Shown here piece after piece: positions 1-64,000 of a stretch of 64,000 bases of DNA; the stretch's first letter is position 1; every line of letters starts with the position of its first letter. Made by a program: the position numbers and the translations under genes. The notes under the pieces are model-generated. The model was not told the DNA's origin and searched no databases. It saw only the letters and a program-made list of their open reading frames with translations. The DNA comes from Firmicutes bacterium AF25-13AC (GTDB lineage: Bacteria; Bacillota; Clostridia; Lachnospirales; Lachnospiraceae): positions 104,368-168,367 of the forward strand of contig QUFP01000002.1 in assembly GCA_003478935.1 (NCBI GenBank), written 5' to 3'.

Positions 1-2
1 GT

Positions 3-2105
3 TGGGCTGTGTCATCTGTTGCGGAGAATGAAATTGAAATTACAGTTACCGATGAGAAAAAGACACCAGTTGATGCAATCGTTACATGGGCAGCAAGACC
101 AGATGTAGGTCTTGCTAAATATGGCGATCCAAAGGCAGGCCATGTTGGAATCTTTCTTGAGATTCCATTTCACGGTCAGCATCTGGTAACAGTTCATTTT
201 AAGGAAAAGAATGCACAGGGAAATGTTATTTCTGAGCAAAGTCTTCCGTTAAATCCAGCATTGATTGCAACGAGAAAGTTTTTAAAGGAAAGCAAGGCAC
301 AGTACGTAAGTACAAAGAAAAGTCTGATTTGGCTAAAAAAGAAGCTGACAGGAAATGAGTATGCTGATTACGATACATGGCTTCGTATTATGCGTGTCAG
401 CAGACAGGAGCTTTTTGCACAGCGTAAAACAAAATTTTCGTATGCACCGAAGTTCTCTGTTGTTGTTCCGCTTTATCATACTCCGGCAAAATTTTTAAAG
501 GATTTGGTGCGCTCTATGATGTACCAAAGCTATGCAAACTGGGAGCTGTGTCTTGTAAATGCATCTCCAGAGGATGTACATCTGACATCACTATTAGAAA
601 ACTGGGCAATGAGAGATAAGCGTATCAGGGTGATTCGTCTTGAAAAAAATCTTGGAATTGCACAAAACACAAATGCTGGTATTGCCGCATCAACAGGTGA
701 GTTTATAGCTTTCCTGGATCATGATGATTTTCTGGAGCCAGATGCACTATTTTGCTACGCGGATGCACTAAATAAAGACAAGACGATTGATGTATTCTAC
801 AGTGATGAGGATAAGACAGATGAGTATGCAGCTCATTATTTTTATCCGCATTTCAAGTCTGATTTTAATATCGATTTGCTCCATGCAAATAATTATATGT
901 GCCATTTTCTTGCAGTGAGAAAATCACTTGTAGACACTGTAGGAGGACTGAACGAGAAATTTGACGGTGCACAGGATTATGATTTTGTGATTCGTCTGAC
1001 GGAGCATACTAAAAAAATCTATCATTGTCCGCGTATTTTGTATCATTGGCGCTGCTCAAATCAGTCAACTGCAGCAAGTCAGGGAAACAAGATGTATGCA
1101 ATTCATGCAGGAAAGGCAGCCTTAAATGCACATTATAAGCGTCTTGGCTGGAATGCACGTGCACAGGAAGGTGCGGTTGATGGTTGGTATCAGACAAAGT
1201 TTACATTAAAAGAAGAGCCGCTTGTATCTATCCTGATTCCTAATAAGGACCACACAGACGATTTAGATGTATGCCTAAATTCATTTTTTGAGCGTGCTGA
1301 CTATCAAAATTATGAGTTTATTATCATTGAAAATAATAGTGTATTGCCGGAAACTTTTGCTTACTATGAAAAGATTGAAAAGGAGCATGACAACGTAAAG
1401 GTTGTGTATTGGGAAGCTGGCTTTAATTACTCTGCAATCAACAACTTTGGCTTTAAGTTTGCAAAGGGTGATTATATCATGCTGCTGAATAATGATGTTG
1501 AGCTTATAACACCTGATATTTTCCAGAGTATGTTAGGCTTTTGCATGCGTCCTGAGGTTGGTATTGTTGGTGCAAAACTGTTATACAATGATCATACCGT
1601 TCAGCATGCCGGTGTTTTGGTAGGCGCTGGCGGACTGGCAGATCATGTCTTTAAGGGTATTCATGAGGATGATCCAGGTTACATGGGAAGAGCTATTTCT
1701 TCACAGGATGTGTCAGCAGTTACAGCAGCATGTCTTCTTGTAAAAAGATCAGTATATGAGGAAGTAGGCGGACTTGAAGATGAGTTCCAGGTTGCGTTTA
1801 ATGATGTTGATTTTTGTCTGAAGGTAAGAAAAGCTGGTTATCTTATTGTATATGATGCCGATGTAAAACTTTTCCACTATGAGTCAAAATCAAGAGGTAT
1901 GGAAGATACGACAGAGCGTTTCATTCGTTTTGGAAACGAGATGATGCTTTTAAATTCAAAGTGGGATATTTTGTCAACTTTTGTTGATCCATATTATAAC
2001 CCGAATTTGTCTTATCTGGAGTATTACAAAATTAACCATACTATAAAAGAAGCGCGTAAGCAGCAGCTGATTGCGCGAGGAGAATATTCAGCATCAAAAA
2101 AATAA
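3..2105 (+). CDS. GT2 family glycosyltransferase with two catalytic domains (5' partial)
   Basis: A large cytoplasmic glycosyltransferase, probably building a surface polysaccharide from nucleotide sugars. About 700 residues are visible. The reading frame is open to the window edge (TGG GCT GTG ...), so the gene begins upstream and the GTG at 9 is unlikely to be the start. Two GT2/GT-A domains follow one another: the first from about residue 148 (FSVVVPLYHT, then FLDHDD and YSDEDK as the metal and donor site), the second from about 404 (SILIPNKD, then LLNNDVE and a late NDVDFC). Tandem GT2 proteins of this shape occur in rhamnan and other EPS/teichoic-type clusters. It is followed without a gap by another GT2 gene and then a sugar-phosphate transferase, which supports a polysaccharide role. 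The sugar and linkage cannot be told. Confidence 0.85.
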   Translation, partial: WAVSSVAENEIEITVTDEKKTPVDAIVTWAARPDVGLAKYGDPKAGHVGIFLEIPFHGQHLVTVHFKEKNAQGNVISEQSLPLNPALIATRKFLKESKAQYVSTKKSLIWLKKKLTGNEYADYDTWLRIMRVSRQELFAQRKTKFSYAPKFSVVVPLYHTPAKFLKDLVRSMMYQSYANWELCLVNASPEDVHLTSLLENWAMRDKRIRVIRLEKNLGIAQNTNAGIAASTGEFIAFLDHDDFLEPDALFCYADALNKDKTIDVFYSDEDKTDEYAAHYFYPHFKSDFNIDLLHANNYMCHFLAVRKSLVDTVGGLNEKFDGAQDYDFVIRLTEHTKKIYHCPRILYHWRCSNQSTAASQGNKMYAIHAGKAALNAHYKRLGWNARAQEGAVDGWYQTKFTLKEEPLVSILIPNKDHTDDLDVCLNSFFERADYQNYEFIIIENNSVLPETFAYYEKIEKEHDNVKVVYWEAGFNYSAINNFGFKFAKGDYIMLLNNDVELITPDIFQSMLGFCMRPEVGIVGAKLLYNDHTVQHAGVLVGAGGLADHVFKGIHEDDPGYMGRAISSQDVSAVTAACLLVKRSVYEEVGGLEDEFQVAFNDVDFCLKVRKAGYLIVYDADVKLFHYESKSRGMEDTTERFIRFGNEMMLLNSKWDILSTFVDPYYNPNLSYLEYYKINHTIKEARKQQLIARGEYSASKK

Positions 2106-2129
2106 TTGTGGAAAGGCATGGGTAGCAGA

Positions 2130-3107
2130 ATGGAAAAGAAAGTAACGATTGTCATTCCGAACTATAATGGAAAGCGTTTTTTAGATGATTGCCTTTCTTC
2201 ATTGGAGCGTCAGACAAGCAAGGATTTTGAGACGCTTGTGATTGACAATGCATCGCAGGATGACAGTGTTTCTTATATAAGAGAACATTATCCGTGGGTA
2301 AAGATTGCAGTAATGAGACACAATCTTGGCTTTTCCGGAGGTGTCAATGTGGGAATTGGCATGTGCACGACACCATATGTACTGTTGTTAAATAACGATA
2401 CACGTTCCTTCCCGAAGATGGTAGAGGAACTGATAAAGACAATGGAATCAGCTGATGATATTTTTTCTGTAAGCTGCAAGATGATTCAGTTTCATGACCA
2501 TGAAAAGATGGATGATGCTGGTGATCTTTACACTTGTCTTGGCTGGGCATTTCAGCGAGGTGTGGGTCAGCCAGTTGGTGACTATCGTGAGCCGGCTGAA
2601 GTTTTTTCAGCTTGTGCAGGTGCTGCTATGTACCGAAGAGAACTGTTTGCAAAGGTAGGATTATTTGATGAACTGCATTTTGCGTATTTAGAGGATCTAG
2701 ATCTTGGCTATAGGGCGAAGATTCAGGGATATCGAAATGTATATTGTCCGACAGCAAAGGTATACCATGTGGGCAGTGGAACAAGCGGTTCTAAATATAA
2801 TAGTTTCAAGGTAAAGCTTTCTGCACGAAATTCAGTGTATGTCAACTATAAGAATATGCCGCTGCCACAGCTTATTTTAAATGCACCGGCATTGGTAGCA
2901 GGATATTTTGTAAAATGGTGTTTCTTTATGAAGATCGGCTTTGGAAAGGATTATGTCGATGGATTAAAGGAAGGAATCTCAACTAGAAAAAAATGTAAAA
3001 AGGTATTTTTTAGAGGAAGAGATATACGAAATTATTGGCAGATACAAAAGGAACTGTGGGAAAATACAATTACGTATATTATAGAGCTGGCAAAGCGAAA
3101 GCTATAA
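2130..3107 (+). CDS. GT2 family glycosyltransferase (rhamnosyltransferase-like)
   Basis: A single-domain GT2 enzyme of about 325 residues, likely adding one sugar to a lipid-linked glycan at the inner membrane face. The N-terminus reads VTIVIPNYNG, followed by LLNNDT as the DXD-like metal site and LEDLDLGYRAK around the acceptor or catalytic base position, the WbbL-like pattern. The frame is open back to a TTG at 2106. I prefer the ATG at 2130 because the canonical start of the fold (MEKKVTIVIP) is there and GGAAAGG lies 13 bases upstream; ATG 2118 is an alternative. The gene follows the tandem glycosyltransferase directly, so they are probably cotranscribed. Family assignment is firm, but the specific sugar is inference only. 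Confidence 0.85.
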   Translation: MEKKVTIVIPNYNGKRFLDDCLSSLERQTSKDFETLVIDNASQDDSVSYIREHYPWVKIAVMRHNLGFSGGVNVGIGMCTTPYVLLLNNDTRSFPKMVEELIKTMESADDIFSVSCKMIQFHDHEKMDDAGDLYTCLGWAFQRGVGQPVGDYREPAEVFSACAGAAMYRRELFAKVGLFDELHFAYLEDLDLGYRAKIQGYRNVYCPTAKVYHVGSGTSGSKYNSFKVKLSARNSVYVNYKNMPLPQLILNAPALVAGYFVKWCFFMKIGFGKDYVDGLKEGISTRKKCKKVFFRGRDIRNYWQIQKELWENTITYIIELAKRKL

Positions 3108-3261
3108 GCAGAATAGTTACGTTTTTCTTACAATTTCAAAATACAGGAAATTTGGGGTTGTACTTTTGGCAATTTTCAAGTATGATAGGTACGGCTTTTG
3201 ACAGTTTTTCTTTATCAAAGGCTTACATGCTGCTTAAAAAGCAGTTCCTGAAAGGGTTTTT

Positions 3262-4677
3262 ATGAATACAGGAAAACAACAAACCTATACGGCAGTAAGT
3301 GTTGTGATTGATGCAATTGTGCTGACCGTATCTTACGTGATCAGTTATCTGATCCAGTTTGCACTTCAAAATAATCTGGCGCCATTTGACAGCCGTAATT
3401 ACTGGCCGCCGCTTATGATTATTGTTATAAGCTATCTGATGCTGTATGCGTTCTTCCATATATATGGTTCGTTTCGCATGACAGGAAGAAGAAAAGAGGC
3501 AGTTTTAATCGGCAAAGTAAATATTATTGGCGCATTGATTTTATTTGCCGTATTCTTTGTGATTTCAAACACAGAGGGCTACAACTGGATTGTTGGCTTT
3601 TCGCGAATGATGATTTTATGGATGACCATTTTAAATACAATATTTATGGTTGTCTGGAGAAATATATTCCGATTCATCCTGATGAAGCTTGGAAACAGCC
3701 GCTTCAACCGAAAACCAGTATTGATTGTCGGTTACAGTCAGGCAGCAGAGGCTTATATTGAACGTGTTATGACGCATAAGCAGTGGGGATATGATATTCT
3801 AGGTATCTTAGATGATCATTTACACACAAATGAGTCAGTGAGGGGCATTTCAGTTCTTGGTCCAATAGAGTCTTTGGAGGAATATCTTTCAAAAAATATT
3901 GCAGAGAGCATCATCATTACATTGAAGCTAAAGGAATACGACCGTCTCGAGGAGATCGTTCATGTTTGTGAGAAATCAGGTGTTCACACTGAGTTTGTTC
4001 CAGATTATAACGATATCATCTCCACGAAGCCATATACGGTTGATTTTCTTGGCCTTCCGCTTATCCATATACGCCATGTACCGCTTATGGAGGCAGGAAA
4101 TGCATTTATAAAGCGTGCGATGGATATTGTAGGATCGCTGCTTTGCATAGTCTTGTTTTCACCAATTATGCTGGCAGCTGCTATTGCAGTAAAGTTAAGC
4201 TCACCGGGACCGCTCATTTTTAAGCAGGAGCGTGTCGGGCTTCACAATCGTACATTCAAAATGTATAAGTTTCGTTCAATGACTGTTCAGAAGGCTTCCG
4301 AGGAGGTAAGCAAATGGACGACAAAGAACGATGTGAGAGTGACTCCGGTTGGCCGATTTATAAGGAAAACAAGTATTGATGAGCTTCCACAGCTCTTTAA
4401 TGTTTTAAAGGGCGATATGAGCCTGATTGGTCCGCGTCCGGAACGACCGTTTTTTGTCGATAAGTTTAAGGAAGAGATTCCACGTTACATGATTAAGCAT
4501 CAGGTTCGTCCAGGTATGACTGGATGGGCACAGGTGAATGGTCTTCGAGGAGATACATCCATTCGTAAGCGCATTGAACTTGATCTTTTCTACATTGAAA
4601 ACTGGAGTGTCAGCTTTGATATCCGGATTTTATTCTTGACTGTATTTAAAGGCTTTGTCAATAAGAATGCATATTAA
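3262..4677 (+). CDS. Exopolysaccharide biosynthesis polyprenyl glycosylphosphotransferase
   Basis: A membrane sugar-phosphate transferase that starts a lipid-linked repeat unit by moving a hexose-1-phosphate from UDP-sugar to undecaprenyl phosphate. The 471-residue protein has the full WbaP/CpsE-like layout: several N-terminal transmembrane helices in the first 120 residues, a central nucleotide-binding-like region (residues 145-270), and the bacterial sugar transferase domain from about residue 283 (KRAMDIVGS, one membrane helix, then [36 protein letters not shown]). The conserved Asp-Glu of DELPQ and the PRP motif are intact. The start ATG has AAAGGG just upstream. With the flanking glycosyltransferases and LCP protein it forms a cell-surface polysaccharide assembly locus. 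Whether it transfers glucose or galactose is not determinable. Confidence 0.9.
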
Positions 4678-4727
4678 AAAAATAGTACCTGTATAGATGG
4701 CAGGCTACAGAAAGGCATAATAAGAAA

Positions 4728-6029
4728 ATGGCTGAAAAACGTTCCTCAATGAAAAACAAAAGAGAGCAGCAGAGAAAAAAGGCTGCTAAGGCAAGAAGAG
4801 TCAGACGAACTCTTTTAGTAATTACAGAGTTCCTTCTTGTCTGTGCACTTTCTATTTGCTGTTATGCAGTTAGTATTCTCAACACGATGCAGCGTTCAAC
4901 AATTAATCAGAAAGAAATTTACGTAGCAACGTTTGCAAATAATGGAGATAATGATCAGCAGGAGGAGGCGCAGACAGCCACGACGGAGCCGCAAAGCAAG
5001 GAACAGGAAAAAGAGTCTGAAAAATCTGGTGAGCAGGAAAGTGTGCCAGAGTCTTCATCTGCAAAGCCTGGAAGTGTGATCAATGTAAGTGAGGTTACAC
5101 AGGCTACGACAGTCGATGATATTTTAAGTCATCAGGAAACAGTAAATGGTTACTGGAATATTTTATTAGTTGGTGTTGATGCAAGAGATCAGGCTAATCT
5201 TGGCGGTGGAAATGGTGTTCAGTCTGACGTTATGATGATCTGCAGCATCAATGTAAAAACAAAGGAAGTTAAGCTGGTGTCTATTTATCGTGATACACTT
5301 CTTAAGATGTATTCAAGAGATGAATTTGACCTTGCAAATTCTGAGTTTGCAAAGGGAAGCGACACTGATATGATCAGTATGATCAATATGAATCTTGATC
5401 TTCAGATTCAGGATGTTGTTGTAGTTAACTGGGCAGCACTTATTCGTGTTATTGATGCGATCGGCGGCATTTATCTTGATATCACTCCGGAAGAAGTTGA
5501 AAAGGGATATATTACAGGTTACATCACGGAGATCGAGGAGGCAACAGGTATCTGGCAGCCTCAGCTGACACAGGCAGGTTATCAGCTTTGTAATGGTGTA
5601 TATGCAGTTGCATATTGTCGTAACCGTTATACGACAGGTATGGATATGGGAAGAACAAGCCGTCAGCGTGAAGTAATCGATAAGATGCTTCAGCAGGCAA
5701 AGGTAGCGTCACCATCAGCACTTCTTACAGCAGTGCGCTATGCGTGTCCAAATATCAATACAACGCTGTCGAATGATGAATTGTTTGCTCTGGCAGCAGA
5801 TGTAAACAGCTATAGTATTACTGATACAGAAGGATTCCCGTATACGTATGATCTGACACTTGGAACGCTTGGTGTCTTTGGTGTAAAGGATTCATTAGTC
5901 TGCACTGATCTGGCAGGAGATGTAAAGAAGCTTCACACATATTTGTTTGGCGATGATGGATATGAACCATCTCAGACAGTAAAAGACATTAGCTATACCA
6001 TTCAGAAAGCATTTGGAGTCGGACAGTAA
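4728..6029 (+). CDS. LytR-CpsA-Psr (LCP) family protein
   Basis: A 433-residue membrane-anchored ligase of the LCP family, which transfers undecaprenyl-linked polysaccharide or teichoic acid onto peptidoglycan outside the membrane. A basic cytoplasmic head (residues 1-26) precedes one transmembrane helix (about 27-50). A low-complexity Gln/Glu/Ser stalk follows, then the LCP catalytic domain (about 140-330) with NILLVGVDAR, SDVMMI, SIYRDT and a conserved arginine block (YCRNRY, GRTSRQREV) that binds the pyrophosphate. It follows the sugar transferase by 50 bases and is closed by a strong terminator, so it is the last gene of the polysaccharide operon, as expected for the attachment step. Which polymer it handles is not visible. 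Confidence 0.9.
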   Translation: MAEKRSSMKNKREQQRKKAAKARRVRRTLLVITEFLLVCALSICCYAVSILNTMQRSTINQKEIYVATFANNGDNDQQEEAQTATTEPQSKEQEKESEKSGEQESVPESSSAKPGSVINVSEVTQATTVDDILSHQETVNGYWNILLVGVDARDQANLGGGNGVQSDVMMICSINVKTKEVKLVSIYRDTLLKMYSRDEFDLANSEFAKGSDTDMISMINMNLDLQIQDVVVVNWAALIRVIDAIGGIYLDITPEEVEKGYITGYITEIEEATGIWQPQLTQAGYQLCNGVYAVAYCRNRYTTGMDMGRTSRQREVIDKMLQQAKVASPSALLTAVRYACPNINTTLSNDELFALAADVNSYSITDTEGFPYTYDLTLGTLGVFGVKDSLVCTDLAGDVKKLHTYLFGDDGYEPSQTVKDISYTIQKAFGVGQ

Positions 6030-6050
6030 ATACAGAAACGATATAAAGTT

Positions 6051-6096
6051 AAAAAGCCTTGTATATCACAAATATGTGGTATATGGGGCTTTTTTT
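6051..6096 (+). terminator. Rho-independent terminator after the LCP gene
   Basis: AAAGCC plus a long AT-rich arm pairs with the complementary arm ending GGCT across an AATA loop and is followed by seven T residues. It closes the polysaccharide operon. Confidence 0.9.
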
Positions 6097-6211
6097 CACG
6101 AATGCTTAAAGAAAAGTACACAATTTAAACACAGATCACTGATAGTATATAGACATAACAAAGAAACAAAGCCAAGCTAAATGCAAGGCTTATTATATAG
6201 GAGGTTCTACT

Positions 6212-7633
6212 ATGATGTATCCAGAAACCAATTTTAATTATGACAACAATAATGAAAATAAAGGAAATAGAAAGCAGAGAAGACAAAATAAGTCAAGAAG
6301 AAATCTGCACAAGGCAGCAGCAGTTCTTGCAGGTGTTGCAGTTATTGGCGGAAGCTTCTGGGGCGGATCACTTCTGACACAGAACACAGAAAATACCGTT
6401 CAGGCAGCATCCACAATGAATCTTTCAAAGGATGAGACAACACCTGATATTGTGGCATCTTCCCTTACTGATTATTCAGATCTGGCCGCACAGTGCCTGC
6501 CGCAGGTTGTTTCTGTAACAAATGTAATTGAAGTTACCAGTACATCAAACGGTGGTTCTGATCTCTTTAATTTCTTCTATGGAAATGGTCAGAATCAGAA
6601 CCAGACATCAACACAGGAGTCTGAGGCATATGGTTCAGGTGTAATTATCGGAAAGACAGAGGATGAGCTTCTGATCGTCACAAATAACCATGTTGCTGTA
6701 TATGACAAATCAGGTAACACAATGTATTACAGCTATACAGCTTCCACCAAGGAAAGAAAAGTCACATTTGTTGATGGAACTGAGGTAGAGGCAAACTTAA
6801 AGGGTGCCGATTCTGATGCAGATATCGCAGTTTTGGCAGTAAAGCTGTCTGACATTCCAGAGGATACCTTAAATGCAATTTCTGTTGCTACTATTGACAA
6901 TTCTGATGATGTTAAGGTTGGTCAGGGTGTCATGGCAATCGGAAATGCACTTGGTCTTGGTCAGACTACCACATTTGGTCATGTAAGTGCACTTAACAAG
7001 GACGTAACTACATCTGATGATAATGTAACAAGAAGTATGATGCAGATTGATGCGGCTATCAATGCTGGTAACAGCGGCGGCGGACTGTTTGATGCAAACG
7101 GTCATCTGATTGGAATTAACTCTGCAAAGAGCTCAGGTGAAGGCGTAGAGGGCATGGGATATGCAATTCCTATTTCTTCCGTAGAGGATCTGATCAACAA
7201 CATGATGAATCAGAAGACAAAAGTTCAGATAGATGAGGATCAGAGAGGTTATCTTGGCATTCAGGGCGTTGACGTACCGACTGAGTATGTACAGAGATTT
7301 GGTATGCCAGAAGGCGCAATGGTAACGAAGATCACAGAGGGAAGCCCGGCATCTGATGCGGGACTGCAGCTGAATGATATCATTACCGCAGTTGATGGAC
7401 AGAAGGTATCTAGTTTTGAAACACTTAGATCTGCACTTTCTTACTACGCAGCAGGTGAGAGTGTTACAATCACAGTCCAAAGACCAAACGGCAACCAGTA
7501 TACAGAGACTCAGATTACTGTAACACTGGCAGATCGTTCAACTATTACTGATACGACTGAGGCAGATACAGAGGAGGGTTCTTCCGAAGCAGAGACTCAA
7601 GAACCTCAGGTTCAGATGCAGAAGGCACAGTAA
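6212..7633 (+). CDS. HtrA/DegP-type serine protease with PDZ domain
   Basis: A membrane-tethered S1C protease that degrades or refolds damaged proteins outside the membrane. The 473-residue protein has a basic N-terminus, one transmembrane helix (about 35-56), and a trypsin-like domain carrying the triad His (TNNHVAV, about 160), Asp (DADIAVLAV, about 204) and Ser (NAGNSGGG, about 287). One PDZ domain (about 345-430, beginning RGYLGIQG) and an acidic Gln/Glu tail follow. AGGAGG at 6199-6204 fixes the ATG at 6212. The family in Bacillota is commonly induced by envelope stress, but no regulator site was recognised here. The gene stands alone between two terminators. Family call is firm; substrates are unknown. 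Confidence 0.95.
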   Translation: MMYPETNFNYDNNNENKGNRKQRRQNKSRRNLHKAAAVLAGVAVIGGSFWGGSLLTQNTENTVQAASTMNLSKDETTPDIVASSLTDYSDLAAQCLPQVVSVTNVIEVTSTSNGGSDLFNFFYGNGQNQNQTSTQESEAYGSGVIIGKTEDELLIVTNNHVAVYDKSGNTMYYSYTASTKERKVTFVDGTEVEANLKGADSDADIAVLAVKLSDIPEDTLNAISVATIDNSDDVKVGQGVMAIGNALGLGQTTTFGHVSALNKDVTTSDDNVTRSMMQIDAAINAGNSGGGLFDANGHLIGINSAKSSGEGVEGMGYAIPISSVEDLINNMMNQKTKVQIDEDQRGYLGIQGVDVPTEYVQRFGMPEGAMVTKITEGSPASDAGLQLNDIITAVDGQKVSSFETLRSALSYYAAGESVTITVQRPNGNQYTETQITVTLADRSTITDTTEADTEEGSSEAETQEPQVQMQKAQ

Positions 7634-7647
7634 ATTTGATTTTACAT

Positions 7648-7684
7648 TGGCACATCAGCTTAGAAGGCTGGTGTGCCTTTTGTA
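7648..7684 (+). terminator. Terminator after the HtrA gene
   Basis: GGCACATCAGC pairs with GCTGGTGTGCC around a short loop and runs into TTTTG, a canonical intrinsic terminator 15 bases after the stop codon. Confidence 0.85.
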
Positions 7685-7778
7685 TGTGTCCCGATATCTA
7701 GGCAAATGGTTCGAGTGCAATGCATTAGAAACTTGAATGTGACATAAAAATAGGTAAGACATAAAGAAAGAGTCTGGT

Positions 7779-8477
7779 ATGTCCAAACAGTCAAAAATAT
7801 ACAAAACACAAGTAAATAAAATGCGGAGTATAGTAGTGCTCTTGTCCATAGCAGTACTTATTTCCTGTGGCTTTTATGTATTGGCAGCAGGAGAGTCTGA
7901 GCAAATCGTCTGGCAGAGGGATGAAAAAAAGGTTGCTATTACATTTGATGATGGCCCGGATGCTAAGACAACAGCGTTATTGCTTGATGGGCTTAAGGCA
8001 AGAAAAGTACGTGCCACCTTTTTTGTGATTGGTGAGAAGGCAGAGCAAAATCCAGAGTTGATTTGCCGTATGAGTGAGGAAGGTCACTTAATTGGAAATC
8101 ATACATATAGTCATGTTCAGCTGAATATGTTAAGCAGCAGTCAGGCATGTTCACAGGTAAAGGCAGCAAATGATGTAATTAAGGAGATTACAGGGCAGGA
8201 AGTTATTTACTTAAGACCACCGTATGGAGAATGGGATCATAAAAAAGATTGTCCGCAAAATATGATTGCAGTTTACTGGGATGTTGATCCGCTTGACTGG
8301 AAGCGCACAGATACGAAACAGATCGCAGCAGATATTTTGCGTCAGGTTAAGCCGGGGGATATTATTTTATTGCATGATATTTATAAGACAAGTGTGCAGG
8401 CTGCCTTTATTGTGATTGATGAATTGCAGCGTCAGGGATATGAATTTGTTACTGTTGAGGAATTGCTGTTTGCATAG
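7779..8477 (+). CDS. Polysaccharide deacetylase (NodB domain), exported
   Basis: A 232-residue exported or membrane-anchored carbohydrate esterase of family 4, likely removing N-acetyl groups from peptidoglycan or another wall glycan. A hydrophobic N-terminal segment (about 15-37) acts as signal or anchor. The NodB motifs are complete: TFDDGPD (about residue 54, general base Asp and metal Asp), GNHTYSH (metal His pair, about 106-112), RPPYGEWD, and the C-terminal ILLHD. The chosen ATG has only a weak GAAAGAG upstream; an internal ATG (MRSIVVLL) at residue 14 would still leave the signal segment intact. It is a single-gene unit between HtrA and rarA. Substrate is not shown by sequence. Confidence 0.88.
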   Translation: MSKQSKIYKTQVNKMRSIVVLLSIAVLISCGFYVLAAGESEQIVWQRDEKKVAITFDDGPDAKTTALLLDGLKARKVRATFFVIGEKAEQNPELICRMSEEGHLIGNHTYSHVQLNMLSSSQACSQVKAANDVIKEITGQEVIYLRPPYGEWDHKKDCPQNMIAVYWDVDPLDWKRTDTKQIAADILRQVKPGDIILLHDIYKTSVQAAFIVIDELQRQGYEFVTVEELLFA

Positions 8478-8587
8478 TTGTTTTTTGCTGCTAAACGTGC
8501 TAAGATTGGATACAGTTCACAAAGAAACTTGCAAAGTGATTTGCCAGTCTCCACCGTGAATAGTAAGAGATGGACAGGACAATGAGT

Positions 8588-9924
8588 ATGGATTTATTTG
8601 ATTATATGAGAGAAACTCAGCAAAAGGAATCACCGCTTGCGTCGCGTATGCGTCCAAAAACACTTGATGAAGTTGTTGGTCAAAAGCATATCATCGGGAA
8701 GAATACGATGCTGTACCGCGCAATTAAGGCAGATAAGCTTAGCTCCGTTATTTTTTATGGTCCGCCAGGAACAGGAAAGACAACGCTTGCGATGGTGATC
8801 GCCAATACGACAAGCTCTGAGTTTACACAGCTTAATGCAACTGTAGCCGGAAAAAAAGATATGGAGGACGTAGTAAAGCGTGCAAAAGACCTCAGGGAAT
8901 GTACGGACGCAGGACTATTCTTTTTATTGATGAGATTCATCGTTTTAATAAAGGACAGCAGGATTATCTGCTTCCATTTGTAGAGGATGGAACAATCATT
9001 TTGATTGGCGCAACGACAGAAAACCCATATTTTGAGGTAAATCCAGCTCTGATTTCCAGATCCATTATTTTTGAGCTGCACAATTTGGAAAAGGAAGATA
9101 TCAAAGAGCTGATTAAGCGTGCCGTGAGCGATCCTGTGCGTGGTATGGGAAGCTATCATGCTATGCTTGATGATGATGCCGCTGAATTTTTAAGTGATGC
9201 TGCAAACGGTGATGCACGCGCCGCATTAAATGGCATTGAGCTTGCAGTGCTGACGACGGATCGCTCTGACGATGGAATGATTCATATCACACTTGATACG
9301 GCGCAGGAATGTATTCAAAAGCGTGCTGTGCGTTACGATAAGAGCGGCGATAATCATTATGATACGATCAGTGCATTTATTAAAAGTATGCGTGGCTCTG
9401 ATCCTGATGCCGCAGTTTATTATCTGGCGCGCATGCTATATGCAGGTGAAGATATCCGCTTTATAGCACGTCGTATCATGATTTGTGCATCGGAGGATGT
9501 GGGAAATGCTGATCCTCAGGCACTTGTCGTAGCAGTTGCGGCTTCTCAGGCCATTGAGCGTATTGGTATGCCAGAAGCGCAGATTATATTGTCACATGCT
9601 GCTACTTATGTGGCATGTGCACCAAAGAGCAATGCTGCGTATATGGCAATTTCAGAGGCGATGAATTATGTACAGAATCATAAGACACCGCCAGTGCCGT
9701 CACATTTGCAGGATACACACTATAAGAGTGCAGGAAAGCTTGGTCATGGAGATGGATATAAGTATGCGCACGATTATAAAAACCATTATGTGAAACAGCA
9801 GTATCTGCCTGATACCATGGAAAATGAGCATTTTTATCGCCCATCTGAGAATGGATATGAAAGAACGATTGTGCAGCATCTAACACGGCTTCATGCAGAG
9901 GCTGAAGACAAAAATAATAAGTAA
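8588..9924 (+). CDS. rarA: Replication-associated recombination protein A (RarA/MgsA AAA ATPase), frameshifted
   Basis: An AAA+ clamp-loader-like ATPase acting at stalled replication forks. The product would be about 445 residues, but the frame breaks at 8897-8899: the first half (MDLFDYMRE, Walker A GPPGTGKTT) runs off frame after KDLRE, and the second half continues at once as MYGRRTILFIDEIHRF (Walker B) to the normal C-terminus. Restoring one A in the GGGAA tract rejoins a continuous protein with nothing missing. The start at 8588 gives the usual MDLFDYMRE N-terminus with ACAGGA upstream; in-frame ATGs at 8570 and 8582 are weaker. A genuine mutation or a sequencing deletion are both possible; similar breaks in three other genes favour the latter. 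Confidence 0.88.
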
Positions 9925-9989
9925 TAATCGGCTAAATTGACCGATTGTAATAATGAGAACGGACAGACGCAAAGGAAAAAGGAGAAAAA

Positions 9990-11774
9990 ATGGACAGCAA
10001 ACGAATTACCGCGTTGCGGGCAATCATGAAGAGAGAGGGAATTGATTATTACTACATTCCAACAGCAGATTTTCATGAGTCTGAATATGTGGTAGAGTAC
10101 TTCAAGGCAAGAAAGTTTATAACTGGCTTTACCGGCTCTGCAGGTGTAGCAGTTATTGGACAGGAAGAAGCATGGCTTTGGACAGACGGACGCTACTTTA
10201 TTCAGGCGGCATCCCAGATTGAAGGATCAGGCTTTGGCCTTATGAAGATGGGACAGGAAGGTGTTCCGACTGTTATGCAGTATTTAGGTGAAAAGCTGCA
10301 GGAAGGACAGTGCATCGGTTTTGACGCAAGAGTAGTCAACACAAATGATGCAAAGGAGTTTGCAAAGATCGCAGCAAAGAAGCATGGAAGTCTTAAGACT
10401 GACAATGATCTTTTAGATGAGGTGTGGACAGATCGACCGGCACTTGTTCATCAGCCAGCCGATGTCTTAAAGGACGAATTTAATGGTGAAGCAACTGCTT
10501 CTAAGCTTGCACGTGTCCGTGAGCAGATGGAAAAGGAAGAGGCACAGTATCACATCATCAGTACACTTGATGATATCGCATGGATCTTAAATGTCAGAGG
10601 AAATGACATTCCACACGTTCCTGTTGTGCTTTCTTTCCTTGTAATCGGAAAAGAAGATGCAATGTGGTTTGTTGAGGAGAATGCATTAAGTGATGCAGTT
10701 AAAGAGATGGCAGCAGAGTGCGGCATTACCATTCGCCCATATGAGGATGTCTATGCATATGCAGCGACTATTCCTGAGAACAGCACCGTTCTTCTTGATA
10801 AGAGAAAGGTAAATTATCGCATCACAAATGCACTGTCTGAGACTGTTCATATTGTAAGCAAGGCAAATCCATCTCAGCTGATGAAAGCTATCAAGAACGA
10901 GATTGAGCTTGAAAATACAAGAAAGGCTCATCTTCTTGACGGTATTGCTGTAACTAAGTTTATGTATTGGTTAAAGAAGAATGTCGGAAAGATTCCGATG
11001 GATGAGGTTAGTGTATCAGACTATCTGCAAAGTCTTCGTGAGCAGATGGAAGGATATCGTGATATCAGCTTTGATACAATTGCAGGTTATAATGCAAATG
11101 CAGCAATGATGCATTATAAGGCAGAGCCGGATACGGCAGCAAAGCTAGAGCCACAGGGTATGCTTTTAGTTGATTCAGGCGGTCATTACGACACTGGAAC
11201 AACAGATATTACAAGAACATTCGTGTTAGGACCAATTTCTGATATCCAGAAAAAGCACTTCACCATGGTAGTTAAGAGTAACCTGAATCTGGCAAATGTG
11301 AAATTTCTTTACGGCTGCAACGGCATCAGTCTTGACGTAATCTGCCGTGAGCCAATCTGGAAGGAGAATCTTGACTATCAGTGTGGAACAGGTCATGGCG
11401 TAGGATATCTGTTAAACGTTCATGAGGGACCAAACAGCTTCCGCTGGCAGTATCGTCCAGGCTTTGACAATCCATTTGAAGCAGGCATGATAACAACAGA
11501 TGAGCCAGGTATCTATTTACAGGATCAGTACGGAATCCGCACTGAGAATGAGCTTATCTGCGTTAAGGGTGAGAAGAACCAGTACGGTCAGTTTATGGGC
11601 TTTGAGAACATTACATATGTTCCGATTGACCTTGACGGTATTGACAAGCAGTATTTAAATGCAGAGGATGTAAAGCAGCTCAACGACTATCATAAGATGG
11701 TTTATGAGAAGATTTCTCCATACATGACACCAGAGGAGAATGAGTGGCTGAAGGAGTATACAAGAGAAATATAA
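9990..11774 (+). CDS. Xaa-Pro aminopeptidase (M24B, aminopeptidase P family)
   Basis: A 594-residue cytoplasmic metallopeptidase that removes an N-terminal residue preceding proline. It has the long three-domain layout of the eukaryote-like aminopeptidase P: two creatinase-like N-terminal domains (about 1-310) and a pita-bread catalytic domain. The dinuclear metal ligands are visible as Asp in LLVDSGG and TTDITRTF (about 393-407), His in GTGHGVGY, and Glu in TTDEPGIYL and RTENEL. GGAGAAAAA directly precedes the ATG. It is followed 50 bases later by a convergent gene, so it is probably monocistronic. Length and motifs match the family fully, and no frameshift is present. Confidence 0.93.
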   Translation: MDSKRITALRAIMKREGIDYYYIPTADFHESEYVVEYFKARKFITGFTGSAGVAVIGQEEAWLWTDGRYFIQAASQIEGSGFGLMKMGQEGVPTVMQYLGEKLQEGQCIGFDARVVNTNDAKEFAKIAAKKHGSLKTDNDLLDEVWTDRPALVHQPADVLKDEFNGEATASKLARVREQMEKEEAQYHIISTLDDIAWILNVRGNDIPHVPVVLSFLVIGKEDAMWFVEENALSDAVKEMAAECGITIRPYEDVYAYAATIPENSTVLLDKRKVNYRITNALSETVHIVSKANPSQLMKAIKNEIELENTRKAHLLDGIAVTKFMYWLKKNVGKIPMDEVSVSDYLQSLREQMEGYRDISFDTIAGYNANAAMMHYKAEPDTAAKLEPQGMLLVDSGGHYDTGTTDITRTFVLGPISDIQKKHFTMVVKSNLNLANVKFLYGCNGISLDVICREPIWKENLDYQCGTGHGVGYLLNVHEGPNSFRWQYRPGFDNPFEAGMITTDEPGIYLQDQYGIRTENELICVKGEKNQYGQFMGFENITYVPIDLDGIDKQYLNAEDVKQLNDYHKMVYEKISPYMTPEENEWLKEYTREI

Positions 11775-11824
11775 GGACTGCTTGCTTTCTAATCTATAAA
11801 GTTTACATAAATTTTGCTGTGATG

Positions 11825-12718
11825 TTAAAGCTCCCACGTAAATAAGTAGCCGCCGAGATTATCTTCGGATACGGTTACATGTTTCCAGCCGGATGGCGCG
11901 TCGATGACCCTGCCATTCTGGTGGGAAATTAGATAAGAACCATACTGATAAAAGGAACCTGGTTTCAACAAGTCAATATACTCTTCGAGAGTCAGATATT
12001 CGTCCATGATGATCTGGGAATGGGGAAGGCCGACATAGCGCAGATGCCACGGTTCGTAGGGGATGCCAGTTTGCTTTTCTCCGTAGGACGGATAGCGGAC
12101 GATAAAACCATAATCCCGGCAGTTGGTATCAACAAAACGTCCGGCTGCCGATTTTGTAAAAGCCCATCCGCCGAACTGTGGGACATAAAGATCGAGCGCA
12201 AGACCTGCCTGATGTTCGCTTGCGCCGACTTCAGCGGCAACCGCGCTGTTTTCCTCTGTTTTCTCTTCTTGTTCTTTGGCGGTACGGTATGCTTCCCGCA
12301 CATAAAGTGGAACGTCAAACTGCTCTCGCACGGTGGCAGACATGGCTGCATAAGCGTCCTGAATGCAGGAATTCATCTGTACATCCGTATCTTTATAGGA
12401 AGAGATTTCTGGCTGAAAAGAATCGGAAAGCGGATATGTGTCATTGATCAGCATCAATGCCTGATTCTTTGTGCAGTTTGGATCAGAAAGAAGATCATCA
12501 AGCTGTATGGTGTATGTGGAGACGGAAACGGTCTGCGGGAGACTTTGTTGATGAAACGTGGCAGCGAGATCATTCCGAAACTGGAAGAGAAGATTTTGGT
12601 GACTTAAAAAGAATAAAATACTGAAGCCGAGAACCAGAATAAGGAGAATCGGCAGCAGGATGAAAAGGATGCGTCTGGGACGGCGCGTCTTTTTTTTCGA
12701 TATAGTTGCAGTAGTCAT
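11825..12718 (-). CDS. VanY-type D-alanyl-D-alanine carboxypeptidase, membrane anchored
   Basis: A M15B metallopeptidase predicted to trim the terminal D-Ala from peptidoglycan stem peptides outside the membrane. The 297-residue protein has a basic cytoplasmic head (KKKTRRPRR), one membrane helix (about 17-38), a linker, and a VanY domain with SEHQAGLALDL (SxHxxGxAxD zinc motif) and EPWHLRYVG (catalytic Glu and third zinc His). The frame is open 40 codons further upstream, but the ATG at 12718 has AAAGGAA at proper spacing and gives a normal membrane topology, so it is chosen. It is transcribed convergently to aminopeptidase P and divergently from thrC. There is no vancomycin resistance cluster around it, so a housekeeping wall role is likelier than resistance. 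Confidence 0.88.
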   Translation of the reverse strand: MTTATISKKKTRRPRRILFILLPILLILVLGFSILFFLSHQNLLFQFRNDLAATFHQQSLPQTVSVSTYTIQLDDLLSDPNCTKNQALMLINDTYPLSDSFQPEISSYKDTDVQMNSCIQDAYAAMSATVREQFDVPLYVREAYRTAKEQEEKTEENSAVAAEVGASEHQAGLALDLYVPQFGGWAFTKSAAGRFVDTNCRDYGFIVRYPSYGEKQTGIPYEPWHLRYVGLPHSQIIMDEYLTLEEYIDLLKPGSFYQYGSYLISHQNGRVIDAPSGWKHVTVSEDNLGGYLFTWEL

Positions 12719-12858
12719 ATGATATTGTTCCTTTCTGAAAAGTGTAAGATGCGACCAGTATAGCAGACAGAAACAGAGAAAAAAAGGGGAGAGCCAAAAC
12801 CTTATAGAAATCTTAAAAAAGAGTTTTGAAAGTCTCATTTTTGTTGTATAGTAGAGTG

Positions 12859-12887
12859 TTGACGCGGTAAAGAAAGTCTGATATACT
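12859..12887 (+). promoter_or_regulatory. Sigma-A-type promoter for thrC
   Basis: TTGACG (12859-12864) and TATACT (12882-12887) are 17 bases apart. The resulting leader carries two small hairpins (ACGGC-GTTA-GCCGT, and GCTGC-TTCT-GCAGC) before the AGGAG site. No T-box sequence or leader peptide was seen. Confidence 0.75.
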
Positions 12888-12957
12888 TGTGAGCAACGGC
12901 GTTAGCCGTCTAACATAGCAAAAAAGGCTGCTTCTGCAGCAGAATGTGAGGAGAAGG

Positions 12958-14445
12958 ATGGGAGTATTATACTATAGCACCAGAGGAGACAAGCAGGCAT
13001 ATACAGCATCACAGGCAATTCTGCAGGGATTGGCAAAGGACGGTGGATTGTTCGTTCCGGACGCACTTCCAAAGCTCGATAAGACAATGGAAGAACTTTC
13101 AGCCATGGATTATAAGGAAGTGGCTTACGAAGTTATGAAGCAGTTTTTGACAGATTATACAAAAGAGGAATTAAAGACTTGTATCAAAAATGCCTATAAT
13201 GATCGCTTTGACACACCGGCAATTGCACCGACTGTAAAGAAGGCAGGCGCATATTATCTTGAGCTGTTCCACGGTCCGACAATTGCATTTAAGGATATGG
13301 CGCTTTCAATCCTTCCTCATTTAATGGTAACGGCAGCAAAGAAGAACAATTGTGATAAAGAAATTGTTATTTTGACTGCAACTTCCGGTGATACCGGAAA
13401 GGCTGCTATGGCAGGCTTTGCAGATGTACCAGGCACCAGAATTGTTGTATTCTATCCAAAGGGCGGTGTCAGCGCTGTTCAGGAAAAGCAGATGGTAACA
13501 CAGAAGGGAAAGAATGTAAAGGTAGTTGGCATTCACGGAAACTTCGATGATGCACAGAGCCGTGTAAAGGCACTGTTTGGTGATAAGGAACTCGAAAAAG
13601 AGCTTGCAGAAGGCGGCTTTCAGTTCTCGTCTGCAAACTCCATCAATATTGGCCGTCTTGTTCCGCAGGTTGCTTATTATGCATATGCTTATGCAAATCT
13701 TCTTCGTGATGGTGAGTTAAAGGATGGCGAGCTGTTAAATGTAGTTGTTCCGACTGGAAACTTTGGAAATATCTTAGCTGCCTACTATGCAAAGAACATG
13801 GGTGTGCCGATTGGAAAATTGATCTGTGCATCAAACGATAACAAGGTTTTATTTGACTTCTTTAGAAGCGGAAGCTATGACAGAAACAGAGAGTTTATTT
13901 TAACAACATCTCCATCTATGGATATTTTAATTTCAAGCAACTTAGAGAGATTGATTTATCGTATTGCAGGTGATGACTCAGCTGTAAATGCAGAGCTTAT
14001 GGCATCATTGTCTAAGAACGGAAAATATACCATCACAGAGGAAATGGCAGAGAGACTTGGAGATTTCTATGGAAACTATGCAAATGAGGACGAGACTGCA
14101 GCACAGATCAAGAGCGTATATGAGAGTGACGGCTATGTGATGGATACCCATACTGCAGTAGCCTCTGCCGTATATGAAAAGTATAAGGCTGAGACAGGAG
14201 ATACAACAAAGACATTGATCGCCTCCACCGCAAGCCCATATAAGTTTGCCAGAAGCGTTATGTCTGCAATTGATAGCAAGTATGAAAACGGCGAGGATTT
14301 TGCTTTGATTGACGAGCTTTGCCGCATTTCTGGTGTAAAGATTCCAGCCGCAGTAGAAGAGATTCGCAGCGCAGCCGTTCTTCACAATACTGTTGTAGAC
14401 AGAGATGAGATGAAGCAGACCGTGCTTGAGTTTCTTGGACTGTAA
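12958..14445 (+). CDS. thrC: Threonine synthase
   Basis: A PLP enzyme that converts O-phosphohomoserine to threonine, the last step of threonine synthesis. The 495-residue protein is the long (E. coli/yeast-type) form: MGVLYYSTRG at the N-terminus, the PLP lysine in AFKDMALSILP (about residue 110), a glycine-rich phosphate loop TATSGDTGKAAM, and a C-terminal region with TLIASTASPYKF. AGGAG at 12948-12952 selects the ATG at 12958 over the upstream in-frame codons. It has its own promoter and is followed by a strong hairpin, so it is probably transcribed alone. No other threonine pathway gene is in the window. Confidence 0.93.
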   Translation: MGVLYYSTRGDKQAYTASQAILQGLAKDGGLFVPDALPKLDKTMEELSAMDYKEVAYEVMKQFLTDYTKEELKTCIKNAYNDRFDTPAIAPTVKKAGAYYLELFHGPTIAFKDMALSILPHLMVTAAKKNNCDKEIVILTATSGDTGKAAMAGFADVPGTRIVVFYPKGGVSAVQEKQMVTQKGKNVKVVGIHGNFDDAQSRVKALFGDKELEKELAEGGFQFSSANSINIGRLVPQVAYYAYAYANLLRDGELKDGELLNVVVPTGNFGNILAAYYAKNMGVPIGKLICASNDNKVLFDFFRSGSYDRNREFILTTSPSMDILISSNLERLIYRIAGDDSAVNAELMASLSKNGKYTITEEMAERLGDFYGNYANEDETAAQIKSVYESDGYVMDTHTAVASAVYEKYKAETGDTTKTLIASTASPYKFARSVMSAIDSKYENGEDFALIDELCRISGVKIPAAVEEIRSAAVLHNTVVDRDEMKQTVLEFLGL

Positions 14446-14463
14446 TATTTATTGATTATTGTT

Positions 14464-14485
14464 TTAGGGCGCTTCGGCGCCCTAA
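14464..14485. terminator. Perfect GC-rich hairpin after thrC
   Basis: TTAGGGCGC pairs perfectly with GCGCCCTAA across a TTCG loop. No T-run follows on the plus strand and the response-regulator RBS begins within ten bases, so it may stabilise RNA ends or terminate only partly. Confidence 0.55.
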
Positions 14486-14503
14486 GTAACAGGGAGGTTT
14501 AAT

Positions 14504-15259
14504 ATGGCGAGGCTTCTTGTGGTAGACGATGAAGAAAAAATTCGTTTAATCATTCGAAAATACGCCGAGATGGAAGGACATCAGGTTACAGAGGCAAAGG
14601 ATGGAATTGAGGCAGTTTCCATTTGTGCACTAGAAGATTTTGATGTGATAATACTTGATGTTATGATGCCGGGAATGGACGGTTTTGCAGTGTGTAAGCA
14701 GGTGCGCCGTTATAAAAAGATTCCAGTTATTATGCTGTCAGCCAGAGGCGAGGAGTATGATCGCATCAAAGGCTTTGAGTTAGGTGTTGATGATTATGTA
14801 GTAAAACCGTTTTCGCCCAAAGAGCTTATGTGCCGTGTGCGTGTTGTCGCGCAGCGAAACAGCGTATCAGGTACTGCGTATACAAAATCTGCATTGCAAA
14901 GTTCAGTGCAAGCAGGGCAGAGTGAGAAAAGCCAGGAGATTGAAGACACTCTTACAGATCGCAAGGTGTATTGTCATGGCGATTTAGTGGTGGACTTTAC
15001 CGGAAGAAGCGTGATGATAAAAGATCACAGGCTAGATTTGACGCCGAAGGAATATGATTTATTGTTTTATTTGGTTGAAAATAGAAATATTGCACTTAGC
15101 CGTGATCAATTGATTACAAATGTATGGGGATACGATTATTACGGAGATGACCGAACGTTGGATACACATATTAAACGTCTTAGAAGTAGTCTTGAGGAAT
15201 ATAGAAGCTGTATCGTAACGTTAAGGGGAGTGGGGTATCGTTTCGATGATCATATTTAA
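14504..15259 (+). CDS. OmpR/PhoB-family response regulator
   Basis: A 251-residue DNA-binding response regulator. The receiver domain (about 1-120) has the acidic pair VDDEE, phospho-acceptor Asp in ILDVMMPG (about residue 53), Ser in MLSARG and Lys in VVKPFSP. A Gln/Ser-rich linker of about 40 residues, longer than usual, leads to a winged-helix domain (LTPKEYDLLFYLVENRN ... DTHIKRLRSSL). The downstream histidine kinase gene overlaps it by 14 bases, showing translational coupling and a cognate pair. GGGAGG precedes the ATG. The genes next to it (cardiolipin synthase, wall enzymes) hint at envelope sensing, but the signal and targets are unknown. Confidence 0.93.
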   Translation: MARLLVVDDEEKIRLIIRKYAEMEGHQVTEAKDGIEAVSICALEDFDVIILDVMMPGMDGFAVCKQVRRYKKIPVIMLSARGEEYDRIKGFELGVDDYVVKPFSPKELMCRVRVVAQRNSVSGTAYTKSALQSSVQAGQSEKSQEIEDTLTDRKVYCHGDLVVDFTGRSVMIKDHRLDLTPKEYDLLFYLVENRNIALSRDQLITNVWGYDYYGDDRTLDTHIKRLRSSLEEYRSCIVTLRGVGYRFDDHI

Positions 15260-16847
15260 AAGAAAGCATTTGAGCATTAAGTGGGGGATATTTGCCGGGA
15301 TTCTTGTCTTTTTGGCAATTCTCCTGCTTTTGCTGTTTTTGTTGCAGACAGTTTATCTGGATGATATCTATAAGGCAGCAAAAAAGAATACACTGAACAA
15401 TGCGAATGACAATGTAGAGCAGATTTTGGATGATCAGCTAGGAAATCTAAGTGTGATGGAGCAGCAGCTTGATGAACTTACCGCGGAATATGATATTGAT
15501 ATACAAATTTCTGGGGAGGATGGTACACTTCTTTACAGCTCGCTTCGCATGTATGAGAATACACTTCCAAAGCGATTTTATCAGGACTTTTACAAACGGG
15601 CAGAAAAAAATGGCGGCAGTTTTACCGAAGAAATCGCTGGAGACATTCAGCGCGATCCGTTTGATCTGTTTGCAGGAAATGGAGAGCTGCCTGAAAAGCC
15701 AACCGATGAAGAGAATGAGGCTGTTCTGCCACCTGAAAAGCCAACCGGTGACGGAAACGAGGCGGGTCAATCTCCTCAAAATGAGAATACTGGAAATGGA
15801 GTCGGTTCAGATCAGACACCACCGAGCGGGATTGCACAGGAAAGCATGGTGAGCGTAAGAATTTTGACAATCAGCAGTACACCATATCTTACAATTGTAA
15901 GCGCACGCCTCACACCAGTAAATGCCACCGTGCAGATGATTCGTCAGGAACTAATATTTGTCTCTATTATTATGATTATTTTGGCACTTGTGCTGGCTAT
16001 GGTGATCTCACGCTTCATCTCAAAGCCGCTAAGCCAGATGAATGAGAGTGCAAAGGAGCTGGCAAAGGGTAACTATGATGTTGAATTTCATGATCAGAGC
16101 AACCTTGAGATAAGTGAACTGGGGAGCACATTGAATTACACGGCAAGGCAGCTTAAAAAGACTGAGCAGCTTCAGCATGAGCTTATTGCAAATGTGTCTC
16201 ATGATCTTCGTACACCGCTTACAATGATTCAGGCATATGCTGAGATGATGCGTGACATTCCAGGTGAGAATACACCAGAAAATGTACAGGTTATCATTGA
16301 TGAGGCAGGTCATCTTACAGGTATGGTAAATGATCTTCTCGATATCAGTAAACTGCAGGCTGGTGTAACGCAGCTAAACAAGACGCATTTCAACCTCACA
16401 GCAAACCTTGAGGAAGCAGTGCAGCGCATTGGCAGAATGGCATCAGCAAACGAGTTTATGATTGAGCTAATTTGTGATCATGATAAAGAAGTTTTTGTAG
16501 ATGCTGATGAGTTTAAGATATATCAGGTTGTTTACAATTTGATCAATAATGCGTTAAATTATTCAGGAGATTCAAGACACGTTACCGTGCGTCAGGAGTG
16601 TATAGGTGATACTGTGAAGGTATCGGTGCAGGATTTTGGACTGGGAATTGCAAAGGAGAATTTACCGTTTGTCTGGGAACGCTATTATAAGATAGATAAG
16701 GAACACCGGCGAAGCTTTAATGGAAGTGGACTTGGTCTTGCAATTGTGCGAAAGATTTTAGAACTTCATAATGCGCAGTATGGTGTTGACAGTACATTAG
16801 GACAAGGAAGTACATTTTGGTTTTGCCTGAAAGTATCAGATGAGTAA
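15246..16847 (+). CDS. Sensor histidine kinase (HAMP, HisKA, HATPase)
   Basis: A 533-residue membrane sensor kinase partnered with the response regulator it overlaps. One helix lies at about 14-38; an extracytoplasmic region of about 190 residues follows, including a Pro/Glu/Gly/Asn-rich stretch in which PEKPT occurs twice; a second helix lies at about 236-258. Next come a HAMP segment, HisKA with the phospho-acceptor in NVSHDLRTPL (His about 318), and the ATPase domain with NLINNALNYS, DFGLGI and GSGLGLAIV. All catalytic boxes are intact. The disordered repeat insert in the sensor region is unusual and could be a wall-spanning spacer. Signal unknown. Confidence 0.93.
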   Translation: MIIFKRKHLSIKWGIFAGILVFLAILLLLLFLLQTVYLDDIYKAAKKNTLNNANDNVEQILDDQLGNLSVMEQQLDELTAEYDIDIQISGEDGTLLYSSLRMYENTLPKRFYQDFYKRAEKNGGSFTEEIAGDIQRDPFDLFAGNGELPEKPTDEENEAVLPPEKPTGDGNEAGQSPQNENTGNGVGSDQTPPSGIAQESMVSVRILTISSTPYLTIVSARLTPVNATVQMIRQELIFVSIIMIILALVLAMVISRFISKPLSQMNESAKELAKGNYDVEFHDQSNLEISELGSTLNYTARQLKKTEQLQHELIANVSHDLRTPLTMIQAYAEMMRDIPGENTPENVQVIIDEAGHLTGMVNDLLDISKLQAGVTQLNKTHFNLTANLEEAVQRIGRMASANEFMIELICDHDKEVFVDADEFKIYQVVYNLINNALNYSGDSRHVTVRQECIGDTVKVSVQDFGLGIAKENLPFVWERYYKIDKEHRRSFNGSGLGLAIVRKILELHNAQYGVDSTLGQGSTFWFCLKVSDE

Positions 16848-16919
16848 TGAACAAATTAGAGCAAAAAATAAAAAGTAAGAATAAAAAATAGAAACGACAA
16901 TACGAAAAAGGGAGGATAT

Positions 16920-18458
16920 ATGATAGAAGAAAATAAGTCTTCAATGAAAAACAGTGTCAGAAGGCTAATTATAGCAGGAATTGGTGTATTGATTCAGATT
17001 ATCTGGGTGGTGGTGCTGTTAATGCGTTTAAACCAGTATTCACAAATTATTACATTATTAACAGTAGCAATTGAGCTTGTGCTTGTGTTAGCTGTATATA
17101 GTATGGATACAAATGCTGCGTTTAAATTGCCATGGATTATACTTATTACAGTGGCACCTATTGTTGGAATATGCGTTTTCTTTTTATTTGGCCGATCAGG
17201 GGCAACAAAAAAAGTGCGAGCACGTTATCGTAAAATTGATCAGCAATTATTTGCATATCTTAATCAGGATGAACAGATTATTGAGGAATTGTCAAAAAAG
17301 GATGAGCGGCTTGCAAATGACTTTAAATATTTGTGGAAATGTGCATCAAGTCCTGTTTACAAAAATACAGATGTGAAGTATTATGGAGATACCTGTGATG
17401 CAATGGCGGCTCAGCTAGAAGATATGATGCAGGCAAAAAAGTTTATCTTTTTGGAGTACCATGCGATTGAGATGGCAGAGTCTTTTCAGGCATTGCGCAA
17501 GGTTTTGATGGCAAAGGCAAGAGAAGGCGTAGAAATTCGTATTTTGTATGATGATGCTGGCTGTATAGGATTTTTAAATCCACGTTTTATCAAATACATG
17601 GAAAGTATGGGGATTCAGTGTCGTGTGTTTAACCCGATTATGCCGGTGCTTAATATTTTCATGAATAATCGTGATCACAGAAAGATTACCGTTATTGATG
17701 GAAAGGTTGCTTACACGGGCGGCTATAATTTAGCAGATGAATATTTTAATATCACGCATCCGTATGGGCAGTGGAAGGACAGTGGAATACGTTTTGAGGG
17801 AGATGCCGTGCAAACGGCAACTATTCTGTTTCTGGAAATGTGGAATGCACTTAGAGAACAGGATGTCGATATTGAAAAGTATCTTCCAGTATATCCTTAT
17901 AAAGCAAAGGAACAGGGATTTTTTGCGCTTTACGGTGATAGTCCGCTTGATAAGGAACCAGCAGGTGAAAATGTTTATATGAATCTGCTACGTCATGCAA
18001 AAAAATATATTTATTTTACGACGCCATATTTGATTCTAAGCGATGAGATGACAAGAGAGCTCACTGGAGCAGCAAAGCGCGGTGTTGATGTGCGAATTAT
18101 TACACCTGGCATTCCTGATAAAAAAACAATTTTTCAGGTAACAAAATCTTATTATCCGCAGCTCTTAAAGCATGGTGTTAAGATTTATGAATATACGCCG
18201 GGCTTCATGCATGAAAAGCAATGTATCTGCGATGGAGAGATTGTTGTAGTGGGAACTATCAATCTTGATTTTAGAAGTTTGTATCTTCATTTTGAAAATG
18301 CAGCGCTTTTTTGTGGGTATGAAGCAGTTTCTCATGTCAAGGAAGATTTTGAAGCACTATTTCCAATCTGCAAGGATATGTCAAAGGAGCCATCTGAAAG
18401 GACAAGACGCCTTCGCTTATCACAGCTGATATTAAGGTTATTCTCACCTCTTATGTAA
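16920..18458 (+). CDS. cls: Cardiolipin synthase (PLD family)
   Basis: A 512-residue membrane phospholipase-D-type enzyme that condenses two phosphatidylglycerols into cardiolipin. Two N-terminal helices (about 12-35 and 40-80) anchor it. The two HKD motifs are complete: HRKITVIDG with TGGYN (about residue 252) and HEKQCICDG followed by GTINLDFRS (about residue 430). GGGAGG lies just upstream of the ATG. It follows the kinase gene by 72 bases with no terminator between, so regulator, kinase and cls may be one transcript, linking the two-component system to membrane composition. That link is inference from position only. Confidence 0.92.
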   Translation: MIEENKSSMKNSVRRLIIAGIGVLIQIIWVVVLLMRLNQYSQIITLLTVAIELVLVLAVYSMDTNAAFKLPWIILITVAPIVGICVFFLFGRSGATKKVRARYRKIDQQLFAYLNQDEQIIEELSKKDERLANDFKYLWKCASSPVYKNTDVKYYGDTCDAMAAQLEDMMQAKKFIFLEYHAIEMAESFQALRKVLMAKAREGVEIRILYDDAGCIGFLNPRFIKYMESMGIQCRVFNPIMPVLNIFMNNRDHRKITVIDGKVAYTGGYNLADEYFNITHPYGQWKDSGIRFEGDAVQTATILFLEMWNALREQDVDIEKYLPVYPYKAKEQGFFALYGDSPLDKEPAGENVYMNLLRHAKKYIYFTTPYLILSDEMTRELTGAAKRGVDVRIITPGIPDKKTIFQVTKSYYPQLLKHGVKIYEYTPGFMHEKQCICDGEIVVVGTINLDFRSLYLHFENAALFCGYEAVSHVKEDFEALFPICKDMSKEPSERTRRLRLSQLILRLFSPLM

Positions 18459-18480
18459 TAACACTATATAAATGAGGCGG

Positions 18481-18667
18481 GGGTCAAAAGGTATTTTGCC
18501 CCAACTGATATCCACGAATTGCTCCGTTGCTATGCAACTTTCGCAATTCTAAAAACATTCGGATTCGCTGATTTTCCTTGAAAATCGCTGCATCCTCATG
18601 TTTTTGCGGGTCCCAAGCTCAAAAACCTAATCGTGCAAGCACGAACGGCTTTTGGAGCTTTTGACCC
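18481..18667 (-). repeat. Composite structured repeat, copy R3 (inverted)
   Basis: A 187-base element reading on the minus strand, bounded by 10-base inverted ends GGGTCAAAAG and CTTTTGACCC. On the minus strand a hairpin with CGTGC-TTGCACG apex (rc of 18605-18660) is followed by the two-hairpin module (rc of 18514-18603) seen elsewhere in the window. It fills the gap between cls and the beta-galactosidase gene. Inner stems GATTTTC/GAAAATC and GAATTGC/GCAATTC are intact. Confidence 0.75.
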
Positions 18668-18705
18668 TGGTATCATATAAATAAATTCACGAAAGGAAAA
18701 AGAAT

Positions 18706-20730
18706 ATGTCTGTTTTATTTCCAAAAATCCCAGCTCTCCTGCACGGAGGCGACTACAATCCAGACCAGTGGCTGGATCGTCCTGATATCCTTGAGGAGGA
18801 TATTAAAATGATGAAAAAGGCAGGAGTAAACACGGCAACAGTCGGTGTATTTTCCTGGTCTGCACTTGAGCCGCAGGAAGGAAACTTCCAGTTTGGATGG
18901 CTTCATGATATCATGGATAAATTATATGAAAATGGTATTTATACTGTTTTGGCAACGCCGACAGGAGCCAGACCGGCATGGATGGATGAAAAATATCCGT
19001 CCGTTCTTCGCGTCGAGAAAGATGGACGCAGAAATCATCACAGCGGCAGACACAATCACTGCATGAGTTCTTTAGAATACCGTTCACTTGTTGAGAAGAT
19101 GGATACAAAGCTTGCGCAGGAATTTGGAAATCATCCAGGACTCATTTTATGGCATATTTCAAATGAGTTTGGAGGAGAGTGCTATTGTGAAAACTGTAAA
19201 AAGCGGTTTCAGGAATATTTAAGAGAGAAGTATCACAATAACATTGAAGAACTGAATAAGCAGTGGTGGACCTCCTTCTGGAGCCGCCGTTTTGACTCTT
19301 TTGAGCAGATAGAGCCGCCGTATGACAATGGAGAGCATTCTATTCTGGGATTAAATTTGGATTGGAAGCGTTTTAACTCCTGGAATATGAAAGATTACCT
19401 TGCATTTGAGCGCAGAATTTTAAAGAAGTATACGCCTCAGGTTCCAGCAACAGCAAACTTTATGAAGCTGTTTGAGCAGTTAGATTATGTGGATCTGGCA
19501 AAGGAGATTGATATTATTTCGTGGGATGGTTATCCGAGCTGGAATAATGATTATGAGACACCGGCAGATACTGCGGCAGAGCTTAGCTTTGATCATACAG
19601 TTATGAGAAGCTTAAAGAAGGATAAGCCATTTATGCTTATGGAGAGCACACCAAGTCTTGTTAACTGGCATTCATTTAATAAATTAAAGCGTCCGGGCAT
19701 CCTTCGCGCAAGCAGCATTCAGACAATTGGCTGTGGAAGCGATACAGTTCAGTATTTCCAGTGGAGAAAAGGTCGCGGTGCAGCGGAACAGTTCCATGGC
19801 GCTGTTGTAGATCATCTTGGAAGAGATGACACAAGAGTATTCAAAGAAGTATCAGAGGTTGGAGAAATTTTAAAGAAGTTGGCACCAGTTACAGGTTCAA
19901 AGGTAACGTCAAAGGCTGCTGTTCTTTTTGATTGGAGCAACCGCTGGGCGATTAAGGACATGCAGGGCATGGCGCGTGATACTAAAAATTATGAGAAGGA
20001 AGTACGCAAATTTTACAATATTCATTTAAAGAAGGGCATCAATGCAGATATAGTATTCCCACTTGAGGATTTGTCTTCATACAGTCTTGTTGTACTGCCA
20101 ATGTATTATGCTGTATCCAAGGAGGCTGGTGAATGGTTAAAGGAATATGTAAAAAATGGTGGAACAGTAGTGGCAACATATCTGACTGCATATGTAAATG
20201 AAAATACGCTGGCATACTTAGGCGGCTTTCCGGGCGCAGGTCTTGGAGAGGTCTTTGGTCTGTATGCTGAAGAGCTTGACACATTATATCCAACGGATTC
20301 AAATTCAGTTTTGATGAAGGATGGAAACAAGGCTTTAGTAAAGGATTACTGTGAGTTGATTAAGCTTACAGGGGCAGAAGTTCTTGGTACATACGAGAGC
20401 GATTTCTATGCAGGTATGCCGGCAGTAACTGTACACTCCTATGGAAAGGGAAAGGCATATTATATTGGAACAAGAATGGAAGAGACGGATCTGATTAAAT
20501 TCTTTACACCAATCTGGTCAGAATGCGGTATTAAGGAAAAAGAGCTTCCAGAGGGAGTAGAGTATCTGACACGTACAGCAGAAGATGGCAGCACCTTTGA
20601 TTTCTATGTCAACTATAACGCAACGCCGGCAACTGTTCAGTTGGCAAAAAATGGAACTAATCTTTTAAACGGCGAGGCAGTAAGCGGCAAGGTTGAGATC
20701 TTACCATTTAATGCAGTTGTTGTAAAGTAA
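18706..20730 (+). CDS. Beta-galactosidase, glycoside hydrolase family 42
   Basis: A 674-residue cytoplasmic GH42 enzyme that releases terminal beta-galactose from small galactosides. The TIM-barrel domain carries the acid/base Glu in ISNEFGGEC (about residue 154) and the nucleophile Glu in LMESTPS (about 312). A cysteine cluster GECYCENC matches the zinc-binding loop of many GH42 members. The trimerisation domain (about 390-600) and a small C-terminal beta domain follow. No signal peptide is present. GAAAGGAAAAAG precedes the ATG. No transporter or regulator gene for galactosides is adjacent, so its import partner is not visible here. The family is certain; natural substrate could be plant- or host-derived galactosides. 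Confidence 0.92.
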   Translation: MSVLFPKIPALLHGGDYNPDQWLDRPDILEEDIKMMKKAGVNTATVGVFSWSALEPQEGNFQFGWLHDIMDKLYENGIYTVLATPTGARPAWMDEKYPSVLRVEKDGRRNHHSGRHNHCMSSLEYRSLVEKMDTKLAQEFGNHPGLILWHISNEFGGECYCENCKKRFQEYLREKYHNNIEELNKQWWTSFWSRRFDSFEQIEPPYDNGEHSILGLNLDWKRFNSWNMKDYLAFERRILKKYTPQVPATANFMKLFEQLDYVDLAKEIDIISWDGYPSWNNDYETPADTAAELSFDHTVMRSLKKDKPFMLMESTPSLVNWHSFNKLKRPGILRASSIQTIGCGSDTVQYFQWRKGRGAAEQFHGAVVDHLGRDDTRVFKEVSEVGEILKKLAPVTGSKVTSKAAVLFDWSNRWAIKDMQGMARDTKNYEKEVRKFYNIHLKKGINADIVFPLEDLSSYSLVVLPMYYAVSKEAGEWLKEYVKNGGTVVATYLTAYVNENTLAYLGGFPGAGLGEVFGLYAEELDTLYPTDSNSVLMKDGNKALVKDYCELIKLTGAEVLGTYESDFYAGMPAVTVHSYGKGKAYYIGTRMEETDLIKFFTPIWSECGIKEKELPEGVEYLTRTAEDGSTFDFYVNYNATPATVQLAKNGTNLLNGEAVSGKVEILPFNAVVVK

Positions 20731-20749
20731 GCAATTGTGAGGTTTTGAG

Positions 20750-20977
20750 ATGAGAAAAGAATTGTTTCATATGGAGCGCGATGTCTTAAATATAGGAGAT
20801 AGTGTGACGATCATTGAGGGACAGCTTCCATTTTCGTATTACTATACAATTGTTCCGGCGTTGGCTATGTCCAAAAATTATAAGAATGCGGAGCGCATTA
20901 AGAGCCGTGAGGGCAAAGTTGTTTCAAAGGAACGAAAGGGCAGTACGTTTGAAATCTATGTTGAGTTCGAAAACTGA
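20750..20977 (+). CDS. Small conserved-looking hypothetical protein
   Basis: A 75-residue protein, 19 bases after the beta-galactosidase gene and probably on the same transcript. I do not recognise the family. It is a mixed charged and beta-prone sequence with no membrane segment or signal, containing IGDSVTIIEG near residue 16 and ending REGKVVSKERKGSTFEIYVEF, which resembles the closing strands of a small beta-barrel. A weak GAGG lies before the ATG; an alternative ATG is ten codons in. Composition and codon use match neighbouring genes. It is likely real but no function can be given. Confidence 0.6.
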   Translation: MRKELFHMERDVLNIGDSVTIIEGQLPFSYYYTIVPALAMSKNYKNAERIKSREGKVVSKERKGSTFEIYVEFEN

Positions 20978-21056
20978 TTATTTTGTAGGAATTGAACGGT
21001 GCACATAAATAAAGAGCACAAAAATTTTGCAATTATGCAGAAATTTGTTTTAGGAC

Positions 21057-21085
21057 TTGAAAAAATAATTTATCCATGGTACTAT
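21057..21085 (+). promoter_or_regulatory. Promoter for carAB
   Basis: TTGAAA (21057-21062) and TACTAT (21080-21085) are 17 bases apart. Transcription from here would give a leader of about 100 bases carrying the attenuator at 21105-21172. Confidence 0.65.
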
Positions 21086-21104
21086 ATTTTAGATAACAAC
21101 AAAA

Positions 21105-21172
21105 TTCAAGGCGAGGTACCGCCTGGATAGAGAATTGCGGACGGTGCACGTATGTGTACCGTCTTTATTTTT
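21105..21172 (+). promoter_or_regulatory. Candidate transcription attenuator upstream of carA
   Basis: A strong intrinsic terminator (GACGGTGCAC / GTGTACCGTC, GTAT loop, then TTTATTTTT to 21172) lies between the carAB promoter and carA. Just before it a smaller hairpin, AGGCG-AGGTAC-CGCCT, sits inside a weak outer stem AATTC/GAATT. Its loop (GGTAC) can pair with GTACC of the terminator arm, giving a possible switch. No PyrR-type binding loop consensus or T-box was found, so the ligand is unknown. Confidence 0.65.
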
Positions 21173-21194
21173 GGCGAAAGGGCATGGTGAACCA

Positions 21195-22274
21195 ATGAAG
21201 GCATTTCTAATTTTAGAGGATGGACATGTATTTACAGGTACAGCGATTGGCGCAGATAAAGAAATCATCAGTGAGATTGTTTTTAATACTTCAATGACAG
21301 GCTACCTAGAGGTACTTACAGATCCTTCTTATGCGGGTCAGGCTGTTGTAATGACTTATCCGCTGATCGGTAATTATGGAATCTGTTATGAGGATATGGA
21401 GTCAAAGCGTCCGTGGCCGGATGGCTATATTGTACGTGAGTTGTCCCGTATGCCAAGCAACTTCAGAAGTCAGGGAACTATTCAGGAGTTTCTTGAGAAA
21501 AATGAAATTCCAGGAATCTGTGGAATTGATACTAGAGCATTGACACAGCTTTTGCGTGAGAAGGGAACCATGAATGGTATGATTACACGCAGAGAGGATT
21601 TTGACTTGGAGGAGATCCTTCCAAAGCTTAAGGCATATTCCCCGACTGGCGTAGTAATGGCAACTACATGTAAGGAAAGAGAAGTATTGCCGGGAGATGG
21701 CTACAAGGTAGCACTTCTTGATCTTGGTGCAAAGAAAAATATTGGCGACTCACTGCATAAGAGAGGTTGTGAAGTTAACATTTATCCTGCTGACACAAAA
21801 GCAGAGGATATTCTTGCAGCAAATCCTGATGGCATTATGCTTTCAAACGGTCCTGGAGACCCGAAGGAGTGTACAGAGATCATTAAGGAGATCAAAAAGC
21901 TGTATGATTCTAACGTTCCGATTTTTGCAATCTGCCTTGGCCATCAGCTGATGGCACTGGCAAATGGTCTTGATACACATAAGATGAAATATGGTCATCG
22001 CGGCGGCAATCATCCGGTAAAGGATTTAAAGACAGGAAGAGTTTATATTACCTCTCAAAATCATGGCTATGTTGTAGATACCGACAAGCTTGATCCAAAG
22101 GTTGCTGTGCCGGCATTTGTAAATGTAAACGATGGAACAAATGAAGGTCTTTCTTATACAGGAAAGAACATTTTTACAGTTCAGTATCATCCAGAGGCTT
22201 GCCCGGGACCGCAGGACAGTGCGTACCTGTTTGACAGGTTTTTGGATATGATGGCAGCAGGAAAAAATAAATAA
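21195..22274 (+). CDS. carA: Carbamoyl-phosphate synthase small (glutaminase) subunit
   Basis: The class I glutamine amidotransferase subunit, which hydrolyses glutamine and channels ammonia to CarB for carbamoyl phosphate used in pyrimidine and arginine synthesis. The 359-residue protein has the N-terminal CPSase_sm domain (FLILEDG, FNTSMTGYLEVLTDPSYAGQ) and the amidotransferase domain with the nucleophile Cys in FAICLGHQ (about 247) and His/Glu in VQYHPEACPGP. The frame is open upstream to 21135, but that stretch is the terminator hairpin, and the family start MKAFLILEDG is at 21195. carB follows after 24 bases. Expression is likely set by the upstream attenuator. Confidence 0.95.
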   Translation: MKAFLILEDGHVFTGTAIGADKEIISEIVFNTSMTGYLEVLTDPSYAGQAVVMTYPLIGNYGICYEDMESKRPWPDGYIVRELSRMPSNFRSQGTIQEFLEKNEIPGICGIDTRALTQLLREKGTMNGMITRREDFDLEEILPKLKAYSPTGVVMATTCKEREVLPGDGYKVALLDLGAKKNIGDSLHKRGCEVNIYPADTKAEDILAANPDGIMLSNGPGDPKECTEIIKEIKKLYDSNVPIFAICLGHQLMALANGLDTHKMKYGHRGGNHPVKDLKTGRVYITSQNHGYVVDTDKLDPKVAVPAFVNVNDGTNEGLSYTGKNIFTVQYHPEACPGPQDSAYLFDRFLDMMAAGKNK

Positions 22275-22298
22275 TAGACGACAGGAGGAAACACAGCA

Positions 22299-25200
22299 AT
22301 GCCAAAGGATAGCAGTATAAAGAAGGTTCTTGTAATTGGTTCGGGTCCGATTGTCATCGGCCAGGCAGCAGAGTTTGACTATGCAGGTACACAGGCCTGC
22401 CGTTCATTAAAGGAGGAGGGTGTATCAGTTGTTCTTGTAAACTCTAATCCAGCGACGATTATGACAGATAAAAGAATTGCTGATCATGTCTATATCGAGC
22501 CGTTAACAGCAGAGGTGTTAGAGCAGATTATCGAAAAAGAGCGTCCTGACAGTGTTCTTCCGACACTGGGAGGTCAGGCTGGTCTAAATCTTGGTATGGA
22601 GCTTGCAGAGAAAGGTATTCTTGAAAAATATGGATGCCGTTTGATTGGTACTACACCAGAGACGATCAGAAAGGCAGAGGATCGTCAGGAATTTAAGGAT
22701 ACAATGGAAAAGATTGGAGAGCCTTGTGCAGCATCTAAGGTTGTTCACAACATTCCAGATGGTCTTGAATTTGCAGAACAGATCGGTTATCCAGTTGTTC
22801 TTCGTCCTGCCTACACACTTGGAGGAAGCGGCGGCGGAATCGCATATGACAAAGAGCAGATGGAGGAAATTTTAGGAAATGGTCTTCGTCTTTCCCGTGT
22901 AGGTGAGGTTTTGGTTGAGCGCTGTATCGCAGGATGGAAAGAGATTGAGTACGAGGTAATGCGTGATGGTGCAGGAAATGTAATTACAGTCTGCAACATG
23001 GAAAACATTGACCCTGTTGGTGTTCATACAGGAGATAGTATAGTTGTTGCACCGTCTCAGACGCTTGGTGATAAGGAATATCAGATGCTTCGTACCTCAG
23101 CGTTAAATATCATCAGTGAGTTAAAGATTACTGGAGGATGTAACGTTCAGTACGCATTAAAGCCAGACAGCTTTGAGTATTGTGTTATTGAGGTAAACCC
23201 GCGTGTAAGCCGTTCCTCTGCACTGGCATCAAAGGCAACAGGTTATCCGATTGCAAAGGTTGCAGCAAAGATTGCACTTGGCTACACTCTTGATGAGATT
23301 CCGAATGCCATCACAAAGAAAACCTTCGCAAGTTTCGAGCCAATGTTAGACTACTGCGTTGTCAAGATTCCGAGACTGCCATTTGATAAGTTTATCAGTG
23401 CATCAAGAAAGCTGACAACACAGATGAAGGCAACAGGAGAAGTTATGGCAATCTGTGATAACTTCGAGGGTGGTCTTATGAAGGCACTTCGTTCTCTTGA
23501 GCAGCATGTTGACAGCCTTGTAACAGATGAGTACAGCAAGCTGACGGCAGATGAGTTTGAGGAGCAGATGAGTATTGTCGATGACCGCAGAATCTTCCGC
23601 ATTGCAGAGGCAATCCGCAGAGGCTACAGCTATGAAAAGATCCATCAGATCACAATGATTGATCCGTGGTTTATTGACAAGATTGCTATTCTTGTAGAGA
23701 TGGAGACACGTCTGAAAACAGAAGAACTTACTCCTGATCTGTTAAAGGAAGCAAAGCGTATTGAATTCCCGGATAAGTTAATCGCATCCTTAAGCGGCAA
23801 GACTGAGGATCAGGTAAAGAAGATGCGCTATGACAATGGCATCACAGCAGCCTTTAAGATGGTTGATACATGTGCAGCAGAGTTTGCAGCAACTACACCA
23901 TATTATTATTCTGTTTTTGGAAGCGAGAATGAGGCGAAAAAGACAGAGGGAAGAAAGAAGGTTCTTGTTCTTGGTTCTGGACCTATCCGTATCGGACAGG
24001 GTATTGAGTTTGACTTCTGTTCTGTTCATTGTACGTGGGCATTTGCAAAGGAAGGCTATGAGACTGTTATCATCAATAATAACCCTGAAACAGTTTCAAC
24101 CGATTTCGATATTGCAGATAAGCTGTATTTTGAGCCACTGACACCAGAAGATGTGGAGAGTATTGTAAATCTGGAGCATCCAGACGGCGCTGTTGTTCAG
24201 TTTGGCGGTCAGACAGCAATTAAGCTGACTGAGGCCTTAATGAAGATGGGAGTTCCGATTCTTGGAACGAGCGCAAAAGACGTTGATGCGGCAGAGGATC
24301 GTGAGCTGTTTGATCAGATTCTTCGCGAGACAAAGATTCCGCGCGCATCAGGCGGCACTGTATTTACAGTAGAAGAGGCATTAAAGGTTGCGCATGAGCT
24401 TGGTTATCCAGTTCTTGTTCGTCCGTCATACGTTCTTGGCGGTCAGGGTATGCAGATTGCAATCAACGATGAGGATATTACGCAGTATATTGGTATTATC
24501 AATCGTTATGCACAAGAGCATCCGATTCTTGTAGATAAATATCTGATGGGTAAGGAGCTTGAGGTTGATGCTGTATGTGATGGACAGGATATTTTGATTC
24601 CTGGTATCATGGAGCACATTGAGCGTGCAGGTATCCACTCTGGTGATAGTATTTCTGTTTATCCGGCAAAGAGCATAAGTCAGAAGACAAAAGAAACTAT
24701 CGTTGAGTATACAAAGCGTCTGGCAAGAGCGCTTCATGTAAGAGGTCTGATTAATATTCAGTTTATCGAGTATCAGGGAGCTGTTTATGTAATCGAGGTT
24801 AATCCGCGTTCTTCACGTACCGTACCGTATATCAGTAAGGTAACAGGAATCCCGATTGTTGATCTGGCAACACAGGTCATCATTGGAAATACAATTCGTG
24901 GTCTTGGTTATGAGCCAGGTCTGCAAAAGGAAGCAGATTATTATGCAATTAAGATGCCGGTATTCTCCTTTGAGAAGCTGCGCGGAGCTGATATTGCACT
25001 TGGACCAGAGATGAAGTCAACAGGTGAGTGTCTTGGAATCGGCAAGACCTTTAACGAGGCACTTTATAAGGCTTTCCTTGGTGCAGGCTTCCATCTTCCA
25101 AAGTATAAGAAGATGATTATTACAGTTCGCGATGATGATAAGGAAGAAATCGTAGATATTGCAAGACGTTTCAAGGCAATTGGCTACGAGATCTATGCGA

Positions 25201-25493
25201 CAAAGGGAACAGGAGCAGCACTTCGTGCAAAGGGAGTGGATACACTTTATATAAGCAAGCTGGAGCAGGATTCACCGAATCTTCTTGATTTGATTCTTGG
25301 CCATCAGATTGATCTTGTCATTGATACACCAACACAGGGCGCAGAGCACAGCCATGATGGTTTTATTATCCGTAGAAATGCAATCGAGACAGGTGTAAAT
25401 GTACTGACAGCAATCGATACAGCAAAGGCATTGATTACTAGTCTTGAGAATAGAGAAGAGCAGCTGACACTGATCGATATCGCAACCATTTGA
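22299..25493 (+). CDS. carB: Carbamoyl-phosphate synthase large subunit
   Basis: The 1064-residue synthetase subunit, which makes carbamoyl phosphate from bicarbonate, ammonia and two ATP. Both halves are present: the N-terminal ATP-grasp half (KKVLVIGSGPIVIGQAAEFD, residues 1-400), the oligomerisation region (400-550), the C-terminal ATP-grasp half (VLVLGSGPIRIGQGIEFD, about 550-930) and the MGS-like allosteric domain (about 930-1064). Length is normal for the family. GGAGGA lies just upstream of the ATG and carA precedes it, so the two are one operon. The stop codon is followed immediately by a structured repeat flanked by a 14-base direct repeat. Confidence 0.97.
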   Translation: MPKDSSIKKVLVIGSGPIVIGQAAEFDYAGTQACRSLKEEGVSVVLVNSNPATIMTDKRIADHVYIEPLTAEVLEQIIEKERPDSVLPTLGGQAGLNLGMELAEKGILEKYGCRLIGTTPETIRKAEDRQEFKDTMEKIGEPCAASKVVHNIPDGLEFAEQIGYPVVLRPAYTLGGSGGGIAYDKEQMEEILGNGLRLSRVGEVLVERCIAGWKEIEYEVMRDGAGNVITVCNMENIDPVGVHTGDSIVVAPSQTLGDKEYQMLRTSALNIISELKITGGCNVQYALKPDSFEYCVIEVNPRVSRSSALASKATGYPIAKVAAKIALGYTLDEIPNAITKKTFASFEPMLDYCVVKIPRLPFDKFISASRKLTTQMKATGEVMAICDNFEGGLMKALRSLEQHVDSLVTDEYSKLTADEFEEQMSIVDDRRIFRIAEAIRRGYSYEKIHQITMIDPWFIDKIAILVEMETRLKTEELTPDLLKEAKRIEFPDKLIASLSGKTEDQVKKMRYDNGITAAFKMVDTCAAEFAATTPYYYSVFGSENEAKKTEGRKKVLVLGSGPIRIGQGIEFDFCSVHCTWAFAKEGYETVIINNNPETVSTDFDIADKLYFEPLTPEDVESIVNLEHPDGAVVQFGGQTAIKLTEALMKMGVPILGTSAKDVDAAEDRELFDQILRETKIPRASGGTVFTVEEALKVAHELGYPVLVRPSYVLGGQGMQIAINDEDITQYIGIINRYAQEHPILVDKYLMGKELEVDAVCDGQDILIPGIMEHIERAGIHSGDSISVYPAKSISQKTKETIVEYTKRLARALHVRGLINIQFIEYQGAVYVIEVNPRSSRTVPYISKVTGIPIVDLATQVIIGNTIRGLGYEPGLQKEADYYAIKMPVFSFEKLRGADIALGPEMKSTGECLGIGKTFNEALYKAFLGAGFHLPKYKKMIITVRDDDKEEIVDIARRFKAIGYEIYATKGTGAALRAKGVDTLYISKLEQDSPNLLDLILGHQIDLVIDTPTQGAEHSHDGFIIRRNAIETGVNVLTAIDTAKALITSLENREEQLTLIDIATI

Positions 25494-25494
25494 G

Positions 25495-25651
25495 ACACCA
25501 GGGGACAAAAGCCAAATCATGAGGATGCAGCGATTTCCAAAGGAAATCAGCGAATCCGAATGATTTGCAGAATTGCGAGAGATGCGAAGCAGCGGAGCAA
25601 TTCGTAGGGTGTCGAAAAAGTAAACAGCAAGAAAACAACACCAGGGGACAA
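25495..25651 (+). repeat. Two-hairpin repeat copy R1 flanked by a 14-bp direct repeat
   Basis: The two-hairpin module at 25513-25608 (outer AAATCAT/ATGATTT, inner GATTTCC/GGAAATC, then GAATTGC/GCAATTC) sits between identical copies of ACACCAGGGGACAA at 25495-25508 and 25638-25651. The second copy is part of the carB terminator, so the module looks inserted at that site. Confidence 0.75.
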
Positions 25652-25670
25652 TAGAAATATTGTCCCCTTA
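25643..25670 (+). terminator. Terminator-like hairpin after carB
   Basis: GGGGACAATA pairs with TATTGTCCCC across a GAAA tetraloop and is followed by TTATGCGTTTT. It stands 150 bases beyond the carB stop because of the intervening repeat. Confidence 0.75.
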
Positions 25671-25694
25671 TGCGTTTTGAAAGGAGAAAATTTA

Positions 25695-26681
25695 ATGCTT
25701 AGACAAACAATAGCAGAGCTTATCGTACTATTTTTTTGCTATTCTGTCGCCGGATGGTGCATGGAAGTGATATTAAAGTATATACAGTTTCACCGTTTTA
25801 TTAACCGTGGATTTTTAATTGGTCCATATTGTCCGATTTATGGCTCAGGTGCCGTTGTTGTAACAGTTTTAGTTGGTGGACTGATCGGAAATGCAAGCTA
25901 TATTGTGACGTTTTTGGCGTCTTTTGTACTCTGCGGAGTCCTAGAATATTTTGTCAGCTGGTACATGGAAAAAATGTTCCATGCGCGCTGGTGGGATTAC
26001 AGCCAAAAGCCAATGAATCTGCATGGCCGTATTTGGATTGGAAACTTGGTATTATTTGGAATTGGAGGTGTGGCAATTGTAAAGCTGATTGATCCAGTTT
26101 TGATGAAATGGATTCATGCCATTCCGCAGTGGATTCTTTATACGCTGTCAGGTGCAATTGTTATGCTGATGATCTGGGATAATATTGTATCACATATTGC
26201 ATTTAATCTTGTTAAAAAGGAAATTGATGGCGTAGAAGCAGATAATTCTGAGGAAGTCAGCACAAAGGTGCGCCAGCTTCTTCGTGAGGATCCGGTACTG
26301 CTTCGCCGTATCGGAGAGGCATATCCGAACTTAGAAATCAATTCTAAGAAATTTGCAGAGAAGCTAAAGGCACAGGCAGAGGCTGTACAGGAGAGTGTAG
26401 AAGAGAAGAAGCAGGCAGTGGCGGATGCTGTAGCAGAGGGAAAATTGGCGGCAGAAGCGGCAGCAGAAGAACGGAGACTGGCAGCAGAGGAGCGAAAACA
26501 GCTAGTGCAGGAGGCCGTTGAAGAGAAAAAAATAGCCTTTGAGGAGAAAAAACAGGCAGTAGCTCTTGCTGTGTCAAAAGCACAGCAAAAGCGGCAGTCA
26601 GAAGAGGCTTTTCGTGCTCGCATGAAAAAAGCAGATCAGAAAAAACGGGAAGAAAAAATAAGAAAAGGAAATAAAAAATGA
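25695..26681 (+). CDS. PF06541-type membrane protein with long C-terminal coiled coil
   Basis: A 328-residue protein combining about six membrane segments in its first 180 residues (family called putative ABC transporter permease / PF06541, function unproven) with a soluble tail. The membrane part shows the family pattern SVAGWCMEV, FINRGFLIGPYCPIYG, LEYFVSWYMEKMF, RWWDYS. The tail from about residue 220 is an Ala/Glu/Lys-rich coiled coil with repeated EEKKQAV and EERR blocks, ending strongly basic. AAGGAG at 25681-25686 fixes the ATG at 25695; the TTG at 25677 is rejected. Its stop overlaps the start of the CPBP protein gene, showing coupling. The coiled coil could tether a cytoplasmic partner; that is inference. 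Confidence 0.8.
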   Translation: MLRQTIAELIVLFFCYSVAGWCMEVILKYIQFHRFINRGFLIGPYCPIYGSGAVVVTVLVGGLIGNASYIVTFLASFVLCGVLEYFVSWYMEKMFHARWWDYSQKPMNLHGRIWIGNLVLFGIGGVAIVKLIDPVLMKWIHAIPQWILYTLSGAIVMLMIWDNIVSHIAFNLVKKEIDGVEADNSEEVSTKVRQLLREDPVLLRRIGEAYPNLEINSKKFAEKLKAQAEAVQESVEEKKQAVADAVAEGKLAAEAAAEERRLAAEERKQLVQEAVEEKKIAFEEKKQAVALAVSKAQQKRQSEEAFRARMKKADQKKREEKIRKGNKK

Positions 26682-27409
26682 GATATCAACCATTGTCGAG
26701 GCGACTGATCAATTTGATCTATCCGCTCGTCATCTATATGGCTATAGGAATGGCAGTGCTAGGTCTTTATCCAAACGGCAGTCTGATGGCAAATCTGATT
26801 GAAAAAGTGTCCTGTATTATAATTATGGGAATTTTATTTTACAAAGATTCCAAACAGATTCGCTGGGAAGGCAAGAAGCTGTCACTTTATTCTGCAATCA
26901 TCATGATTATTATTGGAATATGTGCCTGTATTGGCGTTAATATGCTGTTTGAGTTAACTGGGTTAAAGACAATCAGAGAAGAAGATGCAAAAAACGTAGC
27001 AAAGGCACTTTATTCAGACAAGCTGTGGCTTCAGATACTTGTAGTTGGCATTGCAGCACCAGTGGCAGAGGAACTTTTATTTCGCGGTATCCTTTACAGA
27101 AGAATGCGTACGTGGCTTAGTGTGGGGCCGTCAGCCTTGGCAGCGCTTTTGATTTTCGCCGCAGTTCATGGCAATCTGCTTCAGGCACTGTACGCATTTA
27201 TTTTAGGAGCACTTCTTGTTTGGATATATGAACGGTTCGCAAAGCTTACAGCACCAATTATTTTGCATGTATCAGCCAACCTCATATCCATTCTTGTACA
27301 GCAAAGCACATGGCTTAGCAGCTATTTGCAGACATATGCAGTGGCTGCCTGCATCATTGGTTTTGCAGGAACAGCTGCAGGAGTTGTGTATATTACAATT
27401 CACGAATAA
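26678..27409 (+). CDS. CPBP-family intramembrane glutamic endopeptidase
   Basis: A 243-residue multi-pass membrane protein of the CAAX-protease and bacteriocin-processing family (Rce1/Abi). The catalytic motif EELLFRG with the following Arg/Arg is at about residues 131-140, and the second conserved block FAAVHGN holds the expected His, with a third hydrophobic block ending LHVSANL. Its ATG overlaps the stop of the preceding PF06541 gene (ATGA), so the two are cotranslated. In this family roles range from prenyl-protein-like cleavage to bacteriocin self-immunity. No bacteriocin gene is seen nearby, so the role here is open. Confidence 0.88.
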   Translation: MRYQPLSRRLINLIYPLVIYMAIGMAVLGLYPNGSLMANLIEKVSCIIIMGILFYKDSKQIRWEGKKLSLYSAIIMIIIGICACIGVNMLFELTGLKTIREEDAKNVAKALYSDKLWLQILVVGIAAPVAEELLFRGILYRRMRTWLSVGPSALAALLIFAAVHGNLLQALYAFILGALLVWIYERFAKLTAPIILHVSANLISILVQQSTWLSSYLQTYAVAACIIGFAGTAAGVVYITIHE

Positions 27410-27423
27410 GCAAATATTTACAG

Positions 27424-27560
27424 CAAAGCCCTAGGGTGAATGGATTTCACAAGCCGGGCACTTGGAGCAGGTCTTTCAAAGTAATGTATAATAAGAAAGA
27501 ACATAAAAGGAACCTGCGGAGTTTGGTCCGGCGACGAAACCATTACACCTGAGGGCTTTC
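27424..27560 (+). ncRNA. ssrS: 6S-RNA-like structured RNA
   Basis: About 137 bases fold into one long irregular hairpin. The closing stem AAAGCCCT/AGGGCTTT with GGTG/CACC and ATGG/CCAT leads to an asymmetric open bubble. An upper stem GCCGG/CCGGC and GCAGGT/ACCTGC follows, then an AT-rich apical part. The bubble edges, TTCACAAGCCGGGC on the 5' side and CCGGCGACGAAACC on the 3' side, resemble the conserved flanks of the 6S RNA bubble (compare GCAAGCGGGC and GCGGCGGCA in E. coli). 6S RNA binds sigma-A RNA polymerase in stationary phase. It is shorter than most 6S RNAs, and no clear promoter or U-rich end was fixed, so the call is moderate. Confidence 0.55.
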
Positions 27561-27608
27561 GTAATCTAGCTTTCGTGAACAGTAACTTTTGTATTTGACA
27601 AAAAGACC

Positions 27609-27637
27609 TTGCAGTAGCCTGAAAAATTGTATATAAT
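27609..27637 (+). promoter_or_regulatory. Promoter for the GT2 gene at 27708
   Basis: TTGCAG (27609-27614) and a perfect TATAAT (27632-27637) have a 17-base spacer. Its position rules out the upstream in-frame start codons of the following gene. Confidence 0.75.
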
Positions 27638-27707
27638 CACCTTGTATGGTATTTGTACAGGAAAATTTGCACTGCAGCATATGCTGCTAGGCTACAGAAA
27701 GGTATTT

Positions 27708-28739
27708 ATGATGAAACTTTTAACAATAACAGTTCCAAGCTATAATTCAGAGGCATATTTGGATCGCTGCATGGCAACGCTGCTTCCGGGTGGTGATGAG
27801 GTAGAGATTTTGATCGTGGATGACGGATCAACAGACCGTACAGCAGAAATTGCGGACGAATATGAGAGAAAATATCCGAATATTGTGCGGGCAATTCATA
27901 AGGAAAACGGAGGTCATGGAGACGCAGTAACGACGGGAATCAGAAATGCAACAGGTCTGTTCTTTAAAGTAGTTGACAGTGATGATAGCCTTGCACCAGA
28001 AGCTTATAAGCAGGTGCTTGATTTTTTGCGCCGTATTGTCAAAAAAAATCATGAGCTTGATATGCTGATTTCCAATTTTGTTTACGATCGTCATGACGAG
28101 AATGGTGATGTGCTTCGCCAGAAGTCAATTGATTATCGCAAGACACTTCCAAGGGGACGTTTCTTTAGCTGGAAAGAAATAGGTAAGTTCCAGACAGGTC
28201 ATTATCTTTTGATGCATGCAGTAATATACCGCACCAGTCTGTTAAAGGGAATTAACCTGACGCTTCCAAAGCATACATTCTATGTTGATAATATTTATGT
28301 ATACAAGCCATTTCCATATGTGCGCGTTATGTACTATCTGGATGTAGATTTTTATATGTACTATACGGGAAGAGAAGATCAGTCTGTTAATCAGCAGGTT
28401 ATGATGAAGCGAATCGACCAGCAGGATCGCGTCAATCGCATCATCTTTGATGCATTTGATCTTGAAAAAATCAGCAACAAAAAGCTGCGCAGCTATTTAT
28501 ACAGCTATCTGCAGATTATGTGTACGGTAACTACAGTTCATTATGCGTTAATTAACACAGAGGATTCAAAACAAAAAAAGGAAGCACTTTGGAGCTATAT
28601 GAAAAAAGAAAATCAAACTATGTGGCGTCATCTTCGTTTTAGTGCTCAGGGAATTGCACTAAATCTTCCAGGTAAGGTCGGAAGAGCGATTGTATGCAGG
28701 GGATATGGTTTGGCACAGCGCTTCTTTGGATTTAGTTAA
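27708..28739 (+). CDS. GT2 family glycosyltransferase
   Basis: A 343-residue cytoplasmic GT2 enzyme. The GT-A core is clear: LTITVPSYNSEAYLDRCM at the start, ILIVDDGSTDRTAEIA, KENGGHGDAV, and VDSDDSL as the metal-binding DXD equivalent. The C-terminal 140 residues are less conserved, with a YVDNIYVYKPFPYV block typical of bacterial glycosyltransferases of this subgroup. The frame is open to 27627, but the promoter TATAAT lies inside that extension and AGAAAGG sits just before ATG 27708, so the later start is used. It stands alone between its promoter and a terminator; substrate unknown. Confidence 0.88.
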   Translation: MMKLLTITVPSYNSEAYLDRCMATLLPGGDEVEILIVDDGSTDRTAEIADEYERKYPNIVRAIHKENGGHGDAVTTGIRNATGLFFKVVDSDDSLAPEAYKQVLDFLRRIVKKNHELDMLISNFVYDRHDENGDVLRQKSIDYRKTLPRGRFFSWKEIGKFQTGHYLLMHAVIYRTSLLKGINLTLPKHTFYVDNIYVYKPFPYVRVMYYLDVDFYMYYTGREDQSVNQQVMMKRIDQQDRVNRIIFDAFDLEKISNKKLRSYLYSYLQIMCTVTTVHYALINTEDSKQKKEALWSYMKKENQTMWRHLRFSAQGIALNLPGKVGRAIVCRGYGLAQRFFGFS

Positions 28740-28752
28740 TAATTTTTTGGGG

Positions 28753-28787
28753 AAAAGGAGAGTTATTATTAAGACTCTCCTTTTTTG
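28753..28787 (+). terminator. Terminator after the GT2 gene
   Basis: AAAAGGAGAGT pairs with ACTCTCCTTTT across a short AT loop and continues into a T-run of six. Confidence 0.9.
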
Positions 28788-28803
28788 TGGGATGAAATTT
28801 TAT

Positions 28804-28834
28804 GACACAAAAAAGGACCGCTTGCGCGATCCTT
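28804..28834 (-). terminator. Terminator of the minus-strand tRNA operon
   Basis: On the minus strand AAGGATCGC-GCAA-GCGGTCCTT is followed by TTTTTTGTG, a canonical intrinsic terminator nine bases after the tRNA-Met end. Confidence 0.88.
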
Positions 28835-28842
28835 GTAGTCAG

Positions 28843-28916
28843 TAGCGGAAGGGAGATTTGAACTCTCGACACCACGGGTATGAACCGTGTGCTCTAGCCA
28901 GCTGAGCTATTCCGCC
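28843..28916 (-). tRNA. tRNA-Met (anticodon CAT)
   Basis: A 74-base cloverleaf on the minus strand with acceptor stem GGCGGAA/TTCCGCT, D-arm GCTCAGCTGG, anticodon loop TTCATAC (CAT), and T-arm with GTTCAAAT. G-C-rich anticodon stem ACGGG-like pairs are intact. It reads as elongator rather than initiator Met, since the three G-C pairs of an initiator anticodon stem are not all present; CAT could also be an Ile (lysidine) tRNA. Confidence 0.92.
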
Positions 28917-28920
28917 AAGA

Positions 28921-28993
28921 TGGGGCCTATAGGGCTCGAACCTATGACCCTCTGCTTGTAAGGCAGATGCTCTCCCAGCTGAGCTAAGACCCC
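28921..28993 (-). tRNA. tRNA-Val (anticodon TAC)
   Basis: A 73-base cloverleaf on the minus strand with acceptor GGGGTCT/AGGCCCC, D-arm GCTCAGCTGGGA, anticodon stem CTGCC/GGCAG with loop TTACAA (anticodon TAC), and T-loop TTCGAGC. It is first in a two-tRNA transcript with tRNA-Met four bases downstream. Confidence 0.95.
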
Positions 28994-29005
28994 TTGACAA
29001 AGAGA

Positions 29006-29034
29006 AGTATAGCGCATATCAAAGAAAATGTCAA
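29006..29034 (-). promoter_or_regulatory. Promoter of the tRNA-Val/tRNA-Met operon
   Basis: On the minus strand a perfect TTGACA (29034-29029) and TATACT (29011-29006) are 17 bases apart, ending 12 bases before the mature tRNA-Val. Confidence 0.92.
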
Positions 29035-29116
29035 GCAAATTTTTCAAAAAATTCCGAAAATTTTTATAGATTCTGCGTGGAAAATAAAAGTGAGTCGTGA
29101 TATGATAATAATATCA

Positions 29117-29168
29117 GGGTCAAAAGGTTAGAAATCTGGTATCAAAGGAGTCAAAAACATTTTGCCCT
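29117..29168 (+). repeat. Short remnant sharing the ends of repeat R3
   Basis: GGGTCAAAAGGT and ATTTTGCCC flank about 30 bases containing CTGGTATCA. The same words occur joined at the left edge of R3 (GGGTCAAAAGGTATTTTGCC at 18481) and CTGGTATCA follows its right edge (18666). It lies just upstream of ispF and looks like a short or solo version of the element boundary. Confidence 0.5.
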
Positions 29169-29197
29169 TAACATAAAGAAAGGTAAGGAGATTTGAT

Positions 29198-29725
29198 ATG
29201 AGAGTTGGTATGGGATATGATGTGCATCGCCTCGTTGAGGGACGCAAACTGATTTTAGGCGGTGTAGAGATTCCGTATGAAAAAGGACTTCTTGGTCATT
29301 CTGACGCAGATGTGCTGCTTCATGCAATAATGGATGCGCTGCTTGGTGCGGCTGCACTTGGAGATATTGGTCAGCATTTTCCAGACACGGATCCGGCATA
29401 TAAGGGAGCATCAAGCATAGAATTGCTAAAAAGAGTAGGAGAACTTCTTGAGGAAAATTGTTACTACATCAGCAATATAGATGCAACTGTTATTGCACAG
29501 AGACCGAAGCTTGCCGGATATCGTGAGCAGATGAGAGCAAATATTGCAGAGGCACTTCATCTTGAACTCGATCAGGTAAACATTAAGGCAACAACAGAAG
29601 AAGGACTAGGCTTTACAGGAACAGGAGAGGGCATCTCTTCACAGGCAGTCTGCTTAATTGATAAGCCGGAATTTTATATGGACGGTACGATTGGCTGCGG
29701 TGGCTGTGGCGGCTGTAAAAATTGA
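29198..29725 (+). CDS. ispF: 2-C-methyl-D-erythritol 2,4-cyclodiphosphate synthase
   Basis: A trimeric enzyme of the MEP isoprenoid pathway that cyclises CDP-methylerythritol phosphate with loss of CMP. The 175-residue protein has the zinc ligands in GYDVHR and [13 protein letters not shown], the [11 protein letters not shown] loop and the C-terminal [18 protein letters not shown]. It carries an extra C-terminal tail after the normal end of the fold ([14 protein letters not shown]) with three cysteines, not part of the core family. GGAG lies before the ATG. The next gene (PF06541) starts 52 bases later. The function is secure; the cysteine tail is unexplained. Confidence 0.95.
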
Positions 29726-29776
29726 TATATAACTGATTTTTAGGAATTGAAAATTTGAAAGGATAACTGGAAAATA

Positions 29777-31141
29777 ATGGGAGGAATTGATTTATTCGGG
29801 TGTCTTTGGCTCTTTTTCGTATATTCATTTTTGGGGTGGATTGCAGAAACGTGTTTTTGTGTCTTAAAATACCGAAAATTTATGAACAGAGGTATGCTAA
29901 ACAGCCCACTTTGTATTGTATATGGCATTTCAGCAGTAATTATAACAATTGGCTTTCAAGAATTGTTTGATGAGGTACCGATTTTGTTTCTGGGCTGTGC
30001 GGGAGTTAGTACACTTCTTGAGTGGTTTACAGCAAAGATTCTTGAAAAATTGGATCATAAAAAATGGTGGGACTATTCTTCTAAAAGATGGAATCTTGAT
30101 GGATACATCTGTCTGCAGTATTCTATTGTATGGGGTATCTTAGGCGTTTTATCAGTTAAGTTTGTAACACCTGTTTTGATGAAACTTTATCATATGGTAC
30201 CATCATTTATGATGCAGATTACATTGTGGGCACTGCTTGGTGTGTTAATAGTTGATATTTTGGGATCTACATATATCATTCGCGGCAGTGTAAAGAGAAA
30301 TGATACGATTCAAAAGATTGATCACGAACTCTACAGCAGAAAAAAACGTTTTGGAAGATGGCTTGAAAAGCATATTCTTATGCGTGTGGAAAAGGCATAC
30401 CCTGCAATTAATGAGGGAGAACGTTTAGAGAAGGAAAAAACAACTGTTTTTGCTAAAGGCTGCAGCTTTTACAAGCTTGTATTATTGTTTTTTATCGGTG
30501 CATTTGCAGGTGATTTGATAGAGACTGTATTTTGCCGTATTACGATGGGGGACTGGATGAGCAGAAGCAGTGTTGTATGGGGACCATTCAGTATTGTCTG
30601 GGGATTTGCAATGGTGGTAGCAACATCGCTTTTGTACAACTACAGAAATCGCTCCTCCTCGTTTATCTTTGCGATGGGAACTGTATTAGGCGGTGTATAC
30701 GAGTACTTATGCAGCGTTTTTACGGAAATTGTATTTGGAAAGATCTTCTGGGATTACAGCGGTTTTATGTTTAATATCGGAGGACGAATTAATTTGCTGT
30801 TTTGTTTTTTCTGGGGAATTGCAGGTGTTGTATGGTTGAAAGGAGTTTATCCTTATCTTTCTAAATGTATTGAAAAGATTCCAATGCTTGCCGGAAAAAT
30901 CATAACATGGTGTCTTATCATTTTTATGGCCGCAGACAGTCTTGTGTCAGCAGCGGCACTTATGCGCCAGGATCAGCGTGAAAAAAATATTCCAGCAAGC
31001 AATGTTGTACAGCAGTGGCTGGATGAAAATTATGATGATGAAACACTTTATAAGATTTATCCAAAGGCAAAGAAGCCAAAAAAGGTTGACAAATCCGAAA
31101 ACATCACATATAGTAACACTAGAAATGATGCAGCACTGTAA
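29777..31141 (+). CDS. Membrane protein with two PF06541-type domains
   Basis: A 454-residue multi-pass membrane protein in which the PF06541 (so-called ABC-transporter type IV) unit occurs twice. The first copy (about 5-175) shows SFLGWIAETCF, FMNRGMLNSPLCIVYG, LLEWFTAKILE and WWDYSSKRWNLDGYI. The second (about 235-400) shows GAFAGDLIETVF, VVWGPFSIVWG, VYEYLCSVFTE and FWDYSGFMFNIGGRI. A charged cytoplasmic linker (175-235) joins them and a short charged tail ends the protein. This is a tandem duplication of the module found singly at 25695-26681. Transport function is only a database label; no ATPase partner is adjacent. Confidence 0.8.
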   Translation: MGGIDLFGCLWLFFVYSFLGWIAETCFCVLKYRKFMNRGMLNSPLCIVYGISAVIITIGFQELFDEVPILFLGCAGVSTLLEWFTAKILEKLDHKKWWDYSSKRWNLDGYICLQYSIVWGILGVLSVKFVTPVLMKLYHMVPSFMMQITLWALLGVLIVDILGSTYIIRGSVKRNDTIQKIDHELYSRKKRFGRWLEKHILMRVEKAYPAINEGERLEKEKTTVFAKGCSFYKLVLLFFIGAFAGDLIETVFCRITMGDWMSRSSVVWGPFSIVWGFAMVVATSLLYNYRNRSSSFIFAMGTVLGGVYEYLCSVFTEIVFGKIFWDYSGFMFNIGGRINLLFCFFWGIAGVVWLKGVYPYLSKCIEKIPMLAGKIITWCLIIFMAADSLVSAAALMRQDQREKNIPASNVVQQWLDENYDDETLYKIYPKAKKPKKVDKSENITYSNTRNDAAL

Positions 31142-31199
31142 TACAGTGAATAAACAGACATCTGTGATATTTTTGCATCATACAATAAAAAAAGCTTCG

Positions 31200-31451
31200 A
31201 AAAGGCTTTGAACGGAAAGAGTACTGTCGCAGGAAATGTCAGAGAGAGCAGGTCCAGGCTGAAAACCTGCTTCGTGGAGTGAGACAGGAAGTGCATCCGG
31301 GAGCTGGCTGTGTGAATAAAGTAGCATGGCACGCTGGTTTGCGTTATCACCGGCTGTGTATACAGCATAAGTGTCAGCATCTATGCTCTCACAGGAGTGG
31401 AACCGCGGAAAATTTTTCGTCTCCTGGCTTTTGCAGGGGACGTTATTTTTT
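31200..31451 (+). promoter_or_regulatory. T-box riboswitch, cysteine specific, upstream of cysE-cysS
   Basis: The leader shows GGAAAGAGTA at the start of stem I, an AGAGAGAG bulge region, a specifier loop GAAGTGCATCC whose codon TGC (31292-31294) is Cys, and the T-box GTGGAACCGCGG (31397-31408). A terminator follows: CGTCTCCTG pairs with CAGGGGACG (31418-31442) before TTATTTTTT. Uncharged tRNA-Cys binding would favour the antiterminator and expression of serine acetyltransferase and cysteinyl-tRNA synthetase. Confidence 0.92.
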
Positions 31452-31458
31452 GATACAA

Positions 31459-31612
31459 GGTTTCCAAAGTTAAAACAGTTCGTGCTTGCACGAAACTGTT
31501 TTTGACCTTGGAAACCGTACAAGAATGAGAATGCAGCGATTTCCGAAGGAAATCAGCGAATTCGAATGCTTGTAGACTTGCGAGAACTGCGGACAAAGAT
31601 TTTCGAAGCAAG
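31459..31612 (+). repeat. Composite structured repeat copy R7 in the cysE leader
   Basis: Between the T-box terminator and the cysE start lies a strong hairpin (GGTTTCCAA/TTGGAAACC outer, AAAACAGTT / AACTGTTTT inner, CGTG-CTTG-CACG apex; 31459-31516). A diverged two-hairpin module follows (31518-31612; GATTTCC/GGAAATC intact). The last part runs into the cysE ribosome binding region. Confidence 0.65.
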
Positions 31613-31623
31613 AAGGGAGTGGC

Positions 31624-32310
31624 ATGAGAATCGTTCAATATGTACTTGATGAAATTTCGCTGATCAGAGAACGGGATCCGGCAATTAATTCACCGGCAGA
31701 GGTATTTTTGTATCCTTGTTTCTGGGCAGTACTTTGGTATCGTCTTGCGCACAGGCTTTATCTGAAAAAAAGATATTTTGCAGCGCGTATGATCTCTCAG
31801 TGTACAGCACGAAGAACTGGAATCGAGATCCACCCAGGAGCTAAGATCGGAAAAGGATTTTTTATTGATCATGGTCATGGTGTTGTGATTGGAGAGACAG
31901 CAGAGATTGGTGACAATGTTACCTTATATCAAGGTGTTACACTTGGCGGTACAGGAAAAGAGCATGGAAAACGCCATCCGACAATTGGAAATAATGTTAT
32001 GATCAGTGCAGGCGCGAAGGTTCTCGGTTCCATTACAATTGGAGACAACTGTAAAATCGGTGCTGGAAGTGTTGTACTAAAACCAGTTCCGCCCAATTCT
32101 ACGGTGGTAGGAGTTCCAGGACGTGTTGTCAAACGTGACAATGTACGATTGCCGCAAACTGATCTTGATCAGGTGCACATGCCAGATCCGGTGCTTGCTG
32201 ATATTGAACAGCTTAAAAAGCAGTACGCTAAGCTGTATCAAATGGTTGAGAAATCACAGATGAAAACGAAAAGAAGAAAGGAAAAAACATGGAAATCTAC
32301 AATACATTAA
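31624..32310 (+). CDS. cysE: Serine O-acetyltransferase
   Basis: The first enzyme of cysteine synthesis, making O-acetylserine from serine and acetyl-CoA. The 228-residue protein is the short EpsC-like form, with a helical N-terminus (residues 1-60) and a left-handed beta-helix of hexapeptide repeats (about 65-190: [45 protein letters not shown]). The catalytic His is in [15 protein letters not shown] site lies before the ATG. Its 3' end overlaps cysS by 22 bases, which lengthens the tail with basic residues. It is under the Cys T-box, as expected. No cysteine synthase gene is adjacent. Confidence 0.94.
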
Positions 32311-33689
32311 CAAAACGAAAAGAAGAATTTAAGCCGCTTGAGCCGGGAAAGGTAAAAATGTATGTCTGCGGTCCTACAGTATACAATTATATTCATATTG
32401 GAAATGCACGCCCGATGATCGTATTTGATACTGTGCGACGCTATATGGAATACAAGGGCTATGACGTAAATTATGTTTCAAATTTTACTGATGTAGATGA
32501 TAAGATTATCAAAAAGGCAAATGAGGAAGGTGTTGAGGCATCTGTTATCTCTGAGCGTTTCATAAAGGAGTGCAAGCAGGATATGGCTGCTATGAATGTA
32601 AAGCCGGCGACAACTCATCCGCTTGCAACACAGGAAATTGATGGAATGATCGATATGATCAGTACCTTGATCGAAAAAGGTCATGCTTATGAGAAGAATG
32701 GCACTGTTTATTTCCGTACTGCAAGTTTTAAGGATTATGGTAAGCTTTCTCATAAGAACCTTGATGATCTTCAGTCAGGTTTTCGTGATTTAAAGGTAAG
32801 TGGCGAGGAAGACAAGGAAAGCCCGCTTGATTTTGTTTTGTGGAAGCCAAAGAAGGAAGGAGAGCCATACTGGGAATCTCCGTGGAGCGAAGGACGTCCG
32901 GGATGGCATATTGAGTGCTCTGTTATGTCAAAGAAATACTTAGGCGAGCAGATTGATATTCATGCCGGTGGTGAGGATTTAATTTTCCCACATCATGAAA
33001 ATGAGATTGCACAAAGCGAGGCATGCAACGGAAAAGAGTTTTCTCATTATTGGATGCACAATGCGTTCTTAAATATTGATAACAGAAAAATGAGTAAGTC
33101 ACTTGGTAACTTCCTGTTAGTAAGAGATATTGAGAAGAAGTATGATCTTCAGGTACTTCGTTTCTTTATGTTAAGCGCACACTACAGAAGTCCATTAAAT
33201 TTCAGTGCAGAGCTTATGGAAGCAGCAAAGAACGGTCTTGATCGTATCTTAACATGTGCTACATGGCTTCAGAAGCAGTCTGCTAACGAGGGTGAGATTA
33301 CTAATCAGGAGAGCGAAGTAATCGAGAAAGCAAAGAAATATGTAGGCAAGTTTGAGGCAGCAATGGAGGATGACTTTAACACAGCAGATGCAATTGCAGC
33401 TATTTTCGAGCTTGTAAAATATGTAAATACAAATAAGACAGATGAGCTTTCAGGAAAAGCAGCAAAGGCACTGTATGAGATTTTAAAGCAGCTTTGCGAT
33501 ATCCTTGGTATTATCATTGAGAAAAAAGAAGAACTTTTGGATGCTGATATCGAAGCTTTGATCGAGGAGCGTAAGCAGGCAAGAAAGGCAAAGAACTTTG
33601 CACGTGCCGATGAAATTCGTAAAGAACTTGCTGATAAGGGCATTATTCTTGAGGATACAAGACAGGGTGTGACCTGGAAGCGTGTGTAA
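32289..33689 (+). CDS. cysS: Cysteinyl-tRNA synthetase
   Basis: A class I aminoacyl-tRNA synthetase of 466 residues charging tRNA-Cys. The zinc and cysteine site begins [17 protein letters not shown] (HIGN signature about residue 34), with WHIECS and [10 protein letters not shown] completing the zinc ligands. The KMSKS loop reads [10 protein letters not shown] (about 266), and a DALR-like helical domain and short C-terminal domain follow. GAAAGGAAAA inside the end of cysE serves as the RBS. The order T-box-cysE-cysS-mrnC-rlmB is a known conserved arrangement in Bacillota. Confidence 0.96.
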
Positions 33690-33722
33690 TAAAAATCAGA
33701 AAGATATAGAAAGAGGAAATAC

Positions 33723-34217
33723 ATGGAACAAAATCAGCAGCTGCTTGAACAGATCCAACAGAAATTTTTATTAAAGCAGATGCCTGCAAAGGAATATTCA
33801 CCTTTGGTGCTTGCTTATATTGGCGATGGGATTTACGATATGATTGTCCGCACGATTTTTGTAAGCTACGGAAATACACAGGTTGATAAATTAAACAAGC
33901 AGGCAAGCAATGTCTGCCGTGCCTCTTCACAGGCCGAGATTGCATTTGCAATTGCACCGCTTTTGACAGAGGAAGAGACATCTGCTTACCGCAGAGGCCG
34001 TAATGCAAGATCTTTTACAAAAGCAAAGAATGCAACGATGTCTGATTATCGTCATGCAACTGGATTAGAGGCACTTTGTGGTTATCTGTATTTAAATGGT
34101 GAGATGGAGCGTTTGCTTGATCTTCTTTCAGAGGGCTTTGTGCGCACAGGTGTGCTGTGCGTCGAAGCACCTGAAAAAGAGAAGCTGCATCAGGAAGAAG
34201 AAAGGACGAAGGAATAA
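33723..34217 (+). CDS. mrnC: Mini-ribonuclease III
   Basis: A 164-residue RNase III-like nuclease lacking the double-stranded RNA-binding domain, which matures 23S rRNA in Bacillota. The signature is clear: SPLVLAYIGDGIYDMIVRT (catalytic Asp in the RNase III helix), then AEIAFAIAPLLTEEE, YRRGRNA and ATGLEALCGYLYL with the second acidic Glu. GAGGAAATAC precedes the ATG. It sits between cysS and rlmB in the standard order. A short charged C-terminal tail follows the domain. Function by family is secure. Confidence 0.94.
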   Translation: MEQNQQLLEQIQQKFLLKQMPAKEYSPLVLAYIGDGIYDMIVRTIFVSYGNTQVDKLNKQASNVCRASSQAEIAFAIAPLLTEEETSAYRRGRNARSFTKAKNATMSDYRHATGLEALCGYLYLNGEMERLLDLLSEGFVRTGVLCVEAPEKEKLHQEEERTKE

Positions 34218-34224
34218 AGAAAAT

Positions 34225-34965
34225 ATGGGATATCATGAATCATTAACAGAGGGCCGAAACGCGGTTCTTGAAGCATTTCGAAGCGGAAAAACTGTTGACA
34301 GACTGTTTGTACTTGATGGCTGTCAGGACGGACCTGTAAAGACGATCCTGCGTGAAGCAAAGAAGCAGGATACGATGGTGCAGTATGTAAAGAAGGAGCG
34401 TCTTGATCAGCTGTCTGAGACCAAGAATCATCAGGGCGTGATTGCATATTGTGCAGCATGTGAGTACGCAGAGGTCTCTGATATTTTAGAGAATGCAAAG
34501 AAAAAGGGTGAGGCACCGTTTATTGTGCTTCTTGATGGGATTGAAGATCCGCACAATTTAGGTGCTATCATTCGTACTGCAAATCAGGCAGGTGCACATG
34601 GTGTAATCATTCCAAAGCGCAGAGCAGTTGGTTTAACAGCGACAGTTGCACGTACCTCTGCAGGTGCAGTGAATTATACGCCTGTTGCAAAAGTAACAAA
34701 TCTTGTTACTGTAATGGAAGACTTAAAGAAAGAGGGAATGTGGTTTGTCTGTGCAGATATGGACGGCGAGGAAATGTATTCCCTTAATTTGAAGGGACCT
34801 ATCGGTCTTGTCATTGGAAATGAAGGAGAAGGTGTATCAAGACTTGTAAAGGAACATTGTGATATGGTTGCCTCTATCCCAATGAAGGGTGACATCGATT
34901 CCTTAAACGCATCTGTAGCTATGGGTGTTCTGGCATACGAGATTGTAAGACAGAGACGTTTTTAA
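34225..34965 (+). CDS. rlmB: 23S rRNA (guanosine-2'-O)-methyltransferase, TrmH/RlmB family
   Basis: A SPOUT-class methyltransferase of 246 residues that 2'-O-methylates a guanosine in 23S rRNA. The N-terminal substrate domain (EGRNAVLEAF, residues 8-80) precedes the knotted catalytic domain with the three TrmH motifs: LLDGIEDPHNLGAIIRTA, LVIGNEGEGVSRLV and IPMKGDIDSLNASVAMGVLAYE. The frame is open upstream through mrnC, but the family start MGYHESLTEGRN is at 34225 with GAAGGA upstream. It ends the cysE operon, closed by a terminator. Confidence 0.93.
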   Translation: MGYHESLTEGRNAVLEAFRSGKTVDRLFVLDGCQDGPVKTILREAKKQDTMVQYVKKERLDQLSETKNHQGVIAYCAACEYAEVSDILENAKKKGEAPFIVLLDGIEDPHNLGAIIRTANQAGAHGVIIPKRRAVGLTATVARTSAGAVNYTPVAKVTNLVTVMEDLKKEGMWFVCADMDGEEMYSLNLKGPIGLVIGNEGEGVSRLVKEHCDMVASIPMKGDIDSLNASVAMGVLAYEIVRQRRF

Positions 34966-35063
34966 AGCATACGATGTTTTTGATCAAACTATTTTCGACA
35001 TGTCAGACTCCGTAAAAATACCGACTGTGAGTTGAAATAACATGAACAGATAGCATGAATTTT

Positions 35064-35115
35064 GACACAATTTAGCTCTTTGTATAGTCGGAGAGCTAAA
35101 TTGATGTCTTTTTTA
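35064..35115 (+). terminator. Terminator of the cysE-rlmB operon
   Basis: GACA-AATTTAGCTCT pairs with AGAGCTAAATT-TGTC around a 12-base loop, followed by TTTTTT. It is 100 bases after rlmB and just before the tRNA-Thr promoter. Confidence 0.85.
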
Positions 35116-35143
35116 ATAAAAATAAAAAAACTTAAAAAAGGTG

Positions 35144-35172
35144 TTGACAAAACATTCGGAAAGTAGTATAGT
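35144..35172 (+). promoter_or_regulatory. Promoter of tRNA-Thr
   Basis: TTGACA (35144-35149) and TATAGT (35167-35172) are 17 bases apart, 36 bases before the mature tRNA. Confidence 0.9.
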
Positions 35173-35207
35173 AGTGCGTGTCGAGCGAAATAAAGTCCGG
35201 CAAACAA

Positions 35208-35280
35208 GCTGATGTGGCACAGGTGGTAGCGCACCTCATTGGTAATGAGGAGGTCACGGGTCCGAGTCCCGTCATCAGCT
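35208..35280 (+). tRNA. tRNA-Thr (anticodon GGT)
   Basis: A 73-base cloverleaf with acceptor GCTGATG/CATCAGC, D-arm GGCACAGGTGGT, anticodon stem CCTCA/TGAGG with loop TTGGTAA (GGT), T-arm CGGGTCCGAGTCCCG and discriminator T. Confidence 0.95.
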
Positions 35281-35287
35281 TTTTGAC

Positions 35288-35318
35288 AAGGCTTTCTGAG
35301 AGATCAGGAGGCCTTTTT
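35288..35318 (+). terminator. Terminator of tRNA-Thr
   Basis: AAGGCTTTCTGA pairs along 12 positions with TCAGGAGGCCTT across a GAGA loop, then TTTTT. It ends the single-tRNA transcript before glnS. Confidence 0.85.
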
Positions 35319-35413
35319 GATATATTGAAATCAAAAAGAAAAGGTTGACATTTAAAGACCTTTGACATATCCTAGTAGATAAGGGCATTGCGCTTAATTA
35401 AAGGAGGAAGACT

Positions 35414-37113
35414 ATGGAGAATAAAGACATCGTCCTGGAAGAAAACAAAGAAGAAAAGACGACAGTCTCAAAAAATTTTATAGAGATGATCATCGATAAG
35501 GATTTAGCGGAGGGAACTTATGACCACGTTCAGACAAGATTTCCACCGGAGCCAAATGGCTATCTGCACATTGGACATGCAAAGTCTATTTTATTGAACA
35601 GTGGACTGGCAAAGGAATATAATGGCAAGTTCAACCTGCGTTTTGATGATACAAATCCAACAAAGGAAAAGACTGAGTTTGTTAAGTCTATCACCGAGGA
35701 TGTAAAGTGGCTTGGTGCTGATTTTGAGGACAGACTGTTTTTTGCATCAGATTATTTTGATCAGATGTATGAGTATGCCGTATTCCTGATTAAGAAGGGA
35801 AAGGCATTTGTTTGTGATCTGACAGCAGAGCAGATTCGCGAGTACAGAGGAACCTTGACTGAACCAGGTAAGGAGAGCCCATATCGCAACAGAAGCGTAG
35901 AGGAAAATCTGCAGCTGTTTGAGGAGATGAAAAACGGCAAGTATGCAGACGGAGAGAAGGTACTTCGTGCAAAGATTGACATGGCTTCCCCGAACATGAA
36001 TATGAGAGATCCTGTTATCTATCGTGTGGCTCATCTGACTCATCATAATACTGGAGATAAGTGGTGCATCTACCCGATGTACGATTTTGCTCACCCAATC
36101 GAGGATGCAATTGAGCACATTACTCATTCTATCTGTACTTTGGAGTTTGAGGATCATCGTCCGCTGTATGACTGGGTTGTAAAAGAGTGTGAGTTTGTTA
36201 TGCCGCCAAAGCAGATCGAGTTTGCAAAGCTGTATCTGACTAATGTTGTTACTGGAAAGCGCTATATTAAAAAGCTCGTAGAAGACGGCGTAGTAGATGG
36301 ATGGGATGATCCGCGTCTTGTTACAATCAGTGCACTCAGAAGACGTGGATTTACACCAGAGTCTATCCGCATGTTTGTTGATCTTTGTGGTGTGGCAAAG
36401 GCAAATTCTTCTGTTGATTATGCAATGCTTGAATATTGTATCCGTGAGGCTTAAAGCTTAAGCGATCAAGAGTTATGGCAGTACTGAATCCAATTAAGTT
36501 AATCATTGATAACTACCCAGAGGATCAGATGGAAGAACTTGATGTTGTCAATAACCTTGAAAACCCAGAGCTTGGAAGCAGAACAATTCCGTTTGGCAGA
36601 GAGCTTTACATTGAGGCAGATGATTTCATGGAGGAGCCGCCAAAGAAGTATTTCCGTATGTTCCCTGGCAATGAGGTTCGTCTGATGAATGCTTATTTTG
36701 TAAAGTGTACAGGCTGTGTTAAGGACGAAAATGGCAATATAGTTGAGGTTCATGGAACTTACGATCCGGCATCAAAGGGCGGAAACAGCCCGGATGGCAG
36801 AAAGGTAAAGGGAACTATTCATTGGGTAGCAGCGAAGACTGCATTCCACACTGAGGTTCGTCTGTATGAGAACTTAGTAGACGAGGAAAAAGGTAAGCTC
36901 AATGAAGATGGCACATTAAACTTTAATCCGAACTCTTTAACCGTATTAAAGGATTGTGTGCTGGAGCCATCTTTAAAGGATGCAAAGGCTTACGACAGCT
37001 TCCAGTTTGTGCGCAATGGCTTTTTCTGCGTAGACTGCAAGGATTCCGAGGAAGGAAAGCCGGTATTTAACCGCATTGTTTCATTAAAGTCAAGCTTTAA
37101 GCTGCCAAAATAA
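35414..37113 (+). CDS. glnS: Glutaminyl-tRNA synthetase, frameshifted
   Basis: A class I synthetase charging tRNA-Gln. The first part (344 residues) has [15 protein letters not shown] (HIGH, about residue 47), DDTNPTKE and the GlnRS-specific [25 protein letters not shown]. It ends in a premature stop just after EYCIRE. The frame then resumes at 36451 as [17 protein letters not shown], which contains the KMSKS-equivalent region and the two beta-barrel anticodon domains. One missing base at 36449-36450 (GAGGC, expected GAGGAC) explains everything. GGAGGAAG sets the start. A dedicated GlnRS in place of the amidotransferase route is unusual for Bacillota but known in Clostridia. The break is probably a sequence error. 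Confidence 0.9.
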
Positions 37114-37125
37114 GGAGCAGACGGC

Positions 37126-37860
37126 ATGAAAGAAAAACTGTATACGATTCCGATTAACGATGCGTTTGCGATGGACAGTGAGTGTCCTATCTGCGCTATG
37201 AAGACAATTCTTGAAAATAATGCAGTCGAATTTACCATGGGTCCGAGCTACATGGAGGATGATATCCGCATGGAGACAGATCGAATGGGATTTTGTAAGG
37301 CACACATGAAGATGGTATTTGATCAGAATAATAAGCTTGGTCTTGCATTAGTCTTAAAGACACACATCGACCGTACAAACAAAGAAATTGAAAAGCGCAT
37401 GAAGATGCCGCCCAAAAAGGCATCCTTCTTTAAGAAGGAGACAAGCAATCCGTTAACAGATTATATTGATGAGTTAAATAAGTCATGTTTTATTTGTGAT
37501 CGTATAAATAACACCTTCGAGCGTTATCTGCATACTGTAGTAGCAACTTGGAAGAGTGACGCTGCATTTAGAGAGCTGTACGCAAAGGGAAAGGGTTTTT
37601 GTACTGAGCATTATGGCGATCTGTTAAAAGAGGGCGCAAAATGTCTAAATCAGAAGGAGCTTGATGAGTTTACAGAAATTACAGGAAAGTTGTATCTGGA
37701 TAATATGAAGCGTCTTGCAGAAGAACTTGACTGGTTTGCAGATAAGTTTGATTACCGATTTAAAGATGCACCTTGGAAAAACTCCAAGGATTCAATTCCG
37801 AGAGCAATGATTAAAACAAACGGCATCATGGAGATAGATGACAAAAAGAAAAAAGACTAA
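37126..37860 (+). CDS. DUF6062-like protein with paired cysteine-histidine motifs
   Basis: A 244-residue soluble protein, 12 bases after glnS and likely cotranscribed with it. I recognise it only as a conserved Clostridia family (DUF6062-like). It shows a duplicated metal-site-like pattern: CPIC (about residue 23) with GFCKAHM (about 55), and CFIC (about 122) with GFCTEHYG (about 162). The spacing suggests two copies of a CxxC...CxxH unit, perhaps binding zinc. The rest is helical and charged, ending in a lysine-rich tail. No signal or membrane segment. AAGGAG precedes the ATG. Function unknown. Confidence 0.75.
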   Translation: MKEKLYTIPINDAFAMDSECPICAMKTILENNAVEFTMGPSYMEDDIRMETDRMGFCKAHMKMVFDQNNKLGLALVLKTHIDRTNKEIEKRMKMPPKKASFFKKETSNPLTDYIDELNKSCFICDRINNTFERYLHTVVATWKSDAAFRELYAKGKGFCTEHYGDLLKEGAKCLNQKELDEFTEITGKLYLDNMKRLAEELDWFADKFDYRFKDAPWKNSKDSIPRAMIKTNGIMEIDDKKKKD

Positions 37861-37861
37861 C

Positions 37862-37896
37862 AAAAAAACGACCGGGAAACCGGCCGTTTTTTGATT
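37862..37896. terminator. Bidirectional terminator between convergent genes
   Basis: AACGACCGG-GAAA-CCGGCCGTT has A residues before it and TTTTTT after it, so it can end both the plus-strand DUF6062 transcript and the minus-strand gene at 37898. Confidence 0.9.
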
Positions 37897-37897
37897 T

Positions 37898-38599
37898 TTA
37901 AAGATGGATAGAAGAATTAACAGAATCTTCTTCTTTTGTTTTTTCTGGATTAACATCATCCTCGTGAAGTGGTTTAGTATCGACAGCAGTATCTTCCTCA
38001 GAAACACCGTCCATTGCATACAGATCAGAAACACCCTCACTAAGATCTTCGTCAATATCGACACTAAGATCTTCAATGTCAAGATCTGCGATATCACTGT
38101 CAGCATTCATGTGTTTAAAATGAAAATTAGAATCATCGTCTTTTGCTTGTTCTTCTGTAGTTTCTTCACATTTGTTTTCATCAGCCTTCTTGTCACTGTG
38201 AGAACCTGGACGCAGATTTTTTGTAAGGTGAGCTGCATCAGCAACAAGCTTTGCTGCGTCGTCTAAAAGCTGTCCCTTATCAATATTGATGTCTACATCG
38301 CTGTTTTTTCCAGTTACATGAATATTGATATATCGACGGCTAGAGGAATCAGTTGCCTCATCGGAAGAAATTGCATCAGACTCTTCTTCAGATGCTGTGT
38401 TTGCAGCCTCATCCACGTTTTTCGTGGTGTCATCCTCGTTTCTGTCTTCATCAAAATCATCTTCGCTAGGTCCGCATTCGCTGCAATTTGACTGGATCTT
38501 CACGTACTTATGCAGCAGAGCGGCACTTGCTGCAACTCCTGCACATACAGCAGCGCTCTTGAGTGCCAGCTTGGTCACTTTCTTCATAAAATCAGCCAT
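37898..38599 (-). CDS. Acidic low-complexity protein of unknown function
   Basis: A 233-residue protein that I do not recognise. The first 30 residues contain a hydrophobic stretch (LALKSAAVCAGVAASAALL) behind two lysines, like a membrane-anchor or signal sequence. The remainder is dominated by Asp, Glu, Ser and Thr with runs such as EDDFDEDRNEDD. It has one more ordered island, RRYINIHVTG and a helix LLDDAAKLVADAAHL around residues 88-125. GAAAGGAG precedes the ATG, and the gene is monocistronic, ending in a bidirectional terminator. It could be a disordered membrane-associated protein; no function is proposed. Confidence 0.65.
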   Translation of the reverse strand: MADFMKKVTKLALKSAAVCAGVAASAALLHKYVKIQSNCSECGPSEDDFDEDRNEDDTTKNVDEAANTASEEESDAISSDEATDSSSRRYINIHVTGKNSDVDINIDKGQLLDDAAKLVADAAHLTKNLRPGSHSDKKADENKCEETTEEQAKDDDSNFHFKHMNADSDIADLDIEDLSVDIDEDLSEGVSDLYAMDGVSEEDTAVDTKPLHEDDVNPEKTKEEDSVNSSIHL

Positions 38600-38868
38600 A
38601 GCAAACTCCTTTCTTTCACAAAATTTTTGCCAATGATACTAAGGATTCACAACTTTATTGTCTGGTATCATCGGGATGTCATGACTAGTATACTCTATTT
38701 TGAACAAAATGGAAAGACAAAATGTAATTTTTGTATAAGAAAAGAAAATAATAGAAAAACGATAGAAAAACAAAGAAAACAAGAGAAAAATAAAGATAAA
38801 TACTAATATATAGCCGTATACAAGGTTGCAATATTTTGCCAAAATCATTATTATAAACAATGTCATAA

Positions 38869-38895
38869 TTAGCACTCAGATGAAATGAGTGCTAG
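38869..38895 (+). promoter_or_regulatory. CIRCE operator (HrcA binding site) of groESL
   Basis: TTAGCACTC, nine spacer bases, GAGTGCTAG: the CIRCE inverted repeat with one change from consensus in the last base. A CATAAT hexamer overlaps its left edge, so HrcA binding would block transcription of groES-groEL until heat shock. The remaining 38600-38868 is AT-rich with no gene seen. Confidence 0.95.
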
Positions 38896-38966
38896 CAATG
38901 AGACATAAGAAAAGAAAATAAAAACTATAATAAAGTATAGTGTTAATTATTAAGGAGGTTTCCATT

Positions 38967-39251
38967 ATGAAGTTAGTACCTTTAGGTGACAGAGTTGTAT
39001 TAAAGCAGGTCGCAGCAGAAACCACTACAAAGTCTGGTATTGTTATTCCAGGTTCTGAGAAAGAGAAGCCACAGCAGGCACAGATCATCGCAGTTGGTCC
39101 AGGCGGAGTTGTTGATGGCAAGGAAGTAACAATGCAGGTAAAGGTTGGTCAGACTGTTATCTACTCCAAGTATGCCGGAACAGAGGTAAAGCTTGAGGAT
39201 GAGACCTACATTATTGTAAAGCAGAGTGATATTCTTGCAATTGTTGAGTAA
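38967..39251 (+). CDS. groES: Co-chaperonin GroES
   Basis: The 94-residue lid of the chaperonin, forming a heptamer that caps GroEL. The sequence shows the family landmarks MKLVPLGDRVVLKQV, the mobile loop TTKSGIVIPGSEKEKPQQ, VGPGG, and IVKQSDILAIVE. A perfect AAGGAGG (38952-38958) selects the ATG at 38967; the frame is open slightly further upstream but this is the family start. It is the first gene of the CIRCE-controlled operon with groEL 120 bases downstream. Confidence 0.97.
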   Translation: MKLVPLGDRVVLKQVAAETTTKSGIVIPGSEKEKPQQAQIIAVGPGGVVDGKEVTMQVKVGQTVIYSKYAGTEVKLEDETYIIVKQSDILAIVE

Positions 39252-39346
39252 TTATCTCTGGAAGATCCTAAATAAAATAATTTGGTCAAAGATGATTGAT
39301 TTGATGCGAGTTGAAAACTTGTATTGTGTGGATTGAAAAGAATTGA

Positions 39347-40993
<1,647 letters not shown>

Positions 40994-40997
40994 TAAA

Positions 40998-41155
40998 ACA
41001 GCTCATTCTAGCACGCGTTCAGAATAAAACATGCTTGCATGTTTTTTCTGAAGGTTGTGCTAGAAAGGAGCGCCGCCTCATAAGCAAAATAGCTGCGAAG
41101 TAGCGAGTAAGCCCGATAGGGCGATTTTGCGCATGAGACAGCGCGGGAGAGCTGT
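40998..41155 (+). repeat. Multi-branch structured module B, copy 1 (after groEL)
   Basis: A closing stem ACAGCTC/GAGCTGT encloses two arms. Arm 1: CTAGCAC/GTGCTAG, then GTTCAGA/TCTGAA, capped by AACATG-CTTG-CATGTT (41008-41065). Arm 2: CTCAT-GCAAAAT / ATTTTGC-ATGAG with small inner hairpins GCTGC-GAA-GTAGC and GCCC-GATA-GGGC (41084-41136). A near-identical copy lies at 57043-57201. It begins two bases after the groEL stop codon. Confidence 0.8.
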
Positions 41156-41167
41156 ATACTAGGTTAC

Positions 41168-41216
41168 AAAAAGACAGGGAGTACCCGTGCTTGCACGTGG
41201 TACTCCCTGTCTTTTT
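41168..41216 (+). terminator. Strong hairpin and probable groESL terminator
   Basis: AAAAAGACAGGGAGTAC pairs with GTACTCCCTGTCTTTTT around CCGTG-CTTG-CACG. The U-rich 3' side makes it a likely bidirectional terminator. It also matches the hairpin placed before other two-hairpin repeat copies. Confidence 0.8.
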
Positions 41217-41226
41217 AGGAACCGCC

Positions 41227-41316
41227 CAATCATGAGGAAGAAGCAATTTGCGAAGCAAATTAGCGGATTCCGAATGATTGTAGGATTGCGAGAGCGAAGC
41301 GAAGCAATCCGTAGGT
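41227..41316 (+). repeat. Two-hairpin repeat copy R5
   Basis: Outer CAATCAT/ATGATTG, inner AATTTGC-GAA-GCAAATT, then a second hairpin GGATTGC/GCAATCC. Each stem differs from copies R1-R3 on both sides in a pairing-preserving way. Confidence 0.8.
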
Positions 41317-41341
41317 ATTATCACAAAGTGGTTAGGAGCGC

Positions 41342-41400
41342 CGCCCAATCATGAGAATGTAGTGATTTGCTCTGCAAATCGACAGATTCCGCCCATTCCT
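41342..41400 (+). repeat. Two-hairpin repeat copy R6 (3' truncated)
   Basis: Begins CAATCATGAGAATGTAGTG and keeps the first inner stem GATTTGC-TCT-GCAAATC, then loses homology after CCCATTCC. The second hairpin is missing. 41401-41530 beyond it holds only AT-rich DNA and the RBS of the next gene. Confidence 0.65.
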
Positions 41401-41530
41401 TCGGTATCTTTCTACAAAAATTCCTTAAAAAAACAAAAAGTTGAAAAAAGGTCTTTTAAAATCCATCAAAGTAATATATAATAATTTAAATATCTCCCAT
41501 GCCACAAGGCGGGATGAAAGGAGAGAAGGT

Positions 41531-42055
41531 ATGAATAATGATATTTATGCCGAGTGGCTCGTAAAGCGCAAGAAGTCTCCGCTTACGGTTCCATTTTATA
41601 TTGGTATCGTTTTGCTGTTTCTGATTGGGTTTTATGCTAGTGTGATTAGTCCGTTTGGATTTGTCGCTCTGTTAGCCGCTGCAGCAGCAGCTTACTTTGG
41701 AAGCGCGCGTCTGCATGTTGAGTATGAATATGTATTTGTCACAAATGAGCTGGCAATTGACCGTATTCTTTCACAGCGCACACGCAAGCGTATGAAGAAG
41801 CTGGACATCCAGAAAATCGAAAAAATGGCTTCCATGAAGTCACATGAATTCGATTACATCAAAGGTAACAATCAGGTGAAGGTAGTAGACTTTTCATCAG
41901 GAAAGGCTGATGCCAACACCTACGGAATTGCTTACTCTGACGAGAATGGCAAGTTCGTATATGTTATCGAGCCAAATGATAATCTTCTCAAATGCATGAA
42001 GAGTGCCGCGCCGAGAAAGGTGATGATTGAGCAGAATATCACGGCAAAGAACTAA
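41531..42055 (+). CDS. DUF6106-like membrane protein
   Basis: A 174-residue protein with two adjacent membrane helices (about residues 20-60, PFYIGIVLLFLIGFYASV and FGFVALLAAAAAAYFG) followed by a soluble, beta-rich cytoplasmic domain. The domain contains YEYVFVTNELAIDRILSQRTRKRMKKLDI, a pattern reminiscent of PH-like membrane-associated domains. I recognise it only as a conserved Clostridia family of unknown function (DUF6106-like). The frame is open to 41441 but GAGAGAAGG directly precedes ATG 41531, which is chosen. It lies 44 bases before guaB and may be cotranscribed. Confidence 0.75.
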   Translation: MNNDIYAEWLVKRKKSPLTVPFYIGIVLLFLIGFYASVISPFGFVALLAAAAAAYFGSARLHVEYEYVFVTNELAIDRILSQRTRKRMKKLDIQKIEKMASMKSHEFDYIKGNNQVKVVDFSSGKADANTYGIAYSDENGKFVYVIEPNDNLLKCMKSAAPRKVMIEQNITAKN

Positions 42056-42063
42056 TAACTTAA

Positions 42064-43726
<1,663 letters not shown>

Positions 43727-43758
43727 TATCAATTCATAAAAAAAAGAAGAAAACATAC

Positions 43759-43789
43759 ACAAGGCTGCCGTGAAAACGGCGGCCTTGCT
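43759..43789 (+). terminator. Hairpin after guaB
   Basis: AAGGCTGCCGT pairs with ACGGCGGCCTT across GAAA. The following sequence is only mildly T-rich, so termination efficiency is uncertain. Confidence 0.6.
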
Positions 43790-43802
43790 GCGTGTTTGGG
43801 GA

Positions 43803-43820
43803 ATTAAATAATTATTTAAT
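43803..43820. promoter_or_regulatory. Perfect AT-rich palindrome upstream of the zinc transporter operon
   Basis: ATTAAATAATTATTTAAT is an 18-base perfect inverted repeat, 54 bases before the zinc-binding protein gene. Fur-family zinc repressors (Zur) bind AT-rich palindromes in such promoters, so it is a candidate operator. It does not match the Bacillus Zur consensus exactly. Confidence 0.4.
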
Positions 43821-43873
43821 CATCGAATTATACTGATGATAAGTATATTAAGTATATATGAAAGGAAAACAAA

Positions 43874-44916
43874 ATGCGAAAATTAACAGGTAAATGCAAA
43901 TGGATATTGGCTGTTTTGCTTGTGACAGTATCTATGGCTGCTGGTTGTAATAAAGTAAAAGATATAAATGCAGATGTGTCTGATCCATCAGAAGCATCAC
44001 ACAAAATTTCAGTTGTCGCAACGGTATTTCCCTATTATGATTTTGCCAGAGCAATTGGAGGTGAATATTTGGATGTGACACTGCTGCTGCCGCCTGGACG
44101 CGACAGCCACAGTTTTGAACCTACAGCACAGGATCTTCTTGCGCTTCAGTCGGCTGATATTTTTCTTTACAATGGCGGTGAGATGGAAACGTGGGTAGAA
44201 GAGGTGTTAGAAGCAGTTCCGCGCAGTCATGGAATCACCTTTCAGGGAATAGAGACAGTAGATCTGCTCGAAGAGGCGCATACAAAAAGTATGAAAACAA
44301 CAGGTCATTCACATGACCACGATGAAGACGAAGACCATGACGAAGAAGAGGAGCATGATCATGATGAAGAAGATGAACATCATCATGATGAATATGATGA
44401 GCATATATGGACTTCACTTGAAAATGCGCAGCTCTTGTATCAGCTATTGAGGAGATTTTTTGTGAGGCAGATCCTGAGCACGAGAAACAGTTTCGCGATA
44501 ATGCAGCGGCTTATCGCGAACAGATTGCAGATGTGCAGTCTGAAATAGAGGAAATTGTAGACAATGCACGTGTGAAGAAAATTCTATTTGCTGATCGATT
44601 CCCATTTTTATATTTTACACAGGAATTTGGTTTAGATTATGATGCTGCATTTGCTGGTTGCGCCGGAGATACGGAGCCGTCAGCTAGAGTCATAGCATCC
44701 TTAATAGAAGAGATACAATCTGAAAATATAAAAGCAATTTATCATGTTGAGATGGGAAATACAAAGACAGCTCAGATGATACAGGAAGCAACAGGCGTTG
44801 AGATATTAGAACTTCATTCATGCCATACTGTGACTTCAAAGCAGCTGCAGGAAGGTGTGACTTATGTGGAGTTGATGAGACAAAATGCAGAAAATTTAAA
44901 GAAAGGATTACAGTAA
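43874..44916 (+). CDS. Zinc ABC transporter substrate-binding lipoprotein (ZnuA/AdcA-like), frameshifted
   Basis: The extracellular zinc receptor of the ABC transporter encoded next. The N-terminus is a lipoprotein signal (VTVSMAAGC, Cys about 25). Metal ligands are visible as RDSHSFEPT, a long His/Asp/Glu-rich loop (about 140-177) typical of zinc carriers, and DEHIW. The frame breaks near 44426-44428: after ENA the true continuation is AALVSAIEEIFCEADPEHEK in the next frame, proceeding to the usual C-terminus. Restoring one base in AATGCGCAG repairs it. The protein would be about 347 residues. The ATPase gene follows by one base. Probably a sequence error; otherwise zinc uptake would be lost. 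Confidence 0.88.
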
Positions 44917-44917
44917 A

Positions 44918-45637
44918 ATGCTGTTTGAATGTAAAAAAGTATCATTTGGATACGAAAACCAGCAGGTCATTAAAGATCTGTCATTTCAGGTTCAGGAAGG
45001 TGAGTATGTTTGTGTGGTAGGAGAAAATGGCTCTGGAAAATCCACATTGATAAAAGGTTTACTAGGTCTGATTCCGGCAGGAAGCGGTCAGGTAAATTAT
45101 GGAAAGGAAATTTCAAACCATGTAATTGGATATCTGCCGCAGCAGACAAGCTCACAAAAAGATTTCCCGGCAACTGTCTGGGAGGTGATTTTATCAGGCT
45201 GTCTAAGTACAAGAAAAGGCCGCTTTTTCTATTCAAAAGAAGATAAGGAAAAGGCAAGAAGACAGATGCGTCATCTTGAACTTGAAAATTTGGCATCAAG
45301 ATCATTTGGTGAATTATCAGGAGGTCAGCAGCAGCGTGTGCTGATTGCAAGAGCGCTTTGCGCAACGGAAAGCCTTTTGATTTTAGATGAGCCAGTCACA
45401 GGACTTGATCCGGCAGTTACACGTGAACTGTATGAGATTTTGGAAAAGCTTAACAAAAAAGAGCATACGGCTATTGTTATGGTAACACATGATATTGCAG
45501 GAGCACTTCCATATGCAGATAAAGTTCTTCATATTGGTCCGCAAGGCTACTTTTTTGGAACGCGCAGAGAGTACTGTGCAAGTGAAGAGGGAAAGCGTAT
45601 GCTTGGAACGGCTTTCAGAGAGGAAGAAGAAAAATGA
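44918..45637 (+). CDS. Metal ABC transporter ATP-binding protein (ZnuC/AdcC-like)
   Basis: The cytoplasmic ATPase of the zinc importer, 239 residues. Walker A reads GENGSGKST (about 36-44), the Q-loop lies in YLPQQTS, the ABC signature is LSGGQQQR (about 135), Walker B LLILDEPVTGLD (about 150) and the switch His is in VMVTHD. It starts one base after the substrate-binding gene and its stop overlaps the permease start (ATGA), showing tight coupling. The family also includes manganese importers; the His-rich partner protein favours zinc. Confidence 0.93.
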   Translation: MLFECKKVSFGYENQQVIKDLSFQVQEGEYVCVVGENGSGKSTLIKGLLGLIPAGSGQVNYGKEISNHVIGYLPQQTSSQKDFPATVWEVILSGCLSTRKGRFFYSKEDKEKARRQMRHLELENLASRSFGELSGGQQQRVLIARALCATESLLILDEPVTGLDPAVTRELYEILEKLNKKEHTAIVMVTHDIAGALPYADKVLHIGPQGYFFGTRREYCASEEGKRMLGTAFREEEEK

Positions 45638-46449
45638 ATCTGATTATTACGATGTTTCAATATCCATTTATTCAAAGAGCACTGATAGTAGGTGTGCTTG
45701 TGTCGCTTTGTGCGGCGCTTCTTGGTGTATGCCTTGTGCTTAAACATTATTCTATGATTGGAGATGGTCTGTCCCATGTGTCATTTGGGGCTTTATCAGT
45801 TGCAGTTGCATTAGGTGTATCTCCGCTTTGGATTTCTATTCCGATTGTTATTATTGCCTCCTTTTGTCTGCTTAGGATTCGTGAGAACGCGCATATGAAA
45901 AATGATGCGGCCATTGCCGTAGTATCTTCATCAGCACTTGCAATAGGCATCACGGTCACAGCTTTGACAACTGGTATCAACACAGATGTTTCAAGCTACA
46001 TGTTTGGAAGTATTCTCGTTATGAATGAGCAGGATGTCATGATAAGTATAGTTTTATGTGTTATTGTTTTGGCACTGTTTATTTTATTTTACAGCCGTAT
46101 TTTTTCTATTACATTTGATGAGAATTTTTCAAAGGCATCTGGCATTCCTGTTGGCCGTTTTAATGCACTTTTGTCTGTTCTTACAGCAGTGACGATCACC
46201 CTTGGCATGCGAATGATGGGAGCAATGCTGATTTCAAGCCTTATTATTTTTCCAGCACTTATAGCAATGCGTCTTCAAAGAAGCTTTAGCGGTGTTATTA
46301 TTGCAGCAGCAATCACAGCAGTAATAGACTTCTTACTTGGTCTAGTGATTTCATTTTTACTTTCCACACCGACTGGTGCAAGCATTGTGCTTGTAAATCT
46401 TTGTGTACTATTGATTGTGACTGCAATCCAGAAAATTCGTGGAAAATAA
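45634..46449 (+). CDS. Metal ABC transporter permease (ZnuB/AdcB-like)
   Basis: The membrane channel of the importer, 271 residues with about eight helices of the ABC-3 family. Conserved stretches include the N-terminal FMIGDGLSHVSFGALS-like segment (SMIGDGLSHVSFGALSVA), the ASGIPVG coupling region and LGMRMMGAMLISSLIIFPALIA. It overlaps the ATPase gene by four bases. Together the three genes form a complete zinc importer, apart from the frameshift in the binding protein. A hairpin terminator follows directly. Confidence 0.93.
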   Translation: MNLIITMFQYPFIQRALIVGVLVSLCAALLGVCLVLKHYSMIGDGLSHVSFGALSVAVALGVSPLWISIPIVIIASFCLLRIRENAHMKNDAAIAVVSSSALAIGITVTALTTGINTDVSSYMFGSILVMNEQDVMISIVLCVIVLALFILFYSRIFSITFDENFSKASGIPVGRFNALLSVLTAVTITLGMRMMGAMLISSLIIFPALIAMRLQRSFSGVIIAAAITAVIDFLLGLVISFLLSTPTGASIVLVNLCVLLIVTAIQKIRGK

Positions 46450-46450
46450 T

Positions 46451-46475
46451 AAAAGGCGCCGAGGCGCCTTTTTCA
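46451..46475. terminator. Bidirectional terminator between the zinc operon and the DUF1540 gene
   Basis: AAAAGGCGC-CGAG-GCGCCTTTTT is nearly symmetrical, with A-run and T-run on either side, so it can end both converging transcripts. Confidence 0.9.
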
Positions 46476-46488
46476 TGTGCTTTTATAA

Positions 46489-46809
46489 TTATCTGGCCTG
46501 AAACGTTGCACATTCTGTATTATTGCCTGATTGTGTATTCATTCCATTGATTGCCACTGATTCTGCCTGACATAAATGGTTTTCATTGTGGATACACTGA
46601 ACAGCATTGCAGCCAATTTTTAAAGCAGGATTTGGTGTCTGTGTGCTGTTTTTAAAAGAATCGGAAGTTTTTTGGTCAAAGCTTGCACAGCATGTGCAGC
46701 CGCATGAGCAGTCATTCTTTGAGTCTGTATTAACAAGAATTTCTGATTTGCAGCAGCAGTGATCGTCGTTATGCTTACATTCTGTAACGGTACAGGTACA
46801 ATTTGTCAT
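46489..46809 (-). CDS. Cysteine-rich protein with two DUF1540-like repeats
   Basis: A 106-residue protein with 17 cysteines, made of two similar units. The first begins CTCTVTECKHNDDHCC and the second CNAVQCIHNENHLCQAESVAI, each matching the DUF1540 pattern (C...C.hN....C.a..i.i). Between them is a CSCGCTCC cluster and a Ser/Thr linker. Such proteins are common in Clostridia and are presumed metal-binding. AAGGAGA precedes the ATG. Position beside, and convergent with, a zinc importer makes a role in metal storage or buffering tempting, but that is inference. Confidence 0.85.
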   Translation of the reverse strand: MTNCTCTVTECKHNDDHCCCKSEILVNTDSKNDCSCGCTCCASFDQKTSDSFKNSTQTPNPALKIGCNAVQCIHNENHLCQAESVAINGMNTQSGNNTECATFQAR

Positions 46810-47061
46810 AATAGAAATCTCCTTATAATTTGTGTGAGACTTTCATCTGGATACTGATTAGCGAAAAAATGGCATTTCAATTCATTCCAAATAAAAGCTT
46901 ATGGACAGTATCTGCAAAAAAAGAAAAAACATGCGAAAAAAAGAAAAAACAGCTTGCTTTTTTGTGAGCAATATGATAAAGTATCTCTGTTGTGATTTTA
47001 GAGATGGTCCGCTGTTACTGCGTGTATTATGAACATCCGTATTAGTATAAGGAGGCACACT
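46810..47061. other. Intergenic region between DUF1540 gene and rplS
   Basis: 252 bases without a gene. It holds the divergent promoters, a tandem copy of an A-rich word (GAAAAAAAGAAAAAACA-like, 46914-46950) and an A/T-rich leader before rplS. No known L19 leader structure could be confirmed by eye. Confidence 0.5.
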
Positions 47062-47409
47062 ATGAGTGGCATTATTGAAAGCATTGAGAAGGCTCAGTTA
47101 AAGGAGCATGTTGATCAGTTTAACGTAGGCGATACCGTAAGAGTATACGCTAAGATCCGCGAGGGTGAGAAGGAAAGAATCCAGATGTTCGAAGGTACTG
47201 TTTTAAAGAGACAGAACGGCGGAATCCGTGAGACCTTCACTGTAAGAAAGTCATCCAACGGTGTTGGTGTAGAGAAGACCTGGCCGGTACACTCTCCAGC
47301 AGTAGAGAGAATCGAAGTTGTACGCAAGGGTAAGGTACGCAGAGCAAAGCTGAACTACTTAAGACAGAGAGTAGGAAAGAGCGCTAAGGTTAAGGAAATC
47401 GTAAAGTAA
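47062..47409 (+). CDS. rplS: 50S ribosomal protein L19
   Basis: A 115-residue ribosomal protein at the 30S-50S interface. The sequence has the family blocks [48 protein letters not shown] and [16 protein letters not shown] (47049-47055) selects the ATG at 47062; the upstream in-frame ATG at 47029 would add 11 unrelated residues. A terminator follows, but lepB, rbgA and rnhB downstream keep the order commonly found after rplS in Bacillota. Confidence 0.97.
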
Positions 47410-47423
47410 TAACGAACCTATAC

Positions 47424-47467
47424 AAAGGAGGGGCCTATACAATATGTATGACCTCTCCTTTTTGACT
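47424..47467 (+). terminator. Terminator after rplS
   Basis: AAAGGAGGGG pairs with CCTCTCCTTT around a TATACA/TGTATG inner stem and runs into TTTTTG. Confidence 0.85.
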
Positions 47468-47521
47468 TTAAGAGAGACGGTCAGTTAGATTTTGTTTGGG
47501 ATTAAATAGAGGTACAGATAG

Positions 47522-48079
47522 ATGAAAGCAGTATCGTTGGGAAAACAAAAGAAAAAGAGCCTGCCGTGGCGTATTGTGAGCGGATTGGCAAATACAGCGC
47601 TTCTAATTATACTGGCGCTGTTTGTTTATCTGTTTTTGGCATTTCCAATGCAGATGAAGGGTCATTCTATGGAACCGGCAGTCGCAGAAAAAAGTCTGCT
47701 GTTACTAAATAAAATACAGTATCGTTTTGTTTCACCGAAGCAGTTTGATGTAATTGCATTTCAGATCAAAGACAGCGATGAGCTTCAAATCAAGCGTATC
47801 ATTGCATGTCCGGGTGATCGCATAAACATTAAAGAAGGAATGATTTATATAAATGGAACTTTGTGTGAGCAGGCGAATGAATATAGTAAGGATCTGATCT
47901 ATGCAGGAACAGCTTCAGATGAACTGACAGTTGGAGAAAACGAATATTTTGTTTTGGGAGATAATGCAGTTTATAGTGAAGACAGCAGATCAGAAGATAT
48001 TGGTATGGTATCAAAGGATCAGATTGTGGGAAAGGTTTGGTTTGTGGGAGAGTCATTTCTTTCATTCCATCTTTTATAG
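47522..48079 (+). CDS. lepB: Signal peptidase I
   Basis: A 185-residue type I signal peptidase, which releases exported proteins from their signal peptides at the outer membrane face. One N-terminal helix (about 20-42) anchors it. The nucleophile Ser is in KGHSMEPA (about 49), the general base Lys in IKRIIACPGD (about 92), and the later boxes read FVLGDNAVYSEDSR and GKVWFV. A basic cytoplasmic head (KKKSLPWR) gives normal topology. It sits between rplS and rbgA in the usual gene order. Confidence 0.95.
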   Translation: MKAVSLGKQKKKSLPWRIVSGLANTALLIILALFVYLFLAFPMQMKGHSMEPAVAEKSLLLLNKIQYRFVSPKQFDVIAFQIKDSDELQIKRIIACPGDRINIKEGMIYINGTLCEQANEYSKDLIYAGTASDELTVGENEYFVLGDNAVYSEDSRSEDIGMVSKDQIVGKVWFVGESFLSFHLL

Positions 48080-48164
48080 AGAATTGGATTGACCGCAAAC
48101 AGCAAAATGAGTTATACTGAAAACAGCGAAGCTGTTCAGAAAGAAAAGAAAGGTTTGATAAACT

Positions 48165-49031
48165 ATGCAGATACAGTGGTATCCGGGACATATGACAAAG
48201 GCACGCCGTGCCATGCAGGAGGATCTGAAATTAGTTGATCTTGTTATGGAACTAACAGATGCGAGAGCACCTTTGGCAGGACGAAATCCCGATATTGATA
48301 AACTTGCAGCTGGAAAAGCAAGAATGATTTTTTTGAACAAGGCAGATTTGGCAGATGATCAGGCGACACTTGCCTGGATGGATTATTTTAGAAAGAAGGG
48401 CATCACACCAATTCGTCTTGATGCAAGAAAAACAAATTTCAAAAAAGCTGTCGTTGATGGTGTGAAAATTGCATGTCAGGAAAAGATTGAGCGTGATCGC
48501 CGCAAGGGAATTTTAAATCGTCCGATCCGCGCCATGGTTGTAGGTATTCCTAATGTAGGAAAATCTACATTTATTAATTCACTTGCAGGAAAGACAGCTG
48601 CAAAGACAGGAAATAAGCCAGGTGTTACGCGTGGAAACCAGTGGATCAAGATCGACAAACAGCTTGAGCTTCTTGATACGCCAGGTATTTTGTGGCCTAA
48701 GTTTGATGATGAGGCAATCGGAATGAAGCTTGCCTGTGTGGGTTCAATCAGCGATGAAGTACTTAATATGCAGGAAATTGCCTACCATTTGCTTTCATAT
48801 GGAAAGGCGAATTACAATCAGCTGTTTGAAGCACGCTACGGGGCAGTGCCGCAGCCAGATGATGAGCGCGACAATGAAATAGTACTCTGGATGGAAAATA
48901 TTGCCAGACAGAGAGGTTGTTTAAAGAGGGGTGCAGAGACTGATTTTGATAAGGTATCTGCGCAGATTACTGATGATTTTAGAAGCGGCCGCATTGGAAA
49001 GGTTTCGCTTGAGGTGCCTAAGCAGGCATAA
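48165..49031 (+). CDS. ylqF: Ribosome biogenesis GTPase YlqF/RbgA
   Basis: A 288-residue circularly permuted GTPase required for late 50S subunit assembly. The motif order is G4 (LNKADLAD, about 57), G5 (LDAR), G1 (GIPNVGKST, about 127), G2 (PGVTRGNQW) and G3 (DTPGIL, about 168), which is diagnostic. The N-terminus QIQWYPGHMTKA is also typical. The C-terminal domain is present in full. GAAAGGT precedes the ATG. It lies between lepB and rnhB, as in many Bacillota. Confidence 0.95.
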   Translation: MQIQWYPGHMTKARRAMQEDLKLVDLVMELTDARAPLAGRNPDIDKLAAGKARMIFLNKADLADDQATLAWMDYFRKKGITPIRLDARKTNFKKAVVDGVKIACQEKIERDRRKGILNRPIRAMVVGIPNVGKSTFINSLAGKTAAKTGNKPGVTRGNQWIKIDKQLELLDTPGILWPKFDDEAIGMKLACVGSISDEVLNMQEIAYHLLSYGKANYNQLFEARYGAVPQPDDERDNEIVLWMENIARQRGCLKRGAETDFDKVSAQITDDFRSGRIGKVSLEVPKQA

Positions 49032-49087
49032 GCAGTCAGAACAATGTTTTGCTGCAAAAAAACGAAGGATAAGACAGGATAAAGAAC

Positions 49088-49870
49088 ATGGATGGGAAAC
49101 AAAAGTCAGTTGCTGCGATTACGCAGGAACTTCAAAATTGCAGCGAAGAGGCGCTGATTGCACTTTGCAGCAATCTGCGTACAGATCCAAGAAAAAGTGT
49201 GCAGCTTCTTGCAGAAAAGGCTATGAAACGCTTGGAAAAGGAAAAAAAGGAGCTTGAGCGTGTTCAGGGGATGATCGACTTTGAACGTGAGATTGCAGGC
49301 AGCACAATATACTGCGGAATTGACGAGGCCGGACGAGGACCGCTTGCGGGACCAGTTGTGGCGGCAGCTGTCATTATGCCGCGTGATGGAAAAATTCCGT
49401 ATGTCAACGACTCAAAGCAGGTCTCAGAAAAGAAAAGAGAACAGCTTTACGAGCAGATTTTAAAGGAAGCAGTATCCTATGGAGTAGGAATTGTCGATGC
49501 AAAAAGAATTGATGAAATCAATATTTTGCAGGCAACATATGAGGCAATGCGCGAGGCAGTAAGTCAACTTACGCTGCCGCTTGGCCATGTGCTTGCAGAT
49601 GCAGTGCGTATTCCTAAGCTTACCGTGGCACAGACACCGATTATAAAGGGAGATGCAAAATGTTATTCGATTGCAGCTGCCAGTATTATCGCAAAGGTGA
49701 CGAGAGACCGAATCATGCGCGAGTATGATCGAATTTACCCAGGATATGGCTTTTCAGACAATAAGGGATATGGAAGTGCAGCTCATATTGAAACGTTAAA
49801 GAAAAAAGGACCTGTGCCGATCCACAGAAGAACCTTTATCAGTGCCTTTTGGCAGGGAGAACAGGATTGA
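49088..49870 (+). CDS. rnhB: Ribonuclease HII
   Basis: Cleaves RNA in RNA-DNA hybrids and misincorporated ribonucleotides. The 260-residue protein carries an extra helical N-terminal region (about 1-70) before the catalytic domain, as in other Bacillota. The catalytic residues are in YCGIDEAGRGPLAGP (Asp-Glu, about 77-84) and LADAVRIP (Asp), with KGDAKCYSIAAASIIAKVTRD completing the fold. Its stop overlaps the TTG start of yraN. Function is secure. Confidence 0.95.
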   Translation: MDGKQKSVAAITQELQNCSEEALIALCSNLRTDPRKSVQLLAEKAMKRLEKEKKELERVQGMIDFEREIAGSTIYCGIDEAGRGPLAGPVVAAAVIMPRDGKIPYVNDSKQVSEKKREQLYEQILKEAVSYGVGIVDAKRIDEINILQATYEAMREAVSQLTLPLGHVLADAVRIPKLTVAQTPIIKGDAKCYSIAAASIIAKVTRDRIMREYDRIYPGYGFSDNKGYGSAAHIETLKKKGPVPIHRRTFISAFWQGEQD

Positions 49871-50214
49871 ATAAACGCCAGATCGGAAGCGTGTATGAAT
49901 TAAAAGCTTCAGATTATCTGACAAAGAAAGGGTATCAGATAATAGAACGCAATTATCGGTGCAGAATCGGAGAGATTGACATAATTGCAATAGAGCGAGA
50001 TTGCCTGTGCTTTATTGAGGTGAAATACCGTAAAAATGAAAAGACAGGCGATCCGTTAGAGGCAGTCGATAAACGAAAGCAGCAAAAAATTATTCGGACA
50101 GCGCAGTATTATTTGCTGACACATTCAAAATATCAAAGTGTTAAATGCCGCTTTGATGCAGTGGGAATACTGGGAGAAGAAATTCGGCTTGTCAGGGATG
50201 CATTTCTTTGCTGA
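49867..50214 (+). CDS. YraN/UPF0102 family nuclease-like protein
   Basis: A 115-residue protein of the UPF0102 family, with a restriction-endonuclease-like fold: GSVYELKASDYL, then GEIDIIAIE and LCFIEVKYRKN supply the E..D..ExK pattern. Its cellular role is not established; it is often next to rnhB. I choose the TTG at 49867, which overlaps the rnhB stop (TTGA) and has AGGGAGA six bases upstream. A TTG six codons earlier is also open. Translation is probably coupled to rnhB. Confidence 0.9.
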   Translation: MNKRQIGSVYELKASDYLTKKGYQIIERNYRCRIGEIDIIAIERDCLCFIEVKYRKNEKTGDPLEAVDKRKQQKIIRTAQYYLLTHSKYQSVKCRFDAVGILGEEIRLVRDAFLC

Positions 50215-50246
50215 TAGATCAGTACGTGTAAAAAGGAGATCAAAAT

Positions 50247-51095
50247 ATGATGCTCATTCGAAAAGGTACGGGAGAAGACCCGCGGTTAATTGAAAAAGAT
50301 AAAGTTCCTTATTTGGAATTTGAAGCATTGAAAAAGCAGTCCTGGCTGACACATGCCTTCTCTACAAGACTTGGCGGTGTGAGCAGTGGCTGCTTTGCGT
50401 CTATGAACCTGGGTTTTGGACGCGGAGAAGAAGATAAAATTGTTGCAGAGAATTATAAAAGGCTTGGAGATGCAGTGGGTTTTGACTGGAAAAAAGTGGT
50501 CTTGTCCCATCAGACTCACACTACAAATGTACGCCTTGTGACAGAAAAAGATGCCGGAAAGGGAACGGTAAGAGAACGCGATTACACAGATGTGGATGGA
50601 TTAATTACAAATGAGCCTGGGCTGCCGCTTGTAACATTTTATGCTGATTGTGTGCCGCTTTATTTTGCAGATCCTAAAAATAAGGCAATTGGATTATCAC
50701 ATTCCGGATGGCGCGGTACCGTGGGACGCATGGGTGAAAAAACACTAAAAACGATGAATGAAGCGTTTGGCACACAGCCACAGGATGTGATAGCAGCCAT
50801 CGGACCGAGTATATGCGGTGATTGCTTTGAGGTAGGACCAGAGGTAGTAGAAGAATTTGCAAAAATATTTTCAAAAAAACAGATGGAAGCAATATGTCAT
50901 GCAGGACGAAATGACAGAAGCTATCTTGATTTGTGGCGGGCAAACCGCATAATTTTAGAGGAGGCTGGCGTGCAGCCGCAAAATATCAGTGTAACAAATA
51001 TTTGTACCAGATGCAACCCAGATCTTTTGTACTCTCATAGAATTATGGGGGCGCAAAGAGGTAATTTGGCAGCAATTTTAATGATAAGGGAATAA
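50247..51095 (+). CDS. pgeF: Peptidoglycan editing factor PgeF (YfiH, laccase-domain)
   Basis: A 282-residue copper- or zinc-containing oxidoreductase-fold protein. In E. coli the family corrects misincorporated L-serine in peptidoglycan precursors. Key metal ligands appear in LSHQTHTTNV, TFYADCVPL and LSHSGWRGTV, followed by the GPSICGDCFEVG block and TRCNPDLLYSHR near the C-terminus. AAAGGAG precedes the ATG. It follows yraN by 32 bases, likely in the same operon. Assignment by family is strong. Confidence 0.92.
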   Translation: MMLIRKGTGEDPRLIEKDKVPYLEFEALKKQSWLTHAFSTRLGGVSSGCFASMNLGFGRGEEDKIVAENYKRLGDAVGFDWKKVVLSHQTHTTNVRLVTEKDAGKGTVRERDYTDVDGLITNEPGLPLVTFYADCVPLYFADPKNKAIGLSHSGWRGTVGRMGEKTLKTMNEAFGTQPQDVIAAIGPSICGDCFEVGPEVVEEFAKIFSKKQMEAICHAGRNDRSYLDLWRANRIILEEAGVQPQNISVTNICTRCNPDLLYSHRIMGAQRGNLAAILMIRE

Positions 51096-51144
51096 AAAGC
51101 AAAAAGTACAGCTGATTTCTCATGACAAAAAGAAAGGGGCAGCT

Positions 51145-52905
51145 ATGAAAAGACAAATGAAATGGGCGGCAGCATCATTGATATGCAGTCTTATTATACA
51201 GTGTATGCCGGCAGCGGCAGATCAAAAGACACAGGAAGCATTTGATGCTTATTTAGACAGAATTTATGCACAATGGATCAGTGAAAATCCATTTCAAATT
51301 CACTTTTATCTTGAGCATCCAGAAAATTATGGCATTGAACTAAGTTCATATACATTGATGGATTACAGTGAGTATGATGAGGCCGCAATTGAAGTATATG
51401 AAAAGCAGCAGGAGGAAGACCTTAAGGAATTGAGGTCATTTGACAAGACACAACTGACAAGACAACAGCAGATCTTGTATGATAAGCTTATGGAGCAGAT
51501 TGATCTGAATGAAAAGTATGCGGACATGTTTGACTTTTCTTCACTTATTGGCGGGTCAAATGGAATTGTCAATTCTCTTGCTAATAATTTTCAAAATTAT
51601 TTGTTTATTGAGAAGAAGGATGTAGAAGAATATTTAAAATTTTTACAGGATATTCCGAATTATATTGATTATGCAATTGATTATACAAATGAGTATGCAG
51701 AATATGATCTAGTCCCGTCAAAGTATATGCTGCAGGTTAATAGAGAGGCAATTGATGAGCTTGTCGGCAAAAACACAAATGTTTTTATTGAAGGTTTCGA
51801 AAAAAAGCTTGATGAGGCTGCATTTCTTTCTGATGAAGAACGTGCGGATTTTAAAACAAAAAACAAAGAACTTGTAGAGCAGATTGTAAATCCGGCATTT
51901 GCAAAGCTTAAACAGCAGCTTTCACAGTGGCAGGAAACATTTGACGAGTGGGAAGGCTTTGCTGAATATGCTGAGGGCGAGGATTATTATAATTATCTAA
52001 TTGAAACATATGCAGGTGTTTCTATGGATGCCGAGGAATTGTTTGATTATATGTATGACAAGCTTGATGATTGTGAGGAACGATTCTCAGAGCTGTTAGA
52101 GGATGATGAAATATATGAAGGCTATATGAATTCAGAGTATGGCTTTGAAAAAAGAACACCATCTGAGATTTTAGATGCGCTTCGTGTTTATACAAAGGAA
52201 AATTTTGCACCGATTGCAGATCCTGGTTATCAGGTAGAGGAGCTTCCAACTGCTCTTCGAAGCGATGGCGTACTGGCATATTACCTGACACCTCAGGAGG
52301 ATCATGACGATATTAATCAGATTTGTTTAAATCCAGATGCGCTTGGCACGGATCTTGGAGTTTTGTATGAAACGCTGGCGCATGAAGGTTATCCTGGTCA
52401 TCTGTACTTTTTTAATTATGTAAAACAGCAGGGTTGGCATCCGATCAATTTCTTTGTGTCAAATATTGGCTTTGAGGAGGGATGGGCAGAATATGCAGCG
52501 CGCCTTTCACTAGATAGCTGGGGACTTGATCCAGATATGATGGAAGTTATTTTTCTGGATCAAGAGTTTAGTTATCTGTTAATGGGTTTGTCTGATATTG
52601 GAATCAATTATGGCGGATGGACAGTTGATGATGTATATGATCTGTGGGAAACTTACTTCTATCTTGACAGCGCAGAAGATGTGCGTGATGTATATGATGC
52701 GTGTATGGCAGAGCCAGGTACGATTCTTAGCTATTCAATCGGCTATTATCAGATATGCGATCTGGAAGAAGAGGTAAAGGAGATGCTTGGTGAATCATTT
52801 GATCATAATGAATTTGTGACAGAGCTTTTGTCAGTTGGCGGTGCATCATTTGATATTACAAGGTCATATATCATGGAGTGGGCTAACGAAAAGTTACACG
52901 GATAA
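51145..52905 (+). CDS. DUF885 family protein, exported, metallopeptidase-like
   Basis: A 586-residue protein with an N-terminal signal peptide (KRQMKWAAASLICSLIIQCMPAAAD, likely cut after AAA). The rest is helical and acidic and matches DUF885, thought to be zinc carboxypeptidase-like. Zinc-site candidates are HEGYPGH (about 413-419) and EEGWAEYAA (about 446), the family's conserved pair. AAAGGGG precedes the ATG. No lipobox was found, so it may be secreted or cleaved and wall-retained. Substrate unknown; peptides or peptidoglycan fragments are possible. It is the last gene before a new promoter. Confidence 0.85.
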   Translation: MKRQMKWAAASLICSLIIQCMPAAADQKTQEAFDAYLDRIYAQWISENPFQIHFYLEHPENYGIELSSYTLMDYSEYDEAAIEVYEKQQEEDLKELRSFDKTQLTRQQQILYDKLMEQIDLNEKYADMFDFSSLIGGSNGIVNSLANNFQNYLFIEKKDVEEYLKFLQDIPNYIDYAIDYTNEYAEYDLVPSKYMLQVNREAIDELVGKNTNVFIEGFEKKLDEAAFLSDEERADFKTKNKELVEQIVNPAFAKLKQQLSQWQETFDEWEGFAEYAEGEDYYNYLIETYAGVSMDAEELFDYMYDKLDDCEERFSELLEDDEIYEGYMNSEYGFEKRTPSEILDALRVYTKENFAPIADPGYQVEELPTALRSDGVLAYYLTPQEDHDDINQICLNPDALGTDLGVLYETLAHEGYPGHLYFFNYVKQQGWHPINFFVSNIGFEEGWAEYAARLSLDSWGLDPDMMEVIFLDQEFSYLLMGLSDIGINYGGWTVDDVYDLWETYFYLDSAEDVRDVYDACMAEPGTILSYSIGYYQICDLEEEVKEMLGESFDHNEFVTELLSVGGASFDITRSYIMEWANEKLHG

Positions 52906-52953
52906 TCCAATATCTATAGCCAAGCCACCTTCGGGACTTGCCGCAAAAAAGCC

Positions 52954-52983
52954 TTGACAAACAGAAACGTAAGTGTTACACTT
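52954..52983 (+). promoter_or_regulatory. Promoter with overlapping palindromic operator before the XRE gene
   Basis: TTGACA (52954-52959) and TACACT (52977-52982), 17-base spacer. A perfect inverted repeat AAGTGT-T-ACACTT (52971-52983) covers the -10, as expected for an autoregulated repressor site. Confidence 0.75.
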
Positions 52984-53036
52984 GCAATATACGAAAGAAA
53001 AAAGCAAAAATAACAATGAAAAGAGGAATACAAAAA

Positions 53037-53303
53037 ATGGAAGAAAAAGAGACTCGCTTTGACCGTTCAACAGAGCGCAGTGAATGTTTGATTGCCGAGT
53101 ATAAGAAACTTCGTAAGGATGAGGCAAAGATGAGCCAGAAATCACTTGAGGATATCACAGGTGTTCCGCGTCAGATGATTATCCGTTACGAAAAAGGAAA
53201 AATTATGCCGACCGTTCGTGCTATGAATCGTCTTCTTGAGCCGCTTGGCTATCAGCTTGGAATTGTTCCGCTGAAAAAAGAAGACAGCGAGGATACACAG
53301 TAA
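53037..53303 (+). CDS. XRE-family helix-turn-helix regulator
   Basis: An 88-residue DNA-binding protein consisting of little more than one HTH domain: AEYKKLRKDEAKMSQKSLEDITGVPRQMIIRYEKGKIMPTVRAMNRLLEPLG, with the recognition helix around PRQMIIRYE. The ATG at 53037 has AAGAGGA at proper spacing; the frame is open to 52938 but that stretch covers the promoter. A 13-base palindrome on its own -10 suggests autorepression. The downstream exported protein gene may be a target but has a separate start region. No toxin partner is adjacent. Confidence 0.85.
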   Translation: MEEKETRFDRSTERSECLIAEYKKLRKDEAKMSQKSLEDITGVPRQMIIRYEKGKIMPTVRAMNRLLEPLGYQLGIVPLKKEDSEDTQ

Positions 53304-53335
53304 TTACAGGCATAGGAAATTTATATACATAAGAT

Positions 53336-53400
53336 AAAAAGCATCTAGCAAAACTAACTGATCCGTATAAAAACGGTGGTTGTCTGCAGATGCTTTTTTG
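53336..53400 (+). terminator. Probable terminator after the XRE gene
   Basis: AAAAAGCATCT pairs with AGATGCTTTTTT across a loop of about 40 bases with its own small pairing. The next gene's RBS region begins just beyond. Confidence 0.6.
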
Positions 53401-53445
53401 GTACATACAAAGGAGGAGAAAAAAGAAAAAGAAAAGGAGAATTTT

Positions 53446-54597
53446 ATGGTACTAAAACAAAGAAAAACAGTATTGATTGTATCGGCACTGTTGACAGCAC
53501 AAATGGTCATGCAGGAAGCAGTACAGGCATTTGAAGAAGTCTCGCAGCCTGAAGTGCAAATTACAGAAACAGCACAGGAAGGTGAACTTGTCAGTCAGTC
53601 AGATGGGGATGATATCTGGACGGAAACTTATACATATGTGTCTGATACAAACACGCCTCATGCTTTTGCAGAAACAGTTGAAAAACAAGGCGATTGGTAT
53701 GCGATGAAGGATGTAGAATATCAGGTGACAGAGCTGACGACACAGCTGATACAAAAAAGCGAAGCAATGTGGGCATATGCATCGTATGAGCCGGAGCAGG
53801 AAATAGAAGAAGCAGGAATCCACTATACATTGACATCACTTTCCAAAGATGAATGGATGCAGACAGATCGTCTAAAAAATGTGACGAAATACTTAAGCTG
53901 TCAGGAAGGACAGGAAGTTTCGGAAACGCTTGATGTAGAGACAGCAGATGAAGTGACAGGAGAAGCTCTTTATGGAACAATTGAAAGAATTGAGTTAAAA
54001 GAGGATGGCGCAGATTGGAAGGAAGGTGCTCTTGAGGAATGGGATATTTACAGCTGGAATGGAGAGTCTTGGGTTTATCAAAGAAACGATGAATGTTTTT
54101 ACGCGACAGAAGAAAGTCCATGGTTTGAAGGCTATGAGGCGGTATTTATGCAGGAGCATCATTTAGATGGCGTATTTAATCAGATCACATCAATAGAATG
54201 GTATGGAGATGGCTGGCAGGACGAGGAAGGAAACTGGAAGAGAAGTGTCAGGATAACAGGAAACAAAATGGTACCGCGATATCAGGCAATTTATTCAGGA
54301 GACGTGGCGCAGCCTGATCTGCCAATGGTGTGTTATAAAGCGCAGTATACGTCTGATCCGCAGGGCTATCTTATAACAGCAGATGTAACATATGAAAAAA
54401 TGCAAGAAGAAGCAGTGCAGGAAGAAGAAAATGCAGATGAGTCAATATTAAAGTCAATATCAGAAGAACTTATAAAAACATTGCAGCAGAATAAAACAAA
54501 TGAAAAATTCTGGTATTTACTGTTAGCGGCACTTATGGCTGTCAGTGTGGGCTTACAGACAGCAGTGATTTTTGTGCTGGCATTTCGTGAGCGGTAA
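53446..54597 (+). CDS. Exported, membrane-anchored protein of unknown function
   Basis: A 383-residue protein with an N-terminal signal peptide (KTVLIVSALLTAQMVMQEAVQA, cut about residue 27), an acidic extracellular region rich in Glu, Trp and Tyr, and a C-terminal transmembrane helix (FWYLLLAALMAVSVGLQTAVIF) followed by a short basic end (RER). The layout is that of a type I single-pass surface protein. I do not recognise the ectodomain; it has no cell-wall sorting LPxTG. GAAAAGGAGAA precedes ATG 53446, preferred over the upstream frame. It is followed at once by the tRNA cluster promoter. Confidence 0.75.
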   Translation: MVLKQRKTVLIVSALLTAQMVMQEAVQAFEEVSQPEVQITETAQEGELVSQSDGDDIWTETYTYVSDTNTPHAFAETVEKQGDWYAMKDVEYQVTELTTQLIQKSEAMWAYASYEPEQEIEEAGIHYTLTSLSKDEWMQTDRLKNVTKYLSCQEGQEVSETLDVETADEVTGEALYGTIERIELKEDGADWKEGALEEWDIYSWNGESWVYQRNDECFYATEESPWFEGYEAVFMQEHHLDGVFNQITSIEWYGDGWQDEEGNWKRSVRITGNKMVPRYQAIYSGDVAQPDLPMVCYKAQYTSDPQGYLITADVTYEKMQEEAVQEEENADESILKSISEELIKTLQQNKTNEKFWYLLLAALMAVSVGLQTAVIFVLAFRER

Positions 54598-54626
54598 CAT
54601 AAAAATTAAAAAAAATAAAAAAGTGG

Positions 54627-54655
54627 TTGACAACAGCCTTGCAGTGTGATATTAT
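54627..54655 (+). promoter_or_regulatory. Promoter of the tRNA-Glu/Pro/Glu cluster
   Basis: TTGACA (54627-54632) and TATTAT (54650-54655), spacer 17, about 15 bases before tRNA-Glu. An overlapping TATAAT at 54653 has a less usual 20-base spacer. Confidence 0.8.
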
Positions 54656-54669
54656 AATCAGCGTTGCAA

Positions 54670-54741
54670 GGCTTGTTGGTCAAGGGGTTAAGACGTCGCC
54701 CTCTCACGGCGAAAACAGGAGTTCGATTCTCCTACAAGCTG
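54670..54741 (+). tRNA. tRNA-Glu (anticodon CTC), copy 1
   Basis: A 72-base cloverleaf with acceptor GGCTTGT/ACAAGCT (first pair G-U), anticodon stem TCGCC/GGCGA with loop CTCTCAC (CTC), T-arm AGGAGTTCGATTCTCCT and discriminator G. Identical to the copy at 54851. Confidence 0.93.
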
Positions 54742-54748
54742 CTTAGCT

Positions 54749-54822
54749 CGAGGTGTGGCTCAGTTTGGTAGAGCGCTGCGTTCGGGACGCAGAGGTCGCA
54801 AGTTCAAATCTTGTCGCCTCGA
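54749..54822 (+). tRNA. tRNA-Pro (anticodon CGG)
   Basis: A 74-base cloverleaf with acceptor CGAGGTG/CGCCTCG, D-arm GGCTCAGTTTGGTAGAG, anticodon stem CTGCG/CGCAG with loop TTCGGGA (CGG), T-arm GCAAGTTCAAATCTTGT, discriminator A. Confidence 0.95.
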
Positions 54823-54850
54823 TTGCCGATAGGCAAAGAAAAATAAATAT

Positions 54851-54922
54851 GGCTTGTTGGTCAAGGGGTTAAGACGTCGCCCTCTCACGGCGAAAACAGG
54901 AGTTCGATTCTCCTACAAGCTG
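54851..54922 (+). tRNA. tRNA-Glu (anticodon CTC), copy 2
   Basis: Sequence identical to the first tRNA-Glu over all 72 bases, separated from it by tRNA-Pro and 28 bases of spacer. Same transcript, ended by the terminator below. Confidence 0.93.
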
Positions 54923-54925
54923 TTG

Positions 54926-54953
54926 TGCTCTGCAGTTGCAGAGCATTTTTTTT
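54926..54953 (+). terminator. Terminator of the tRNA cluster
   Basis: TGCTCTGC-AGTT-GCAGAGCA, a perfect 8-bp stem, followed by eight T residues. Confidence 0.95.
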
Positions 54954-55039
54954 AAGAATAAAACCAAACATAAGTTCATAAAACAAGTATAAATGAGTGG
55001 AAAGTTCCAATTTGCGGGACATCCCATTCGGAAAACAGC

Positions 55040-55069
55040 TTGACAGAAAGAATCACTCAATGGTATAAA
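55040..55069 (+). promoter_or_regulatory. Promoter of the topoisomerase operon
   Basis: TTGACA (55040-55045) and TATAAA (55064-55069), spacer 18, about 50 bases before the start codon. Confidence 0.8.
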
Positions 55070-55121
55070 ATTAACGGACATAAGAGATGATTGAGATGAT
55101 GAGATAAGGAAGGAAATATAG

Positions 55122-57038
55122 ATGGCAAAAAAAGACGCATACAATGCAGACAGTATTACGGTGCTTGAGGGACTTGAAGCAGTCCGCAAGCGTCCAGGTA
55201 TGTATATAGGAGGCGTATCTGTCTCTGGTTTAAACCATTTGGTATATGAGATTGTAGACAATGCCGTTGATGAGCATTTGGCAGGTTTTTGTAATCATAT
55301 AGAGGTGACATTGGAAAATGATGGATCTGTTACGGTAAAGGACAGTGGCCGTGGTATTCCTGTTGATCGTCACAAGCTTGGTGTATCTGCAGAGCGTGTT
55401 ATTTTTACGACGCTGCATGCAGGAGGTAAATTTGATAACACAGCATATAAAACAAGCGGAGGACTTCACGGTGTAGGATCTTCCGTTGTCAATGCACTTT
55501 CTGAATATTTGGAGATCCATATCGCAAAAGACGGATGGGTTTATTATGATAAATATGAGAGAGGAACGCCGGTAATTGAGCTAAAGGACGGCCTTCTCCC
55601 GAAAAAAGGAAGAACAAAGGAAACTGGAACATGGATTAATTTTAAGCCAGATGCTGAAATTTTTGAGCGAACACGTTTTTCAGCACAGTCAATTATGAGT
55701 CGTCTGCATGAGACAACTTATTTAAATCCAGGTCTGGAAATTATCTTTAATAACAAGCGAAGCGGTGAGGAGGAGAGTATTACCTATTATGAGCCAGATG
55801 GAATTTCTGCTTATATCCGCGAGCTGAATAAGGGCAAGGAAACAGTTCATGATATTATCACCTATACAGGAATGAGTGATGGAATAGAGGTAACAGTTGC
55901 ATTCCAGTTTGTGGATCTGTTTGAAGAAAAGCTTCTTAGCTATTGCAACAATATTTACAATACAGACGGCGGAACACATCTGACTGGTTTTAAGACAAAA
56001 TTCACGCAGGAAATAAATAGCTATGCAAAAGAGCTTGGCATTTTAAAGGATCCTGCAAAATTTACAGGACCAGATACGCGCTGCGGTATGACTGCTATTA
56101 TTGCAATTAAGCATCCAGATCCTATTTTTGAGGGTCAGACAAAGACAAAGCTTGGAAGCCAGGATGCTTCAAAGGCAGTAATTAACGTAACAGGAGAGCA
56201 GCTAGAGCTTTACTTTGATAAGCATGTTGAGGTGCTAAAGAGTATTATTGGCTGTGCAGAAAAATCTGCAAAGATCAGAAAGGCAGAGGAAAAGGCAAAG
56301 TCTAATCTGCTGACAAAGCAAAAATATTCATTTGATGGAAATGGAAAGCTTGCAAACTGTGAGAGCAAAGACAGCAGTCTTTGTGAGATTTTTATCGTAG
56401 AGGGAGATTCAGCAGGCGGTTCGGCAAAGACTGCCAGAGACAGACGTTATCAGGCGATTCTTCCAATCAGAGGAAAAATCTTAAATGTAGAAAAGGCATC
56501 TATTGACAAGGTGCTTGCAAATGCAGAAATTAAATCCATGGTTCAGGCATTTAACTGTGGTTTCTCAGAAGGATATGGAAACGACTTTGATATTTCTAAG
56601 CTTCGCTATGACAAAATTATTATCATGGCCGATGCCGATGTCGATGGTGAGCATATCAGTACGCTTTTAATGACATTTTTCTACCGCTTTATGCCGGAAC
56701 TGATTCAGGAGGGTCATGTTTATATCGCAATGCCTCCGCTTTATAAGGCAGTGCCAAAGCGCGGTCAGGAACAGTATCTTTATGATGACATTGCGCTTGA
56801 TAAATACAGAAAAACTCATAAAGATTTCACTTTGCAGCGTTATAAGGGACTTGGAGAGATGGATGCGTCCCAGCTGTGGGAGACAACATTAAACCCAGAG
56901 AGCCGTTGCTTAAAGCGTGTCGAAATCGAAGATGCCAGACTTGCAAATGAGATGACAGAGCTTTTGATGGGAAGCGATGTTGAGCCGAGAAGAGAATTTA
57001 TCCATAAGCATGGCCGCGAAGCACAGCTTGATATATGA
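55122..57038 (+). CDS. parE: Type II DNA topoisomerase subunit B (ParE/GyrB family)
   Basis: The ATPase subunit of a type II topoisomerase, 638 residues. The GHKL ATP site shows EIVDNAVDEH, GRGIPVD and GGLHGVGSSVVNALS (about 40-125). A transducer domain follows, then the TOPRIM domain with EGDSAGG (about 426) and DADVDGEHI (about 504), ending with the conserved QRYKGLGEM and GREAQLDI. It is followed 284 bases later by the A subunit. Because the partner lacks a visible GyrA-box, I call the pair topoisomerase IV-like (decatenation), but a second gyrase-type enzyme is possible; the dnaA-linked gyrase would lie elsewhere. GGAAGGAAAT precedes the ATG. Confidence 0.88.
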   Translation: MAKKDAYNADSITVLEGLEAVRKRPGMYIGGVSVSGLNHLVYEIVDNAVDEHLAGFCNHIEVTLENDGSVTVKDSGRGIPVDRHKLGVSAERVIFTTLHAGGKFDNTAYKTSGGLHGVGSSVVNALSEYLEIHIAKDGWVYYDKYERGTPVIELKDGLLPKKGRTKETGTWINFKPDAEIFERTRFSAQSIMSRLHETTYLNPGLEIIFNNKRSGEEESITYYEPDGISAYIRELNKGKETVHDIITYTGMSDGIEVTVAFQFVDLFEEKLLSYCNNIYNTDGGTHLTGFKTKFTQEINSYAKELGILKDPAKFTGPDTRCGMTAIIAIKHPDPIFEGQTKTKLGSQDASKAVINVTGEQLELYFDKHVEVLKSIIGCAEKSAKIRKAEEKAKSNLLTKQKYSFDGNGKLANCESKDSSLCEIFIVEGDSAGGSAKTARDRRYQAILPIRGKILNVEKASIDKVLANAEIKSMVQAFNCGFSEGYGNDFDISKLRYDKIIIMADADVDGEHISTLLMTFFYRFMPELIQEGHVYIAMPPLYKAVPKRGQEQYLYDDIALDKYRKTHKDFTLQRYKGLGEMDASQLWETTLNPESRCLKRVEIEDARLANEMTELLMGSDVEPRREFIHKHGREAQLDI

Positions 57039-57042
57039 TTTA

Positions 57043-57201
57043 ACAGCTCATTCTAGCACAGTCGTTCAGAATAAAACATGCTTGCATGTTTTTTCTGAAT
57101 GGTGTGCTAGAAAGGAGCGCCGCCTCATAAGCAAAACAGCTGCGAAGCAGAGATTAAGCCCGACAGGGCGGTTTTGCGCATGATAGGCGCGGATGGGCTG
57201 T
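57043..57201 (+). repeat. Multi-branch structured module B, copy 2 (between parE and parC)
   Basis: Nearly the same sequence as 40998-41155. Closing stem ACAGCTC/GGGCTGT (one G-U for A-U), arm 1 CTAGCAC/GTGCTAG capped by ACATG-CTTG-CATGT, arm 2 GCAAAAC/GTTTTGC where copy 1 has GCAAAAT/ATTTTGC, and GCCC-GACA-GGGC. It starts five bases after the parE stop codon. Confidence 0.8.
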
Positions 57202-57209
57202 TTCTTACT

Positions 57210-57276
57210 AAAATTAGCGAATCCGAAGGTTTTTTAGAATTGCGAGAGTTGCGTAGCAACGGAGCAATTCGTAGGC
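57210..57276 (+). repeat. Two-hairpin repeat copy R4 (5' truncated)
   Basis: Only the end of hairpin one (AATTAGCGAATCCGAA) and the full second hairpin GAATTGC/GCAATTC with TTGC-GTA-GCAA remain. It ends about 45 bases before the parC start codon. Confidence 0.75.
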
Positions 57277-57321
57277 ATTATAATACACAAAATACTAAGA
57301 AAGGTATGGAATTTAATATAA

Positions 57322-59558
57322 ATGGCAGAAACAATCATTACAACGGAATATTCGTCAGAAATGCGAAAATCCTTCATAAACTACTCGATGTCCGTTATCA
57401 CGGCGCGTGCAGTTCCAGATGTCAGAGACGGATTGAAGCCTGTTCAAAGAAGAGTTCTATTTGCGATGGATGAGTTAGGCTTAAATGCAGACAAGCCGCA
57501 TCGAAAATCAGCGCGTATTGTCGGTGATGCGATGGGTAAATATCATCCTCACGGTGATTCCTCCATCTATGATGCACTTGTTGTACTTTCTCAGGATTTC
57601 AAAAAGGGAATGGCACTTGTTGACGGACATGGAAATTTTGGTTCCATAGAGGGCGACGGTGCTGCGGCAATGCGTTACACAGAGGCACGCTTAAAGAAGT
57701 TTACACAGGAAGTGTATCTGGCAGATCTGGATAAGAATATTGTGGATTTTGTTCCAAACTTTGATGAGACAGAAAAAGAGCCATCTGTTCTTCCTGTTCG
57801 TGTTCCGAACTTTTTAATTAACGGTTCCGAAGGTATTGCAGTTGGTATGACGACAAGTACACCGCCACATAATTTAGGAGAGATCATAAATGCAGAAAAG
57901 TTGCTGATGGAATTTCCTAATGCGACTACGGCAGATTTGCTAGATATTATTGAGGGACCTGATTTTCCGACTGGCGGTATTGTGACAAACAAGGACGCGC
58001 TGCTTTCTATTTATGAGACAGGACGAGGGAAAATAAGAATACGCGGCAAGGCAGAGATTGTGCGCGGAAAAAGAAAGAGCGACCGTGACAAAATTGTAAT
58101 TACGGAGATTCCTTATACAATGGTCGGTGCCAATATTGGAAAATTCCTTAGCGATGTGGCAGCACTTGCAGAGTCGAGAAAGCTTCCGGATATCGTGGAC
58201 ATTTCAAATCAGTCCTCAAAAGAAGGTATTCGCATTGAGATCGAGCTGAAAAAGGGTGCTGATGCAGAGCGTATACTTGCCGGTCTTTATAAGAAAACAA
58301 AGTTAGAGGACACATTTGGTGTCAATATGCTTGCTATTGTAGATGGAAGACCAGAGGTTCTTGGCTTAAAGGAAGTTCTGACACACCACATTCAGTTTCT
58401 TGTTGATATTAACACAAGAAAATATACAAGTCTTCTTGAGAAAGAGAAAAACAAGCGAGAAATTCAGGAAGGTCTTATTCGTGCAGTTGATGTGATAGAT
58501 TTGATTATTGAAATTATCCGCGGAAGTAAGACTTTAAAGATGGCAAAGGCATGTCTGTCAGAAGGAATCACAGAGGGTATCAATTTCCGCACTGAAAAAT
58601 CACGCAGACAGGCTGCAAAGCTTTTGTTTACAGAGGCACAGGCAACTGCTATCTTGGAGCTTCGCTTATCCAAACTAATTGGACTTGAGTTACAGGCACT
58701 TTTGGACGAACATAAAAAGACGATTGCAAAGATTGCTTCATATGAGCGCATTTTAGGCAGCAAAAAGGCTATGTATCAGACAATCGAAAAGGAATTAGAC
58801 AGCATACGTGAACATTATCAGGTGCCAAGACGCACAAAAGTTACAAATGCATCTCTTGCTGTATTTGAAGAAGAGCCGGCTGTAGTGTCAGATGTCGTAT
58901 TTGTTATGAACCGTTTTGGCTATGTAAAGCTTGTAGATAAGGCGCTGTTTGATAAAAATGAGGAACAGCTTCGCAGCGAAAATGTGCGTTTTGTGCCATG
59001 CAAGACAAACTCACGTCTTGCTGTATTCACAAAGGAAGGTATTCTTCATTATTTGAAGGCTGATGCAATTCCGCTTGGAAAGGTCAAGGATAAGGGTGCG
59101 CCGATTGACAACTTGTGTAACTACAGCAGTGCTGATGAAACAATTCTAACAGTATTTAGCGATGAGGACATGAAGGAAAAGACACTCCTTTTTGTGACAA
59201 AGAATGGTTTGGTTAGAAAGACATTGGGAGCAGAGCTTATCAGCATAAAGAAAATGATTGCAGCGGCGAAGCTGGAGAAGGCGATGCGCTTGTTGCGATT
59301 TTAGATGCTTCAAAAGAGCTTGTCGCAGTTGTGACAAATAAAAAGCATGCAATTAAATTTTCAACAGAAGAGGTTCCGCTTCAGAAAAAAACTGCAGCAG
59401 GTACAAGAGCATTGAAACTAGAAGAAGGGGAAGAGGTTGTATTTGCTGATTCCTTTGATGCAAAAGAAAAAGTTTTTGCAGAAGTTCAGGGAAGAAAAAT
59501 TGAACTAAGCAAGCTTACAAAGAAGAAAAGAGATGCCAAGCCTGAACAGGTAAAGTAA
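57322..59558 (+). CDS. parC: Type II DNA topoisomerase subunit A (ParC/GyrA family), frameshifted
   Basis: The cleavage-and-religation subunit, about 745 residues when repaired. The winged-helix domain has GLKPVQRRVLFAM and the quinolone-determining region GKYHPHGDSSIYDALV with the usual Ser; the active Tyr is in AAMRYTEARL (about 119). The C-terminal beta-pinwheel (from about 500) has FGYVKLVDK and TKEGILHYLK blades but no visible QRRGGKG-type GyrA-box, favouring topoisomerase IV. The frame breaks at 59272-59276 (KL then GEGDALVAILDASKELV in the next frame); one missing G in CTGGAG repairs it. Loss of this gene should be harmful, so a sequence error is likely. Confidence 0.88.
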
Positions 59559-59606
59559 GCAGCAGATGGTTATGTATTGCAGGGCAGCATCAGAAAGGTG
59601 AGATTC

Positions 59607-60872
59607 ATGGAGCACAAAAGACCAGAGTATGAGGAAACCCCTCGGATGGCAGAATTTCGAAGACGCAAGGAAAAAGAAATAAAACGTCGCCGCCGCAACA
59701 AGCGTATGACAAAAATTGTGTTAGTTATTGTAGTGATTTGGGCACTTATTGCAGTGGCAGCGGCTGCTTTTCATGTGACAAATGGATTTGGCATCTTTGA
59801 AGGCAAAAAGCCTTCCTTATCTTCGGCTGAGGAGACAAAGGATGCAATTGAACAAAATGAACAGCAGACACTTGCAGAGCAAAATTTGAAGCAGACTATT
59901 GAGAGCGAGAGCAAAAAGGAAGTTGCAGAAAGCGAAGAGACATCTTTAGAGGAAAAAACAGAGGATGCCACAAAGGCTTCTGAGGCAGAAAAAACAGTAA
60001 AAAAACATGAAGATCCGCGCGAGGATGTGTGGAATCATTATACGAATATGTTTATTGCATCAAAGGTCAATACGTATCTAAATGTAAGAAATCAGCCAAC
60101 AACAGACGGTACTATTATCGGAAAGCTGACAAAGTATTCCGGTGGTGAGCTTGTTGAGGATATGGGAAACGGCTGGTGGCACATAAGCTCTGGCGGTATT
60201 GATGGCTATATTTGGTCTGAAAATTGTGTGACAGGTGAAGAGGCAAAGGAAGTTGCACTTGAGCACTGTATGCAGATGGTTGAGGTGACAACGGAAAAAC
60301 TAAATGTCAGAAGCGGTCCTGGTCTTGAGTATGAGGTTTGGACGACACTTAATGCAAACGAAAAGCAGATAGTGGAAGAAAAAGACGGAGACTGGCTGAA
60401 AATTGCATTTAACAGTACATATGGTTATATAAATGATGACTATGTAAAGACAGGCTTTTATCTTGTTGAGGCAATTCCGTGGAGCAGCATTTCAGATTGT
60501 TCTCCAACACGTCAGCAGATCTTAACATTTGGTGAGCAGTATATTGGAACACCATATGTGTATGGCGGAACAAGTCTGACAGGAGGAATTGACTGTTCAA
60601 GCTTCGTACAGCAGTGTTATGCAAGTGCAGGCTTTTCTCTTCCAAGAACATCGCGTGAGCAGGCAACAAGAGGCACACAGATTACACTTAACGAAGCAAA
60701 GCCAGGTGATCTTTTGTTTTATGCTGATGCAACAGGAACAATTGATCACGTTGTTATGTATCTTGGAGACGGCAAAATTCTTCATGCAGCTTTGTCTCTT
60801 GGTCAGGTAACTATCAGTAAATACAATTACAGTACTGAACCTGTTCGTGTTGTAAACATTATTGGAGACTAA
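59607..60872 (+). CDS. SH3b and NlpC/P60 domain wall hydrolase
   Basis: A 421-residue membrane-anchored or exported peptidoglycan endopeptidase. A basic head is followed by one helix (about 33-56) and an acidic Glu/Ala/Lys linker (60-145). Two bacterial SH3 domains follow (about 150-215, YLNVRNQPTTDG; and 228-290, LNVRSGPGLEYEVW). The NlpC/P60 domain carries the catalytic Cys in GGIDCSSFV (about 329), His in DHVVMYLG (about 380) and a third polar residue near HAAL. GAAAGGTGA precedes ATG 59607. It probably cuts stem-peptide bonds in the wall. It may be cotranscribed with the topoisomerase genes. Confidence 0.92.
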   Translation: MEHKRPEYEETPRMAEFRRRKEKEIKRRRRNKRMTKIVLVIVVIWALIAVAAAAFHVTNGFGIFEGKKPSLSSAEETKDAIEQNEQQTLAEQNLKQTIESESKKEVAESEETSLEEKTEDATKASEAEKTVKKHEDPREDVWNHYTNMFIASKVNTYLNVRNQPTTDGTIIGKLTKYSGGELVEDMGNGWWHISSGGIDGYIWSENCVTGEEAKEVALEHCMQMVEVTTEKLNVRSGPGLEYEVWTTLNANEKQIVEEKDGDWLKIAFNSTYGYINDDYVKTGFYLVEAIPWSSISDCSPTRQQILTFGEQYIGTPYVYGGTSLTGGIDCSSFVQQCYASAGFSLPRTSREQATRGTQITLNEAKPGDLLFYADATGTIDHVVMYLGDGKILHAALSLGQVTISKYNYSTEPVRVVNIIGD

Positions 60873-60879
60873 AAAACAC

Positions 60880-60908
60880 TTGACCTTTAGGAAAATATAT
60901 GTTATAAA
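60880..60908 (+). promoter_or_regulatory. Promoter of the rimP-nusA-infB operon
   Basis: TTGACC (60880-60885) and TATAAA (60903-60908), spacer 17. The leader then runs about 150 bases to rimP and includes the hairpin at 60930. Confidence 0.8.
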
Positions 60909-60929
60909 GGTTATATAGGTTTTTATGGT

Positions 60930-60957
60930 AAAGAGTGGGCTTGCGAGTCCACTCTTT
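60930..60957 (+). promoter_or_regulatory. Leader hairpin upstream of rimP
   Basis: AAAGAGTGG pairs with CCACTCTTT around a GC-rich loop near the transcript start, a position where Bacillota rimP operons carry a leader hairpin. It is terminator-like (TTTC after it), so it could attenuate the operon. The rest of the leader to 61068 shows no other strong structure. Confidence 0.55.
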
Positions 60958-61068
60958 CTATGTAAATACCCACAAGAAAATATAACTATTCAGAGAGTAG
61001 TTGCAAAACAGGCAGATACGCTGCAGCAAACGGCAAGAATTAGGCTTGCGGCGGGAAAGGGCAGGAGT

Positions 61069-61536
61069 ATGAGAAGAAAAGAAGAGATTGAAGCATATGC
61101 AGAAAATCTGTTTTTGCCGATCACACAGAAGCATGGATTTGAGCTGGTTGATGTGGAGTATGTTAAAGAGGCAGGAAGCTGGTATCTGCGTGTCTACATT
61201 GACAAAGAGGGCGGTATCGCAGTAGATGACTGTGAGGTGGTAAGCCGTGAGGCAGATCCTATTTTAGATACAGATGACTGTATTGAAGAAAGCTATATTT
61301 TAGAGGTAAGCTCTCCGGGTCTTGGAAGACCATTAAAGAAGGATAAGGATTTTGCAAGAAGCATTGGTGAAGAAGTTGAAGTTCGACTGTTTCGTGCAGT
61401 AGAAGGTTGTAAGGAATATACCGGGCTGCTTAACGCATACGACAAGACAACAGTTACCCTTATGCTGGAGGATGAAAAAACACTGGTGCTTGAAAGAAGC
61501 AACATTGCGTTGATTCGTCTGGCGCTAGATTTTTAA
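61069..61536 (+). CDS. rimP: Ribosome maturation factor RimP
   Basis: A 155-residue factor needed for 30S subunit maturation. The two-domain layout is clear: an N-terminal alpha/beta domain with GFELVDVEYVKEAGSWYLRVYIDKEGGIAVDDCE and CIEESYILEVSSPGLGRPL, then an SH3-like C-terminal domain. The frame is open upstream to 60925, but GGAAAGG at 61054 and the family start MRRKEEIEAYAE support 61069. It opens the conserved rimP-nusA-rnpM-ylxQ-infB operon. Confidence 0.95.
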   Translation: MRRKEEIEAYAENLFLPITQKHGFELVDVEYVKEAGSWYLRVYIDKEGGIAVDDCEVVSREADPILDTDDCIEESYILEVSSPGLGRPLKKDKDFARSIGEEVEVRLFRAVEGCKEYTGLLNAYDKTTVTLMLEDEKTLVLERSNIALIRLALDF

Positions 61537-61614
61537 AAGCAAGGTAACGATTCACTCATATTGCATTGCTTTGTGAAGAGTGGATAAGGAAATAGAGAAA
61601 GGAAAGAGAACATA

Positions 61615-62769
61615 ATGAATACGGAATTGATGGAAGCATTAAATGTCCTTGAAAAAGAGAAGAATATCAGAAAGGAAGTTGTCTTAAAGGCAATCGAGGA
61701 GTCACTTGTTCAGGCTTGTAAGCATCATTTTGGAAAGAGCGACAATATTGTCGTAAATATGGATTACAATACAGGCGAGTATGAGATCAATATGGCAAAG
61801 GAAGTAGTAGAGAATGTAGAAGATCAGCAGACTCAGATCAGTCTTCCTAATGCAAAGATTCTTGACAAGAGGGCTGTTTATGGTTCTACCGTTTATGTAA
61901 AGGTAAATTCCAAGGAGTTTGGCCGCATTGCTGCACAGATTGCAAAGGCAATTATCCTTCAGAAGCTGAGAGAGGAAGAAAATCGTGCTGTTTATGAGCG
62001 CTATAAATTAATGGAGAGAGATTTAGTAAGCGGTGTAATTTCAAGACATTTTGAGCGTAGAGGCGAGGATGGAAAGTCAACTACCGTAAATGTCAGTGTA
62101 AATCTTGGAAAGGCAGAGGCTACCTTAATGGCAGGCGAGCAGATTAAGGGTGAGGAATATAAGGTCAATACCCGAATGAAGTTCTATGTCGTAGAAGTAA
62201 AGGATCTGCCGAAGGGACCAAAGATTCTTCTTTCCCGTTCTCGTCCGGAGTTAGTAAAGAGATTGTTTGAGGCTGAGGTTGCCGAGATTAAGGACGGAAC
62301 TGTTGAGATCAAGGCAATCAGCAGAGAGGCTGGATCAAGAACAAAGATGGCTGTTTGTTCTCATGATGAGAACGTAGATGCTGTTGGTGCATGTGTAGGT
62401 GTTAACAGCTCTCGTGTAAATGCTGTTGTAGATGAGCTTGGCGGCGAGAAAATTGATATCATCAATTGGGATGAGAATGCAGCACAGTTTATTGAGAATG
62501 CACTCAGCCCATCAAAGGTTATTTTCGTAGCAGTTGATGATGATGAGCATTCAGCGCTTGTTGTAGTTCCAGATAGCCAGCTGTCACTTGCTATTGGCAA
62601 GGCAGGTCAGAACGCACGTCTGACTGCAAAGCTGACAGGCTATAAGATTGATATCAAGAGTGAGAGCCAGGCTGAGGAGGAAGGTCTGTTTGATGAGATC
62701 GACTTTAGTGCAGCAGAAGAAACTGAGCAGTCCGAGGAGACAGCACAGGACAACGAGGTTCAGGAATAA
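61615..62769 (+). CDS. nusA: Transcription termination/antitermination protein NusA
   Basis: A 384-residue RNA polymerase-binding factor that controls pausing, termination and antitermination. It has the N-terminal polymerase-binding domain (NTELMEALNVLEKEKNIRKEVVLKAIE), an S1 domain (about 130-200), and two KH domains (about 205-345; SREAGSRTKMAV, VGACVGVNSSRV, LAIGKAGQNARL). A short acidic tail (to residue 384) replaces the extra C-terminal domains of proteobacterial NusA, as is normal for Bacillota. GAAAGGAAAG precedes the ATG. Confidence 0.97.
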   Translation: MNTELMEALNVLEKEKNIRKEVVLKAIEESLVQACKHHFGKSDNIVVNMDYNTGEYEINMAKEVVENVEDQQTQISLPNAKILDKRAVYGSTVYVKVNSKEFGRIAAQIAKAIILQKLREEENRAVYERYKLMERDLVSGVISRHFERRGEDGKSTTVNVSVNLGKAEATLMAGEQIKGEEYKVNTRMKFYVVEVKDLPKGPKILLSRSRPELVKRLFEAEVAEIKDGTVEIKAISREAGSRTKMAVCSHDENVDAVGACVGVNSSRVNAVVDELGGEKIDIINWDENAAQFIENALSPSKVIFVAVDDDEHSALVVVPDSQLSLAIGKAGQNARLTAKLTGYKIDIKSESQAEEEGLFDEIDFSAAEETEQSEETAQDNEVQE

Positions 62770-62780
62770 GAGGTGATAGA

Positions 62781-63071
62781 GTGGCCGCTGTAAAAAAAAT
62801 TCCGATGCGTCAGTGTGTGGGATGCGGGGAAAGAAAAAGTAAAAAGGAACTGATCCGTATCGTTTGCTCACCGAGTGAGGATCCTGAAAGGGTAACGATT
62901 GGATTTGATCTGACTGGCAAGAAAAATGGACGAGGTGCATATATATGCAGTAGTATGGCCTGTCTTGAGCTGGCCAGAAAGAAAAAAGCTCTTGAACGAG
63001 CTTTAAAAACAGAGGTTTCGCAGCAATGCTACGATGATCTGAAAAAGGAGTTGGAGCAGATTGAACGATAA
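62781..63071 (+). CDS. rnpM: YlxR/RnpM family RNA-binding protein
   Basis: A 96-residue protein of the YlxR family; in Bacillus it binds RNase P RNA and modulates RNase P. The signature RMCVGC-like box reads MRQCVGCGERKSKKELIRIV, followed by GFDLTGKKNGRGAYIC. The GTG start (62781) follows AGAGGTGA and lies 11 bases after nusA; its 3' end overlaps the next gene by 11 bases. Order and size are standard. Confidence 0.93.
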   Translation: MAAVKKIPMRQCVGCGERKSKKELIRIVCSPSEDPERVTIGFDLTGKKNGRGAYICSSMACLELARKKKALERALKTEVSQQCYDDLKKELEQIER

Positions 63072-63366
63072 AGTAATATCCCTTTTGGGATTAGCAGAAC
63101 GCGCAGGTAAAATTGCGAGTGGCGAATTTGCAGCCGAAAAGGCAGTGAAGACAGGAAAGGCACGTCTGATTATTGTGGCAGAGGATGCTTCTGATAACAC
63201 GAAAAAGAAGTTTAGTGATATGTGTAAGTATTATCAGGTACCTTTTGCATGTTACTCGCAGAAGGAACTGCTCGGTCACGGAATCGGAAAGGAGTTTCGC
63301 GCATCGCTTGCAGTTCTTGACGGCGGTTTTGCGAAAGCAATAGAGAAACAGTTGGACAATAAGTAA
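63061..63366 (+). CDS. L7Ae-family ribosomal-like protein (YlxQ)
   Basis: A 101-residue kink-turn-binding protein of the L7Ae/L30e family. It shows ISLLGLAERAGKIASGE, RLIIVAEDASDNTKKKF and a C-terminal helix. The start is TTG at 63061, inside the end of rnpM, with GGAG ten bases upstream, so it is translationally coupled. Its exact role is not known; in Bacillus the homologue is dispensable. Position between rnpM and infB is conserved. Confidence 0.9.
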   Translation: MNDKVISLLGLAERAGKIASGEFAAEKAVKTGKARLIIVAEDASDNTKKKFSDMCKYYQVPFACYSQKELLGHGIGKEFRASLAVLDGGFAKAIEKQLDNK

Positions 63367-63389
63367 AGAAAAGGGTCGGTGATACATTT

Positions 63390-64000
63390 ATGGCAAAACT
63401 GAACATCCATGATTTAGCCAAGGAATTAAAAAGAGAAGAAAGTGAAATTATCAGCTTATGCTCCAGCAAGGGTATGAGTGGTGTAACAAGAGCAACTATG
63501 CTTCAGGATACAATGGTAGAAGAAGTGCGTAAGGCATTCAAAAAGCCAGCAGAGCCAGCTGATGCTGCAGCTGACAAGGATGGCGCACCAAAGAAGAAGC
63601 TTCGTCTGTTGTTTCATCCGGAAAACAGCACAAAGCCAATTTCTAAAAAGAAGCGTCCAGACAGTGCGAAGAAGCCGGAAGGTGACAAGGCAGAAAAGTC
63701 TGTCGATAAGCAGGAAAAGGCTGCTGAGAGAACAGAGAGCACAAAGCCGGCAGAAAAAGCACAGGAGATGGCAAAGACTGAGGCACCGAAGGAGACTATG
63801 ACAAGAGAAAATACAAAAAACGACAGAAATGATTCAAGATCCACAAACGATGGAAATAGAAGAGATAATTCCAGACGTGATGGCGGAAATGGTCAGAATG
63901 GACAAAGACGCGATGGAAATGGCCAGGGCGGTCAGAGAAGAGAAGGCGGCTATGGCCAGAGAGAAGGTCAGAGACGTGATGGAAATGGCCAGGGCGGTCA
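63390..64000 (+). CDS. infB: Translation initiation factor IF-2, N-terminal part (3' partial)
   Basis: The GTPase that brings initiator tRNA to the ribosome; only the first 203 codons are in the window and no stop appears. The N-terminus MAKLNIHDLAKELKREESEIISLC is the IF2-N domain with the expected helix. A lysine/alanine/glutamate-rich segment follows (to about residue 145), then an Arg/Gly/Asn/Gln-rich repeat region with GQRRDGNGQGGQ recurring and GYGQREGQRR between. The G domain lies beyond the window. GTGATACATTT gives a modest upstream RBS (AAGGGTCGGTGA). It closes the visible operon. Confidence 0.93.
   Translation, partial: MAKLNIHDLAKELKREESEIISLCSSKGMSGVTRATMLQDTMVEEVRKAFKKPAEPADAAADKDGAPKKKLRLLFHPENSTKPISKKKRPDSAKKPEGDKAEKSVDKQEKAAERTESTKPAEKAQEMAKTEAPKETMTRENTKNDRNDSRSTNDGNRRDNSRRDGGNGQNGQRRDGNGQGGQRREGGYGQREGQRRDGNGQGG

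Follow-up and report, generated by a model that had tools for sequence, protein, structure and literature searches.

What is the repeat that recurs, folded into hairpins with covarying stems, through a 64,000-nucleotide stretch of DNA from Firmicutes bacterium AF25-13AC (the window): a family of RNA genes, a regulatory structure at the 3' ends of genes, or a mobile element? The evidence set out below indicates that it is very probably the last of these, the body of a short non-autonomous DNA transposon (MITE), and leaves the role of its folded core more finely balanced.

Identity of the repeat

The preliminary description knew no named family for the repeat and held that a clear Rfam match would speak against a new element. 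The repeat is Rfam RF01699, the Clostridiales-1 RNA, and its window copies have the same sequence and fold as that RNA (Weinberg et al. 2010, PMC2864571). With 48 bits under the covariance model as the minimum for membership, five copies lie above the Rfam cut-off (E = 5.1e-13 to 4.3e-28), at 18506-18675 (minus strand), 25493-25614, 31451-31624, 41154-41320 and 43563-43731. A sixth match, 57048-57280, scores 48.0 bits, which equals the cut-off, and is absent from the gathering search; its 5' part is a different element, here called the sister repeat. The features are as follows, with TIR for terminal inverted repeat and TSD for target-site duplication.

18473-18675, minus strand: complete MITE, seen as a whole span with both TIRs and a TSD; RF01699 core 18506-18675, with the top window score of 124.9 bits
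18658-18675, minus strand: left TIR TGATACCAGGGTCAAAAG of the complete MITE
18473-18490, minus strand: right TIR TGAGGCGGGGGTCAAAAG of the complete MITE
18467-18472, no strand: TSD TATAAA (plus-strand letters) on the low-coordinate side of MITE 18473-18675
18676-18681, no strand: TSD TATAAA on the high-coordinate side of MITE 18473-18675
25491-25614, plus strand: RF01699 copy without the first hairpin, 68.7 bits; 8 nt in place of 59 model positions
29109-29174, plus strand: probable short derivative with the core deleted; left TIR TAATATCAGGGTCAAAAG (1 mismatch), degenerate right end, by eye
31451-31624, plus strand: divergent RF01699 copy, 78.4 bits; T-box leader 31199-31427 before it, hexapeptide-repeat ORF 31624-32310 after it
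40997-41156, plus strand: sister structured repeat with a closing stem, a CTTG-loop hairpin and a hairpin with ATAAG...GCGCATGA
41154-41320, plus strand: RF01699 copy immediately 3' of the sister element, 116.1 bits
41342-41400, plus strand: probable degenerate repeat fragment; 51 bp of it align with 41222-41272 at 76% identity (E 9e-6)
43563-43731, plus strand: RF01699 copy at the guaB 3' end, 121.2 bits; no right TIR recognised
57041-57202, plus strand: another sister-repeat copy, with 89% identity to 40997-41156
57202-57280, plus strand: 3' portion of an RF01699 copy, fused to a preceding sister element; the Rfam match 57048-57280 spans both

Seven copies had been counted at the outset. Five full ones match RF01699 and the one at 57210-57276 corresponds to the 3' portion of the 48.0-bit match, but 41342-41400, which has no Rfam match, is only a probable degenerate fragment. 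The outer stem, inner stem and second hairpin are as first described; however, the full copies are longer than was claimed, since only their 3' two-thirds had been seen and the first hairpin and closing stem missed. The RF01699 unit consists of a closing stem (TGATACC/GGTATCA), a long first hairpin, whose loop is GTGCTTGCAC or a similar sequence, and the rest of the fold, so that the full fold is the closing stem plus three hairpins. The carB ORF (22299-25493) uses the first TGA of the copy at 25491-25614 as its stop codon, and the copy at 43563-43731 lengthens the guaB ORF (42100-43641) by about 25 codons, while the translated guaB of 7/7 relatives ends 2-3 codons past a common NYS/NYT.

Ends, target duplications and empty sites

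Rfam enters RF01699 as an sRNA gene with a model that stops short of the right TIR, so the ends, TSDs and mobility of the element fall outside it. The left end of the element is TGATNYYNGGGTCAAAAG, and the right end, CTTTTGACCCCNNCATCA, lies 16-36 nt past the Rfam match and, in most of the subfamilies that were folded, carries a further hairpin; the whole measures about 183-212 bp, with TIRs of an 18-bp type. Of 106 copies, 66 have a right TIR; a second set of 40 copies, taken from 39 genomes, adds 25 (91/146). The remaining 40 of the first set, which include every G009 copy (20), and the remaining 15 of the second (55/146) have no recognisable right TIR, and nor do five of the six RF01699 copies of the window. 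The target duplications are AT-rich, mostly 5-6 bp long, and exact in 71 of the 91 copies whose right end can be recognised (53/66 with an exact duplication of 4 bp or more, 18/25 with an exact one of 5-6 bp), compared with about 4% of shuffled flank pairs. Both of the two sites inspected are empty in the genus relative G312, which lacks the element L330:17527-17712 and the double insertion L330:2614-2990 and whose flanks join within a few bases; genus relatives G311 and G313 gave no clean empty sites at the inspected sites. Internal-deletion derivatives and tandem core arrays also exist.

Taken as a whole, these data are best explained, with high probability, by RF01699 being the body of a MITE in related gut bacteria, and the earlier suggestion of a MITE-like mobile repeat is borne out by TIRs, target duplications, the two empty sites and copy number. 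The literature searched yielded no paper that calls RF01699 mobile. The Rfam label would suit a non-coding RNA gene, or an RNA acting in cis, that stays in place and whose copies would be paralogous sRNAs maintained for RNA function. The TSDs, TIRs and empty sites make this very improbable, and further evidence on each side of it comes from the spread and the fold of the repeat.

Spread and genomic setting

In a sample of 299 genomes from a single bacterial family, 161 match RF01699, and 130 do so over the cut-off. Seven genomes hold at least 107, at least 91, at least 95, 31, 15, 20 and 10 copies, and 16 genomes hold 0-52 each; such a range, from 0 to at least 107 per genome, is a further difficulty for stationary RNA genes. 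Intergenic DNA holds 72 of the 86 copies in three genomes. Divergent gene pairs flank 32 copies and convergent pairs 12, which does not support the 3'-end RNA element, once proposed, as a rule. Between co-directional genes, 36 of 53 copies are in the sense orientation (p = 0.013), and the copy at 31451-31624 lies between a T-box and a start codon; both observations would fit an RNA gene or cis-acting RNA, but Weinberg 2010 (PMC2864571) codes the family as probably an RNA ('y') and as probably not cis-regulatory ('n'). A plasmid search gave no match. Phage records gave 8 partial matches, all in unannotated faecal 'Bacteriophage sp.' entries, and the TIR pattern in 97 stretches of viral contigs was taken as mostly chance.

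Fold and covariation of the core

Pieces of 149-150 nt from three window copies out-fold 200 of 200 shuffles (z -6.3, -4.4 and -9.4). Because a MAFFT alignment across subfamilies gave a useless consensus fold, the analysis was done per subfamily and with a covariance model. Over 63 rows and 50 pairs, 49 of the 50 pairs change on both sides, and 96.5% of cells are paired versus 72.9% after shuffling, the alignment having been fitted to the analysis's own covariance model. The preliminary description read such covariation as meaning that the fold is preserved. Pairing is indeed conserved across genomes, but the claim goes too far: distinct changes within genomes number 71 for G-U and 69 for A-C, against 24:4 in 17 tRNAs, and because the two are equally frequent, unlike in tRNAs, covariation alone does not demonstrate an RNA function.

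The core nevertheless has strand polarity. Its unpaired positions are 72% purine, the GA/GA of the internal loop is present at 95-100%, and all of 16 sequences form a more stable fold on the plus strand than on the minus. G-U exceeds A-C by 47:19 cells over six subfamilies; a one-per-genome set points the same way (77:26 cells, 32:17 distinct states), but it is driven by the best-scoring copies of copy-rich genomes (61:15), and its counts are not relied on because the copies were picked by covariance score. Covariation, purine loops, plus-strand folding, the 47:19 ratio and the sense bias favour a role, at element level, in which the folded core may act as an RNA structure within read-through transcripts; it might, for example, let an adjacent gene tolerate new insertions, after which single copies would decay neutrally. 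Covariation, the purine loops and the folding polarity would also be in keeping with a stationary RNA gene, against which stands the missing G-U preference within genomes.

The RNA role is disfavoured by the 71:69 count, by the consensus folds, which hold 27 G-U on the plus strand and 29 on the minus, and by stems that are nearly all Watson-Crick, with G-U pairs at 2.6% versus 6.7% in the 17 tRNAs; judged on these sequence comparisons, we regard it as a tentative proposal. The same three observations, with G-U:A-C ratios of 37:38 in three genomes where a sequence profile had located the copies and 16:11 for few-copy genomes plus the window, agree with hairpins that work as DNA only, as a cruciform or bound by transposase, or with arms kept complementary by template-switch (quasi-palindrome) correction, any RNA being incidental. 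This alternative accepts the MITE and disputes the role of its core only. It has to contend with the strand polarity, the near-invariant loops, the G-U excess of the six subfamilies and of the one-per-genome set, and the sense bias, and its probability approaches an even chance.

Mobilisation, the G009 variant and the sister repeat

For the MITE, the proposed helper is an insertion sequence, resident or lost, whose DDE-type transposase would bind the TGATNYYNGGGTCAAAAG ends in trans, make cuts staggered by 5-6 nt in the target and insert the element. No transposase with these TIRs was found for PF01609 (up to 30 loci, 10 genomes), IS3 NF033516 (up to 30 loci of many more matches, 16 genomes), IstB PF01695 (up to 30 loci, 16 genomes) or Mu_C PF09299 (three loci, 20 genomes). 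Lone good TIR matches in L249 and L254 (PF01609) and single ones in L267, L279, L286 and L289 (IS3) bracketed no transposase, and those at IstB loci were not convincing. A scan of 166 loci (1.38 Mb) gave 30 inverted TIR pairs 0.7-6 kb apart; among the 16 of 30 listed, three have matching flanks (L125 TTATAA, L361 TATCA, L342 ATTA). A Pfam scan of 22 ORFs inside such intervals of 13 loci gave 0 transposases, 20 ORFs with other domains (at L125 sulphite-reductase-like and AraC, at L361 a solute-binding protein) and 2 ORFs with no domain.

The G009 copies differ at their ends. The 19 that were aligned start at the junction of TTTAC and TATAAAAGT and have no inverted repeats at their ends; most finish with a hairpin of GCCCGCAAAGCGGGC and ATGAAAGTTTA, and five have a second right-end variant. 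These ends, and Y1 transposases in 8 of 12 genomes, would suit a REP/RAYT- or IS200/IS605-type element moved as single-stranded DNA by a Y1 transposase. Y1 elements are not known to make TSDs, the main type has both TIRs and TSDs, and five G009 Y1 loci, of eleven matches, differ in their ends from the G009 repeat; the chance that this explains the family is very slight indeed.

The sister repeat, which has no Rfam match, ends CAGTTCAG...CTGAACTG; RNAalifold on its family kept 19 pairs and no closing stem, so its inverted ends were judged by eye. It is conceivable, if unlikely, that the folded core is itself the selfish unit, one RNA module (an AUGAG...CGAAU tandem-GA hairpin plus a CUUG-loop hairpin) carried on at least two mobile chassis, TIR/TSD and, in G009, IS200/IS605-like, and recurring in the sister family. 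If true, these RNA-bearing mobile elements would form a superfamily whose constant part is the RNA rather than the transposase.

Relation to known repeats

REP/BIME and IS200/IS605-derived repeats are intergenic hairpin repeats. Intergenic hairpins are thus common to them and to RF01699, but the main type here has TSDs and TIRs, and only the G009 variant is similar, at its ends. RUP and Correia elements have a TSD of TA; the TSD here is 5-6 bp, and the core is conserved across many genomes. By their description in PMC3049150 and PMC10969869, RUP and Correia MITEs are likewise short, TIR-bounded, high-copy and strongly base-paired, without a transposase gene. BOX elements of Streptococcus pneumoniae, as PMC3049150 describes them, are dispersed folded composite repeats whose internal modules vary in number, and one BOX joins two T-box riboswitches. 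The copy at 31451-31624, which comes after a T-box, resembles that case by description, although the unit here is one three-hairpin core with its own closing stem, set between TIRs.

Implications

The G-U versus A-C count within genomes distinguishes these stems from tRNAs, and it carries a caution: repeats may show strong covariation in their stems without selection at the RNA level. An uncatalogued sister repeat has been brought to light beside them. A catalogued Rfam family of no known function becomes a mobile element whose ends are defined and whose insertion chemistry can be tested.

Identity of the repeat

The preliminary description had recognised seven two-hairpin copies in the window and knew no named family for them; Rfam identifies the repeat as RF01699, the Clostridiales-1 RNA (cut-off 48 bits). 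The copies are real, but the two hairpins make up only the 3' two-thirds of the full unit, in which a closing stem is combined with a long first hairpin, a second hairpin of two stems, and a third. The matches in the window are:

18506-18675, minus strand, RF01699 copy, 124.9 bits (above cut-off)
43563-43731, RF01699 copy, 121.2 bits (above cut-off)
41154-41320, RF01699 copy, 116.1 bits (above cut-off)
31451-31624, RF01699 copy, 78.4 bits (above cut-off)
25493-25614, RF01699 copy, 68.7 bits (above cut-off)
57048-57280, RF01699 match, 48.0 bits in an E-value search

Pieces of 149-150 nt from three window copies give fold z-scores of -6.3, -4.4 and -9.4. The motif stems from Weinberg et al. 2010 (PMC2864571), whose tables grade Clostridiales-1 'y' for RNA and 'n' for cis-regulatory. 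A literature search found no paper on the function or mobility of Clostridiales-1/RF01699.

Ends, target duplications and empty sites

As seen in the flanks of the copies, the element mostly extends 16-36 nt beyond the Rfam match and ends in an inverted copy of its left end; in most copies the 5-6 bp preceding the element are repeated directly after this right end. A first set of 106 copies comprised 6 from the window and two groups of 60 and 40, mostly high-scoring, from genomes. The right end is present in 66 of the 106, of which 53 show an exact duplication of at least 4 bp (5 bp in 40, 6 bp in 11, 4 bp and 7 bp in one each); the 13 others include the loci L108, cut by a contig end, and L063, whose flank was misread by the script. 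When left flanks were paired with the right flanks of other copies, duplications appeared in about 4%. A second set of 40 further copies from 39 genomes, mostly each genome's best-scoring copy, has the right end in 25 and a 5-6 bp duplication in 18 of these; pooled, the duplication is present in 71 of 91 right-ended copies. There is no recognisable right end in 55 of the 146 copies, including all 20 from the relative G009. The sole complete window copy lies at 18473-18675, with TATAAA on either side.

A 19.8-kb stretch of another relative, G054, was set against three relatives of its genus, and two sites were inspected. In one of these relatives (G312) the flanks join within a few bases both at the element L330:17527-17712 and at the double insertion L330:2614-2990, where G054 carries two copies head to tail, separated by TTAATA. 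In the other two (G311 and G313) neither site is clean: the right flank of the first is unmatched, and about 100 nt of other sequence is present at the second. The same locus of G054 holds two more dispersed repeats, of about 200 and 135 bp (L330:3636-3837 and L330:1047-1182), which are numerous in G054 and in its genus relatives.

The two element ends alone form palindromes of 36-38 bp, and deletion forms of the element span 66-266 bp. Tandem arrays of the core were found behind a single intact left end; in the relative G283, later units carry a different first hairpin. Loci from relatives with such arrays are:

L344:19041-19674, tandem RF01699 cores, one left end
L324:287-843, tandem RF01699 cores, one left end
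L352:7854-8256, tandem RF01699 cores, one left end

Spread and mobilisation

Of the 16 genomes whose loci were obtained via the neighbouring gene product DUF6106, 12 have RF01699 matches (11 above cut-off), with between 0 and 52 in each of the 16. In the family to which G009 belongs, 161 of 299 genomes have a match (130 above cut-off), on scoring of no more than nine candidates in each. Seven chosen copy-bearing genomes hold at least 107, at least 91, 31, at least 95, 15, 20 and 10 copies, the numbers for G054, G283 and G209, in which 137 candidates were scored, being lower bounds.

The 5-6 bp duplications and the terminal inverted repeats point to a DDE-type enzyme as the element's putative mobiliser. 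No helper transposase was found in the loci tested. G283, with at least 91 copies, is apparently one contig; it yielded no match to DDE_Tnp_1 and just weak ones to IS3, and its helper may be lost or unusual. The RF01699 cores of G009 (19 of 20 copies aligned, L037-L056, one excluded) have sharp and entirely different ends, with a left boundary at TTTAC|TATAAAAGT and a right end in two variants. We take these ends to be reminiscent of IS200/IS605; they were absent from the resident Y1 loci examined (5 of eleven matches fetched).

An apparent sister family

Copies of another structure at 40997-41156 and 57041-57202, 89% identical and without an Rfam match, represent an uncatalogued structured repeat, an apparent sister of RF01699. 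A CTTG-loop hairpin and an ATGAG...CGAAT hairpin are common to both families. With two candidates scored in each of 299 genomes, BLAST detected relatives in 12, mostly of a 70-nt core; two of these matches are short. Full units are present in 9 of 10 fetched loci, as are inverted ends chosen by eye (e.g. CAGTTCAG/CTGAACTG), which, judged likewise, vary in sequence among copies. The sister alignment comprised eight fetched loci and the window copies; in 1.06 Mb searched, the sister model found no copy beyond the window and the BLAST-derived loci, save one weak hit (E 9e-4) that is the RF01699 copy at 41156-41288.

Insertions next to genes

The window's guaB ORF (42100-43641, 513 codons) enters the element at 43563, and the predicted IMP dehydrogenase gains about 25 codons from repeat sequence; relatives' guaB ends 2-3 codons past a shared NYS/NYT (7 of 7 translated). 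The carB stop codon is the TGA of the RF01699 copy at 25491. The interval between groEL residue ~525 and the DUF6106 start is 585 nt long in the window; of seven relatives, six have 168-336 nt here and the locus L011 has 603 nt. The copy at 31451, whose third hairpin is degraded, comes directly after a T-box leader (31199-31427) and before a hexapeptide-repeat ORF, the ATG of which its end overlaps. Its position after the T-box leader recalls pneumococcal BOX, one element of which is described as joining T-boxes (PMC3049150).

With tandem units counted singly, 72 of 86 copies from three genomes lie between genes; a second set of 57 copies, for which 1-kb flanks and an open-ended, cruder ORF caller were used, has 20 that overlap an ORF. 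Over both sets, 36 of 53 copies between co-directional genes are in sense orientation (p = 0.013), and divergent intervals hold 32 copies, convergent ones 12.

Conservation of the fold

Covariation had been taken in the preliminary description to mean that the fold is what is preserved. In an alignment of 63 rows, fitted to the model, pairing is indeed conserved, because both sides vary in 49 of the 50 pairs and 96.5% of cells are paired, compared with 72.9% when shuffled and at most 43.9% when slid. Within genomes the picture differs: seven groups totalling 135 copies, 86 of them identified by sequence profile and 49 by Rfam score, show 71 distinct G-U and 69 distinct A-C events that depart from a Watson-Crick consensus pair, and the profile-found groups alone give 37:38. 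Across sixteen consensus or representative sequences the plus fold contains 27 G-U pairs and the minus fold 29; for pairs inside helices the count is 9:3 (p = 0.15).

The opposite lean is seen over six subfamilies (G-U:A-C cells 47:19, consensus G-U pairs included) and in a one-per-genome set of 62 rows from 57 sources (77:26 cells; 32:17 distinct states, p = 0.04), the excess in the latter coming mainly from the best-scoring copies of copy-rich genomes (61:15), with 16:11 in few-copy genomes and the window. For 17 distinct tRNAs, taken from the window and 56 loci as a control, the ratio is 24:4, and the G-U share is 2.6% in the repeat's stems versus 6.7% in these tRNAs. Two signs of strand polarity are that unpaired positions are 72% purine, the internal-loop GA/GA standing at 95-100%, and that in all 16 of 16 sequences the plus strand gives the more stable fold; in another fold comparison one group, flanks included, is slightly reversed, with minus above plus. 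We conclude that the transposing lineage maintains the core as a paired structure, RNA or DNA, and that single copies drift.
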